Below are positions 1 through 64,000 of a stretch of 64,000 nt of DNA, in pieces (positions within the stretch are counted from its first letter, which is position 1; every line of letters begins with the position of its first letter). The notes beneath the pieces are model-generated. The model did no database searches. It saw only the letters and a list, made by a program, of their open reading frames with translations, and had not been told where the DNA came from. Location: assembly GCA_963920765.1 (NCBI GenBank), contig OY987243.1:34595060-34659059 (forward strand). Reading direction: 5' to 3'. The DNA is from Ulota crispa (Eukaryota > Streptophyta > Bryopsida > Orthotrichales > Orthotrichaceae). The translations under genes and the position numbers were made by a program.

Positions 1-3000
1 CCCTTCATGTTCTTTTGATACTCAATTAGGATTGGGCTTGTGTAAAACTCCTCCTGCTTATGACCAATCCACCGCTTACAAGAAAGCCAATTAGGTGATA
101 TTGGGTCTACGGATGTACTAATGAGAAAGACCAATTGTGCATCCTGCCACACAATCACTGCCATCTGCCTAGATTGGTGCATTTTTGTCAACATTATGCC
201 TTGCGTGAATTTATTGTTGACAGCATATTTCTTCAAAATTGATGGCATGCCAACATGCCCCCTCTTCACGGTACCAGTATCCCAGAAACCCTTACTCAGT
301 AGGATGTCTAGTAGTTTAGGTGAGGTAAAAAAGTTATCAGTTACAATGACATGACCACGGTTACAAAGACCATCAGTAAGCTCTAAGACAACCCATTCCC
401 CTTGATCGACTTCTAGTACATCTCCCCTAGCACCTAGATAAACTTGGAGATTCCAAATATACCTAGACTGCAAGTTTGCTGCACACCAGATCTTCATTCC
501 ATATGGGATTGGCTTGGCAGGTAAATATTGCTTGAAATTGCAAAAGTGACCTTTATACTTGATCATGATCTCATCTACCGTAATGTGTCGCTTGCAGTTG
601 TATAAAGACTGACTGATTTTGACAAAATCCTCTATCAACCATTGAACTTTACCTAATTTATTGTACCCAAGGCTGTCCTTTTGAATTAGGGTTTTGTTAT
701 CCACTAGGTGAATACAGCGGAGAATGGCCTCAAACCTATTCCACGTGAACAGGGACTCAATGACCTGACAACCAAAAAGTGCTCGCTTTTCCCAATACGA
801 CATAATCTGGGGCAATTTCTGTAGCCCCATGTATAGCAGAACGCCCATGAATCCTTTTAATTCATTAAGACAGACATCGATCCAACCTTTGGATCCATTG
901 ACCCCCCCCCTTTCATTGGCTTAGTAGATGCCTGTTTGGCATACAAGTTTGTTTGCTTACAAATCTCATGCAACGTCTTATCAGGCCAAAACAATTGGAA
1001 CGGTTCGTGTAAAGCCATAGATCTTGTTACGTTACGTCTCTTTGGACCCGGGCTCGGTCCAATGAAGTTATCCCAAATCCCCTTAAGTGTAGTACTACCC
1101 TCTTGCCAATTTGAGTCGTTGTATTGATGCAAAAACGACATGGACTCAAACGACACGCTATCTGCTTTGAAATCGACACTATAGTCTTCTGGAACTAACT
1201 AGTCAGAGTTACCTGAGTCTAATGAACACTTGTAATTGCCATGCCGTGCGACCCATTTGTCTTCAGCTGACTCCTTTGCTTAAACCCCTTTGAATGCAAT
1301 ATCATCAAGGCCGAGATACCCTAGATACTTGCAGTGCAATCTCTAAACCGACCTCTTCTTCGGAGTGAGGTTCAGGACAGCTACCCCTTCAAATAGTTTG
1401 CACTCTCCCAACCCAACATCAACAAGTGTATCTTGCACTAGGTGAATTGACAAGTCTTCTCCATCTTTGTCACTGTCATCTCAATTCTCCTTTTTGCACA
1501 CCTCCACTTGATCACCACCAAGTAGCCGACATGAATGTGTTGGCACCACTTGGTGCCCAAGGTAGCCTTCAAAGAAGACCATGTATGTTGGCTCCTTTGT
1601 TATCTTCTAAACAAAGAGACGAGTTACGACTCCAACAACATAGGAGTCTTCAAGCGCATCCGAATGATACTAGAATACACCCTTGGGCACCTGAACCTGC
1701 AAGCCAATGACGTCTTCACTAAAGGAGGAGTGGCTACTGCAACTCAAGTACCAGTCCAAGGAGTCCCCTACAGCTCCAATGTTCATCTCCTCTAAACAGC
1801 CGCAATGTTTTGCTTCTTTGCAGTCACATGAGCATTGTTGTCTCCTTCCTTGATGTCGTCAGCCTCCCCAACTTCTGGCAAAAGTTGAGCAGCCCCATGC
1901 AATTGGAAATCATTGGGACTCATTGCCCATTGACCTTCACCATTCTCCCACAAAGTTCAAGCAACTTTGGTTGCTGCTGCAAGCCGAGGTCTTAGAACTA
2001 GTGGCGACCTTGAGCCATCTACCAAAATAGGTGGTTGCTTCCAACCCACCGATGACTGCACATACTGCGGAGATCGTTGAGAATTTGCCTCTGGTTGTTG
2101 TCCCCTCTGTCTCCTTTGACTGCCCTTTCCCTGACCCCGCAAGTGGCCTCGTCCACGACCACCGTAAGCGCCACCTTGACATCTTCCTTCAACACTCCCA
2201 CCAGCATCTCCACACCCCCACCCATCAACCCCCACTGCTCCATCTGGGACCTCACTCGCTACTTTGGCGAAATCCTTTCCATACACCGCCGACATCACTG
2301 CAATTGCCTTTGTTTTTCTTGGACCTTGTGCACGTTTGCTCGGCTTCTTTCCCTTCTATGATGTTGTCGAAGCTACAGACCTCAAGGTTTTTGGGGCTGA
2401 CATGAGGTCGACGCTTTCGCCCAACACAATCTAGAAAGCCAATGTTGGTATTGCTGAGGTTGCCACAAGCTCGCAGAGGTCCTCGCACGAAATGAGTGCT
2501 TGGATGTCGGCAGGGGTCATCATCCTCCCCTCCGGAGAAGACATGCTTCTGTCCACATGACGCTTCCCCAGCGACTAGATCTTTGGGCTCCTCTCCCGTA
2601 GTCTTCTTTTTGCAGCAGCTCTGGTTGCCTCCTTCATTGTAATCTAGGACAACATCTTCTTTCTCCTTCCAAATTTGGTGGGATACATCAGTCACTACTG
2701 TTGGAAAATCTGTTCTCTCTTGAAACCCTAAAATCTTGGCAATCTGCCTGCAAAACAAGTATCGCCACTTCCTTGCCGTAGGGTTAGCAAGTAGAGCCTT
2801 GCTTTTGGACAGCAAAGGGAACTCTTGCAGATGTTGTTCACTCAAGCAATTCAACACACTAACTCTCTCAAAGTGACTCCTATTATCTTCTACCATCCAA
2901 TTGTCAATAAGGTCAGCTTCATCCTCCAGGTGGTCGGGGAAGAGAGCAGGTCTCATGTGCCGAATTCTATGAGCATGTGCTCCCATCGATCAATACACGC

Positions 3001-3122
3001 CTGGAAAAGACCGCCAAAATCTCTAGCGGGAGCAGCAAACTCTAGAAAATTTCAAAACACAAAGCAGTCCTTCTCCTCCCATCTTTGTCAGCTCCGAGAG
3101 AAGAGGGGACGTTCTAGCCATG
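1..3122 (-). pseudogene. Decayed piggyBac transposase (DDE_Tnp_1_7), cut by window edge
   Basis: On the minus strand a piggyBac-type transposase can be followed from about 3122 to base 1. The catalytic part shows the family signatures IWDNFIGPSPGPK, QLFWPDKTLHEI, LLYMGLQKLPQIMSYW, HITVDEIMIKYKGH, VIVTDNFFTSPKLL and FLISTSVDPIS. The three catalytic Asp codons lie at 573-575, 336-338 and 105-107 and are all kept. Upstream, the same strand stays protein-like for about 2 kb: an unfamiliar N-terminal region (2252-2986), an Arg/Gly/Gln-rich stretch (about 2050-2200), and a region with VPKGVF and VFFEGYLGHQVVP. It is dead: at least five in-frame stops lie between about 1960 and 1190, frames change near 2270 and before 2986, and a G run at 901-910 shifts the frame. 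The start near 3122 is inferred. The C-terminal zinc finger and left terminus lie outside the window. A possible right end (CCCTAAGGGG next to TTAT) is at 3690-3703. Confidence 0.85.
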
Positions 3123-4399
3123 CTTGCCACTTACTCCATTCATGGCTCTCCTAAACCCTACCCCCCTTGAGACAGCAATGACCCTACGTCCGGACACCAT
3201 CGCCGCGCTAAAAGCGACCTCCACTACCAAATCTAAGTGCACAACCCTACAGCACCGCCCCTAAGAGTATTGTATTGCAAACTATAGCGTACAAGTGTGT
3301 GCAATTTGTCAACCACAAAGCCCAACAATCAGCGTCTCCATCCAACGGCCGCAATTGGCGAAGGAGGTCATGGAGTTCAGACATGCAACGACAGCGTCAG
3401 GTCTCTTTTGGCGCCAAAACCTAAACCCGCTAAACCGGCTGGTGTCAAACCCGGATGATGTCAGGCCACGCCATGGTTTTGTTGGTGTTTCACTACCTTA
3501 CCCTAATCTTACTTTCACAAATCACCATCCATCTCCTAATCCTAAATTGCAATCCTTGATCTGAGAAGTGCATCTGAAAGTAGGCTTTGTGTTTAACATC
3601 ATTGTAGTTTATAACCCAATAGTTTGAAATTCATCCTAACCCGTAACTTTCATTTCCCCATCTGTAAAGGCAATTTTTGCCTCCTCGGGCCCTAAGGGGT
3701 TATTTGAATCAAGGTCCGAGAAGAACCAACCGCTAGTTCAAAGCTACATAACATTCAGTAGCGCTAGCAAGCGTTGCTTGCCAGGGTTTTTTTTAACTGA
3801 CACAGATGGCAAAGTATGATTTTGTGTCCACTTATCATAGGACAATTTTTTGAGGAAAGAGAAGTTACTAGTTGCATGACAGATTTGGCAAAAAATGTGT
3901 CTGTTAAAAAAAATGATGCTGCCTGCCCTCGAGATGAAATGGTGTGGAATATTCCACATCCATCTTTAGCTATGAGGACATTTGGCTGAATTTGTCTAAA
4001 TTTGTTAGAGAGTTTATGAAAGAGCGGCTCAGTTTAGTGCACATACGTCGATGTGGGAGCCAGCCATGTCAAAAAAAAATTTAAAAAAACTTCTTTTTTG
4101 TGTGTTAAGGTGAAGTTTGTGGATGATACTTGAAAAGACAGAAAGGCAGCCTCTCTTTAGGCTACTGAATGTTATGTAGCTAATTGAAATGAGAAAAAAC
4201 TGATGGCAATTTATAAACATCGGCTAAAAACCGATTAGGAATCTAATTTTTTTTACTTATGGTATGAAATATAGAAAATAAATCAAAGGAGTTTCTTGAA
4301 ATACTGGTTCAATATAACAAATGAAGAAAACCAACCAAAAAATCTCAAATATTTCCCAAACCTTGATTCAAATACCAAACCAAGGTTTTTTTTTGGTTT
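3123..4399. other. Spacer; probable piggyBac flank, then unrecognised
   Basis: No coding region is supported here. 3123-3700 is probably the 5' flank of the transposase relic, with the possible element end at about 3699. A phrase around GTCCGAGAAGAACCAACCG (3713) recurs as GTCCGGGAAGAACCGACTG at 4521, so a short dispersed repeat may be present in both places. The rest is AT-rich and unrecognised. Confidence 0.4.
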
Positions 4400-7270
4400 T
4401 TTGACCAATGGATGTGTGGCATTCTTTGAAAATGGTTTGTAGCTTGCAAGCTCCATTCCTCTTTTGGGTGGAGTTGAAGGTGGCCTCTATGCATGGATTT
4501 TTGCAACATCATGGTCAAGGTCCGGGAAGAACCGACTGCTAGTGTAAGATTAACCAATTAAGATTGAGATTTGGCCGGTTCAAATTCAAGTCTTTAGGTT
4601 GTAAAGCCAAAGGCAATAAAAATAAGATAGAAACTAACTAGGTAATAAAAAAACATGAAGGAAAAGTATCTGCTCTTTTTCAAGATGGATCAAAAATTGG
4701 TCAAAAGAATATACAAGAAACCAGATATAAGAGGATCTCCAAAGGATGTGTCTGGTTTTCAGTTGACAGAGTCAAGGATAACCAATCATCATTGGTGGGA
4801 TGAGTTCAAGAGTTCAAGGCTAGCCACTAGAGCCTAGAGTTGCAAAGGCTCTTTACCTTTTTGGCTATTCCCACCTTTAAACCACTAGACGACTCAATTT
4901 TAGCATGTTCATGATACCATTTGCAAATAAGTGCCACCAAGTAATCTCTCTATCTCTTTCTCTTCCGGCAAGTAGGATTTCTTTAAATTGCAAATGTGAG
5001 CTATAAGGCTAAGTTGCCAGTCCTCAATTGGTGAGAAGTTTCTATGTTCAACTTTTGCCATAGACATTTCATTGTTTATTGGTTTTTTATATGTGTATGT
5101 CTTGGTTATTTCTAAGATCCTTTATAGGATTTTGGCTGATTTAAACTAACTATAGAAGGAAATTTAGCTGATTCATATCCCACATGAAAGGAAAATCACC
5201 CGGTTCATACATAAGACAAAAGGAAAAATAGCTGCTTGTAATTTGGTCCCAAAGGAAAATAACTGACCGCTTTCCCTAAATGCAAAAAAGCAAAAACCAA
5301 TCTCAAATAGTTTAGCCAGACATACTCTTGAGTGACCAATTTTTAGCCTAAAGTTTGCAATAATCAACTCTTTTGACTATGCCTTTGAATTTGTCTCATC
5401 ATAAAATGATGGCATCAATTCTCAATTTGATAAGAATTTTATGAAAGCCTAGGCTGCAACGCAATTTTCATTATTGTAATCTAGCATTTTTTGAAATTTG
5501 TTCCCCCTTTTTTATTGGCTTGAAGCTCACTTTTTTTTAGGCAAACAGGCATTTAATCACCCCAAAAAAACATTATCCCAAACTTTACCAAATATGTTTA
5601 TTAGGTTGCTCCATACTATTTGCTTGGCATTCACAATATAATGAGTATTTAATTTTAGGAAAATTTTGATGGATATCTTTGAAGTTTGCAATATTTGTAC
5701 AAATGCTCCTCGGTCACCAGGTTTTTAGACTTCACACACAATCATATCCTCAAATCATAATGTTCAAGCGTTTGTTTTGCTGTGCATGCTTATCAAATTT
5801 TGTAAAAATCATTAAATAGCATCTACGTGTCAAAATTTGAGATTTTGCCATCATATGTTGTATGATCAAACATTATAATCTCCTATCTCCCATGGTTAAT
5901 TGTTCCCAAAATTTGCAAGCAGTTTTTTATGTAGGTGTTTCACTATTTTCAATGGTGACTTTTTTGTGGATGATTTGATTGACTAAGATACAATGCATCA
6001 AAATTGTAGGTCTCTCAAAACCCTGATTTTGGTGAAAAGGGCATGGGTGCTCAAAACCCTCATCTCCTAAGGGAATTTTTTTTGTCCTCTAACAATCCAT
6101 CATTGCAACTTAAGGTGCTGTAACTTTTGCATTTATTGTCCAAATTCAATAAATTTTGTTGGTAAAGTTGCGCACACTAGTTTGTTTACTATGATAGAAT
6201 TTTTAAATCAATCTAAGACATATTGAGTGTGTAAAAGCCATACAAAGTTCACAAGGTCAATTTGAGTTCACCACTTTGCATTGTAATGGCTACAACTTTG
6301 GGGGCTTGTATCCTTTTCAGCAATTTTTTTTTTCAATAAAATTTGTTGGGTTTTGTCTCCCTTAAAGTTTAGTAATTATGGTAAAATTTCATGTCAATCC
6401 AAGTTTACTTGAATGTTTAGGAGCAACTCAAAGTTCAAAATCCATACATTTTTGCATAACGTGGAACTTTGGTGGCTTATAACTTCTTCATAAAAACTTA
6501 TTTTTCAATTTTGATTTTGGGAAAGTTGCGCATACTAGTCTAGTACATTGTGATTAAAGTTTCATAACAATCCAAGAAGTTATGAGTAAATGAGAATCAT
6601 TTTAGCATAGGGAGATTTAGCCATAGACTTGATTTTTTGCTATTTTTTTCACTACTTTTTGACATTTCAAAACAATTTTGCAAACAAAATGAGTATATTG
6701 AATGATATTTTCTTTCACCAATGTGTTTGTATATTGGTTTGAATCACTCTTGTATTTTAATTTGTTTTCATTTGAGTAGGTTTAGATATGAAAATTCACC
6801 TCCAAACATATTTTTAGGAAAATTTTAGCATCTTTTATCAATACTAAAACATTTTAATCTTCCAATCTATGTGATCAAATGACTTCAAATTTGATTTACA
6901 TCATGTACAACATGCACACTAAATGATTGTATAGTGGAGATTTTCATACTCCACTAACATTGAAATATACAACGCTTGAAAAGCAAGATGCCCTAAACCC
7001 TCTTTGGACCTTAGAACGCCATATTAGGTAAATTGGGAAAAACAAAGGTACCATTTTGTACTCTACCTCAATCCAAAATAGTCACCTCAAACCAGATTCA
7101 AAAGTATTAGGTTCAGTATGAGGCACTAAGATTTTTTCCCTCACAAATTCCTCCTATCAAGTGAGGACACGTGTACCAAAGGAGCTCGATTTGGGGTGAT
7201 CACCCCAATATCTCTAAATCTTCAAAAGTCCCTAAATGATTGTTTTGACCCAAATTACTTAATATAGTGT
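4400..7270 (+). repeat. Dispersed repeat family, collinear with an inverted copy at 62.5-63.7 kb
   Basis: Three blocks recur in the same order on the opposite strand near the right edge: 4400-4512 matches 63715-63590, 5398-5560 matches 63490-63340, and 7020-7270 matches about 62780-62490. They therefore belong to one repeat unit. In this copy about 880 bases (4513-5397) separate the first two blocks, against about 100 in the other copy, so something inserted here. 5560-7020 is AT-rich with weak internal similarity every 150-200 bases around a phrase like AAAGTTGCGCACACTAG (6165 and 6523). No protein similarity is visible. The element class is unknown. Confidence 0.5.
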
Positions 7271-7276
7271 TTTAGG

Positions 7277-7591
7277 GGCAGTTTAGACTACGTCCCACAT
7301 CTCAAGTCCCACTGAAATTTGATGAAATCTGAGAATCTAATTGGCGAAGAGGCAAAAGATGGGACTTTGTGTTTCAAACTATGTCCCAAGTCCCACATCC
7401 CACTTGCTTACATGGAGCCTACATGGCAACACTTTTCCAAGTTTTGGCGCCAAAAAAAGTGGGACTTCACTCCAAGATTGAGTCTAGCATTTTAGAGGAC
7501 CCATCTTTTAGGCCAAGTCCCATCTTTCCCCATCTTCTCTAGCCCAGAAAAATGGGATTTTGCACTCCCAAGGGACATAGTCTAAACCGCC
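7277..7591. mobile_element. MITE with GGC(A/G)GTTTAGACTA terminal inverted repeats
   Basis: The 315-base segment begins GGCAGTTTAGACTACGTCCC and ends with the inverse of GGCGGTTTAGACTATGTCCC, an 18/20 terminal inverted repeat. It has no coding capacity. The ends resemble those of the two MITEs at 17320 and 62139 (shared pattern GGCNNGTTYARACTA), which carry 3-base target duplications as in PIF/Harbinger elements. Here the flanks (AGG / AAG) do not give a clear duplication, so the superfamily is inferred. Confidence 0.65.
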
Positions 7592-8657
7592 AAGCGATGA
7601 TGTGTTAACCCAAGAATGCCACGAGCGCCATTCAGTGGCACTCGAACAAATGAAAACTAAACTAGAACGAGTTGAAACCATTTTTCATCCATATTTTGTT
7701 GATGCTAGGTTATGAGGAGTTGTTGATCTATCCAGTTGAATTTGAAGTTTTGTTAGTGTTTGTTTCTTTGTAAACAAGAAGTTAGTAAAAAATTGGATCA
7801 CAAAATATGATATTTTAGTGTATTTTTGGAAGTTGTTGTTCCTTGCTCTAGATCTGAAATCTCTCCACAAGAATGATATCATTTGAATTTGAGCCCAGTT
7901 GACAAAATGAAGGACATCTACTCTAATTTTTACTCCAGTTTGAATTTTGGAAAATTTCCTAGTATTGAGTATTTTATTGCAATTTGAATTTTAAATGTAT
8001 TTTCTATGTCTATTATTTTCTAATTATAAAATGACACAGAAATTCAGTTTACATCATGATGTTTGTCACTGTAATACACACACATGGTGAAATTTTCAGA
8101 TTTTTTGAAATGATTTTCTATTTGATGTGATTTTTCTTCACTTATTCTTCAAAATTCTCAAAAAAATAACATTGAACAAATTAAATCTATTTTTTTTGTG
8201 AAGTATAGAAGACATGTAGTTTCATCCCTAAAAAATAAATTTAAATTTTTTCATTCAAATCTTGCTGCCAAATGACAACAAATTAAGTGACAAGCACTAA
8301 AGATAAAAAGCAGTGGTCATAGGTCCGTCACTTAGGGGTTAAACGATGAGCCATGCAAGAGTGCGTCAGAGTTTGCATGAGGCCGAGCCATATGCATCGT
8401 TGTACGAAGGATGTTGGGGGCGACTCATAGCACGCCACTTGCCGTGCTCACGCCTTGTCATAATTTTACTCTACTTTAGCTCGCCTGCCTATCAAAGTGA
8501 CAAGTCACTGATGCTCCGATTCCAAGTGAGCCAATGATAAGCCTCCTAATGGAGATGACGATGTCACAAAACGTCAAGACCAAGAAACTCGTTAGTTTAC
8601 TACTTTTGGATTTTGCTGATGGCTTCTCTCCACAAGCGACCAATCTTGCCAATACCG
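7592..8657. other. AT-rich spacer, no gene
   Basis: No coding region or repeat structure is convincing. CTTAGGGGTTAA at 8331-8342 looks like the right end of a TTAA element of the CCCCTAA class, but no matching left end was found. From about 8342 the composition becomes less AT-rich toward the SDF2-like gene. Confidence 0.4.
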
Positions 8658-8927
8658 TTAAGGGCAGGGGAGGCTGATTCGGCTCTTATTGAGCTGGATT
8701 CTTTTGCATAATCGATAGGCCCTGCCGATTATAAAACGTACATGCGCGATTCAAAATCACTCATACCGTATTCTACCAAAATTACTCACATACCGTATAT
8801 GGAGCGGCGGAGAAGCAACAAGAGGCGGACACCTGGCATAAAGAGTATGAGTACGAAAATGACGTCCAGTATGTACAAAAACTATACAGTATCGAATATT
8901 GCCGAATACGGCCTCCCCTGCCCTTAA
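8658..8927. mobile_element. TTAA-flanked MITE with GGGCAGGGGAGGC termini
   Basis: A 262-base element (8662-8923) is bounded by TTAA at 8658-8661 and 8924-8927. Its ends are perfect 13-base inverted repeats (GGGCAGGGGAGGC), with further imperfect pairing (GATTCGG / CCGAATACG). A TTAA target and GGG/CCC termini are the marks of piggyBac-type insertion. It has no ORF of its own and sits about 240 bases upstream of the SDF2-like start, so it may affect that promoter. Confidence 0.75.
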
Positions 8928-8931
8928 CGCC

Positions 8932-9022
8932 AGAGAGCGCGCAGGTATCTGCCGATTCTGAAAATTAGCTCGCCGTCCGGGCTCGCTAATTTCCAGAATC
9001 GGCAGATACCTGCCCGCTCTCT
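8932..9022. repeat. 91-base near-perfect hairpin upstream of the SDF2-like gene
   Basis: Left arm 8932-8969 and right arm 8985-9022 pair over 38 bases with two mismatches, around a 15-base loop (8970-8984). It is much more GC-rich than its surroundings. It begins five bases after the TTAA of the preceding MITE and ends about 145 bases before the first ATG of the SDF2-like ORF, so it lies in the promoter or the 5' UTR. It could be a small foldback element, part of the neighbouring MITE insertion, or a transcribed stem-loop of the size of a plant microRNA precursor. Nothing in the sequence decides between these. Confidence 0.7.
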
Positions 9023-9166
9023 AGTACAAAAAGATCAGAAACAAAGAAACTGAATTAGGGTTGAGACTTGAGACGCACTGGGTTTTTAGGGTTGCAGAGA
9101 TTTGCGAACAAGCTGGGGTTTTTCGATTTCGGGTTTGCGCGGAGTGAGCTTGATTAGAGCGTGAGT

Positions 9167-10039
9167 ATGATATCTGACAGTAATTTGTCTTCCAAGCTTG
9201 CTTTTGCAACGCGATCCGCAAAGTCTACAACGGCACCCACTGCATCTGGTGTTCGTTCCCGCCACGTTTTAGTTGCACAGATTCGGGAAGAGCTTGAAGA
9301 ATTTGCGAATGAGCCTGCTGGAGGGGCATCTCGAATAGGGTTTGGGAAGATCAGTTCTAGGTCGACTCGGGGACTCAAGTTGAATTTAGGGTTTGTTTAC
9401 CCAATTTTTGGTATGGCGCTCCTCTCGCTCGCACTTGTTGCGTTGCTGACCATCGTTCAGTCTAGCGCTGTTGAGGGCGCCAAAGAGCTGGTAACCTACG
9501 GTAGTGTGATCAAGCTCCAACACGAACGGACCAAGGCTCGGTTGCACTCACACGACGTGCCCTACGGTACTGGTAGTGGACAGCAATCCGTGACGGCTTT
9601 CCCCGGCGTCGAGGATGCGAACAGTTACTGGAGCGTCGAAATTGTAGACGACGATCATGAGCAAGGCAATGTCATACCGAACGGTGCTGTCATCCGCCTC
9701 CAGCACGTGCGGACACGGAAGTGGCTTCATAGCAAGCAAGTCCATCGGTCTCCTCTTTCTCGCAATCTGGAAGTTTGTGCTCGAGATGATGAAGAAACAG
9801 ACAGTGGCGATTACTGGAAGCTGGAGATTCATGGCACGGAGCCTGAGTGGACTCTAGGTCAGAAAGTGCGGCTCCGTCATGTCGACACCGACAGCTACCT
9901 TCACAGCCACAAGATGATGTACGATCAGTTGGACCAGCAAGAGGTCTGTGGCATGACGAAGAAGAACACCAACAGTTTCTGGTCTGCTGCGGAGGGGGTT
10001 TACTTTCGCCCTAGAGGTAGTGATAGTAGTGTAGAATGA
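9167..10039 (+). CDS. SDF2: SDF2-like ER protein with three MIR domains
   Basis: Stromal cell-derived factor 2 homologue. In plants SDF2 is a small ER-lumen protein that works with ERdj3-type J proteins and BiP in glycoprotein quality control, including pattern-recognition receptors. From the first ATG the product is 290 residues. Three MIR motifs are clear: YGSVIKLQHERTKARLHSHD, VIRLQHVRTRKWLHS and VRLRHVDTDSYLHSH, along with the family signatures PYGTGSGQQSVT, NLEVCA and QQEVCG, ending AAEGVYF. There is no HDEL, as in other plant SDF2 proteins. An internal ATG at 9413 begins a typical signal peptide (MALLSLALVALLTIV) and gives 208 residues, close to the roughly 218 of Arabidopsis SDF2; it is the likelier functional start. 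The 82 upstream codons stay open and would turn the signal peptide into an internal hydrophobic segment. GTGAGT at 9161 looks like a splice donor, so a 5' UTR intron is possible. The coding part has no intron. Confidence 0.9.
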   Translation: MISDSNLSSKLAFATRSAKSTTAPTASGVRSRHVLVAQIREELEEFANEPAGGASRIGFGKISSRSTRGLKLNLGFVYPIFGMALLSLALVALLTIVQSSAVEGAKELVTYGSVIKLQHERTKARLHSHDVPYGTGSGQQSVTAFPGVEDANSYWSVEIVDDDHEQGNVIPNGAVIRLQHVRTRKWLHSKQVHRSPLSRNLEVCARDDEETDSGDYWKLEIHGTEPEWTLGQKVRLRHVDTDSYLHSHKMMYDQLDQQEVCGMTKKNTNSFWSAAEGVYFRPRGSDSSVE

Positions 10040-10192
10040 TCTCCTTCGGTGGTGTGCATATTGGCACGTCTTAGAAGGATGTAGTACTGCACAAGGCTAA
10101 AGGATTGGGGTTTACAATTCTTGAGAGCTCACACACTGTTAGGCGATCTGAAGAGCAATTCTTTCTTCAATTGTGTATTATATAGCCTATAC

Positions 10193-10662
10193 AGCTCGGA
10201 ACTTCTGTGCACATTTGCACAAGCACTAAGGTAGTCGGCTCGAAAACCGACCATCTAAGGTCATTCTCCTTTTTCAGGGTTTTCCGTGGATGGGAGGATT
10301 TTTAATTCATTTTTCGGACAGAGAGAAATAGATGCGGAATGTAATACAAGTCGTTTCATATTTTTTGAAGTATTTTTGAATTACTTATGAATTTTTAAAG
10401 TGCATGTGTCATAGGTCTCTATTTATGACCCTAGACCTTCCGGAAAGTTTTGAAGAGATTTGGGAAAGCGAGGAGAATGATTGGCTCTTGCAATAAAAAA
10501 AAAATTTATTTTTCATGCATTCAATGAATATGAGAGGATGCTTTAAGAACCACCTCATGTCCATTTCAGTAGAGTCTACATGAGCGGTTCAAAATGACAA
10601 AACAATTTTAAAACCGACTCCCTTCTAGCTCGGAACTTCTGTGCACATTGCACAAGCACTAA
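10193..10662. repeat. 37-base direct repeats flanking a ~400-base segment
   Basis: AGCTCGGAACTTCTGTGCAC and the bases after it occur at 10193-10229 and again at 10627-10662 with one base missing. The 397 bases between begin GGTAGTCGGCTCGAAAACC and end with an imperfect inverse (AAAACCGACTCCC). This may be an insertion with an unusually long target duplication, or a local duplication, in the 3' region of the SDF2-like gene. No ORF is supported. Confidence 0.55.
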
Positions 10663-11216
10663 TGAAAAAATCACTGTCCTAGCGCAAAGCAAGATTATTG
10701 AAAACTAGTCACAAATTCAACAGCCAATATTTTTTTGTTGCTACCATGTGTAAAAAGCAATTTTGGTCTCTGCACAATAAACTTAAAACCCCTGCACATT
10801 TAAGTCGTCGTGTTTGGCTAGAAGTTAGGTTATTGATGGATATTCTATATGCTGATGCTGGACGGATTTTAAAGGCTCAAAAGAATTAAAATAAAAGGGC
10901 CACTCTTCTGTAATCAGTGCCACACTTTAGAAGCTGCATAATCTTACAGCAAAATGTTGGTAAAACTAACATTTGGCTTCAAAAGCAAAAGTGGAGGTTC
11001 ATTTTGACAAAAGGAGGGAGGCGGGTTGTTTACTGAGTCATATCGTGCCTCAATACAAGGACAGTGCTTGTAAGTCTAAGCTTGCCCTCAAAGTGCCGTT
11101 CTTGATTCCAATCTAGTCGAAGAGATTAAGACTATAGTTTACTTTTTACCCGGTACTCTCGATGTTCACAACTTGCCTTTAACCCAAAGCCACTTGAAAT
11201 GCAAGTGGCTAACAAC
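10663..11216. other. Spacer between converging genes, nothing recognised
   Basis: AT-rich intergenic sequence between the 3' sides of the SDF2-like gene and the receptor kinase. No gene, RNA or repeat structure can be supported. Confidence 0.4.
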
Positions 11217-11432
11217 CACTATAAGAAAAACTGTCCGCAGTGACATGTCCAAATTGACTAAAATGTCCAAATTGACAAAATTTGATAAAAAAAAATGTCC
11301 TAATTGATAGAAAGGTGTCTGAAAGTGTCCGAATTGACAGGAAAGTGTCCAAGTCAGAGTGACCTAATTGACAGAAAATGACCTAAATTGACACTGCTCG
11401 ATGTTAACATCATGAGTCGTTACTCCGTAGTG
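11217..11432. mobile_element. Small CACTA-like element with TGTCCAAATTGACA repeats
   Basis: The segment starts CACTATAAGAAAAACTGTCC and ends CTCCGTAGTG, so both ends read CACTA inward, although the inverted repeat is short. The inside is made of about nine degenerate copies of (A)TGTCCAAATTGACA in varying orientation and spacing, like the subterminal repeats of CACTA elements. A related array ending CTTGTAGTG occurs at 63090-63209. The 3-base flanks (AAC / AGA) do not match, so this may be a solo end or an old internal-deletion derivative. Confidence 0.5.
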
Positions 11433-11693
11433 AGAGTGAAAATTTCAACTTTGCAATGGAAATTCACGATATCAGGACACAAGCACATGAATCGAGTACT
11501 CAAGCTATCCTGACGAATGCCAACATTGGCATGCATCCAACTTCTGGATTCTGGCAACCAGAGACTATTTCAATTAACTCGACACAAGGTTATTTTTGTA
11601 GTGAGAACGATAAGATCCGCGATGTTTTTAGCTTTGAAAAGAACAGGGTCGCTAATCATGTTCCAAAAAGTAGAGAGTTTGAAATGTGTTATG

Positions 11694-14600
11694 TTACACA
11701 GGCGAGGGATGTGATGTCGGATCCGACGATGACGTAAGCACCTCTGGACCAACACGACAACCCTCCAGCATGAATATCACTTCGGGCATAGAAGGTCTGT
11801 CAACTGGATCTGGCGCTGTGCACAATAGTGCAACTTTAACTCCCAGAAGAAACTCCTCCCACTCTGACGATTGCGGGTCCAAGTCCAGTAGACTTGGGTC
11901 TAACAGCTCCGTGATTTGTCCTGTTTGAAGCATCCGCTTCACCCACTTCACAATGTCTTCGTCGTGGGTCGTGAACATGGCAGGCCTACGCCCAGTCAGA
12001 AGCTCCAGCAACACGATGCCAAAGCTGTAAACATCTGCTTCTCTTGTGAGCTGCCCAGAAACGCCGGTTTCGGGAGATACATAGCCTAATGACCCTACAG
12101 GGGTCGAGGAGGATGAAGGGTCCGTTGGCGTCGCGGTGAAGCGCTCTAAACCGAAGTCGGAAAGGTGAGCTTCGAAATCTGCATCAAATTGTACGTTGTT
12201 GGGCTTTACATCTCCATGAATGATTGGGGGGTCGCACTGAGAGTGAAGAAATGCAAGCCCTCGCGCGACTCCAAGAGCTATCAAATGTCTCATTGGCCAA
12301 TTCAAAACATGGCCGTCCTGTTGGGAGGCTTCCTGAAGCAACGATGCAAGATTTCCATTCGGCATGTAGTCATAGATCAAGAGCCGCACATCCCCGTGCA
12401 CGTAATACCCTCTTAAAACTTGCAAGTTCTGGTGCCTCACTCTCCCCAACAATTCAGTTTCTGCCTTGAAGAGGTTTTCTTCTACTTGGCCATCTGGAAG
12501 CCGTCGCACTGAGAAAACAGTACCGTCCTGATGTCCACATAATCAATTGTTACAAAATTAATCTGTGGACGGCAATCTGCATGGAATTAACTTTGGCCTG
12601 GAAAATAATGGAAAACAATGGCAGGAAACCAGTTATTAAGAGTTGAATCCCTCGAACAAGCTTTCAATAATGTGAAGCAACAGGGAGGATTTATTACCTT
12701 GAGAATCGCCTTGAAAACTATACCATGTCTCGTCCTGCTCAGGACGTGATCCTCATCAAACTGCCCAGTGGCTTCCTGAATGTGCTGTAATGTTAGTGGT
12801 TCACTAAACATGACAACTTGCGCATTACCCGGTGGAAGAGCTGAACACGCTTCTTCTCGGAAATGCCGAATATACTGCCATGCAAAGCCTAGACAGCATA
12901 CTAGGGAAAGAAGGATGAGGCCCGAGACAGCCCCACCGATAGAAAATCCAATAATTTCCCTTTTACTCCAGCGTCTTCCTTTTGTGACAACAATAACAGC
13001 ACTTTGTTGTGGTGCATTCTGCAGGGGTGAACTGGCAGGCGATCCGTCACAATTTGCCTTTGGACAAAGCAAAGGGTTTCCATCAAAGGAAGACTCGTTA
13101 AATTTCAATAGGGCTTGTGGAACAGACCCCGCCAAGTTGTTGTTCGAAAGGTTGAGTGCTAGGAGGTTATTCAGTCCACCAAGAGATACAGGAACGATGC
13201 CACTTAGATTGTTGTGAGAAAGATCCAAGCTCTGAAGCCATGTCAGATTGCCGAACGTCGAGGGGATAGAACCTTGCAAAGCGTTGTTCTGCAACCAGAG
13301 AATGTGAAGATGATGCAGTTGACCAATCTCAGATGGTACACCTCCGCTTATGTTGTTTCCGTGAAGATCTAGTAAAGACAAATTTGAGCATTCGACAAGT
13401 TGCGAAGGAATGCCGCCCGACAGCTGATTGACACTAAGGTCAAGCTCTCGAAGGTTGAGTAATTCAGCTAACTCCTTGGGAATTGGGCCAGTCAGCAAGT
13501 TGTTACTCAAGTTTAAGACCTTCAAACCGAAGTCCCTTCCAAGGACCGCGGGTATATTGCCGAACATCCTGTTGTTTGAGAGATCCAGAAGAGACAACTG
13601 TGGGTGAGCAACGAGATCCGGGGGTATAGTGCCGTTAAGTTTATTCCCTCTCATGGAAAATATTTCAAGTCCTTTGGAGATAGCGAAGCCGGCAGGAATT
13701 GGACCTGTGAGAGAGTTGTAATCTGCAGAGAAGCTCTGCAAATTGTGTAGGGCAACGTATGCGAGAGGTATGCTTCCGAAGAGATTCTGTCCACTCAAAT
13801 TCAACCGTCTAAGCTCCAAGCAATTCCCGAGCTCGGGCGGAAGCCCTCCTGATAAATTGTTCCCACTCACGTCCAGGACCTGCAACTGCAGAAGGGAACC
13901 TATAGAAGATGGGATAGTACCTTCAAGAGCATTTTCTTCCAAATTGAGAGTCTCCAGTAAAAAACACCCAGGCAAGGAAGAAGGAATTTGACCCGTAAGG
14001 TTGTTGAAGGAGAGAGATAGGCTGGTCAATCTATGCAGGAAACCAATTTCAATAGGGATCGAGCCCGAGAGATGGTTTCTGTCAAAGGAAAGACTTTCCA
14101 AATTGAACAACGAACCAAGAGACTGCGGAATAGGCCCTGAGAGGTTATTACCAGAAAGCGACAGGGACTTGAGTGCGGTTAATTGGCTCAGAGAAGATGG
14201 GATGGAAAAGGTAAGCCTATTGTCATTGAGCAACATTACTACTAGGTTGCGAAGGCGGCCAAGTTCTGAAGGTACGCTTCCGGAAAGAAAGTTGTGTGAC
14301 AGATTTAAGGTTCTCAGCTGGACAAGGTTCCCCAGTGAAGCTGGTATTGAGCCAGACAAAGTATTAGCACCCAATGATAAGTACTCCAGCGACGTGGCAT
14401 ATTTAAGCTCATCCGGAACTGCTCCGTTGAGTTTATTGTCCTCCAAACGCAAAGTCCGAAGGTTGACGAGATTCCCGATAGATACTGGAATGATTCCACT
14501 GATTCGATTTCTTCCAAGATCGATTAGTTGCAGCTTTGTGCAGTTCCCTAACTGTAGAGGCAGTTCTCCAGACAGAAGATTTTCCCTCAAATTTAAGCTC

Positions 14601-15825
14601 GTAAGATAGGGCAAGGTTCCAAGCTGGGTTGGGAGGTTTCCAAATAAAAGATTACCTTGAAGGTTTAGGATCGCAAGTAACTGACAGTTGGCAATGCTGT
14701 CAGGGATCGTACCTGAAAGAAGATTATCTGACACATCGAGAACTCGCAGTTTCACAAGCTTGCCTATTTCCGTAGGTATTGGTCCTGTAAGTTTATTTTG
14801 TGCGAAATTCAAAGTCTCGAGAGCCTGCACACGTGCTGCAAGTTCTGGAGGTATAGTTCCAGTTAGTTCATTTTGGAACAAATATATCTCACTCAGGAAC
14901 GAACAGTTGCTAAGGGAGGCTGGAACGGAGCCAGAGAGAAGATTTGAATGAAGGTCGAGCTTATGGAGCTGTCCTAGGTTGCCCACCGCATCTGCAAATC
15001 AATTTCCCTGTCGTTAGTAATCTTTAGCGTCAATCATGAGTAATATTCATGCAACGTCACTTTAAGGTTGTGAATTGCGAGCTGAGACCAGAAAGTGATT
15101 CCAGAATTCGAGAGGTCTATTAAGAGGACAATCATTTCCAACAATTCTATCACTTGTTATCGTACTTCTGAATCGTGCGTTTGCAAATTTGTTGCAAAGA
15201 CAAAAAAAATGTATTTTCTCAGTAGCCTTGCGCTTGAACTCCTACACTCCAAAGTTTAATATGCGCTCCACTTTCGAAACAGCACTACTTCTTCCTTATG
15301 TTACCTCTGCATAAATGTTGCATTTCTTACTTTTCTTCCATCTTAATATTTACGCATGTAAAATAAATAAAACTTAAATGATATTCTAGATGATAGAACT
15401 GAGACAATGTACTCCTCTTTGCACGACCAACTCGTCCAAAGAACAAGTATCCAGAAGTTCCAGCAAGAACAACACAAAGGGAGGTAGCCTCAGCAATGCT
15501 GAATGAAAAGAAAATAGGCGATATAAGACCGAGAAAGCACTTGCATACCTGAAATGCTGCCTTTCAGTCCAGCTCCAGGTAACCGTAACTCGGAAACTCG
15601 TTCATCCTTGCACACTACACCTTGCCACATACATAAAATGGCGCTATTCTCTATTTTCCAGTCATTCAAAATACCTTGCGAATCGATCAAACTCTCCCGA
15701 ATCTTCAGTAAAGCGAACAAATCCGTTTCTATGGTTTGCAACTGTCCACCAGCGCATATGAATATATTTTCCAGAAGAAGAAACGTAAGGCCAATGGCCA
15801 AGAAACCGAAGATCTCCATAATCAA
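11694..15825 (-). CDS. MUSTACHES-like LRR receptor-like kinase, 3 exons
   Basis: Plasma-membrane LRR receptor-like kinase of the AT4G36180/AT1G75640 (MUSTACHES) group; members act in stomatal guard-cell symmetry and related wall or polarity processes. Exons by GT-AG fit are 15825-15549, 14991-12698 and 12527-11694, giving 1134 residues, the family's usual size. Introns are 557 and 170 bases. It has a signal peptide (1-26), an LRRNT region (ETDLFALLKIRESL, CMWQGVVC), about 25 plant LRRs of the LxGxIP type, a transmembrane segment (about 775-800) and a kinase domain from about 830. MPNGNLASLLQEAS, HVLNWPMRHLIALG and DEDIVKWVK are nearly identical to the Arabidopsis protein, as is the tail ending PTSHPSPV. 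The VAIK lysine position is Arg (SVRR, residue 865) and HRD is HGD (963), while Lys965, Asn968 and DFG (981) remain. The Arg is also in the Arabidopsis homologue, so this is an ancestral atypical kinase, not decay. The ligand is unknown. Confidence 0.93.
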
Positions 15826-17316
15826 AGGCTCAGCAAACTGAAATCTACGTTGCGACTATCTTCGATTTCAAGAATTTTTCTGCCAGAGCCAATCAACGAA
15901 GAAACACTGCGTTATGCGTCCATTTTTGTGAATCTAGTAGACGAATCTCTGAAGCAGCCTCTACAATTGCCCGGGACAGTCATGTCCGAAAGAAGAATAG
16001 CGGCACGCTTACACACACGAAGGATGCAGGAAGTCAGCATTAACACTTGCAATGCTGCTTCATTTGCAACATGCGTCAACATAAACAGGAAAGGCTCTGT
16101 ATTTTGTGCCATCTCAGCATCTCCGCACTATCAACTTTAGCTTTCACGTCGCATCATTCTAATATCCTAAGCTTCCCGTTTCAATCCGATTATCAGAAAT
16201 TTCGCTAGCACAACAAAAAAGGCAAAAATTCCATCGGCATTGTCGTACGCAATGTTAAGACACTTTCATAGCAAACTATAATCGTTTAACTAAGCACTCG
16301 CCGCCTCTTAATCAATATTACTCTAAGCAGTTTCTCAAATAAGCGATGAAAACTAACCAGAATATCAATAAGCCGCTGCAAATTTGCCAAAAAATATTAA
16401 ATTACTTATAAGAGCAGTGAATGCAGGCTACGAGGAGCATGAAGAACGTTGTAATTACCATAAGGAGCCGTTCGTGACAGAGATTGCGCTCGACAGCACC
16501 GCGAACCTCGTACTGCGAGTAAGCTTAGCTTGTGGCGAGGATGAGATGGAGGAGTCCATGAACTGGAGTCTGAGAGCTTGCCTGGTGGCGCGGCTGGCCA
16601 TTGCGACGAGCCTCTGTGCTAACAGTAATATTCCTCCATAGCTTTTTAATCAAGTAGCTTTGCTCTTCAGGATGGAACGATTTCGGAGCTGCGGAAAGGC
16701 AGTGCAAATGAGAAGCGCACTCAACAATGGCAGACAGCGACAGAGCGGGAGCAGAGAGCAGTGGCATATGCACTCAGCGGCCATGGCCATGAGAAGAGGC
16801 TCCAAGGTGCAGCAGCAGAAGCAGAGGAGAGGTTGATTCAATGGAGCATTGCGGACTTCATTGGTCAACAGTCCATCAATTTAATTAAAGAGGAGCCGTT
16901 TGCGCCATAGCCAAAATTTGTGCTGTCGAGCTGACATGGCAGTCCCCTCCGTCAGTTCTGACTCGGGACTGCATGGAGCTGGCGACGAGTTGAAGTCGAG
17001 AAGGACGACGCCAGGGCCAGGCTCGTCTTTGCGGTCGGTACTGTAAAATCAGGTGTTATTGCAACTTTGTTGCAAATCAATGTCCCGGAAGAACCGCCCT
17101 CTAACAAACAACGTAGGTAAATAGTACTAGAGCAGCTACACCAGTGAAATTAATTTGTGCTAATTATTGCTTTTTCTTTTCTTTTTCTTTTTTGGTGTGG
17201 CTAATTGTTCTATAATATTTTTTGAAAAAATGTAAAATATTTAGCCAACTTTTATACACAGGTTTGGGAGTAAGAGCATGGTTTTTAAAATTCCACTTAA
17301 TGTCGCCTCACCTTAT
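15826..17316. promoter_or_regulatory. Upstream region of the receptor kinase
   Basis: This is the 5' side of the minus-strand receptor kinase. 16400-17050 is less AT-rich than the spacer beyond it and probably holds the promoter and 5' UTR. Short ORFs on both strands show no recognisable domain. No clear TATA box or start site can be assigned by eye. Confidence 0.35.
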
Positions 17317-17613
17317 TCAGGCCTAGTTCAAACTAGCCACTGACCAAAAAATTCTTGAACGGGATTGGTTGAAATTTGGGTTTTGATTGTTGCAAAGTTC
17401 AGAATGAGGGTTTGTCATGTACTTTTTACATCCATCTTCACCAACCAATATAGCCATGTCAACGGCCAAGATAGTGAAGTTTTGGGGCTTGCTCCAAGGG
17501 TGATACCAAACTTGTCCGGCAGAGGCACACTCTTGGAGTTTCTATTGGGTGAAACACCAGACACGGTGTTAATTTTAGTGTCTTAGCCAATCGCTAGTTT
17601 AAACCGGGCCTCA
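17317..17613. mobile_element. PIF/Harbinger-like MITE (291 bp, TCA duplication)
   Basis: The element at 17320-17610 has ends GGCCTAGTTCAAACTAG and the inverse of GGCCCGGTTTAAACTAG, flanked by TCA on both sides. It is homologous along its length to the MITE at 62139-62470: both carry TGAGGGTTTGTC, ACCAACCAAT and AAGATAGTGAAGTTTTGG. The 3-base duplication and GG-starting ends fit PIF/Harbinger. It has no coding capacity. Confidence 0.75.
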
Positions 17614-18615
17614 TGTGATCTTTTAATGTCTCACAAAATCATCATGAAATTTAGCTTTGATGAAAGGTTGAAAGCATCCAACTTTACATCAATAAAAAAA
17701 ATGTAATCATCCTTGCTACTCAACCATTTTTTGGTTAGAAAAAAGCTAAAGCCACTGCATCCAAAATATTATCAATAGACTACGCCACATCCAAGAGTTT
17801 TAGCACGTTGGATTTCCTTTCAAATCCTTTATTTTTCTTTGTAAAAAACAAAGATGCAACATAGAATTCTTCGACCAAATTTTAAATGTTGATTTACATA
17901 AGATACTCATATTGTTTTTTTAAATACATTCTTGATGTTTTAAAAATTGGTTCCAAGATACTGGTAGTTATTACTTAGAATTAAAAGCTATAACTTATTA
18001 ACTATAATACCTTATTGCACTACTTTAGATATGTGCTTAATTTCGTATCTACCCTAAAATACTCTAAAATTCCATTGAACATGAAAATCTCAGAATTGCA
18101 AACGTACTTGTTCTTAAGTGACTATTAGAATTATAATATAGCTGATGTATCTAGTATATAACAACCGATCTCATTTCTTATGAAAAAGTAGGCTTATTAT
18201 CTATCAAAGGATACGTTAGATGCTTATATAAGTTGGAAAACCTTTTATTCACTTTTATATATTTAATTTGATAAACATGCTTTCAAGAAAAAAGAATCTA
18301 CAAAATTGGGGTAGCTACTTTTACAACTGTGTCTATACATTGTGAACCAGCTTGAAATTGATCCATAAAAGATGATGTAAAGTTTTGAGTTTTAGAAATA
18401 TAATGTTTAGGTAAACAATAAAGACTAACATATTTATCTAATAATGGACTATTTGAGGTCCTTAAGAACAACAAAAAAAAGCAAGCTTCATTAAGGCGGT
18501 TACCAAAAGATTGAGAAATATGGAAAACATTTGGGTTACATGCACAGCTTGGAAGATGTATATAACCCATCGGGAGATATCTCAATGTTCAAGAACATAG
18601 AAAGTCCAAATTACC
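17614..18615. other. AT-rich spacer, no gene
   Basis: No ORF with recognisable features and no clear repeat was seen. Confidence 0.4.
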
Positions 18616-19517
18616 TTAACCCCTAAAGCCCTGTTCCCCTCATGGGACAAATGGATTTTGGGCAAGTACATATGGTCTCAATTGTTTTCCTAATTTTTTG
18701 AAGCTTTCTGGTAAGATAGAAAAACACATTAGCTTTTGGAGAATATAATTTTTTCCAATCTTTGCCTAGGAGCAAAAGCTATCCTAGATTTCCAAAAATT
18801 TATGGAGATTGGGCAGAATTTTCTTTTACAAAAACTTCAAAATAAAAAAATAAAAAAATAAAAAAATCTCATAGTATATAATTTGTTCTACATCTGGAGT
18901 TTTGATTCATTCCATTTGGACTAGTTATGAGAAAGTTATGGACAATCTTCATATTTGGGCAATTCAAGCACCTTCTCAAAAAAAAATTTACAAACTTCAT
19001 TTTTGAATGCAAGTTTAACATTTTTTCAAAAAAAATTGTTGGAGAGGGCAAAGTTTGCTTTCTAGAACAATCTTACCATTGGGATTATTGCGTTTCAATT
19101 CCGTTGCATGGTTATTAACAATTTAAGTTTTTGTTCAATCTCATACCTTCTTTTACCTAATATTTTTTTAAGAATGAAAATTAAGTTTTTTTTGTTTTGA
19201 TTTTTTTCCACCATAGAAAGATAAATCCTCAAAAATTTGTGGTGCAAAAATTTTAAGTAATTTTTTTTTAAAGTCAAATAATCTAATCATGCAAGGTGCA
19301 GAAAATTTGTTTTTTACTCTATAAATGCAAATAGCTTGCAATCTGTGCAGTCAAAGTTTTTGAATTTTTTTTGCACATTCTTATACTAGTCTAGTACAAA
19401 ATCCTATGGTTAAATATGCAAAAAAACCAATTTATAAACTTTTTTGCTCTTTGCAATAGAAATGGCAGTTTTGAGTCTCTTTTGACAAAATAAAGGCTCC
19501 AAGGCTTTAGGGGTTAA
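18616..19517. mobile_element. TTAA/CCCCTAAA element, copy 1
   Basis: The element at 18620-19513 (894 bases) is flanked by TTAA at 18616-18619 and 19514-19517. Its ends are CCCCTAAAGCCCTG and the inverse of CCCCTAAAGCCTTG. The left end continues with GGGACAAATGGATTTTGGGC, shared with the copies at 21869, 29279 and 51322. There is no transposase; the TTAA target and CCC termini point to mobilisation by a piggyBac-type enzyme. Confidence 0.8.
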
Positions 19518-19985
19518 AAATCCATAATCAGATATATATGTAAAAGACTAGTTTCTAGATTTATAAGTAAAAGACTAGGAGGAGCATTTTGACAAGAGAC
19601 TACTACGCACTCCAAAAAACCTATCCAAAAAAACAAATGATCTCATTTTACTTGTTACAAGTAAGGGCGTCAAAGAATATGCAAGGAGTAAACAAAAACC
19701 AAATTTTCTATTAAATCAAGTGAAATTCATTCAACCTTTTTACATATAACATGGTTTAATGTGTTATGCTTCAAAGATTTTTTTGACGCTTATAGATATG
19801 TTTTGATAGTTCTAACAAATACAATTATTTTGCTTAAAATGGGCAAATTTAATTTAGATGAATAAACTCCAATGAATAGTGATGTATAACAAAAGTCCAT
19901 ATATCTCAATCAATACATATAATAATTATATATTTTTCACAATGTCATCAATAGGACATTGAGATTAAGGCATGAATTAGGAAAA

Positions 19986-20979
19986 GGGAATTGCTAACAT
20001 GACACCCCCTGTGAGCAGCCTTTTTTTTGGGGCCAGAAAGCACCACTTGAAAAATGCAAGCAAAAAAATATAAGAGAGAAATAAAGATTATAAAATAATA
20101 GTAGTCACGCAACAGCTTAGGGTTTTAAGGGTGCGGCTAGAAAGCTTCACTTTTGGTCATAGTCATCGTCACCTCTAGAGGTCATGCTGCATCTCTTGTT
20201 TTACTTCAAGTGCCAAATTGCTACAAGTTTTAGGACAACCTTGCCTCCATGAATGAAATTTTATATTTTTAAGTATTCTAACATGTGCAAATATGGAACT
20301 GCATTGTCCATAGTCTTACAAAAAAACTACCAAGTGCTAGATGACACCATTCTTTTTAGCAAATTTTCCCTTTTTTCTTGAATATATTTATCTCTAGTGC
20401 CTAGAGAACTCAACGATTTTGAGCAATATAGCCACTTTAGCACAAAAAATCCCTTAGTGCTAGAAATTGTCACTAGTTTTTAGCACACTATGCTAGATTC
20501 ACCATATCTACAATCCACTATTGCCACAACAATTCATTGACGGATATGAAGTACTTGCGACATGGGCAACAGTTCAAAAGATAACTTAGCCAATCTGGCT
20601 TTCTGCCAAAACCCAAAATAAGGTGCATGTGAGTATGAAATTTGATAAGTTAGTGCTATTCTTGATTTATTCAAGTGGTTCATCATTCATTCAATCACGG
20701 CATTACCACCTCCTTGAAAGAAAACAAGACAAATACACATTTTTGTTGAATTATTATTGCGCCAATACTAATTTTTGATGTATTTTTGCTTCAAGTAACT
20801 CAAAAGTCCTATACTTTTAGTTTCAAATTTAAGCACACATTTTTTTTGAGTATAACCTTAGAATGACAAAGATGAAACAAATCTTTTGATCCAAATAAAA
20901 AAATTAGCATTAAAAATCACATTTCATGCTCACAAGGGGTGTCCCATTAGCAATTTATAATGTTGCATTAGCAGTACCC
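19986..20979. mobile_element. ~1-kb MITE, full-length relative of the 59641 element
   Basis: The segment begins GGGAATTGCTAACATGACAC and ends with the inverse of GGGTACTGCTAATGCAAC. Its last 200 bases and a patch near 20640 match the 276-base element at 59641-59916 almost base for base (GCCTTAGAATGA, CAAATCTTTTGATCCAAAT, GGGGTGTCC). The left terminal repeat is shorter than the right, so it has been trimmed. The superfamily is not clear, because the target duplication is not evident. No transposase is encoded. Confidence 0.6.
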
Positions 20980-21671
20980 TTAAGAAAACCTATCAAATGA
21001 ATTTCAATTTCTTACATGAAAACTATCATACATAAAAGAAATGTGATTTTGAAACTCCAACAAAAAAAAGTGCCTTGATTTCATGTGAAACAAATTTGAA
21101 CCCTTCCTCACATGCAATAATAAATGTGAAGGAAATTTTTGATGATACATTATCTTGCCTTGATTAGTAGTTTAGCATATCAAATGTTGTGGAGTGAGAT
21201 AATGGCAAAATGAAAACCACGTGTTAGTTGAAATTCTGACTTTCCAACCTTCAGTTTTAAAACAATTAAAATCCACTATGCACATAGCAAACATTTATCT
21301 TCAAAAATAACCATTGTGTTCATTGTATTGAATGGATTGTACTCATCTAGCTCTAGGCCATCAATGCATACTTTGCATTTGTGTTGTTAATTTGTAATAG
21401 CTACGAGAATAGCTATTGATATTTGGATTTTTTGTTGTCTTAACGGTACCGTTCTTATTATACCCCTTGGTAATCTTAGATGTCAACAAAGTCATCATTG
21501 TAGGTTTGTAGCTATGTTTAATCAACAATTCATACTCAATAATCACTTCAATTAAAAAAATTCCAAAAAAATTTATTTCAAGAAAAATAAGGGCAATCTA
21601 AATGTTAGCTTTTTGAAAAAGGTGAGGTCTTTATTGTTTTTCTTGTTTCTAATTTTTTGCAAAATTTTACA

Positions 21672-21675
<4 letters not shown>
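20980..21675. other. AT-rich spacer, no gene
   Basis: Nothing recognisable as a gene, RNA or mobile element. Confidence 0.4.
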
Positions 21676-21759
<84 letters not shown>

Positions 21760-21766
21760 TATACAC
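21676..21766. repeat. (TA)n microsatellite
   Basis: About 90 bases of nearly pure TA with two CA interruptions. The Tyr/Ile ORF across it is a consequence of the repeat. Confidence 0.95.
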
Positions 21767-21864
21767 ACATTGATGTCTATGCATCCTATAACTTGCAAAA
21801 ATTTATGTTCAAAACATGATCATGTAGATTTGAATAAATGGAATCTATTCACGTACAATTGTAC

Positions 21865-22706
21865 TTAACCCCTAAATGCCCCTTGTCCCTTTGGGAACCG
21901 TTTGGGTTTTGATCATGTACCTATGAGTAAACTACTTTATGTAATTTTTTGAAATTTTTACAAGAGACGGGAAATTCAAAAATCTACATGGACATCAAAA
22001 AAAATCATCATTTTGACATTTATTGAAGAAGTTATGGATGTTTTCTGAAATTTTGGGGAAGGCTACCTATTTGGGCAGCCCAAAAACTTCTTTTAAAATT
22101 ATATATTTTTAAAATAAAAATTTGAAACAAGATCTTTAGATTTTTTCATACATGAGAAGCTTTGAATCATTCAATTTCAATGAATGACTTGAAAGTTATA
22201 AGGAGTTTTTGTTTGCGGGCAATTATGGATTCTCTACTCTAAAATAAACTTTGAAGTCCTTTATTTTACTCAATTTTCACTATTTTGGAAAAAAACTAAA
22301 CCAAAGGAAGTAGATTGTTTATTACAACATTATAACCGTTGGGATTTACATTTTTCATTTCAATAATTAAATTATTAACAATTTAGTGCTTTGACCCATT
22401 CTCTACTTCATTTTCTTACTAATTCTTCCCATGTGTTGTATGGTTCCAATTGATTTGAAAATTCTCCCACACATACCTAACTTGGTCTTCTACATGGGAA
22501 AAAAAAACCTCAACTTTGCGTAGAGCAAATTTTTTGATATAGAAGTGGTCAACGGCATCTGAAATTTTTGGGTAGTATGAAAAAAAACTTTTTTCTTCAC
22601 TTCATTTGTAAAAATCTCACTCCTTGTCATTTGGAATAAGCTCAAATTTTTTTCCTTAGTACCTCATGCTATTTAGAGCAAGATCCTATGGCTGAATTTC
22701 ATATAC

Positions 22707-22747
<41 letters not shown>

Positions 22748-22821
22748 TCCTCTCATTCCCCCAAAAGTGGCAGTTTTCATTGTTTTTCACAGAAAAAATG
22801 GTGTGGACCTTTAGGGGTTAA
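21865..22821. mobile_element. TTAA/CCCCTAAA element, copy 2
   Basis: The element at 21869-22817 (949 bases) has TTAA at 21865-21868 and 22818-22821 and ends CCCCTAAATGCCCC / inverse of CCCCTAAAGGTCCAC. It carries a (TA)n run at 22713-22743. Its interior matches copy 3 (TGGATTCTCTACTCTAAAAT) and the outer element at 51322 (GAAAATTCTCCCACAC, TCTTCTACATGG). It is non-coding. Confidence 0.8.
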
Positions 22822-24727
22822 AAGAATATTTGTGCAAGATATGAAATGATAGGCCTATTTCAAACCCGTTATACAATACCATAGTTTAGGTGCTATACAC
22901 TTACAACACATAGTCATTTAGTACTACAAGAAACTCTCTAATTATACACTTGGCCAAGTGCAATTTAATTTGAAATTGTTTTGCAAAAACAAATAAGATT
23001 TTTGGACAACATCTAAAAAAATTGGAAAATTTTGTTACTATATATTTACTATTTGGTTTTGCTTACTATAGTTTATCATTTTAGTAAATAATAAACCCAA
23101 ACAAAACAAGTATCAAATGTGATCTTTTACATGCTACTCATGGATATTTGTAGAAATTTAGAAATAGAAAGATGTGTATATTGTATAGCGGTTTAGTTTT
23201 GTATATATAAAATCTTCATCATCATTATAAACATGATTATTATGATTTTAGTGTTCATTAAATGAGTTTGATTTGTTTCCATTAAATAGCTAAAAAATGA
23301 TTTTTTTTATTATCAAAATTTAAAAAGTGGATATTTATGCACTACACGAGCATCATATGCACTTTGCTTACTATATATTTACTTAAGTTTTTACCACATA
23401 TGATTTTTAAAATTTCTGTTCAGTCACAAGCTGTAGTATGATCCTTAAATACACACATTGAAATCGGTTGTCATATAGAAAATCTATAATTTGTTAGTAA
23501 TCACCATATGAGAATCACATAATTTTATTTGTTTCTTTGATTTCACACAATATTTTATATCCATTACTATATAGATTTGTACACAATGCTCAAATAGCAT
23601 GTCAAATATTTAACCTTGCCAATCTGATTTTTTATGTTTTATTATCATAAATTCATAGGTGTTGGCCAATCAAAAAATTCCACTTGACGCCTTTTGGATA
23701 GCAAACCCATTTTATGCCAAAATTACTATTAAATTACAATATTCATATGATTTCATGGTTTTGACTACCCACATATCATTGTCCCATGCAATAAAGATTA
23801 TAAATAATAACATAACTAAACCAACAAATATAAGAATAAAATACTACTCCGTACATTATAAGACTAATTTTTGCAACACTGGATTTACCCACAAGTATCT
23901 TAAAGCAATATCTGGCAAGATCAAGATTTGTTTTAGATATCTTACTAAGCTTATGAGCAAGATTTAGCTTTAACTTACCCAAATTACTGTCATATAGTTT
24001 TTTTTCTTGGGAACTCCGTTTGCATTAAATCCTCTGCCAGTTGCACAGATATTCATATCTCATCCTTTATGCAGCTCATTATTTTCGCAGTACTGTAAGG
24101 TTTAATCATAACCCCTTTAGGACCTGGCGTCCAAATTTTGAATGAACGAATGTAAACAAGTACAATACATATATAAACTTCGTTTTGTCATCCATCCAAT
24201 TTTCATTAGATCTTCATGTTGGTTTTTCAACCTTTGGGCTATGTAGACTTCAAAAATGAACATTGTGCAATAATTTACATTTGAAAGAGTACAAATATGT
24301 TTCACCTCATTCCAAATATTGAATTTTTCAAAAATAATAATCATAAGAATCTCTTAAAACCTTAGGTCTTAAAAGCTGGTCAGTTTGGTGTTTGATTTTT
24401 TGTAGATGATGAAGACAACCCTATTGCACTACATTATCATGCAATCAGGCTTCCTTTTCGTAAAGATCATGCAGAATTTAGAGCGTCCTACCTGAGAGCA
24501 AGAAAGAGTTAAAAATCTAAAAAGTTTGGATGACAAAGTGCATATTAAGTGTTAAAAGCCTTTGTCAAATTCTCATTAGTGCTCTAAAAAAGGTAATTGT
24601 AGGTGGAGCTTGCTACTCCCACAAACATTGCTTTCATTTTAAAATTTTACTAAATACCTATAACAAGCTGATAAAGTGTTTTATTTTGTATTTGTGCACT
24701 CATGAAGAAACTTTTGACTGGTTGCAA
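22822..24727. other. AT-rich spacer, no gene
   Basis: Very AT-rich with no supported gene. ATAACCCCTTTAGGACC at 24107 resembles a left terminus of the TTAA class without a matching right end. CTACTCCGTACATTATAAG at 23847 resembles one end of a Stowaway-like MITE, but no inverted partner was found. Confidence 0.35.
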
Positions 24728-24880
24728 GTTAGTATAGCAAGTTGTCCAAAGTTAGTATAGCAAGTTGTCCAAAGTTAGTATAGCAAGTTGTCCAAAGTTA
24801 ATATAGCAAGTTGCCTAAAAAGTGCAAATAATAAAGTTGTCCAAAGTTGGTACAGCAAATTGTCCAAAAAGTGCAAATAA
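24728..24880. repeat. 23-base tandem repeat (GTTAGTATAGCAAGTTGTCC...)
   Basis: About three to four near-perfect copies of a 23-base unit (GTTAGTATAGCAAGTTGTCC plus AAA) are followed by degenerate copies with a GTGCAAATAA spacer up to about 24880. Confidence 0.85.
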
Positions 24881-25189
24881 GTAATGAGGCTTCAAACTTC
24901 CTCTTCGTTGTTGTTGAAATTTTGCAATGACAAAAATGTCTTAAATAGGATTAAGATTTTTTATAAAAAAATCATTGAATTTAACTGAGGCGATTCTAAG
25001 CATGTCTTGCAAATAAACAGTCTTCTAACAGAGAGGTATATACTAGAGTTTTCAATATACCCAGTGTGAACAAAATGCTTTTTACATGCTATTAGACACA
25101 CCAATTTCAAAAAATCATAACCAATTCAAGAGAGTCCAAGAATTGTGAACTCAAATTTCATTTGTCTTTCAAAAAAAAAAAATCATTGA

Positions 25190-26122
25190 TTAACTCCTAA
25201 AAGCCTCAAACGCTTTTTTTTTGGGCAACATAGCCATTTTGGGTAGCTCACTACCAATGGGTTTTTCATTTTTTTCTTTGGAAATTTCACATATGATGTG
25301 TCCAAGGAGTAGCTTTAAGGTCCAACAATTTTCATAACTTTTGACTTCATGATGCAAAAGTTATTGCATGATATGTAGTTTTCTTGGCTTATCAGGCAAA
25401 CAAAAAAATTCTTTAAAAATTACATTTTAGACTTTTTTGGTTTGAAATTGGTTCTTTAGATTCATATATACATGGGAAGCTTTGAATTATTCCATTTTGA
25501 TCAATAAGATGAAAGTTATGAGGAGATATTATTTGTGAGCAGTTATGGATTCTCTACTCTAAAATACACTTTGAATTACTTTAATTTACTCAATTTTCAA
25601 AAACAAAACCTAAGGATGTGAATTTGTTTATTACAAAATTACAACCATTGGGATTGGCATTGTTCATTTCCATTGTTAAGTTCTTAACAATTTAGTGGTT
25701 TGAATTATTCTCTACTTCTTTTTTGCTTACTATTTTTTTCTCATGTGTTCTACAATTCCAAATGATTTGAAAGTTTTCAAGTGTGTACTCAACTTTCTTT
25801 AAAGAAAAAATTCAAAAAATCACAACCATTTTGGATTTTTTTTCATACAAATATGACCTTGTGAAGTGCAATTGTCTAGATTTTTGCAAGGACAAAAAAT
25901 GGTTTTTTGTCACTTCCAACTCAAATATCTTACAATCTATGTGGTGAAAATTTTTGATTTTTTTCCCTTCTTTTGATACTAATGCTTTTGATACTAGTGT
26001 ACTACAAGATCTTGCAGCTATATGTGTCAAAAAATACTTTCTTCCCTAAAATTTGATACTTGTGGTAGAAATGGCAATTTAATTTGGAGCGATTTTGGTG
26101 AAAACTTAGTGGGACTTTATGG
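25190..26122. mobile_element. TTAA element copy 3, left part (right tip at ~51083)
   Basis: Left TTAA is at 25190-25193, then CTCCTAAAAGCC, a mutated CCCCTAAA end. The interior matches copy 2 throughout. The right terminus is split: GGGACTTTATGG at 26111-26122 is followed at once by the 3' end of the minus-strand LINE, and the same 12 bases recur at 51071-51082 on the far side of that LINE, where the sequence goes on GTAA as the decayed end of the element. The LINE therefore landed in this element's right terminal repeat. Confidence 0.7.
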
Positions 26123-26367
26123 ATAAATGCCTTTTTAGAGGCTTGGGGGCCACGTCCCCGGACACCATTGTGCAATGGTTTTATTTAGAAGTGGAAACTG
26201 GTGAATACATTAGGGATATTGTAATGGTAGGCACTGGATCTTGCGGTGCAGAAGTAGGGCAACCACTCCTTGTAAAACAAATTCTCTAAATCTCCTATTG
26301 CATTTGAATCTTTGACTAATTCATGAAATGTTCTTCATACTGCGGCTCATGCGTGGAGTGTGGCAAC

Positions 26368-28456
26368 CTAGGCATTGGCTAACACTTGTTCACCCCTCGC
26401 TGCCTCCTGCTGGAACCTACTAGCACATTTGGTGGCATAGATTTGCCATAATAAGAAAGTCCTTAGGAGATCCCAAGGCTGGTATAGGTAGACGTACTTT
26501 GAGTCTTTTTCTATTGTGCTGATGTTAAATTGTCCAAGAAGGGCGAGCTCAAAGCTGGTAATCTCTAGGACTCGTCTCCTTCTAGTCATGCAGTTAAACC
26601 ATCTCCACACCTCCTATGAGAAGGGAGAGTTCCATAGCAAATGCTGGAGGGTTTCCAGGGGGGCTAGGTAGAGTGAGCAACCTAGGTGTACTTGCTATTG
26701 CGTGGCCCATCTAAGTTTCTTTCTAGAACTGATACCCTTGTTCAATGCCATCCATATGAAGGTCACTACTTTCCTAGGCCTTGCTAAGTGCCCCAGGATG
26801 CTATGAAAGCGCTTGATTTGAGCTTTTGAGAAGTTCCACCCCTGCAGCTGGAAGATGCTGGTGGGCTTCTCATCTTCCTTCTTTAATCTTATCTTGTAAC
26901 CTCTCTTAGAAGTGTATTGGAAGAAGGGGCTTCGTTTAGCTTCCCTAATTGCTGCCATTCTCACTCTCCTGGGTCCCATGTGAGGTTTTATTGGCTGTTC
27001 CCATGCACGGCCCATATTTTGTTGCGGTCCTGTGGTCTTTGTTTTGGGTTGCAGCTTGTGAAGGAGTGGTGCTCTACTTCCCAAAGGATCACCTGTGCTG
27101 GTTTAAGGGGAAAATGAGGAAGTGGCTAGTTGGGGCTTTCTTCCGTTAATCTGTTGGAGCCATTAACTTGGGTAAATTTTGTTACAGCCGTCTCAGGAGA
27201 GTGAGGGTCATCAAAGTGAAAGAAGCAATACCTACGTGGGTAGTACGTCCAGTCGCCCTTGGACCAGTGGATGGTTTCGTTGCGTGGGTTCCAAGGAACA
27301 TGGCTTATAGCCTTGATGCGCCTCTCTGTTCCTTGGTTTGTGGTCATGCTACGGGGAGGGAATTTCTTGTTAATCTCTGCGATCGAGAGCCAATTTTCCC
27401 TTTTGCTTGACCAGAGATCCATTACTTTGCTCACGCCTGCTTTGGCCCATAGATGGAGACCAATGTTTAGTTCGAACCCCAGGTGTACATCTATTGCTTC
27501 CATGATCTTTGAGTTCCCAAAGAGAGGGTGGCATAAAATTTGCGTTTCAGTAGTTGGTTTGGCCTGCGTAAGCTGTTCCATTATTTGGAAGAAGGCTTGA
27601 AGGCTAGCTTTCATAAATGCTATCTCTTTCTTCTTACGCACTACTTTGTACTGGAAGAGCCAATTGATGGACAGCTGCCACTTCGCGTCACCTATGGGTT
27701 GGCACTGTCCGAGCCTGTGCAACATTAGCGCCTTCCACGGTTTGTCCCCTAGAGTAAGCCCGTGTATGACTAGCTTGGCAGGAGTGCCTGAGTCTGTATG
27801 TGTGGATCTATAAGCTTGATACCTCCCTTTGTAAGTGGGAGGATACATGTCGACCATTTCACATTTGTTGAGCACTTGCCCTCTCCTCGGCCTGACTACA
27901 CATACATCCAGATCAGCAAACATATCTAGTTGCAAATGCATTGGTTCAAGCCGCAACATGCCACAACATACCAACACGTTGATAAAAGAATCTGGTTGCT
28001 AATGAGGACTTTGCCGGCAACTAGCATTGTCTTTGTAGCTTAGCTTCTCAACTTAGCTTTTAGCGTCAGCATTAAAGGTGCTATGTTCATGTCCTTCTAC
28101 AGGTGGGTACTGACTAATGGGCCAAGGTACCAAATCCCTTGGCCATCAATTGCCCGGTTGAGGCCAAGGTACTCTCTCCAAGCAAATTTGCGAGGCTTGG
28201 CTGATGCCCATATGGCAGTTGTTTTAGTTCAATTGACCCTTGAGCCAGATGCCATGCAACAAGTGTTCAAGACTTTTTATGCTTTCTCTAAATTTCTCTT
28301 GGTGCCCTTCACATATAGAGCGGTGTTATCGGTGTACGATGCGTCTGTAAGAGGCATCCCCTTGGGCAAAGTGAATCCCTCAACTTGGTACCTCAGGTTA
28401 TTTAACATGTATCCTAGGGAATCCAACACAACTATAAATAGGAATGGTGCGCGGGG
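26368..28456 (-). pseudogene. LINE ORF2, 3' part: reverse transcriptase to zf-RVT
   Basis: This part continues the reverse transcriptase broken at the CACTA insertion. It begins RAPFLFIVVLDSLGYMLNN and reaches the catalytic box at 28325-28336, which reads YTDN in place of YADD, an inactivating change. A long C-terminal segment (27126-27977) and the zf-RVT region (KVVTFIWMALNKGISSRKKL, about 26700-26800) follow. The last piece, with YLYQPWDLLRTFLLWQIYATKCA (26368-26610), matches YIHQPWDLLCMFVLWQIWVTKCA in the other LINE. Frame changes separate the pieces near 27126, 27084 and 26650. Confidence 0.85.
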
Positions 28457-28485
28457 CACTAGTAGAAACCCTTGTTTTTTTCAAC

Positions 28486-30888
28486 ATTTAACCTTGGACA
28501 TCCATGTTTTTCCAGACGTTTTTTGGCCCAAAACCACTCTAAAAAAACCCTCCAAACTTTTGGACATCCAATTTGCAAACGTGTGTCAAATGTGCAAATG
28601 TTAAAAAAACCAAAAATATGTTTTCTTAGACATTCACGTGTTTATGAACATCAAAATAGACATTAAGATGAATGTCATTAACACTCTGACATTGGGAGTC
28701 GGTTTTACTAAGGGTAACTTTGTGGAAGTTATCCTAGCAATTTGGTGTTCAAAAGCTGTCCAATGTGAAAAAAATTAGCTATAAAAACAACAATGTCCAA
28801 GTAAATGTTTTTTTAGACGTCAACATAAACAGTTTTGCTACCTGGCAAGAACAAACTCTTTTAACTAGGGTAACTTGGGCAAAGTTAACTAGGATTATTA
28901 GGTAAAAATTGAGCTTATTATAAATATGTGACATCTTCTCATACATTTTGCTTGACATCAAAGTTCACGTCTGTGCCAAGGTGGCAAGAATGGGATATTT
29001 TCAATGCAAGTAAATTTTTAACATTTATTTTGTAGGATGGGGTGAAAAAATTGCCCTTTGGTCAAAATTTGGGTTCAATAATTTTGGACGTCTACTGCCA
29101 TGTTAGCCTAGATGTCCATATGAACAAACTTGTTTGGGTGGCAATAATGGGGCAGTTTAAACACAAGTAACTACTTGGAGGTTACTTTGTAGGCTTGGGT
29201 GAAAAAATATTATCCTTCCATAAAAAATTAGGTCGGTGTAGGGGACTTCTATTTGTGTGTCTACATGGACGTCCTTAACTCCTAAATCTGCGAGTGTCCC
29301 CTTGGGGGACAAATGAGATTTTGGGCAGGTACCTATGACTAAACTACTTTGTGTGATTTTTTGAAACTTTTATGGAAGATGGGAAATTCAAAGATCCGTG
29401 TGCACATCTAATTTTTTTTCATTCAGATATTTTTTGAAACTTTTATGGAAGATGGGGAATTTGAAGATCCGTGTGCACATCTAATTTTTTTTCATTCAGA
29501 TATTTTCTGAAGAAGCAAAAAATGAATTTCTGAATTTTTTTTTGGAGATGGGGCAGTTCAGGTAGCCCAAAAGCTTTTTTAAAATTTACATTTTTTTGAA
29601 ATAAAAATCTGAAATTGGTTCTTTGAGTTTACATATACATGGGAAGCTTTGAATCACTTGTTTCTAGTAAATGAAATGAAAGTTATGAGAACTTCTAGTT
29701 AATTGGTAGATATGGAGCCATATCTACCAATTAACTAAAAGTTCTCATAACTTTCATTTCATTTACTAGAAACAAGTGATTCAAAGCTTCCCATGTATAT
29801 GTAAACTCAAAGAACCAATTTCAGATTTTTATTTCAAAAAAATGTAAATTTTAAAAAAGCTTTTGGGCTGCCTGAACTGCCCCATCTCTAAAAAAAAAAT
29901 TCAGAAATTCATTTTTTGCTTCTTCAGAAAATAACTGAATGAAAAAAAAATTAGATTTGCACACGGATTTTTGAATTCCCCATCTTCCATAAAAGTTTCA
30001 AAAAATATCTGAATGAAAAAAAAATTAGATGTGCATACGGATCTTTGAATTCCCCATCTTCCATAAAAGTTTCAAAAAATCACACAAAGTAGTTTAGTCA
30101 TAGGTACCTGCCCAAAATCTCATTTATCCCCCAAGGGGACACTTACAGATTTAGGGGTTAAGAACGTTTGGGCCAAGGTGGCAATAAAGGGACTTTTTAG
30201 CGATAGGTAACTTTTTCAAAGTTACTTTCTAGAATGAGGTGAAATATTTGCTCATTCCAAAAAAGTGCTTGAGAATTTTTTGAGACGTCTGCTTACATGT
30301 TCACTTACACATCCAAATGAACACCCGTCTCAAGGTGGCATTAATGCAACTTTTTAACACCGGGTAATTGCTTGACATTTACTTAATAGGTCGAGGTGAA
30401 AAACTTGCTCCTAGGAAAGACATTCGTCTTGACATTTTTGGACATCCATTCATATGTTTACATAAACGTCAAAATGAACATTCATGACATGTTGAAAATT
30501 ACAGGGCAATTTTACCTCATGTAAATATTTAACAGTTAATTCCCATATTTAGGGTAAACAACTTCCCTACTATAAAGGGCTTCTGCTAAAAACACTCTGT
30601 TGTCTATTACAACATTTGGTAATACGTATAACCAAACAAGTCTGTCATGTTGTTTAGAACATTCATGAAGAGATGCACCTTACCACAACTGTGTTCTAAG
30701 GGCAACGTGTAACCATTCGGTTCAATGTATGTGACTTTCGAGAATAACATCTGTTGCAACATGCACATTTAAATCCTAAACTTGACAATGTCTAAGAAGA
30801 TGTCCAATCTTGCATCCATTGTGACAATGTCTCATACATCGTAAGTGCCTCTATGACATCTAATGGGTTTTTAAAACTCCATCATCTA
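28486..30888. repeat. CACTA left subterminal region with GACGTC/GACATC repeats
   Basis: Short motifs such as GACATCCATG, GACGTCAACATAAAC, GACGTCTACTGCCATGTT, GATGTCCATATGAACAA, GACGTCTGCTTACATGTT and CATAAACGTCAAAATGAACA recur every 100-200 bases in both orientations. Similar sites fill 43.3-44.8 kb near the other end. In characterised CACTA elements such subterminal repeats bind the TnpA-type protein, so that role is inferred here. The palindromic TTAA element sits inside this region. Confidence 0.65.
29275..30161. mobile_element. Palindromic TTAA element (two inverted ~437-base arms)
   Basis: The element at 29279-30157 lies between TTAA copies at 29275-29278 and 30158-30161. Left arm 29279-29715 and right arm 29718-30157 are near-identical inverted copies around a 2-base centre (29716-29717). 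Both termini are left-type ends: CTCCTAAATCTGCGAGTGTC and the inverse of CCCCTAAATCTGTAAGTGTC, followed by the family's GGGGGACAAATGAGATTTTG. Each arm also holds the same tandem duplication of about 75 bases (GAAACTTTTATGGAAGATGG...), so the duplication came before the inverted doubling. It is a foldback derivative of the family seen at 18620, 21869 and 51322, inserted in the CACTA. Confidence 0.9.
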
Positions 30889-33800
30889 TCAATCCTCTTC
30901 TGCAGTTGCTTCCTCCTCTGATCCAATAGCTGTAGCTCTCACAACAGTAGCACCCACATGGGTTGACCTCCTCCTCGGCTCCGTTTCCAATGGGGAGGGT
31001 ATCAGATCTTCAAAGTCAATGTCGTTACCAACGTCAATGATGGCAGGAGGTGGCTGCAATGGATGTGGTGTTATATGTCGGCCTTGGACATTTGTCCTAC
31101 AAATATCCTTCCATCCGTTTCTTTGTGGATTGTCTGAAAGGAATTCTTGCTGGCAATGCAACAGGAAAGCGAATGAGTCAACGTTCACCGAGTTGTCCAT
31201 GTGGTTGAAATTTGCAACACTAAATCCATACCTGTCGTGCTCAATGGTAGAGGCACGTACATCATGCGTGCTCTTCACCCAACTGCACAACAATACCAAA
31301 ATGCAATGATTGCGGTAATCCAGCTCTAGAATTTCTTCAATATATCCCACATACTCCGCGGTTCTTTCGATGGGCCTCCCCCTCCAAACTCCCCATCGCA
31401 CTTGTTTGGTAAAGGTTGCTATGACACATGAATCACAAGTAACAAGGCCCCCCTCTGCGCTTCAAACACAAAAATGACTTCCAAATGAATGCATTTGCCG
31501 ATGCATAATTGTGTACCTCTTTGGTGGGTATGCATACTAAACAATGTCTTCCTCCAATTGTTCCTCTGTTTGTTGCGCATTGCTCAACCAATACCTCAAC
31601 CAATCTGCAAATGGTGGCATCTCATCCAGCTCATGCGAGAACCTGTGTTGTGCATAAGGACGGTTCCAATGAAATTGAAGGCGGTGGGACTCTCGCTCTC
31701 TCCATCTGCGTGTCTTTGCAATTGTGTAATCCCTATAACAAATTCCAAAACACAATATTAAGTGTTTTGATACCCTGGTCTAATTACATATGCCCATTCC
31801 AACATCCACAAACGTCTAATTAAATGTCAAAGTAAACGGGACTTTGAATTCATGGATGCTCTTGTTGATGTCGTTAAGACCGTAAGACACATATGCTGTT
31901 CATGAGGTTGTTTTTGTCAACATCCAACATAATAATTCCCCGAATCCTCTCCACAAAGACTGTGGCTCTAATCTAAGGTAAATTAATTTGTACACCTTTT
32001 ACAACATGTGATTGACTGGATGAAGGCATTCATATTTTGTATCACGCCTACAAAAATGTATACAAAGACAATTTCTTGTTGCAAATGACATTGATTAAAT
32101 ATAATCACAAACAAGAATTTTGCAATGTTTAAAGCGGTTCAACGTTTGCAAGGATGTTAAAACACTCACTCTCTCCATTGCTCTACACACTCCGCATTGT
32201 CATTGACAAACGTGTGTGCATGGCTACGCAGTAAATCCGACATCTTTTGCTTGGTAGTCTCTTTCGGCTTCAAAAGTTCATCATTCATGGTCGGGTCTTC
32301 ATTTGCATCCCACACATGCTGCGTTGTTGTCATGTGTTGTGTCATGTACTCTATACAAAAGCCTAGAGCATCTCCCATGCAATATCCTTGAGCAATGCTC
32401 CCTTCAGGTCAAGCGTAAGTCTTGACATAGTCTTTTGATGTCTTCAAATACCTCTCAATAGGGTACATCCACCTGCAGTGGATAGTGCCACGCATATACT
32501 ACTGCTCCACCAAATGCATGGGAAGGTGGGTCATAATGTTGAGAAATGTTGGTGGAAACTCCTTTTCCAAAGTGCAAGTTGCGTTGATCACATTCTCCAT
32601 GAGCTCCTCTTTGCTATCCTCATATACCTCTTTCTCACACAGCTTCTAAAACACTCAACAAATCTTGATGATTGTTGCGCGTATCTCTTCACTTAAGAGG
32701 TTACAAATTGCTACAGGAAGCACCTGCATACTACAACTCCCCAGAATGTATTTTTATGTCAGCTGGGATGCGTTCTTAAACATCTTAGTGTACACTGCAA
32801 TGTTATGTATTTTATTCTATTTTCACTTCATGCAACCAAAATAACGTCCAATTCTATTAGGCATGTCAATTTCATCATTCAAATCGACATCCACGGATAT
32901 TTCACCATGTTTACCTAGTTGACTACATGTCTTTTAAAACATTAAAAAAGGGGCTAGCAATGAAAATGTATTGACTGACATAGAAGACGAAATACTAGCA
33001 CATCACACAAGATTACCTGTTGCATGAGGATGTGGTAGTCATGAGTCTTCATGTACTAAAGTTTTCCATCCTTCAAACGTTTTTGAATACACCCCACATA
33101 AATTGAAGGAGTGCAAATATTTGATACTATTTGCACAAACTCTTTACGCTTGTTAGGCTTCAAAATGTAGGGAGGGTGTGGCATAACATAGTCTATCCCA
33201 CAACATTGTTTTGGGTGCTCCCCATGTTGGAGCCACAACTTCTCTCAAATCTGTAAATCCTCCACATTGTGGCAACTCCCTGGGCTGTCTTTCATGCCAA
33301 AAAGGGTCTTTAGAATGTTCTCGCAAAGATTCTTCTCGCAATGCATGACGTCCAAAACATGACAAACTATCAAATGCTGTCCATGACAAAGTTATAATCC
33401 ACCAGACAAGACACAACAGCATATTAGTGTCCCTTCTAACTTAAAGACAAGCCGTGCAATGCTATCCAAAACGTTGCAATGTTTTATGTGACTTGCACTA
33501 CAAACACGAATTTTAATATAGTTGTTTCATTAGATGTCCTCCCCAACTTTGCAGTGCTTTGAACTACATAAACAACAAACATCTATTCATGACGTGGACA
33601 TTTTTATAGACATACAGTTTGACATTACAGCGCATCTGATAAAACGACTTTGTAATGGACGCATTTTTGATGAAAAACATGACAATGTCAAATTCCATGG
33701 CTAGATTTGTCTCTAATAACATCACACTCAACAACCACATGTTTCAGTTGTTGTCATTTGCGTTATAACCAGAATCTTATGCATGAATTGAAGTTGTAAA

Positions 33801-35190
33801 ATACATTTATCTACCAATAAAGAAGTTCAAAGAGTGCGCTCAATTGTTTTACGCTGGTGGAATGAATGGGATCATCTCTTGCGTCCTCGCAACCACCCAT
33901 ATCCAAGTAGTTTTGTTACAATGTCGCATGCCTGAGTACGTTTGGTCCCGACATCATTCTTGGCCTTTCCTATTTCTCATTGCGTCTGTAGAATCTACAA
34001 TTATGTCAATATGGGTGTTGTCTATGTAAGTATCTGCGCATTCCACCATACACAATCTTGCTACCCTTCACAGTCCTGTCCGCCAACAAGTCCCCAGTTT
34101 TTGCCATTCAAGAATCAATGTCAAGCCTGCAACTTAGATATCCTCAATAACCTTTGCAGCAAACGCCAGATATCAATCCGTATGCCGGAAAATCAGAGAT
34201 TGTCCACATCAGCATCGCACGCAGGTTGAAACGGCGAGATCCCTTTGGTTGAGAGTAGTTCAACGCTAAGATGCCTCGCCACAAGGTGTGCAACTCCTGC
34301 AACAATGGAAGTATGAAGATGTCAATGTTCTTGGCATTAGGAGATTGCTTGCATGAAATGAAAATGCTGAGAGAGATGAAAAACTTCTTTGTCACAAATC
34401 TTGGCTCCAAGTTGTAGATCAAAATCAGCATTGGCCACATCGACCAGTTTGTGTTGCTAAGCTTGAATGGGTTAACGTCATCTAATGCCAACGCCAGACG
34501 CATGTTTCTCTTCTCAACGCCAAAACTGCCAAAGGCAACATCCGTGTTGATATGCTTCCAAGCAAGGCTGTCCACAACTGAACACATAATGCCATCTGTA
34601 AAGACGTGCTTAGTATAACTAATGAGCATGTTAGCAATTGCCGGCAATCTCCACATTTGTTTCAAACTTAGTATAAGCGGAAAGTGGAGAATGACCTTCA
34701 CTGGTACTATTTTTGTACCCTCCATCTAACGCAATTTCAAACATACGGACATCTGTTCAACGTTGAATGCATGTCAATATAGAGTATGCACCCATCTGAA
34801 CAAGCATGTATGCTGTTGCACTCCAAACCCAATTTGCAAATTTTCTTCTTTACTTCATAACGGCTCTTTGGTAACTTGTTTCCTAGCAGTAACAAATCTG
34901 TTGCCAAGTAATTTAGCAACTAGTTTGCACACTTGTTGCTAATTTCAAAGACCACGCACATGTTCATCAGAACAATAGTAGCAAACACCACACTTGTCTT
35001 CGAACCTATATATAATGGTGTCGAAGCAATGTCATATAGTTCTTGCAACCCGTCCATTGTTTCATCATTCTGGTTGTCGTACTCTAATGTGTTGACATCA
35101 GCCACGACGTCCTCATGTAGTTGGTCAACATGGTTAAAAGCTTCCATGACTTGCCTTTGGACGTTGTGATACTTGTTGTGAGTGCTCAAA
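30889..35190 (-). pseudogene. CACTA TNP2-type transposase, main part (Transposase_21, DUF4218, DUF4216)
   Basis: The catalytic protein of CACTA elements. Going 5' to 3' on the minus strand there is a cysteine segment (IHACSDGCILY, RCPYV; 34737-34830), then Transposase_21 (SLAWKHINTD, MRLALALDDVNPF, WTISDFPAYG; 34144-34725). The C-terminal TNP2 part (ENILKTLF, MKTHDYHILMQ, about 33010-33360), DUF4218 (LPMHLVEQ, RWMYPIERYLKTSKDYVK, PEGSIAQGYCMGDALGFC; 32300-32600) and DUF4216 (YVGYIEEILELDY, YGFSVANFNHMDN; 30889-31401) follow. Stops sit inside conserved blocks, for example after LVEQ and before PEGSIAQG, and frames change between blocks; some gaps could be introns. The N-terminus lies beyond the 3.4-kb insertion, at 38979-38590. 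Confidence 0.9.
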
Positions 35191-38100
35191 CCTCCCCCTC
35201 AAAAAGTAAGCCCAAGCACAACCGGGTTCTAACACAACTGGGAAATGAATTATAACAGCAAGACGGTGGTTTTGGTTGTAGATTTCCAACTAAAGATGCC
35301 TTTCAAGCAATGGATCTTTACTAACAAGCCTACAATATACAATTATGAATAAAGAGAAGGGCAATTCTACTTAATATTTCTCACGTTGGATTTTGGATTT
35401 AATTGAAATAGTCACGTGAAGAATCATACCTCATCATAGGGGTTCACATTCCCTATGCCTTGGTTGTGAACAGCCTCCATCCTTTGGTGATGTGGCATTG
35501 TTGGATCAGCGTATAATCACTCTATTCTTGGGACAAATAATCACAACACTCCAGAAGGTTGGTGGTTCTACCTGTATTGCTGGGCCGGCTTGGATTATCG
35601 CCTTGTGATGAATAATCACAACATAAACTGACTTCTATACTCAAGGATCAAGGATTATCCTAATCCCTTGGTGGGTCGTGGATGTATTCCAAATGCCAAA
35701 AGCTACCCCCTTTCTTGGCCTCTTAATAGAAATATGATGTCTTGTGGTTCTATGCACCCTCTATGACGTCTTCTCAACTCAAGTGAAGGTGGGATTTCCC
35801 CGTGCTTTAGGATAATTAGTTAAATAGTTAACCAAGAGAAGAGGGTGGATGAACTCAATTAATGGTCCCCCCTTCTTAAGTCAGAAATACTCTGAAATTT
35901 GGGAGGCGAACCTGCTGGCCCCACAAAGGCGGAGTTTGAGGCTTGGAGGCAGATTGATACATGTGGTGGGGCCGGGTAAGTGCTAGGGCCAGGTATGGCA
36001 GGGTCCAAGCAGGGGCCAGGGTCTAGGCACGCCTTCCGGCGGCCGTGACTGCGCTGGTGTGGTGATCAAAGGCTAGGGTCGAGAGCTCAAAGGCCGTGAG
36101 CTCCAATTCAAGAGCTGAGAGGGTAGACAGGAGCTCAAGCAGCGTGGGAATGCTGTGAGCTCAGGCTCAAGAGTTGAGAGGGCGACAAGAACTCGAGCAG
36201 CGTGAGAATGCCGTGAGCTTAAGCTTGAGGAATTCAGAGGTGGACAGGAGCTCAAGCAGCGTGAGAATATTGTGAGCTAGACTCGTGAATTTAGCAAGCA
36301 GATAGGGCTCAAGTAATGTGGGACTGTCGAAGCTAGCCTTGTGAATTCAGAGGGCTGACAAGAGCTCAACCAATGTGGGACGGCTGTGAGTTAGACTCAT
36401 GAATTCTGAGGGCTGATAGGAGCCTGAGCAATGTGAGAATGCCAAAGCTAGGGCTTGAGGAATTCAATGGCAAATAGGAGCTCAAGCAGCGTGAGAATGC
36501 CGTGAGCTTAGCTCAAAGAATTAAGAGGGCAGATAGGGCTCGAGCAATTGTGAGACTGTTGTGAGCTAGACTTGGGAATTCAGAAGGCAAATAAGGCTTG
36601 AGCAATGTGGGACTGCCGTGAGCTAGACTCGTGAATTCTAAAGGGCAAGCAAGAGCTTGAGCAGTTGTGAGAATGCCAAAGCTAGGCTCAGGAGTTGAGG
36701 GCTGACAGGAGCTTGTGCAGTTGTGAGAATGCCAGAGCTAGACTCGTGAATTTTGAGGGTAGACAGGGCTCGACCAATGTGGGATGGCCATGAGCTAGAC
36801 TTGAGAATTCAAAGGCAGATAAGGCTCAGCTAATGTGGGACGGCCGTGAGCTAGACTCGTGAATTTAGAGGCAGATAGGGCTTGAGCAATCATGAGAATG
36901 TCGGAGCTAGACTCAAGAATTTAGAGGCAGACAGGGCTCGACCAATGTGGAATTGCCGAAGTTAGGCTCGAGAGCTAAAGGTTGACAGGAGCTTGTGCAG
37001 TTGTGAGAATGCCAGAGCTAGACTCGTGAGTTCTGAGGGCAAACAAGGCTCAGCTAATGCGGGACAACCATGAGCTAGACTCGTGAATTCAGAGGCAGAC
37101 AGGGCTAGGGATGATGGAAAATGCCACGTGCCAAAGGAATTTGTGGGCGAGGCTAGGCCACAAGCAGAGAAATTCAGTTAGCACAATGTCTTCTCAAAGA
37201 GCTTGCTTAGGGAATTAAGGGAGCTGGCCAGTGTGAGGCTGAACTGTTAGGATTCCTTGAGAGATGCTAGGAGGACTTGCGATGCAGTGGTGGGCTGTGG
37301 CGAGGTTCTGGTAAAGTACTGGTAAGCTATCACTACTGGGGCAAGGCTTCTACACACGCGGTAAGGGGTAGCTCTAGGAGGAAGAGACTGGGTATGGAAG
37401 AGTGCAAGGGATCTAACATAAGAGGTGATGAGAGGAAGTGGCAAGAGGAGGATGAAGTGGATGAAGTGACCAAAAGGAAGAGTGTTGGGAATGGTTATAA
37501 AGGGTGGCAAGGGACAAGCGATGATGAAAGTGATACCAAAGGTGATTACAAGTGATGGTTTGGAAAGAGGTGGGCCTCCTTTTATACATTCAGGGGAGGA
37601 CACCTCAGCCCTCTATCTAGGAGATCCATAGATCCCTTGAAATCTACTTAAAATCTAAGAAAACTAAAAAATGGATGAAATCTAGATGAATCCGCCATAA
37701 CTTTTGGGTCATAGCTCCAAACGACAAACAAATGGTGGTATTGGATTCCTTGGACCCAAAATAACCGGTTTTGGTTGTTCACACTCCCAATTCCAAGCTA
37801 CAAGGCGTTGGGAAACTTGAATGAAGGATTAGGGGTAGATGGGTGGAAAACCCAGAATTGGGAATTCATCCCAAATTGAGAAATTGACTTCCCGAGGTCT
37901 TCCAATGTTGTCAAGGGAGCCGGGAAACACTCCTTGCTTCCATCAATTAGGCTCCAAATGGATGATATCTTGAAATTGGATGTCGCGTGCCTTCTTGAAA
38001 CTAGATGGACGTTGTCATTCAAGGTCTTGCCACTATTGAAACGACTTGAAACTTGGGGGATCTTCATAAATCCTTGGGAAACTCTTCTATGAATTTTGGT

Positions 38101-38590
38101 GGCATTTTATTGCCATTTTTCAACCTCCTTTCACTAGGGTGGACTAGTAGCCTAGCAAGGTTAACTACTTGGAATCACGCTCTCTGAAAAGCGGAAGGTC
38201 TTGGAAACCTTGGGTGTGGACGCACCAAATGTTGTTGTCAATAGTTGTTGGGTTGTAAACGGTTGATATGGCCCTTGGCCATGGCTTAAGTAATCAAACC
38301 ATAACTAATCCTCTCTAATTAGGCTAGTGGGGACTTTTGGAGGGGATCCCAAGCCCCTAGTATGTGTATCACTCAAATTGACTAAAAATTACTAAAATCT
38401 CATCAGTTGCTTCTAATGACTTACCAAATGGAGTAGGGTAAATGGCGTACCGCTAACCATTTGGTCTAACTAATCTAAATTGATATAAATGGCTATTCCA
38501 CTTATATCAATGTGATTTTGAAGCTAAGTAAAACAAAAAAATGAATTCAAGACTTTTGGTGCTGAATTTGGGACTCACACTCATCTAAAA
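35190..38590. mobile_element. ~3.4-kb unclassified insertion in the CACTA transposase
   Basis: The transposase reading stops near 38590 (ADEDVVLDE) and resumes near 35189 (STHNKYHNVQRQVMEAFNHV). The block between has no TNP2 similarity, a different composition, and its own minisatellite. Borders are approximate; no clear target duplication or terminal repeat was found. A purine run next to the left border (minus-strand GAGGGGGAGG) and TTTGGTGCGTCC near 38220 (minus) would fit a non-coding retroelement derivative, but no matching end repeats were found. The class stays open. A + strand ORF at 37277-37555 is Gly/Lys-rich and unrecognised. Confidence 0.5.
36085..37105. repeat. ~60-base minisatellite, about 17 units
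   Basis: Units of about 60 bases share the cores GAGCTAGACTCGTGAATTC, GGGCTCGAGCAATGTG and GAGAATGCC. About 17 copies can be counted from the GA(G/A)AATGCC-type core. Neighbouring copies differ by 10-25%, and two sub-types alternate (GTGAGAATGCC against GTGGGACGGCC), suggesting expansion of a two-unit block. It lies wholly within the 3.4-kb insertion. Confidence 0.85.
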
Positions 38591-38979
38591 CAACGTCCTC
38601 GTCAGCGGTTTGGACACCTCTTTCAACACTAGCGTGGTTCACATTGTTGTTGCTAGTGATGTCACAATAGTTAACAATGATGTCATTGTCATATGCCACA
38701 TCTTCAACCCATATACTTTGGGCTGGGAACCCTTGTGGGGATCTCCACCTATGATGGAGCGAGTCAAGATTGGATCTCTATCCACCAACACATGGTGAAT
38801 TCTAATGGTATCAATGCGTCTTGTACGTCCTCCATGACAATCCTTGCATGAATATGGGTAGGCTTTGTAATTATTCTCAATTGCTACACGCAACTCTATC
38901 TACAATATAAGATCACCTACTGGAATGTGCCGTAACTTGCGTCCATCATTTGTGATGTGGACTCTTGCACCGCGGTTGG
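38590..38979 (-). pseudogene. CACTA transposase N-terminus
   Basis: ATG at about 38979 starts MSNRGARVHITNDGRKLRHI on the minus strand, followed by an in-frame stop and then AIENNYKAYPYSCKDCHGGRTRRIDTIRIHHV. That is the N-terminal cysteine/His block usual before Transposase_21 (CxCxxC, then HL). An acidic Asn/Asp-rich stretch follows to the insertion border. It belongs to the same gene as 30889-35190. Confidence 0.75.
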
Positions 38980-41509
38980 ACATACTGGATTGCTACCAAA
39001 CCAGTCCTTGGTTTAGGGTTCATGGTGATGTCCCATATGTTTGCATCTGAGATAGCAATATATAGCAAAACCTATTCAGTGATACATAATATATAACATG
39101 TTTAGTAACTTGTGATGTTGCGCAACTTTCTTAAGTAAAGTCCATGCACATTCAACATACTAAACTAGACATGGAGATGACTGTGCAAATACTCTGAGAT
39201 TGCATGGAAATGTTCTGAAATATGTTCTTTCTCACGTTTGCTGTATATATTAGTTATTAAAACAATTGTCCACACTAACATCAACGTTCTTCTATAACAG
39301 TGCCAATGAAGTTTTTGTCAAAGCTCAGCCATATAGAATCATGGAATGAATATAAAACATAAGAACTAAATGCTTATGACGTAAATATATTAGTTGTCAT
39401 TCCACCTAAATTTAAAATTCCAATGCAATTTTTTTGTATGCATTATCATTGTAATGGATTAGGCAACATGTTGACCCCTACTTAGACGTCATTAACAACG
39501 TACATAGAGGTCATTATTAATTTTTGAATTCTCCATGAAAAATTTATGACCTAAGTATTCCATGTCTATGCTCTATGTACAAGGTGCAGTGCGGTCATTC
39601 CATCACTACAATGGTTTATTTGCAATTTACATTACACGTTTTGGACATTGTAAAGAATCTATAAGTTATATTGATATTGGCATATGCAATATCTCCTGCT
39701 AAAAACCTCCATTTTTGGACTTGGACAAAACATTTACAAGGTTCAATCAATTACGGCTTCTTATTGTATTCACAAAGGATTAAATTCTTATTAAATACTT
39801 TTCATTCCATCACTACCACATCTGTTGTATATGACGTCAACTTTAACAATAGTATGTCTAAGTGGACGTCTTATATGACGTTGTTAGAAACATCTAAGCT
39901 CACATGAACAGTGACTCTAGATAAAATTTAAAGTTCAGCAAATCCATGTGGTTTATTAAATAAACAATTGCATCTTTACAACAATGCGTACGCCTTATGC
40001 AGCAAGGTACCCAAGGTTGCAAGGAAGAGTTGTCTTGCACAACCCTTGCTTTGTGAGAAAAAATGAGGCTTTCAAACTGCAACATGTATTACAAGAGCTT
40101 GAATGCATTACATTACAACAATTCTAGGGTTTGTAGCATAGAAGATTGTATACAACTAGATTTGGAGGTTATAGGCATAGCACTTGCAGCGTTCACAAAT
40201 TTTGTGTTCCAAGTAACTGCAATGGCTCCTCCTACGGCTTTGACCATGCAATCCGCAAGATCCAAGACTAGGAGAGAGGAGCAAGGAATCTTAGAAGAGC
40301 AACAAACGAGAGCTCCGGTGGTTAACAACAACCACCTTTGAGGAGCGGGAGCGGCTAAACGGAGCTGAATAGGGAAGTGAACCACACTAGCGGCTATAGA
40401 GAATGCCGTGGACAACTCCCGCTAGGTACACGGTGGTAGGGTCTGCCAAAAACTTTGTAGTAGATCGTCTTCTTACCATGCCGTCATTTGCTTGAACGCC
40501 ATAATGAGCATCCACAAATGTTGCCATGGTGCGCTAGTTCTGTTGCTAGTTTTGGTTGAATTGGTTATGTGGACGGTGTTCAAGTAGAGAATTGCCAATC
40601 TTTGATAAGTTTGGCTTCAAGCGAGCAAGTAAACTGCAGATCCAATGGTTGTAAACAAGAGCTTCACTGAAGTTTGTAGTAGTTGCAGTGGTGCTTTGGG
40701 ATTATTGTGCACTGAAGCACTTATTGGCAAGATTTGTCATTTCAACCTTGGCGCGCAAAGCAACGTAGGATGGGGAAGATGCCAAATAGCAAAAAGGGGG
40801 TTAGGTTCAAGACTATAGAGATTGGTTCCAAAGAAGATGGCAGTTTTCAAGAGGAGCCTTGACGTTGGCAAAGAAAGGAACTGAGGTCAAAGGCAAAACA
40901 CAATCGTGGAGGATTGTCAACGTCTAGAGGAAAGGTGAAGTTACCTGCAAAGCAGATTGCGCGGACGGGACAGGTGGTCCACACTAGCAAGAAAACAAAC
41001 AACCGCCGAGTTTGAGAAGAGGAGTTGGAGGAAGAGAGGTAAGGATCAACATCTACAAGTTTTTTGTAAATGAAGCGTTGGTCATGTCTCGCCTGTCTAC
41101 TAAATCAAGGCACTTTGAGGATTAAATTTTTTGCTTCAGAGGACGTTTAGTTGGACATGTAGGAGTCTTTGGACAACACCAATTGAAGAATCCTAAGCCC
41201 CGCATATTGCTAATGAACTTGCTTGTGCGTCCGGGAAACCAAGTTTAGGTAATCTAACCTCCAAATCTTCAATTCCTACGGTAAACACCACCATATTGAT
41301 GGCACACGGGGGGATTGTGTAGTTGTCTGAAACCTCAAACTTGCATCTGCAAATTAGACATCAGGCTTCTAGATTCTACTCTAGAGAGAGTAGTGGAAGT
41401 ATATTTAATGATTTTGTTGATTCATTGCAATGTGTAGGTACTAAATTGTATTTGGGACTTGTAGGCGGTGAAGTTCAAAGTATTTGGTGGATTAATTGAT
41501 GGTCATACA
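38980..41509. other. CACTA 5' side, no recognised gene
   Basis: Sequence upstream of the transposase start inside the CACTA. A less AT-rich part at about 40200-40560 has a minus-strand open stretch starting ATGGCAACATTTGTGGATGC (47 codons, to TAG) with no known match. It could be the start of a second (TnpA-like) gene or the promoter. No domain can be named. Confidence 0.35.
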
Positions 41510-42500
41510 TAATGATTGTATTCAAGACTTGCTAGGGAGGGGAATTCTTTAAATTTATGAAAAATAATGGATTCTCAAATGTATTGCTTGTATTCGGGAC
41601 TTGCAAGAGGGGTGTTGTTTTTTTTTTGGTAGATTTGATTGACTTGGGTATTCTCGAATTAGTATTCGTGAGTCACAAGAAGGCCAATTTTTCAATTTTT
41701 GTTTGTTTGATTGATTTGAAATGCCCATGGTTGTATTTGGGACTAAGTGGGGACGGGTGTTTTTTTAATTTTTGTAAATTTCTTTGACTTGGGTATTCTT
41801 TGATTAGTGTTTGTGAGTCATGAGAAGGCCAAAATTTTGTTTTTTGTTTGTTTCATACATTGGAAATGCTAGGTTGTATTTGGTACATGTGGGGAGGGGT
41901 GTTTTTTTAATTTTTGTGGATTTGATTGACTTGGATAATCTTTGATTAGTGCTCAAGAATCACCAAAAGGCCAAGTTTTCATTTTATGTTTGTTTGATTG
42001 ATTTGAAATGCTTGGTTGGATTTGGGACTTGTGAAGAGGGGTGTTTTTTTAATTTTTGTGAATTTCATTGACATGGGTATTGTCTTATTAGTATTTGTGA
42101 GTCATGAGAAGACCAAAATTTCATTTGTTGTTTATCTGATTGATTGGAAATGCTTGGTTGTATTTGGGACATGTGAGGAGGGGTGTTTTTTTAATTTTTG
42201 TGAATTTCATTGACATGGGTATTCTTTGATAAGTATTTGTGAGTCATGAAAAGGCCAAAATTTCATTTTGTGTTTGTTCAATTGATTGGAAATGCCCATG
42301 GTTGTATTTGGGACATGTCGGGATGGGTGTTTTTTTAATTTTTGTGGATTTAACTGACTTGGGTATTATGTGATTAGTATTTGTGAGTCATGAGAATGCC
42401 AATTCTTCATGTTTAGTTTGTTTGAATGATTTGAAATGCCCTGGTTGTATTTGGGACTTAGTGGTAGGGGTATTTTTTGTGTGGATGTAATTGATTGGGA
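41510..42500. repeat. ~145-base tandem repeat, about 6.5 copies
   Basis: A unit of about 145 bases recurs, each copy with GTATTTGGGACTTGTG, GAGGGGTGTTTTTTTAA, TTGACTTGGGTATTC, GTATTTGTGAGTCATGAGAA and TTTGATTGATTTGAAATGC. Copies start near 41590, 41740, 41880, 42020, 42160, 42305 and 42450. Two overlapping ORFs here are repeat artefacts. It lies within the CACTA. Confidence 0.85.
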
Positions 42501-44880
42501 TATGCACTCATCTATATTCTTGACATAGTTGGGGACTATTTTTTGATATTTTGTAGGGTTCAGTCATGTCATATGTACTCACATGTATTGGGTCCTCTTT
42601 GCTTTTGGATTTAGAAGATTGGCGTATTAAAAGTTTGCAATGATGTAGTTGGGTTGCTATTCCTGTTGCATAGACATTGTATTTGGTGTTTGTTGCTCAG
42701 TTTGTTGGGAGAAGTGGGTTGTTTTGTTGTAGACTCCTAAACTGTATGCCTCGATGATGTTTGTCGTTTTGGATGGGTTGTTTGACACCCGCCAATGTTT
42801 TTATCTAGTCAAGTAAGACAGTTATGTAGGTTTGAACGTTTTTGTGGATGTAACTTTTGCGATCCCAAACATTTCAGTGTCTTTCCCTAATTATGTCTAT
42901 GGAAAACCTTGCTAGCAAGGACTTTGAAGAGGGCAAAGATTGTGCAATAATTTTTTGTTTGTGAAATTGGTGACACTTGATGGCATGATGGATGTCATGT
43001 GCAGCACGCGAGGCCCCTATTTTCCATCAAAATGGCTCTTGCATTGAACATCATTGCCAGCACCGAACATGACATTAGTCTTATTATCATTTGCTAGACT
43101 CTTCTCTTTATATGAGGAGGTGTAACACACTCTCTAGACTATGGTGGACACATGGACTTCTATATGTGTATTTGGAGATATTTAATTATGTATTGAAGTA
43201 CGTTTTGTTTGTTGCCTTCAATGGAAGTTGCTTGACTAATATCTAGAAATTGCAACTCTTACTAGCTGTAGTATAACTAATTCAAGTGCTACAGACGTTT
43301 GGATAAATGTTGATGTGAATGTAGTATGGTCAAGCAGTCACCCAATAGAACGTCACATTGGACATTAATAGAAGGTTATTACGTGTCAATTCCATCATAT
43401 CAAGATCATAGGCGACATCTGTATGGTCAAGACTGACGTTATGTTGATTGTCTTTTTGAACACAAGGTTACGTTCAATACACTAATAATTATCTCTATAG
43501 AGACGTCGTGATGAATAGTCTCCGTGAATGGAAATATCAGGGTAGTCATTTAGTTGGTCTTGTATATGGTCAGAGTAACATATTTGAAAACAGAAGATGA
43601 CGTAAACAAACATCATTGGAATACTTCAAATGTTGTTGTGAGCATCTATGTGGACAAGTTTAGCATTGTCACGGACGTTAGAGCAGACGTTCCTCTTTAT
43701 GCGTAACGTCACTAGTAACATTTCCAATAACAAACCAAAGGACGCAACGTACATGCTGGATGACGTAAAGGTAGACATATTAAGAATAGGGATTATTGCC
43801 ATAAATGACAAGGAAGTCATGGAAACAGTCATTCAAGGCGTATTCAATGATATCGTGATTGTCCTGAATTGTCGGTGCTATTGTCAAAGTTTATATTGCT
43901 TTAGACGTCTCTGTGCATGTTTTTCTGTATTCCAAGACATCTGAACAAACACCTTTCAAACATGGAGCAAAGCTAGTGAGCATGCATTCGATGACCATAA
44001 AGGCACTTAGGTCATGTATTTGGTTGTCTAATAAAACACATTTTTTCAAACAAGGTGTCATAAGAGTTGTCTGAACAAATTATGTTTTGTGTTAACGCAC
44101 ATGAAAATCAACACAATTTTTGATTATCCATGTTCTCTCCAACATTGAGGGAGACAGTAATAATGTCCATTTGGAATGCCATTTTGATTTATTGGACTTC
44201 AATGATGACATTGCTTGTTGTTTATTGAGGCATTATTGACCTTTTAACCCCCTAGATCTTATGTTTAACGAGAGGTTATTACATTTTATTTGACATTGAT
44301 GTAAACGTACGCATCATTTTGTTGAAAAGAAGAGTATTGACGGGGGCGTTCAAGAAAACATGCATTTGGACATAGTCATATAAGATTTTATGTTTTGATT
44401 TTCACCTTAACTATCAAAGTTGATGTTTTTTTCTCATTGGTTGACATTTAGTTGGACATCAATTTAGATGTTTTTTACAATTTTGAAATTCTCAAAATAG
44501 ACAACATATTTGTCTGCCATGTCAGATTTTGAAGACCGTGCATGTCAAATTTTATGTTAGAATTGGGCCGGATGAAAAATTCTCTGACAAGATGAAACTT
44601 TTGAGAGGGGCTGCCTTTAGAAGGTTTTTTATTATTCCCATAGGGCAATATTTCTTTGGACGTCCACAAAAAAACATGTGCATGTCTTTTCAAATTTTTG
44701 GATGTTTTTTTCAATTCTCCTAAACGGATTTTTTTATACATCCAAGTAGACGTGAAAATCGTGAAATACGATAGGGTAGAGACATTTTTGGAGACATTGT
44801 CAGGTTGAGAGGAGCGCGCCTTGGGAACACGTAGGGTGTCTTGCTGCAATTGTGCATTGCTGATTAAAATTGTCTTTAGT
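42501..44880. repeat. CACTA right subterminal region with GACGTC-like sites
   Basis: From about 43300 to 44780 the sequence is filled with GACGTC, GACGTT, GACGTAA and GACATC sites in both orientations, for example GACGTCGTGATGAATAG, GACGTTAGAGCAGACGTTCC, TGACGTAAAGGTAGACAT and GGACGTCCACAAAAAAACAT. This mirrors 28.5-30.5 kb at the other end. The short ORFs show no known domain. 42501-43300 shows nothing recognisable. Confidence 0.6.
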
Positions 44881-44989
44881 CTCGATCTTCACTCTTCATG
44901 TCTTCAAATCTTCATGTTTTAATAAAAACAATGAAGAAAATCACAAATAACAAGTCCTAGAAAGGTTGTGGCCTCTTTCTAATGCCACA

Positions 44990-45870
44990 AATGGCTCAAA
45001 AATCCAAATACTAAGTGTAATAGCAATTTGAAAAGCTCTTCTAACCTTCTAACATTCCTCTAAATTTCAATTTAATCTAAGCTATTGTCCAAAAGTTATG
45101 TGGGTTCAAAGTAGAGGCTCTTTTTCCTCCTTGCAAACTAAATACAGCCTCTCTAAACTTCTATGACTTTTGTTCTACACATCACTCATAGAAATGTAAT
45201 ATCAATGTGAAAAGATAATATCACTTGCTAAAACTCTTAAAATTTTTATTTCAAAATAAAATTTTCTCCAAAAATTATAGTCAATCAAAGTGTAAGTCTC
45301 AAATTTTTAGAGAGCACCAAAACCTCCAACTCTTACATATTATAACTTTTTCAGTAAGACTTCAAATGGAATGATTAAAACCAATACAAAAAGCTATGAC
45401 AACAAACTATTACTTCTAAAATTTTGAAAAGCAAATTTCATACTGTCCAAAAATTGTAGCTCTTCAAAGTTTTGGCCTTCTCACAACAAAAGGGCAGCCA
45501 CTTCCAGTCCTTCACACCTCCATAACTTTCTCTTCTAAGCTCTAAATCTTAAGTTTAAGAATTTTCTAAAGAGGTAAAACTAAGATAAACATTCTTTTCA
45601 AATCTTATTGCAAAATGATATGTAAATCATAAGCAATGGCTTGTCAAAGTCTCAGCTTTTCTTCATAAGTTTGGCTTTTTGACTCTAAAATTCAAACACT
45701 CATAACTTTTGCATCACAACTTCAAATCAAACTTGCAAACTCATTTTAGAAAGGTAATCATACAAAGAACAATTATTCCAAATTTCAATTGAAAATCATG
45801 TATTCACAAAAAGTTCTTTTCCATCAAAGTTTTGGAATTTCTTTCTTCTTATCAACACTCATACACTAAC
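44990..45870. repeat. Degenerate ~180-base tandem repeat
   Basis: A phrase TCCAAAA(A/G)TTNTNG followed by TCAAAGT and a pyrimidine-rich stretch recurs near 45091, 45270, 45440, 45625 and 45805, about 180 bases apart. Copies are very diverged. It is non-coding and lies inside the CACTA. Confidence 0.45.
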
Positions 45871-46129
45871 TTCTAACAACTAAATAATCTTTCCTCCATA
45901 ATTTTGACCATATCTAGGGTAAGGAGGTAGGACACATCAGCCCATGTTCCTCTTTACCTTAACCTCACCATGGATGCCAAACCCCTTTTCCTTTCACACC
46001 TTTCCCATTGACTTCTAAATCCTTAGTATTTTTTATTCAAACAAAGGCAAAATATATGAGCCTTCCAAAACATCTAAATAAACATATAAAAATAATTAAA
46101 TTACAGAATAAACACCACCATAAAATGGC

Positions 46130-46430
46130 CACGTGCTCTTGCAAGCATATAATAGCATCAAACGCTTGTCTTCAGTCGTCAAGTCGTAGACTTGGTTGGC
46201 TGGAGAAGCGATCATCTCTGGCCGCCCGCCGGTCCGGATTTGAATTTCATTGGACTCGTCGAGCGGCGATGGCGGCCTACGGCTTGGCAGTTAGTAAAGC
46301 AGGAAATTGGCCTAGCCAACCCGCTACCTACCCTTTGAGCTGTGCATGTGACAAGACAACGCAGTGCACTAAAATCTATGGCCGCTGCGCTGTCACCAAA
46401 CCGTGGTCTTCACTACAACTATCCATTTTA
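46130..46430. promoter_or_regulatory. GC-richer patch near the CACTA right terminus
   Basis: Around 46190-46400 base composition changes sharply to GC-rich (GGCCGCCCGCCGGTCCGG, TCGTCGAGCGGCGATGGCGG). It lies about 150 bases inside the right terminus, upstream of the minus-strand transposase. It may be the element's promoter and 5' leader, since subterminal GC-rich leaders are known from Spm. The + strand ORF over it (46008-46451) has no recognisable domain. Confidence 0.4.
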
Positions 46431-46544
46431 CCACAACTGTTAATTTATTGAAATCAACATAAACATAAATAAATAACAAGTATCTACATGATAAAGAGAT
46501 CTCCATCAAGAGAACGTTGAAAAAAACGGGGGTTTCTACTAGTG

Positions 46545-48565
46545 GGAGCATCCCTGTCTCACCGATCTCCCTAAATCAAAGCTGTCTCCCGTTTCTTCAT
46601 TTAAGACGACGCTTGAGTTAATATTCTTGTACAGGGACATCACTACTTTTCAAAATTCCATGTTGAATCTTTGAGCTGTCAATATGTCTTCCATGAAATG
46701 CCACTTGATTTTGTCGTAGGCCTTTTCAAAGTCAAGTAGTATGAGCGCAAGGTCTTGATTAGAGTTCTCAGCATAATGTATTATCTTTTGTGCTAGAAAA
46801 ACATTGTCCAAAATGCTTCTGCCGTATACAAATTCTGTCTGGTTAGAGCAAATGATGTCAGGTAGTATTGTTTAGATATGGCAAGCTAAGACTTTTGCTG
46901 TAATTTTGTAGAATGCTCCAAACAGCGTGATTGGACTATAGTTGGAGATTAAGCACGCGTTGCTTCCCTTGTGTATCAAGGTGATGATTCCTTGATTATG
47001 TTTTCTACTCAATTGTCTCAAGTTGAATATCTCTTGTATAGCCCGTGTGAGAATTTGTGCATTGTTTAGGTCTTTTGTGTCGGTTTTGTAGAAGTCAATG
47101 ATGATTCTATTGAAGCTTGTCGCTTTTTTGCTAGGTAAGGATTTGATGGCGTCGCGGACCTTATGTAGAGTGACCGGTTGTGTAAAAAGATCGTTGTGAT
47201 TGTTAGTCACTACTTGTGGGAGACTTTTGAGGACCTCTGCCTTGGCTTGTAGAGTCTCTAAGGTTTCTCCGTTAGAAGTGTATAGTCATCGATAGAAGTC
47301 CGTGACTGCCATAAGTTCCTTGCTTTGTGTCGAGATCAATTGGTCATTCACCAGCAATTGAGGAATGTTGGTGCATTTCCAGTAGTCTCTATATACCTTG
47401 AAAAAATCTTTTGTACAACAATCACCCTTCCTTGCCCATCTCGCTACTTGCTCGTGGTATCTTTTATCTAAAATATCTATAGTTAGCTTATGCACTTTGG
47501 TCTTTGCTTCATTGAGTAGTTCCGTGGCTATCGGGTCTCCTGAAAAATTTGTTTGGTATGGTTCTATGCTCTATATTTTGTTGAGCGCTTCTTGTTTGTC
47601 CTTGTATTTCAGCGCGTTAAAGTCTTTGGTGACTTGCCCCGATACTCGGACTGCTCTCACTTGAGCTTGGACGACCCAGTCGATCCAGGATCGCCTTCCT
47701 TAGGTAGTGGCGCGTCCTGCTAAGCTATGTCGATTGTATGTGCCTTGGAACCATATAGGGTTCTTGCCTTCATGCACTGTCTCACTCTTCTTTTCCTCTC
47801 AGGGAGGATTCTGAGGGTGACAGGGGCATGATTAGATATTGGTGTGTGAGGCGAAATGGTGTGGTTCCCGCCTTGGTTGCATAGATTGTATGAGCCGTAG
47901 ATCCTATCAATCCTGGCTGCTCTGTGAGATGCCATGGTTTGGTTGTTGTCTCACGTGTAGAGTTTATTTGAGGCTTTGTGGATCTAGTCTGAGTGAAAGG
48001 TGTTTGAGATGCCATAATGGTTAAACAATCTAGACCATGCCGTGAGCTCTCGTTGGTATAGCGTAGAGCATGTTCTTGAAGCACCCAATCTGTTTTTGGG
48101 CTCCTCCACCATGTTGAAGTCTTTGGCAAGGACAAAGGTATCACCTTGTATATCTGCTTCAATGAGCTGATCCCAGAGCTCTAGCCTCTTGAAGGCGTTG
48201 CACGGAGCGTATACGTTAAGTAAAACTAGGGAGGCTCTACCATCCTCTATTAGGCGCACGTATTGTGCTTGTTCTAGTGAGATGATTGCTTCCTCTGTAA
48301 TGAAGTAGGCTAAGGTCGGAGCAACAAGGATGGCTGTCCTTGCCCTCCAGTGTACGCAATCTCCCTCCATTGTTGCTAGATTCTAAGCCTTATGTCCACC
48401 AGCAAAAAGGGGACTTTTATTGTTATTTCTGCATTGCGGCTTATGCATTCAGTGTTCTTGGAGTAAGATTATGTTTGGAAGTGCTTCCATCTTTTTGAAC
48501 AGCCTCTGTATGTATACTTGTTTTTTAGCACCATTGGCCCTGCTACCAGAGCCTCTGATATTCAT
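46545..48565 (-). pseudogene. LINE ORF2, 5' part: endonuclease and reverse transcriptase
   Basis: ATG at 48565 begins MNIRGSGSRANGAKKQ, a usual start of the APE endonuclease, with IILLQEH following. LVLLNVYAPCNAFKRLELWD and FVLAKDFNMVEEPKNRLG (GDFNMV normally) identify the endonuclease, and ARIDRIYGSY with ISNHAPVTL its end. The reverse transcriptase starts VRDAIKSLPSKKATSFNRII, with LISNYSPITLFGAFYKITAK and the catalytic ILLDFEKAYDKIKWHFME (46713-46733 covers DFEKAYD). It breaks at RQGCS where the CACTA begins. Stops follow LLQEH, HKA and NMEF, and the frame changes near 47950. Confidence 0.88.
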
Positions 48566-48860
48566 TGTAGCCAATGTGAACCCTGTTTGTATGCTAATTT
48601 CCTTGGAGAGGGGAGGGGGTGTTGTACTCTTTTTAGAGTGTGGCTGATGCTCCTAAGCTTGTGTTGATGGGGCGTTCCCCTCCTCTAACCGTTGAGACAG
48701 CAATCATCTGTATTTGAGGTGTGCCGGCTTCTGTACGTTGTTTTTTGTTAGGTTGAATTGGTGATGCGTTGAGCCCTGCTTGCCAATCAGCTGATGCTTC
48801 ACCATCAACGTTGAGCTGTGCCCACGTTTTGAGCAGAGCATTTGCTTTTACCCTGCCTTT

Positions 48861-50786
48861 CTAGCTGGCAAGCTTCTTAACTATCAAACACTCCATCCAA
48901 GAGGCTATTGCTTCTCTTTTTTCTTTGGATTTGGGGGCAACGTTGATGGCTGCTACTATTGTGAGCTCTTGGACTTCTTTGTCACTATCCCAACAAGAAA
49001 GCCATGTCACTGCTTCCCAATGGGTGAGTTTTGGAGGTTTCCTGAGGTTTTTGCGCAAATTCCCTCTCAAATTTTCCAATATTAGCTCTTTAACAGCCTC
49101 AATGCCCTGAACTTGAGTTGGAAAGGTAGTCGGCGCTAGTACTTGGAGTCCTAGGATTAACCTGCACACGTCTAGAAGTAATTCTTTTTTTTGAGCAGTA
49201 GTTTCATAGACTACCGGCCATATGGTTAAGAAACTTGGGCCTTCCATATCCATTGGCTTGTTCTTTGTGTTGAAGGTTGCTTTTAGATCTGTGGGAGTGA
49301 TTGTGGACCCGAAATTGCCTAATGGATGGGTGGATGCTCTATCTTTTTCCCCAACGTGTTTTCCCAAAATTTGCTTTGAACAAGATTGGTGTCATGTTTG
49401 TGTCGGTGTCTACAAGCCTGGTTTCCATGCTTCTGATTGAAGATGACACTTGTACTGCGCGTAGGCCCTTCTTGGATGGTGGGTTATCTTTGCATGTTGT
49501 GAATGGGCCCTTCCGGCTTGGAAATTCTACCTCATTCTTGACCTCCTTTCCCTTTTCCTTATCTTTAACATGGCCCTTGTTTGTTGTTGTGTCAATGGCT
49601 GCCAGTTCTGCATTGGGGAGGGGAATGCAATGTGTTTCTAGGTTTGTGATTACTAATGCTAAGTTGACCGCTTTGCTCTGTTCCTTTCTTATGCTGTCAT
49701 GAATGTTTCTATTTGCCCAGGTCTGCCAAGGTCTTCTTCCTGCCTAGACCAGCATGAAGCCTTCCTTGTCTGTTGTAGGGGAGAGAGTTGTTGGGCCTTT
49801 TTATGGCCGGATCTAAATTTGGTCTTTTCCTCCCAAGCGAACAGTCCAATGTGGGATGTCCATATTTCCTACATCGATTACATTGCCCCGGAAGCCCTAA
49901 GTACCAAACTCTTTCTTCATATATGATTCTCTTTTTTGCTCCCTCTGGTAGTACCAAGATTCTAATGATTCCTGGGAGTTTGGATGTCTTAAAGACTACT
50001 ACGTTCACTATTGGCCCTGCAGGTCTTTTGGTACAAGTGTGCAATCCTTCCATTGAGACAACCTTCCCTACCATTTCTCCTAATCCTCTCAGCCAAGATT
50101 CTGTAAGGAGGGTGTCGTCCAAATCTGAGAATTGGAGTCTCATCGTTGATTCTATTGATTTTTGTGGAGTGGTAGAGAATCTGTCTTGCCATCTTGCAAA
50201 GGTAATAGTTTGGCCTCCCCAGTCTAAGCTGGCCTAAGCAATGTATTTCATTGCACTAGCTTCATCTGCAGGAACTCTAACCTAAACTAACCTCTAGCAA
50301 GCAAATGTAATGCAGTGAATGAATCCTTAATGTGCAATTTCAAGTACTTGTGAAGGTTAGGGTAACATGGTGGGGTGTCGGATACGTGTCTTGATACTTG
50401 GCGCTTTGCCTTTTCCATTTGCTCCTCACACAACGCCTCAAGTTGCTCGATGGCGATTTCCATAAGTGGCTTTTAGTTTGGGTCAACGAAAAAGGATTCT
50501 TTTGCTGTATCCTCAGCTGGTGGTTGTTTGTCTTGGTGGTTGTAAGCTCTTGGCGCCCCATCTAATCTCCTTTGAGGTTGGGAATTGTACGCCGCCTCCC
50601 TCCCTTGGCAAGAAGAGTAACTCTTCCATTTGTCCGATGTTGTTGGAGTGGTGATTGGGATCCTTTATTTGGTGATGACACACAAGTTGGCGGTGACGCA
50701 GGTCCAGATTCTCTAGCGGCTGTGTCAATGGGCCTTGGCAATTGCCTTCTGTAAATAGATGCGACTTTCCCGTATGAACTTGCCAT
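48861..50786 (-). pseudogene. LINE ORF1, RNA-binding protein with CCHC knuckle
   Basis: ATG at 50786 starts MASSYGKVASIYRRQLPRP. The middle part (49709-50143) has GLGEMVGKVVSMEGLHTCT and a CCHC zinc knuckle, CNRCRKYGHPTLDC, at 49841-49882, as in the ORF1 of plant L1 elements with a DUF4283-type region. The end (48861-49367) is acidic/basic with WEAVTWLSCWDSDKEVQEL. It precedes ORF2 by about 300 bases. Several frame changes and stops break it into pieces. Confidence 0.75.
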
Positions 50787-51070
50787 TTCTTGTGACTTCT
50801 AAGAGCGTGTGGGACCTCAGCCGAGGCCACTATATAGCTCCTCACTAAAGCCTTGTAGAACCATGTCAACTTTCTTGTTCTTGAGGAATTTCCTGTTCAC
50901 TTTTATCGTGGTTGCTAACTTTAGTAAACAATTTTCTGTGCCTGCTACTAAACGTGTGAGAATCTATGGATTGCTGCGCAAATAACTGTCTGAAATTGCT
51001 CTTGCACGCTCAAAATCCTAACCCTAATGGAGCTTGGAGCTTGAGCGACAAAGGAGAAGAGTTTGCATTT

Positions 51071-51317
51071 GGGACTTTATGGGTAAATAAGTTTCAAAGT
51101 TTTTAACCCCTCTTTAGTGAATGAATGCCTTTGGCACCTCCAACCTTATTTGTTGATAAATTGAAAAGCCACTGCAACTAATTTCCACTTGTCCAATTTC
51201 CTTACTTCATTTTGACTATGACTACATAAATACTAAAATATTGGGTGAAAGAATGGATGAAATCCTCAAACCCCCCTCATAAAAACGTACTAGTTTGACA
51301 ATACTTGGATAGATTTA
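51071..51317. other. LINE target-site copy, end of TTAA copy 3, short spacer
   Basis: 51071-51082 is the second copy of the 12-base LINE target site. GTAA after it is taken as the decayed right end of TTAA copy 3. TTAACCCCTCTTTAG at 51102 resembles another left end of the same class with no visible partner. Confidence 0.5.
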
Positions 51318-51940
51318 TTAACCCCTAAAGGCTTAAGTGGCCCCACAGGGTGCCAAGTGGGATTTTGGGCATGTACTTACACCTAAACTATTTTATGTGG
51401 TATTCTAAACCTTTTATAGAAGATGGGGAGTTCAAAGATTTGAGTGAATATCTAATTTTTTCTTAATTCAACATTTATTGAAGAAGTTATGCATGAATTT
51501 TTGAAAAATAGGGGAGGGTGGGCAATCTAGAGAAAAAACCAAAATTGCATTTTTTTTAAATTATAATTCAAAATAAGTTCTTTAGATTTGTATGTATGTG
51601 AGAAGCTTTGAATTATTTGATTTTGATTGATGAGATGAAAGTTATGAGGAGTTTTAGTTTGCTGGTAGGTATTGGACTCCCAAACCTCCATTTGGCTTTT
51701 GCCCCTTGTAATATTTGGTGCTTTCCTTTTTTGAGCTCTTTGTGATTTTTTTTTTTAAACTTTTTTTTCCAAGTTATAGTAGACTAAGATTCCTTGGTTT
51801 TTACCATTTGGATCTCAATTTTACATAAATCCTCCAATTTTGCCTAGTGTATATGCAAATTTCATGGCCTTACGGTATTGCAAAATTTCACAAAGTATGA
51901 TTCACACCTCCAGTTCATTTGAAAATTCTCCCACACTTAC

Positions 51941-52614
51941 TTAACCCCTAAAATTCTTTTGTGTTTAGAGGCCCAAAACTGCTTCAAAATACTAGTCCCC
52001 AAATCAAGGTCAAAATCTTCATTGAAATTTACTTTCTAACAAATCCAACCGTAGGATCCTTTGGTTGACTTGCACAGAAACATTGTCCCAAAATTTCAGA
52101 ATGAATATCCCCACCAATTGCAAGATCGATAGGCCTAAACTTCAAAATCTAGGCTTTTCTAGTCCTTCTAGAAGGTGGAGTTTTGTTTTTGAAACTTTTT
52201 AGAGAAGAACCCATATGTTGTTTTTCTTGTGCAATTTTAGCAATATGTTGGAAAATGGGGTTGAAAGCATGTATAAAGAAATTTAACCAAAAAAAATTTA
52301 GATTCATTTTTACAAAAATTGTAAAGTGAAAGGTATTGATGAATGAAAGATGTAACTCATATGCTAATAAGTTTTGGAAGAATTTGAAAATTGTTAATCC
52401 CAATGGTGAGAATGCTCTAACAGACAATTAGTACCTTTTGTTTTAAATTTCATTTGAAAATTTTCAAAATTGAGAGTAAAAGATAACTTTATATGTTTTT
52501 TCTACCTTCTTCCTACCTTCATTGCCCGCAAAAGAAAATTTCTTTTAACTCTTACCTCATTATTTGGAATTGAGTGATTCAATTTTTTTTGAGTGGGTAT
52601 CAATCTATACAGTT

Positions 52615-52679
<65 letters not shown>

Positions 52680-52882
52680 CCCAATTTGACATTGACATTG
52701 AAAAAACCTTCTAACTTTAACATTACTTATTGGAATGACATGAAATAAAGCTTCACATGTAGATTATGATGAATAGCATTCATCCTAAAAAAATCACGAA
52801 AAAATCCAAATTATGAAATCAATAGAGTTTGCCCAAGTTCTCATAAAGCCCAAAGTGGACTCCTTGGTCCTTTAGGGGTTAA
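51941..52882. mobile_element. Inner TTAA element inside copy 4
   Basis: The element at 51945-52878 (934 bases) has TTAA on both sides (51941-51944, 52879-52882). Ends are CCCCTAAAATTC and the inverse of CCCCTAAAGGACC. The interior does not match copies 1-4, so it is a different sub-family with the same terminal octamer. It holds a (TA)n run at 52616-52678. In copy 2 the matching site reads CTAA, so the outer element gained a TTAA by one change before the insertion. Confidence 0.8.
52616..52678. repeat. (TA)n microsatellite
   Basis: About 60 bases of pure TA inside the inner TTAA element. The Ile/Tyr ORF across it is not a gene. Confidence 0.95.
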
Positions 52883-53197
52883 CTTGATCTTCTACATGGA
52901 AAAATAAGTCTTAGTTTTGCATAGAGCAATTTTTTTGATATAGGAGTGGTCAAATAGTTTTGAAATTTTAAGACAACTCAGATTTTTTTTTTTTTTCACT
53001 TTAGACGTCAATATCTCACTCCTCTACATTTGAAATGAGCCGATTTTTTTCCCCACAAGTATGTCATGTGGTCTAATGCAAGTTTTTATTGTTGGATCTC
53101 CAAAAAAACTTATTTTCCTACTTTTCCTCTCATTCCCCCAAAAGTGGCAGTTTTTGGTGACTTTCACATTAAGAAGTGCTTGGGCCTTTAGAGGTTA

Positions 53198-53670
53198 ATA
53201 ATAGCTTATTAATGGATGAATGCACGTGTGGATGAATTTGCGTGTGGATGAACGCACACATGGATGATTGTATCTATTTTTTTCCCCTTATCTGCATGCA
53301 TTCTGTGGTAAATGCCATTGAAGCAATGATTATAACCAGAAAAAATCCTGGGCTAAGTTACTGCATTTTCAGAATCCGAGAAATGGCTCAAATTCGATGA
53401 CAGAGCTTCGGTCACTTTATCAGAAACTACTGTACCCCTCCAACTTTCCCTGACTTGGCATTGTTTGCATTTCCTTGGTTTGTTGTGCTTGGACAATGTG
53501 GGGTATGGACACCTATCATAGACAAAAATACTGGAATAAAACACTGGAACAGTAATATGCTTTAGGGCATCTTCAGTCAGACCAGATAAGGGTGCAATAT
53601 TTGTACATTGGAGGTGGTCTCAGAGTAACAAGAGAAAATTGTCTCTAATTTGGCAGTAAAATCAAAGGAA
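53198..53670. other. Spacer, no gene
   Basis: Contains a short imperfect tandem of (GTG)GATGAA(T)GCAC near 53210-53270. Nothing else is recognised. Confidence 0.4.
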
Positions 53671-53976
53671 AGTTTCATGGATGCCCCTGAAGTTTGCCAT
53701 ATTTCCATAGATAACCCTGCTTTTTCAGAAATATGTAAAATACTCTTGGGCAAAAAAAAATTAGGCATTTGTTTTGTTGTGCATGTCACTTCACTTCTTC
53801 CTTTGTGCGCACGCATAACAAGAAAGAAGTATTGTGCGCACAAAGACAGAAGGAAGTGACATGCATAACAAACAAACGCCTAATTTTTTTGGTCCAAAGG
53901 TATTTGTGATTTTTTTGAAAAGCAAGGGTATCCATGAAAATATTGCAAACTTCAAGGGTATCCATGAAATTTTCAC
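53671..53976. repeat. Foldback with ~142-base arms and 20-base loop
   Basis: Left arm 53671-53812 and right arm 53833-53976 are inverted copies (about 80-85% by eye) that meet at a loop (53813-53832). Landmarks are TTTCATGGATGCCCCTGAAG against the inverse of TTTCATGGATACCCTTGAAG, and CTTTGTGCGCAC at the loop. The right arm carries CAAGGGTATCCATGAAA twice. It has no coding capacity. It may be a foldback element or a long hairpin locus able to give small RNAs if transcribed. Confidence 0.75.
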
Positions 53977-54895
53977 TAAAATCAAATAGGAAGCTCATGG
54001 TCTTGGCATAGGAGCTGTCTTGGTTGACACTTAAAGAGAACTTGCAAAGCTCAGTGAGTTGGTCACCATTGGTTTGGTTGGTAACTACAATTAATTCCTT
54101 GACTATTCTATTTGCAATTCTTCCATCCCTCTTGCAATCATCTTTTCTAACCACAAGCTCCCACATCCATTACAACTCTAAGAGTATCTACACATTAGGG
54201 CAACAGACTCCTTGGAGAGGCCTTTACAAACTTGCACATGTAACATGACCCTTCTTTTGCCATTTTGGCTCTTACTTGCCCCTTGATTGAGCTTGCCCTT
54301 TGTTGTTTTGTTGGACAACTCTCCACCTAAAATTGCAAGAAAACAATTTCCCTTCTTCTAATTCACATGGTAGTTGCTAAAGGAAGAATTAGTGATATAT
54401 AGATGCTATTATGAACTTCATGTCATATGAAAAGAAAAGATGAAACAATATTGTCATTCTCATTTGCTATGCAAAAAAACAATTAATGCTTTATTAAAAG
54501 CTCCGTTGCTCAATATATTTCTACACTATATTTGTTGTTTGGTTTAGGCTCTTTTTGCAAAAGAAAATCTAGATTTCTTAGAGTGATTTCAAGGATAATT
54601 TCTTGTTGGTTTCCTACTTTCATTTTCATGCTAGATAAATATGCTTGCAATTTTCTACACCTATCTAGATCATTGCAATTTTGGGTTTCCCATAAGAAAA
54701 TGCAATTTTACTTAGGTAGAATGTTGTTTCTTCCTAGAAAAATGCCTTGAAGTCTTTTATGTTGTTCACAAGGTTTGAAACCTCCTATGGTTGCTTTGTA
54801 ATGCAACAACAATTTTTTGGTGCTCTATATGAAATTCCTTACTCTTATTTGTGCTATATATGTGACATTGTTGTGATCTTCTCTATGTGGAAATT
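53977..54895. other. AT-rich spacer, no gene
   Basis: No ORF or repeat can be supported. 54896-54913 is the 5' copy of the target duplication of the following LINE. Confidence 0.4.
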
Positions 54896-57399
54896 GTAAG
54901 AGTATCATCCAATTATGCGAAAACAAGGCTTTTGTGAAAATTTCATCAAAGGAGTATTAGCACTATACACAAATGTCTCATCCAGAGTGGTAGTCAACGG
55001 AGGGGTTGGGCCACCTTTCGACCTTACCAGATCACTGCGCCAGAGGTGCCCACTTGTGCTGTTCCCATTCATTGTTGTATTGGACTCCTTGGGCTATATG
55101 TTGAACAACCCTAGATACAATGTGGAAGGGTTCAAGCTATCGGATGGACAAGTGCTCACGGAAGCCTCATACGCTGATGACACTGCTGTCTACTTCAACG
55201 GCTCACCTAAAAATCTTGATAGAGCACAAAGCGTACTACACACCTTCTGTTTAGCATCTGGATCTAGGATCAACTGGGCCAAAACAATAGGAATCTAGGC
55301 CTTGCATGAGCAGAGAGATTTTGAATGGAGGGCAAAACTTGGACTCAGATGGGCAAAAGAAGGGGAGGGGATATGTTGCCTAGGTCCACTCATCGGAGTG
55401 CATCTAAGAAGAGATGTAAACACAATTCCACTCATGAAATCGTTGCAAGCAAAGCTCAAGTGTTATGCGGCAAAATTGCTATCAGTGGCAGGAAGAATTG
55501 TTATTAGTAACTAGATTCTACTTGAAACTTGCTGGTACATTGCTGCATGCTGCAGGCTGGACCAGAGAACAAGCGACAAGATCCGCTCTCTCATTCAAAC
55601 GTTTGTATGGACAAGAAAAGGGGAGGGCGACAGAACGGCTAACGTTAAATGGGCAATTTGCATGCTCCCACTTACAGAGAGAGGAGTCAAACTAATAGAC
55701 CCACACCTTCAAACTCAAGCGCTATTGGCCAAACTAGTTGTCAAGGGACTTACCTTAGGAGCCAAATCTTGGAAGGTTATGATGCAACACAGGTTGTAGA
55801 GATGCCAACCCGTAGGAGACGCATAATGGCAAAACTCGGTGAATAGGCTATTCTTTGCCAGAGGGGCCAAGAAAGAGAAAGATTTTGCCCTCATGAGGGC
55901 ATGCCTACGTGCATTCACACAAATAAAACACCAGCTCAATCAAGCGGAACCAAAAACGAAGTCACAAATCCTCTGGCAACCTTCTTTGGGAATCCGCAGG
56001 TATTGGAGGACGCAAGGACCCTGCTAGGGTTGGGCCCCAACATAGAGCTACACTTGTGGGCTAGAGCAAGGGTAGCCACAGTCAACGATCTTTGGTCCAA
56101 GGCTAAAGCAAATTGGCTCTAGCTCCCGGACATATTACGGAAATTCCCATAACACAGCGCAGCCAACAAGCGAGGGGCGGAAAGACGTATAAAAGCAATT
56201 TCACACATTCCATGGGATCCAAGGAGTGGAAACATCACATGGGCAAAAAGAGATTAGGCATATTATTAGCGTTGAGACTATTTCTTCTATTTTGAGGACC
56301 CAAACTCTATGGATAACACAGTCATAAAATTTCTCAAAGTAAATGGGACGGATAAGTTGGCAGGAGATTCTGACAGTCAACTGCAGCCTTACTTCCCACT
56401 ACTCCTAGCGCAAGGTGTGCTATGGGATGCTCAGGTCAAAAAGTTTATAATATGTAATCCCAAAACAAAGCCTTGGGGGAAGGAGAGGCTCTGGGCCTAC
56501 CCAGGATACGCACAAGAACAACTTATGTGGGACCCGAGCAAATGGGAATGGAAGGAGTAGGGCAAGATGCCAAAGGCTCTTTTCTTTGCATATACCTCAA
56601 AGCAAGGATATAAGGCCAAGCTTGAGACAAAGGGGGAGCGCCCTACAAGCGAGATACAAATGGAGCGTTGGGGCTTTTTGGATATCTAGATCAGACACTT
56701 TCACAGATTTTTATGGCACAAAGCACGACCACGCAAGGAAGCGACCTACATATAGATGCTACTTAACAATGGGCTTAGCACAGGAAAAAAATTAAGCTGG
56801 GCAGAGGCCTAGTACGATGTTTCATGCAGCCTGTGCCTTGAAGCACTAGAGTCACAAAAGCACCTCATATGAGACTGTCCATTTGCCAGAGAAATTTGGA
56901 GATGATACAACTTACCTGCACGAAGATGCAAGGCACTAGAAATCACAAGCTATGAACTAGCGATACTAGGTCAGTTTGACGTAAGCTGCTCAGATATGGA
57001 GTCAGAACACGTCTATATACATCAGCCATGGGATCTCCTATGTATGTTTGTGTTATGGCAGATTTGGGTCACCAAATGTGCCAAGAAATTCCAGGAGCAA
57101 GATGTGGGCGGGGAAGCTACACTCACGCGAGCGTGGGTAAGCACACTGCACGCAGGTACGGCGGTATTGCGCAACATGCATGAAGTGGTCAAAAATGCAA
57201 ATGCATTAGCAAAATTAGAGAAACTATTCTACAAGGAGTGGTCACCCGATTTTTGTGTCAAAAGGACTGGAGTATACCATTACTCAATACCCATATTGTT
57301 CACCAATTTCCATTATTGAATAAGAACCACCTTTTGGTGGTGTCCAGGGGACGTGGCCCCACAAGCCTAAAAGGCATTTAAGGTAAGAGCATCATCAAT
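54896..57399 (+). mobile_element. 5'-truncated L1-like LINE, + strand copy
   Basis: Same LINE family as the minus-strand copy, cut at its 5' side inside the reverse transcriptase. Its body is about 54914-57382, between target copies GTAAGAGTATCATCCAAT (54896-54913) and GTAAGAGCATCATCAAT (57383-57399). The 3' end GTCCAGGGGACGTGGCCCCA...AAAAGGCATTTA matches the other copy. 5' truncation with a duplication is the normal outcome of target-primed reverse transcription. Confidence 0.9.
54915..57319 (+). pseudogene. LINE ORF2 fragment: reverse transcriptase to zf-RVT
   Basis: Begins MRKQGFCENFIKGVLALYTN, with SLRQRCPLVLFPFIVVLDSL and an intact SYADD box (YADD codons 55170-55181), then SGSRINWAKT. 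The following pieces in shifting frames include LGLGPNIELHLWARARVATV (55901-56122) and a zf-RVT block near 56830-56900 (CSLCLEALESQKHLI, a stop where Trp is usual, DCPFAREIWR), and it ends in the YIHQPWDLLCMFVLWQIWVT segment (56996-57319). At least six frame changes or stops break it. Confidence 0.88.
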
Positions 57400-58229
57400 G
57401 TAAGATGGTAAATGGGACTTCAACAATACTTTTGTTGGTGGAGGTAATTTTTTTGAGAGGTGAAGGTACTTTTAAGGCTCCATTGACACAACAACAAAGT
57501 GAAACCAAGAAAAGGGTCTACAAAAATGATGTTCCCTCATTGCAAATCTGCTTGTTTTTAAATGCCCTTGGACTCTCCATGTAGTGAGTACACAACAAGT
57601 GATGATACGCCCAATGGCTTTTGCAGACCATGTTTCCCCAAGAAGGAAGCACTCTTCTTTAAAAGAAGAGCATGAACCCTTGTCAAGAGTGGGTGGAATT
57701 GACTTGAATTTCATACTTAAACTTAACAAAACAAGAAAAGGCGCACAAATACCCTATTTATTGGCCTTGATCCTATGTTTGGGTTGATGATGCCGTAAGG
57801 GATGAGTATGAGACTATGGGTGACAACCTTGTGGAGATTTTAGTACATTGTCATTGTATACCTGTCTCATTTGCTTTTCCAACTTGTACCATAAATAGTA
57901 AAACTTGGATGATGTTCTGTCCAAATTTAGTCGTACCGTTGTCTCTAGATTGGTCAGGCTGCAGTGGGTAATTGGTGCAATTATTTTGAGCAGCATAATT
58001 GCAATTCGTTGTTTGCTCAAGAATTCTGACCAAGATAAGTTAGTGTCAAAAACTCCTGTAGTTGTAATGAAGTTAAGAAAATCATAATACCGGGTGAAGC
58101 AATGACGGTATTTATGACGTCACTGTCATGGTAAAGCACATGATGTGTCCTTGAAGAAGTCAATGCTTGAGATCAAAACTTGCTGACGAATTTCAGCATC
58201 GGATAAAGGCTACGTAATCGAGAGAAAGG
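57400..58229. other. Spacer, no gene
   Basis: Short ORFs on both strands show no known domain. Nothing else is recognised. Confidence 0.4.
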
Positions 58230-59028
58230 TTAACCCCTGAGCGCACACAGCAAAATCAAGAAAATGAGGCCAAGAGGGACCATGCTCAAAAACATTGTAC
58301 TGTCCAAGTTGGAAATTTAGACCCGGGAGGATTTATTGTTGAAATAGCAAAAAAAGTGCTTGATGCACCCAACCAGAAATTTGTAAAACTTTTGATCGCA
58401 CCATTTTGTAAATTATAATAGTCAAAGTACAGTTGATTATGTGGCAATCGGCCAATTTTGAGGGGGTCCATGGCTATGGATGCAAAAATTCATGCTTTAA
58501 AGGAGGCTCCTTTTGATGAAATTTAGGCAGGAGGTGCAACTTACAAGTACCTTGCTTGCTGCCAAAGTTGGTGATGTTTTGATAATTGCAAGGTGCTTTT
58601 TTAGAAGCCCAAAGTTGCAAGGCTCCCGCAACGTGGTGGATGATAGATGGGGTATAGGTAAGGCTTTGACCTCCACAAGGGCACGGCTCCTAGTGGTACA
58701 AATGCAAAACCCTTGTCTAGTATGAGGTATACGTGCCAAAACATCTCTAACAATATGGAACCAACCATAACTGGTGGTCTCTATCCTTGCACCTAAACCC
58801 TAAACTGCATGAAATGAAGTTCTTGAGTACTATTGTCATACTTGACTTGCACAATCCGTGCTTGTATAAGTGGTGAAACCCCCATCACCCACTATGTGAC
58901 GTGAGAGTAGTACTGTATCCTATACCAAGTACAATTTCTGAGAAGTACACTTTTGATATGGACATGGTTTTGTGAAAAAGCTGAGTTTGAACAACCACAT
59001 TCTGGTTGCTAGGGCGCTCAAGGGTTAA
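58230..59028. mobile_element. TTAA element with CCC(C/T)TGAGCGC termini
   Basis: The element at 58234-59024 (791 bases) is flanked by TTAA at 58230-58233 and 59025-59028. Its ends are CCCCTGAGCGC and the inverse of CCCTTGAGCGC. It belongs to the piggyBac-like TTAA class, but the termini and interior differ from the CCCCTAAA family. A + strand ORF at 58513-58725 has no recognisable domain. Confidence 0.65.
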
Positions 59029-59615
59029 GTTTGAATCACCCAAAATCAATAAATGTTTTGATTTGATTGCCCCAATCATGTGTCAAAGACATATGATATT
59101 TTCAAGTTTAATTTTTGTTTAGGGTACACAATGCTGCTTGAATACTGTATATAAAAGTTATGAGAGGTCAAAGGTCAATAAATTAGTTTTCTAAATTTGT
59201 GTACTCCACACAACGTCCTAAAGTTGAACATTTTGATAGAAATGTTTAGTGTTTTTAGCAAGTGTTTATTTATTATTAAGATATAATGAAGCAATTGACT
59301 ATGAGTAATTACTTATCTTGGAATTACTCTACCTTAGGGAAGCACAAAAGTTCCTCATAATATGTATGATTTTTAAATGTGAAGTGGAAGTTGATCATTG
59401 CAATGTTAAAATATCTCTCTTAATTAGCACAGGATTATAATTTTGAAAACCAATCATGTTTTAATCTTCAAAGAACTTAACTTTATTTTATTTTTTGTTT
59501 ATATAGCCAATGGTTTATTGAAGATTTTGCAACTACCAATAATCTTAAGGTTTCAAACATGATGAATGAATATTGAACTTGAATGCATTCAAATTTTGAC
59601 AATGTATTCATTACC
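59029..59615. other. AT-rich spacer, no gene
   Basis: Nothing recognised. Confidence 0.4.
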
Positions 59616-59640
59616 TATATATATATATATATATATATAG

Positions 59641-59916
59641 GGAATTATTATAGCAACACCCTAAATTGCTAATGGGACACCCCCTCTAAGCATGAAATTT
59701 GATGATTTAGTGCTTTAAGTAACTCAAAAGTCCTATATTTTTAGTTTGAAATTTAAGCACACCTTTTTTTTTCTTTAGTATAGCCTTAGAATGATAAAGG
59801 TGAAATAAATCTTTTGATCCAAATTAAAAAAATCAACAAAATCAGCATTAAAAATCACATTTTCATGCTCAAAGGGGTGTCCTGTTAGCAATTTAGGGTG
59901 TTGCTATAGTAATTCC
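59641..59916. mobile_element. 276-base MITE in a TA repeat
   Basis: Long terminal inverted repeats of about 42 bases start GGAATTATTATAGCAACACC on the left and the inverse of GGAATTACTATAGCAACACC on the right. It sits in a (TA)n run (59616-59639 and 59917-59930), consistent with a TA target. The interior matches the end parts of the 1-kb relative at 19986-20979, so it is an internal-deletion derivative. Confidence 0.8.
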
Positions 59917-59930
59917 ATATATATATAGGT

Positions 59931-60813
59931 ATGGAGGGCCAAATTAAAACCTAAGGACCTTAAATTCCTCAATGTCCAAGGGGGGAAATGCTAAATTGTG
60001 AGCAGTGATTCATGAGCTGTGAGCTGTGAGAGTAATTTTTTTTGTCAAAATATTAAATTTCACCTACAAATGTGTACATAGGACCTTATAATTGCACATT
60101 ATAAACATTCTTCTCTGCTCCAAATTGATTCGTGCTCACAAAATCTTGGCTCACCACTCATAGGCTCATCGTTCTACACTCACAAAATAACTTACCTCGT
60201 CGAAGGGTTCAAAAATTAGCTCTATATTTTTAGTGCATTTGAGGATATCCCAGGCATTAGGGAGTTAAAAGTTAAATAAGTGACCTTGTCTTTCATTGGC
60301 TAGTTAGAAGAGGGTTAAAAGAAGTTATATTTTCCTTCCTATCCTAAGCTTTCAAGTCAGCTAGAAATTATAGAAATAATTTTGTTTCAATATGATAAGA
60401 TGATTTGGTATAATCTCTATTTACCATAAGTTCTTGAATCTCCTAGGTTTTAAATGTTGACATGTTATAATTTTCACCATGTATGGATATGGTCTCTTCA
60501 AAGGAAACATGATAGACAGTTAATTGTTTTGTTTATATATTACTCCATGCAATCTTATACTTAACTTTTAGTTTTTTCAAAACTAAAAAGAACTCAACTA
60601 ATCATAACCATTTAAATAGAAATTTCTAAAGTTTGTTGATATTTTTATGAGTTTCAATTATAATTTGGTTTAACCTTTGATTCATTGAGGTATTTTTTTG
60701 TAATAAATTGGCTAATTGCATCCAATTATCCTTGTTTCTACATATTAAATGTTATTTTATCTTTGGTTTTGGGAAGATTAAACATGGAGTTGTTGTTGGA
60801 AGTTTCTCTTGCC
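59931..60813. other. AT-rich spacer, no gene
   Basis: Nothing recognised as a gene or element. TTAGGGAGTTAA at 60264 resembles a right terminus of the TTAA class without a partner. Confidence 0.4.
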
Positions 60814-61143
60814 CATTAGGAAAATATCCAGCCTCAAGAAGGCCTTTATAAAAAATTCTAGCCCTCCATTTTTTTGGTTCCCAATATGGGGAACCAGCCC
60901 CTGATGATGGCCAAAAAAAATTAATTAAAAAAAAACTAGAAAAAAAAAAAAAAACTTAGAAAAAAATAAGAAACATTTATTTATTTATTTTGATTTTATT
61001 TTTAAATGAAAAATTTTGAAAAAGCTAATGTGGCATCAATGATGCCACCTCAACCTGCGCTTGATTTTATTGAGAATTGGGTTCCCATGGCTAGGGACCC
61101 CCCAAACTCAAGGCCTTATTGGGGCCCCATATTTTTCCTAATG
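60814..61143. mobile_element. ~330-base MITE with CATTAGGAAAA ends
   Basis: The left end CATTAGGAAAATATCC...AAGGCCTT is matched by the inverse of CATTAGGAAAAATATGG...AAGGCCTT at the right end (61143). A second imperfect inverse pair lies inside (GGTTCCCA at 60880 and TGGGTTCCC near 61078). The centre is A-rich. No ORF. Target duplication and superfamily are unclear. Confidence 0.6.
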
Positions 61144-62135
61144 CCTTATATTGAATTGGAGGCAAGATGCATAAGAGTTTGATAGAAATAAATAGCCATG
61201 TGAATTACCATAAAAGTTAACTAACTAGCGACATATTTTAGTACAAGTTTTAAAAGAGACAGTTCTTGGGTAATTTGAAGATTTTTTTAGATAATGGTAA
61301 TCTGTTTTTGAAACACATTCTAAACTAGCATCTATTTGAACAATAGCATTCCAGTGCAAAATACACCGTGATATACACTTGACCATATGCAAGGTTAAGG
61401 AGTTGCTTATTATAATGTCACATTCAAAAAGAAAACCAAAAAAGAACTTTCAAGCCCTTATTTTAGTTATATGCAAATTTATCTTTATAAGTGACAAGGG
61501 AAGAGGCTCAAAAAGAGGGAATTCAAAAATAAGAAAAACTTTTCAAAACTCAAGCCCTCCCCTTAGTTTTTTAGAACAACTAAAAGAAATTATCTACCAG
61601 GACTTAGTTAGTTATCCTAAGTCTAGGCTTTTCTTTTGAAAACCTAATTCTTCAATTTCTAAGCAAAAGATATTGTCTTGATGCGCCCTCTTGACACAAA
61701 CCCCATCTTGCTACATATGGGATTAGAAGACATGCCTTTCTGTGGGGGCCAAAGTAGAAAATCTTACCTTTTTTACAAATAAGAGTAAAACTAATAATCT
61801 GCACCTTATGTTGCAATTGGTCAATTTTGTCCTCTTTCCAATTCTACACTAAATAGTGCATATAGGTTGCCCCACACTAATTTCTTGACATTTTCCATAG
61901 TATAAATACTTACTAATACTACAATATTTTTTATCAATGATTATTGCAATAAACAAATTTTAACAATAACAAGGACTTGGCAACAATAACAATGTTGTGG
62001 AAAAACAAACTAGTGACATCAAGACCATCAACCATATGAAATCCTAATATTTAAAAAGCCACAAGCACCTCTAAGTAGCCAAGCAATGAGTATTGAGTCA
62101 TGAGGTAACTTTCCAAGGTAAGGCAACCTAATTGT
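61144..62135. other. AT-rich spacer, no gene
   Basis: An 86-codon + strand ORF (61379-61639) is Lys/Ser-rich with no domain; chance is the likelier explanation. Nothing else is recognised. Confidence 0.4.
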
Positions 62136-62473
62136 TAAGGCCAAGTTCAAACTAGCAACTCAACAAAATCATCTCAAACCTCATTGGTTGAAATATCAGT
62201 TTTGTTCACTAAAGTGTTCACAATGAGGGTTTGTCCTGTACTTCAACTTGCCATGTCACCAACCAATGTAGCCACGTCAGCAAACAAGATAGTGAAGTTT
62301 TGGAACTCGCTAGGGGGTGGATCCAAACTTGTCTAGTAGATGAACATTCATCCTTTGCAACAACTTTCTTCTCCAACATTCTTAGATGACGTAAAAATGC
62401 TTTGGAGGATGAAAACATGATATGGTGCCACTTTTTTGTGTTTCATTTGATTGCTACTTTGAACCGGGCCTAA
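62136..62473. mobile_element. PIF/Harbinger-like MITE (332 bp, TAA duplication)
   Basis: The element at 62139-62470 has ends GGCCAAGTTCAAACTAGCAA and the inverse of GGCCCGGTTCAAAGTAGCAA, and TAA on both sides (62136-62138, 62471-62473). A TAA duplication is the standard target of PIF/Harbinger/Tourist elements. It is homologous to the 17320-17610 element, with a longer middle. Confidence 0.8.
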
Positions 62474-62489
62474 GACAACCTAAATCCAC

Positions 62490-63715
62490 TATTTAATGAA
62501 TATAGGATCTGACGCCATATTTGTTACTTTGGGAATAACAATACATTTTGGGACTTTCAAATTTTGAGGTGAAGGTTTTAGGTGGTCACGTAAAACCAAG
62601 CTCAATGTTTTTTTTGGTACACGTGTCCTCACCTGAGAGGAGGAATTTGTGAGGGAAAAAATCTTAGTGGCTCAGACAAAAATGGATACCTTCGAATTTG
62701 GTTTAAGATAACTTTTTAGGTTTAAGGTGGAGTACAAAGTGGGACACCAGTTTTTCCCAAATTAACAAATATGGTGTTATCAAATATCAATGTCTTTGGT
62801 TCCAACCCCAAATCAATGTTTGGGAATTTTTTTGCAACTAAAAATCAGCATTTTCCATATTTAGCTGGTTTTTTCCCAAACTATGCTAGATATTTTTCTA
62901 AATTTACATAGCAATGTACTGTATTTAGATGTTTAGTAAAATCTAATAGGTCTTTTTGCCAATAATTTCAAAATGTAATTGGTTTTTTCCCAATTCCACT
63001 GGCTAGCTATGAACTAGCCGCCCATTCTTCCCGCACATTGCCTTAAATTCATAATTCCTAAATTCAATCTCCCAATGATCATTGCAAAAAGAAACAATCC
63101 AAATTGACACGTCCAAATGACTAAATGTGTCCAAAATGACAAAAAATTGTCCAAATCAACAGGTCCAAATGATATAAAATGTCCAAATTGACACTATTCC
63201 CTTGTAGTGCAACAAATATTTAAAGTGTGACATTTTCTAGCTTGTAAATAAGGGGAGATTTTCCACCTTGGCCTCACAATATGGCATCCCATGTAACCTC
63301 ACCCACCCTGCTCCCAAGGTTTTTTTTTGGGCAATTCAAGGCCCAATTGCCTCAAAAAAAAGGCTAGCTTCAAGCTTATAGAAAAGAAATTGGAAAAAGT
63401 TTAAAAAATGCCAGATTGCAATATTGAAAATTATATTGCAGCTTAGGCTTTCATAAAATTCTTATCAAATTGAAAATTGATGCCATCACTTTGAAAGTTA
63501 TTTGAGGTGGGCCTAATCCAATTCCATATAAAAATGAAGTAATGCCAATAATTATTCGGATATTTTCAGAAATATACAAATGAATATTTTTGCCTACAAA
63601 ATAAATCCCATAAAGCTGCAAAAATCCATGCATAGGGGCCGCCTTCAACTCCAACAAAAATAGGGATGGAGCCAACAAGCTACAAACCATTTAAAAAAAA
63701 TGCCACATAGTCATT
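62490..63715 (-). repeat. Inverted, shorter copy of the 4.4-7.3 kb repeat
   Basis: Blocks at 62490-62780, 63340-63490 and 63590-63715 match, in reverse order and orientation, 7020-7270, 5398-5560 and 4400-4512. Landmarks are GTACACGTGTCCTCAC (62620), CTTATCAAATTGAAAATTGA (63460) and AAAATCCATGCATA (63622). A CACTA-like array (63090-63209) lies inside. Confidence 0.6.
63090..63209. mobile_element. CACTA-like end with TGTCCAAATTGACA repeats
   Basis: Copies of TCCAAATTGACA and TGTCCAAATGA in tandem end at 63209 with CTTGTAGTG, the inverse of CACTACAAG, a usual plant CACTA terminus. It is related to 11217-11432 by its repeats. The left end is not clear, so only one terminus is supported. Confidence 0.45.
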
Positions 63716-63872
63716 GGTTAGAAAAAGAAAAGAAAAGGGAAGGACTAGGGAGACACCTCCCAGTTGCTAGGGAGACACCCCTATAGCCCAACTTATAAAA
63801 TTTGAGATTATTGTTACGTCAAAATAAGAAATAAAACCAAAACAATATTTTAGTACACATTTGCATGTGCAA

Positions 63873-64000
63873 GAGTTGCAAACATACAACAAATATGTCT
63901 CATTTGTAGCATGGTCAAGGGTTAAATTTACAAACAAAAGGAATGACTTTAACTCTTGACCATGTCATAAATAAGACATACTTGTTATATGCTTGCAATG
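63873..64000. repeat. Foldback at the window edge
   Basis: Left arm about 63873-63925 and right arm 63947-64000 pair over some 50 bases: GTAGCATGGTCAAGGGTTAAA against the inverse of ATGACATGGTCAAGAGTTAAA at the loop side, and GTTGCAAACATACAAC outward. The pairing runs to the last base, so the structure probably continues outside the window. Confidence 0.55.

Follow-up and report, generated by a model that had tools for sequence, protein, structure and literature searches.

Nested transposable elements (TEs) are well described in plants, where they are ordinary. A survey of 12 plant genomes reports 1491 nested LTR-retrotransposon pairs (PMC6911290). The nests presented there resemble the one analyzed here in that younger elements lie inside older ones and the order of insertion is taken from the nesting; unlike them, the present nest stacks several element types and has an empty-site paralogue for each nested join. 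The superfamily piggyBac is named among the MITE superfamilies of angiosperms (PMC10004981) and among plant superfamilies (PMC10794571); the corresponding wording in PMC10619864 is "piggybacking."

We analyzed a 64,000-nucleotide stretch of the Ulota crispa genome (274.8 Mb in 157 contigs), referred to as the window (G000:C2:34595060-34659059). At one locus within it, six mobile elements are nested to a depth of four levels, and empty sites for every nested level are supplied by paralogues within the same genome. The nest almost certainly records at least six separate insertions. A previous reading made without database searches (the sequence-only reading) had described five layers; instead, there are four levels, with three of the elements being siblings inside a CACTA transposon. 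Its coordinates proved nearly exact, except that a LINE duplication was taken to be 12 rather than 13 bases long and an insertion at 44798-46513, the sixth element, was overlooked. In the surroundings, 10 to 16 kb from the nest, the window encodes a MIR-domain protein (9161-10039, plus strand) and an LRR-rich frame with a kinase frame after it (11694-14986, minus strand; receptor-kinase-like). The window proteins, i.e., a tnp2 transposase, the LRR frame, and the kinase, were plant-like. An NCBIfam search returned nothing useful.

The outermost element (level 1) is a TTAA element spanning 25190-51087, with a net length of ∼0.94 kb (25190-26122 plus 51083-51087). It starts at the TTAA at 25190-25193, and the LINE interrupts it just a few bases from its right end. 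This end lies at 51086/51087, as had been proposed, where the window reads GGGTAAA (51081-51087), i.e., TAAA versus TTAA in the relatives. Its right flank (51088-51309), searched alone, had no match elsewhere in the genome. A query that joined 25183-26122 to the sequence from 51083 on yielded 39 scored places besides the window, out of 5993 first-look candidates, with 80 to 85% identity over the main stretch. Alignments extended 2 to 10 bases beyond the join at 15 of the 39 places and ended 3 to 172 bases short of it at the other 24. The left piece of the window itself aligned 6 bases past the join as well; BLAST ends beyond it were therefore rejected as weak evidence, and an unjoined query ending at 26109 was used in their place. 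Among the 19 relatives fetched (L038 to L056), 18 were unbroken at the LINE site and continued up to a terminal TTAA (TTTAGGGGTTAA-type end), bearing out the claim that the LINE had split this element; the exception, L038, reads AGAGTTGA at that end.

The second level is an L1-like LINE on the minus strand (26123-51069; net ∼6.9 kb). Direct reading showed it to be flanked by an exact 13-base target-site duplication, tgggactttatgg, with identical left (26110-26122) and right (51070-51082) copies. A full-length paralogue (C10:3216516-3223349) is colinear with it from end to end, the two halves being 74% and 71% identical. This paralogue and a further copy on contig C9 each have their own duplication: approximately TACACTTTACAATTTG (one mismatch in 16) on C10 and TATGTGATTGTG (12 bp) on C9. 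Because all three copies have a 5′ stretch (GGAGAAGAGT) and a 3′ end in common, the window LINE is a full-length insertion. A poly(A) tail is absent at its 3′ end, and the three copies finish with ..GGCAT plus a few bases; for lack of the tail in all three, the element is filed as L1-like only.

Protein evidence for the LINE is weak because its reading frames have decayed, and all of its matches lie below curated cutoffs. The joined fragment matched RVT_1 at 14.9 bits (cutoff, 29.6), and the same stretch of the C10 copy gave no RVT_1 match. Another fragment had weak similarity to human L1 ORF2 (E 0.034) and, at E 0.017, to the RNA-directed DNA polymerase 8c8j. A piece of ORF1 weakly matched DUF4283 (17.5 bits) together with a zinc knuckle, and none of six further pieces matched a Pfam family. 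These partial resemblances, along with variable duplications of ∼12 to 16 bp in the three copies, are shared with plant L1-clade LINEs, from which the window copy differs by its missing poly(A), its ..GGCAT-type 3′ ends, and its subcutoff protein matches. The window also holds a second, decayed related LINE in the opposite orientation (54900-57380), which is 64 to 69% identical in two blocks and matches RVT_1 at 22.5 bits (cutoff, 29.6).

Within its putative reverse transcriptase region, the LINE is split by a CACTA transposon on the minus strand (level 3; 28457-46544), with a footprint of 18,088 bp and a length of ∼12.1 kb net of its three inserts. Size and position agree with the 18.1-kb CACTA of the sequence-only reading, and the C10 LINE paralogue is colinear across the site. 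The terminal inverted repeats (28457-28488 and 46513-46544) have CACTAG ends and are 91% complementary over 32 bp. At 16 other places the left end was found again; 15 of these begin exactly at the base corresponding to 28457, one matches only part of the interior, and paralogues are up to 90% identical at this end. The 3-bp duplication flanking the window copy has one mismatch in three (GGG at 28454-28456 and GGA at 46545-46547), and other copies show CGT/CGT on C6 and TCT/CCT on C7, both ends on one contig being taken as a single element in these two cases. The interval between matching anchors measures 13 bp in the C10 LINE paralogue and 16 bp in the window flanks. As this spacing equals that of the window minus 3 bp, C10 supplies the empty site without the CACTA duplication. 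It had also been proposed that removing the CACTA plus one triplet restores the LINE frame, and this removal indeed produced a single frame of 103 codons with one stop (..SVRQGCSRAPFLFIVVLDSL.. in the window, ..SVRQRYLLAPFLFIIVLDSL.. in the C10 copy); the paralogue reads alike over this stretch and likewise has one stop.

Six pieces of the CACTA region were scanned. One matched Transposase_21 (PF02992, tnp2-type; 34147-34725, minus strand; E 1.4e-37; 129.4 bits versus a cutoff of 28.6), one matched DUF4216 under the cutoff, one gave an irrelevant weak match, and three gave nothing. With its CACTAG ends, 3-bp duplication, tnp2 transposase, and weak DUF4216 piece, the element resembles CACTA (En/Spm) transposons; it departs from them in its broken-up transposase frames and its three inserts. 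No further large inserts were seen in the paralogue alignments: 30800-35176 is a single alignment in at least three CACTA copies, 38580 to ∼41061 is continuous in two, and 39385-44281 is continuous in one C5 copy. A 142-bp tandem array (41607-42478) was rejected as an insertion, since the same array is present in CACTA paralogues and is therefore native to the transposon. The array occupies a longer stretch in the C5 paralogue, and the number of its repeats seems to differ from one CACTA copy to another.

The first of the three inserts (level 4a) is a palindromic TTAA element at 29275-30161, with TTAA on each side (29275-29278 and 30158-30161) and an inverted repeat of 96%. It belongs to a large family, with members in at least 40 places (40 scored out of 6101 first-look candidates). 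Thirteen of 15 CACTA left ends continue across the site, and the other two end before it. All eight CACTA copies that were fetched show the empty join, confirming that the element lies inside the CACTA; the join consists of one TTAA in four of them and of ATAT in the other four.

The second insert (level 4b; 35177-38579) is a 3403-bp solo-LTR-like unit of the TG...CA type, which begins TGTGAGTG, finishes GGACTCACA, and includes a minisatellite at 36118-37103. The sequence-only reading had recognized a ∼3.4-kb insertion with a minisatellite but considered it unknown. The insertion and the minisatellite were both recovered, the former at exactly these coordinates, but the unit can be characterized as one with TG...CA ends and 5-bp duplications. 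All four CACTA copies inspected (L014, L015, L017, and L019) were without 35177-38579, and the empty site in L014 reads CTCGT versus the flanks CTTGT and CTCAT in the window. In eight units for which both ends were available, the number of flank bases alike was 3, 4, 5, 4, 5, 3, 4, and 4 of 5. This amounts to 32 of 40 bases, compared with a permuted mean of 13.5, and only 2 of 50,000 permutations scored as high; two of the eight units, the window's included, have just three of five flank bases alike.

The third insert (level 4c; 44798-46513) is a 1716-bp TGTC...GAGA unit located 31 bp from the right end of the CACTA and flanked by the 4-bp sequences ACAT and ACGT. Its relatives end in GACA or GATA versus GAGA in the window. 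Alignments to two CACTA copies on C5 skip from 44799 straight to 46514, the two segments overlapping by 6 bases, and base-by-base reading of four fetched CACTA copies found all four to be without 44798-46513. The empty site reads ACGT in L074, L075, and L077, and its comparison with the window gives a 4-bp duplication. Among 40 scored places (of 1150 first-look candidates), 31 match the 1.7-kb stretch alone, at 82 to 86% identity. Across eight copies, a 4-bp duplication is weakly supported, with 21 of 32 flank bases alike versus 16.6 in permuted data (1206 of 50,000 permutations as high) and with only one of four flank bases alike in two copies. The weakness of this signal is partly due to the copies' preference for an NCGT target, the left flank ending in CGT in five of the eight.

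Solo LTRs are the most likely identity of the two TG...CA units, and the 3.4-kb unit is best read as one. TG...CA termini accompanied by a 5-bp duplication are characteristic of LTR ends, and the 3.4-kb unit has both. Each unit would then have been left behind when LTR-LTR recombination deleted the middle of a retrotransposon, a step of which we are less sure. As in solo LTRs, no transposase or polymerase gene was seen; the 3.4-kb unit differs from solo LTRs in its length and its minisatellite, and no LTR-internal-LTR parent was found for either unit. The 30 bases past the right end in 13 of the 3.4-kb copies have, by eye, nothing in common, so none of these copies resembles an intact element's 5′ LTR. 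Two arrangements on C2 were rejected as composite elements. A 13-kb element with 3.4-kb units as its LTRs is contradicted by the separate duplications CCCCC/CCCCT and ATGGG/ATGGG, which indicate two insertions, and two inverted copies are not the terminal inverted repeats of one element, as each unit has its own duplication. The same-orientation units L058 and L059 (C2:16075700-16089600), ∼6.2 kb apart and each with its own 5-bp duplication, could pass for one long LTR element.

It is plausible, though less likely, that the 3.4-kb and 1.7-kb units are instead self-complete noncoding mobile units placed by a retroviral-type integrase. In favor of this, all eight units examined have their own flanking duplication, and the same-orientation pair 6.2 kb apart represents two separate insertions. 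The target preference of the 1.7-kb unit points the same way, as does the outcome of a search for tRNA-Met primer-site patterns beside the ends of both units (one pattern each; 0 matches). Perhaps the 1.7-kb unit is a Ginger-like DNA transposon, since Ginger transposons have TGT ends and 4-bp duplications. Against complete units stands the LTR-end signature itself; moreover, few of 728 first-look candidates were read at both ends, and a single primer site was tried. The fuller proposal of two families of complete noncoding units moved by a retroviral-type integrase, the 1.7-kb one favoring NCGT, is quite unlikely; if true, two element families not yet described would be present in the nest, within a piggyBac-rich genome.

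The two TTAA elements are compatible with piggyBac-type transposition. The genome contains at least 120 matches to PF13843, the piggyBac transposase family (from 116 scored of 528 candidates), and one such frame, which reaches the window edge before any stop, lies in the window itself (3-848, minus strand; E 1.7e-51). The elements share with the piggyBac superfamily and its MITEs the TTAA duplication, short terminal inverted repeats, and the presence of transposase genes in the same genome. They differ in that their ends are unmatched to a transposase-bearing copy and in the nearly perfect palindromic structure of the inner element. At nine piggyBac transposase loci, eight of them with just 1.5 kb of flank, no paired ends of the TTAA elements were found, and the one loose end-like match (10 of 12 bases) points away from the transposase. 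The lack of matching ends would suit an origin from another superfamily that duplicates TTAA, such as Kolobok. Such an origin is nevertheless unlikely given the abundance of PF13843 matches, the location of TTAACCCTTTA ends near one piggyBac transposase (L092, the locus with the loose match), and the C(C/T)CCTAAA starts of the elements, which resemble piggyBac ends. A piggyBac-type transposase remains the probable source of mobility.

An assembly chimera, in which unrelated repeat copies were misjoined and the nest is absent from the organism, is scarcely credible: although every element is a repeat, palindromes and arrays are difficult to assemble, and the judgment was made from the assembly itself, paralogues are continuous across all five insertion sites, contrary to the assembly error that the sequence-only reading had named as its possible refutation, and each nested join has, besides a paralogue that lacks the interruption, a flanking duplication whose length suits the family concerned (13 bp, 3 bp, TTAA, 5 bp, and 4 bp), a pattern that random misjoins would not produce.

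The order of insertion at the locus is TTAA element, LINE, CACTA, and then three inserts without order among themselves. The sequence of TTAA element, LINE, CACTA, and inner TTAA element in the sequence-only reading is upheld by uninterrupted paralogues at each site. The genome search for empty sites that it had suggested found them for the LINE (18 of 19), the palindromic TTAA element (8 of 8), the 3.4-kb unit (4 of 4), and the 1.7-kb unit (4 of 4), with C10 providing that of the CACTA. It follows that TTAA-type insertion took place both before and after arrival of the CACTA copy, as had also been claimed. In the scenario we propose, a nonautonomous TTAA element, itself directly observed, came first and was probably moved by a piggyBac-type transposase. 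A full-length L1-like LINE next inserted near its right end, leaving the observed 13-bp duplication, presumably by target-primed reverse transcription as is general for LINEs. The CACTA then entered the putative reverse transcriptase region of the LINE, with the 3-bp duplication as its visible trace. The palindromic TTAA element, the 3.4-kb TG...CA unit with its 5-bp duplication, and the 1.7-kb TG...CA-type unit with its probable 4-bp duplication are three later arrivals in the CACTA.

The order is relative only, and the nest yields no ages in years. Identities to the nearest relative were 74% for the LINE, 83% for the outer TTAA element (full length), 90% for the CACTA (left end), 86% for the 3.4-kb and 1.7-kb units, and 93% for the palindrome (in part). 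They are compatible with the insertion order but are no clock. The nest is ordinary TE biology and involves no new principle; it is unusually easy to read and cleanly demonstrated. With an empty site for each nested level within one genome, it constitutes a clean worked series of insertion order and is useful as a test case for TE annotation and nest-resolving software.
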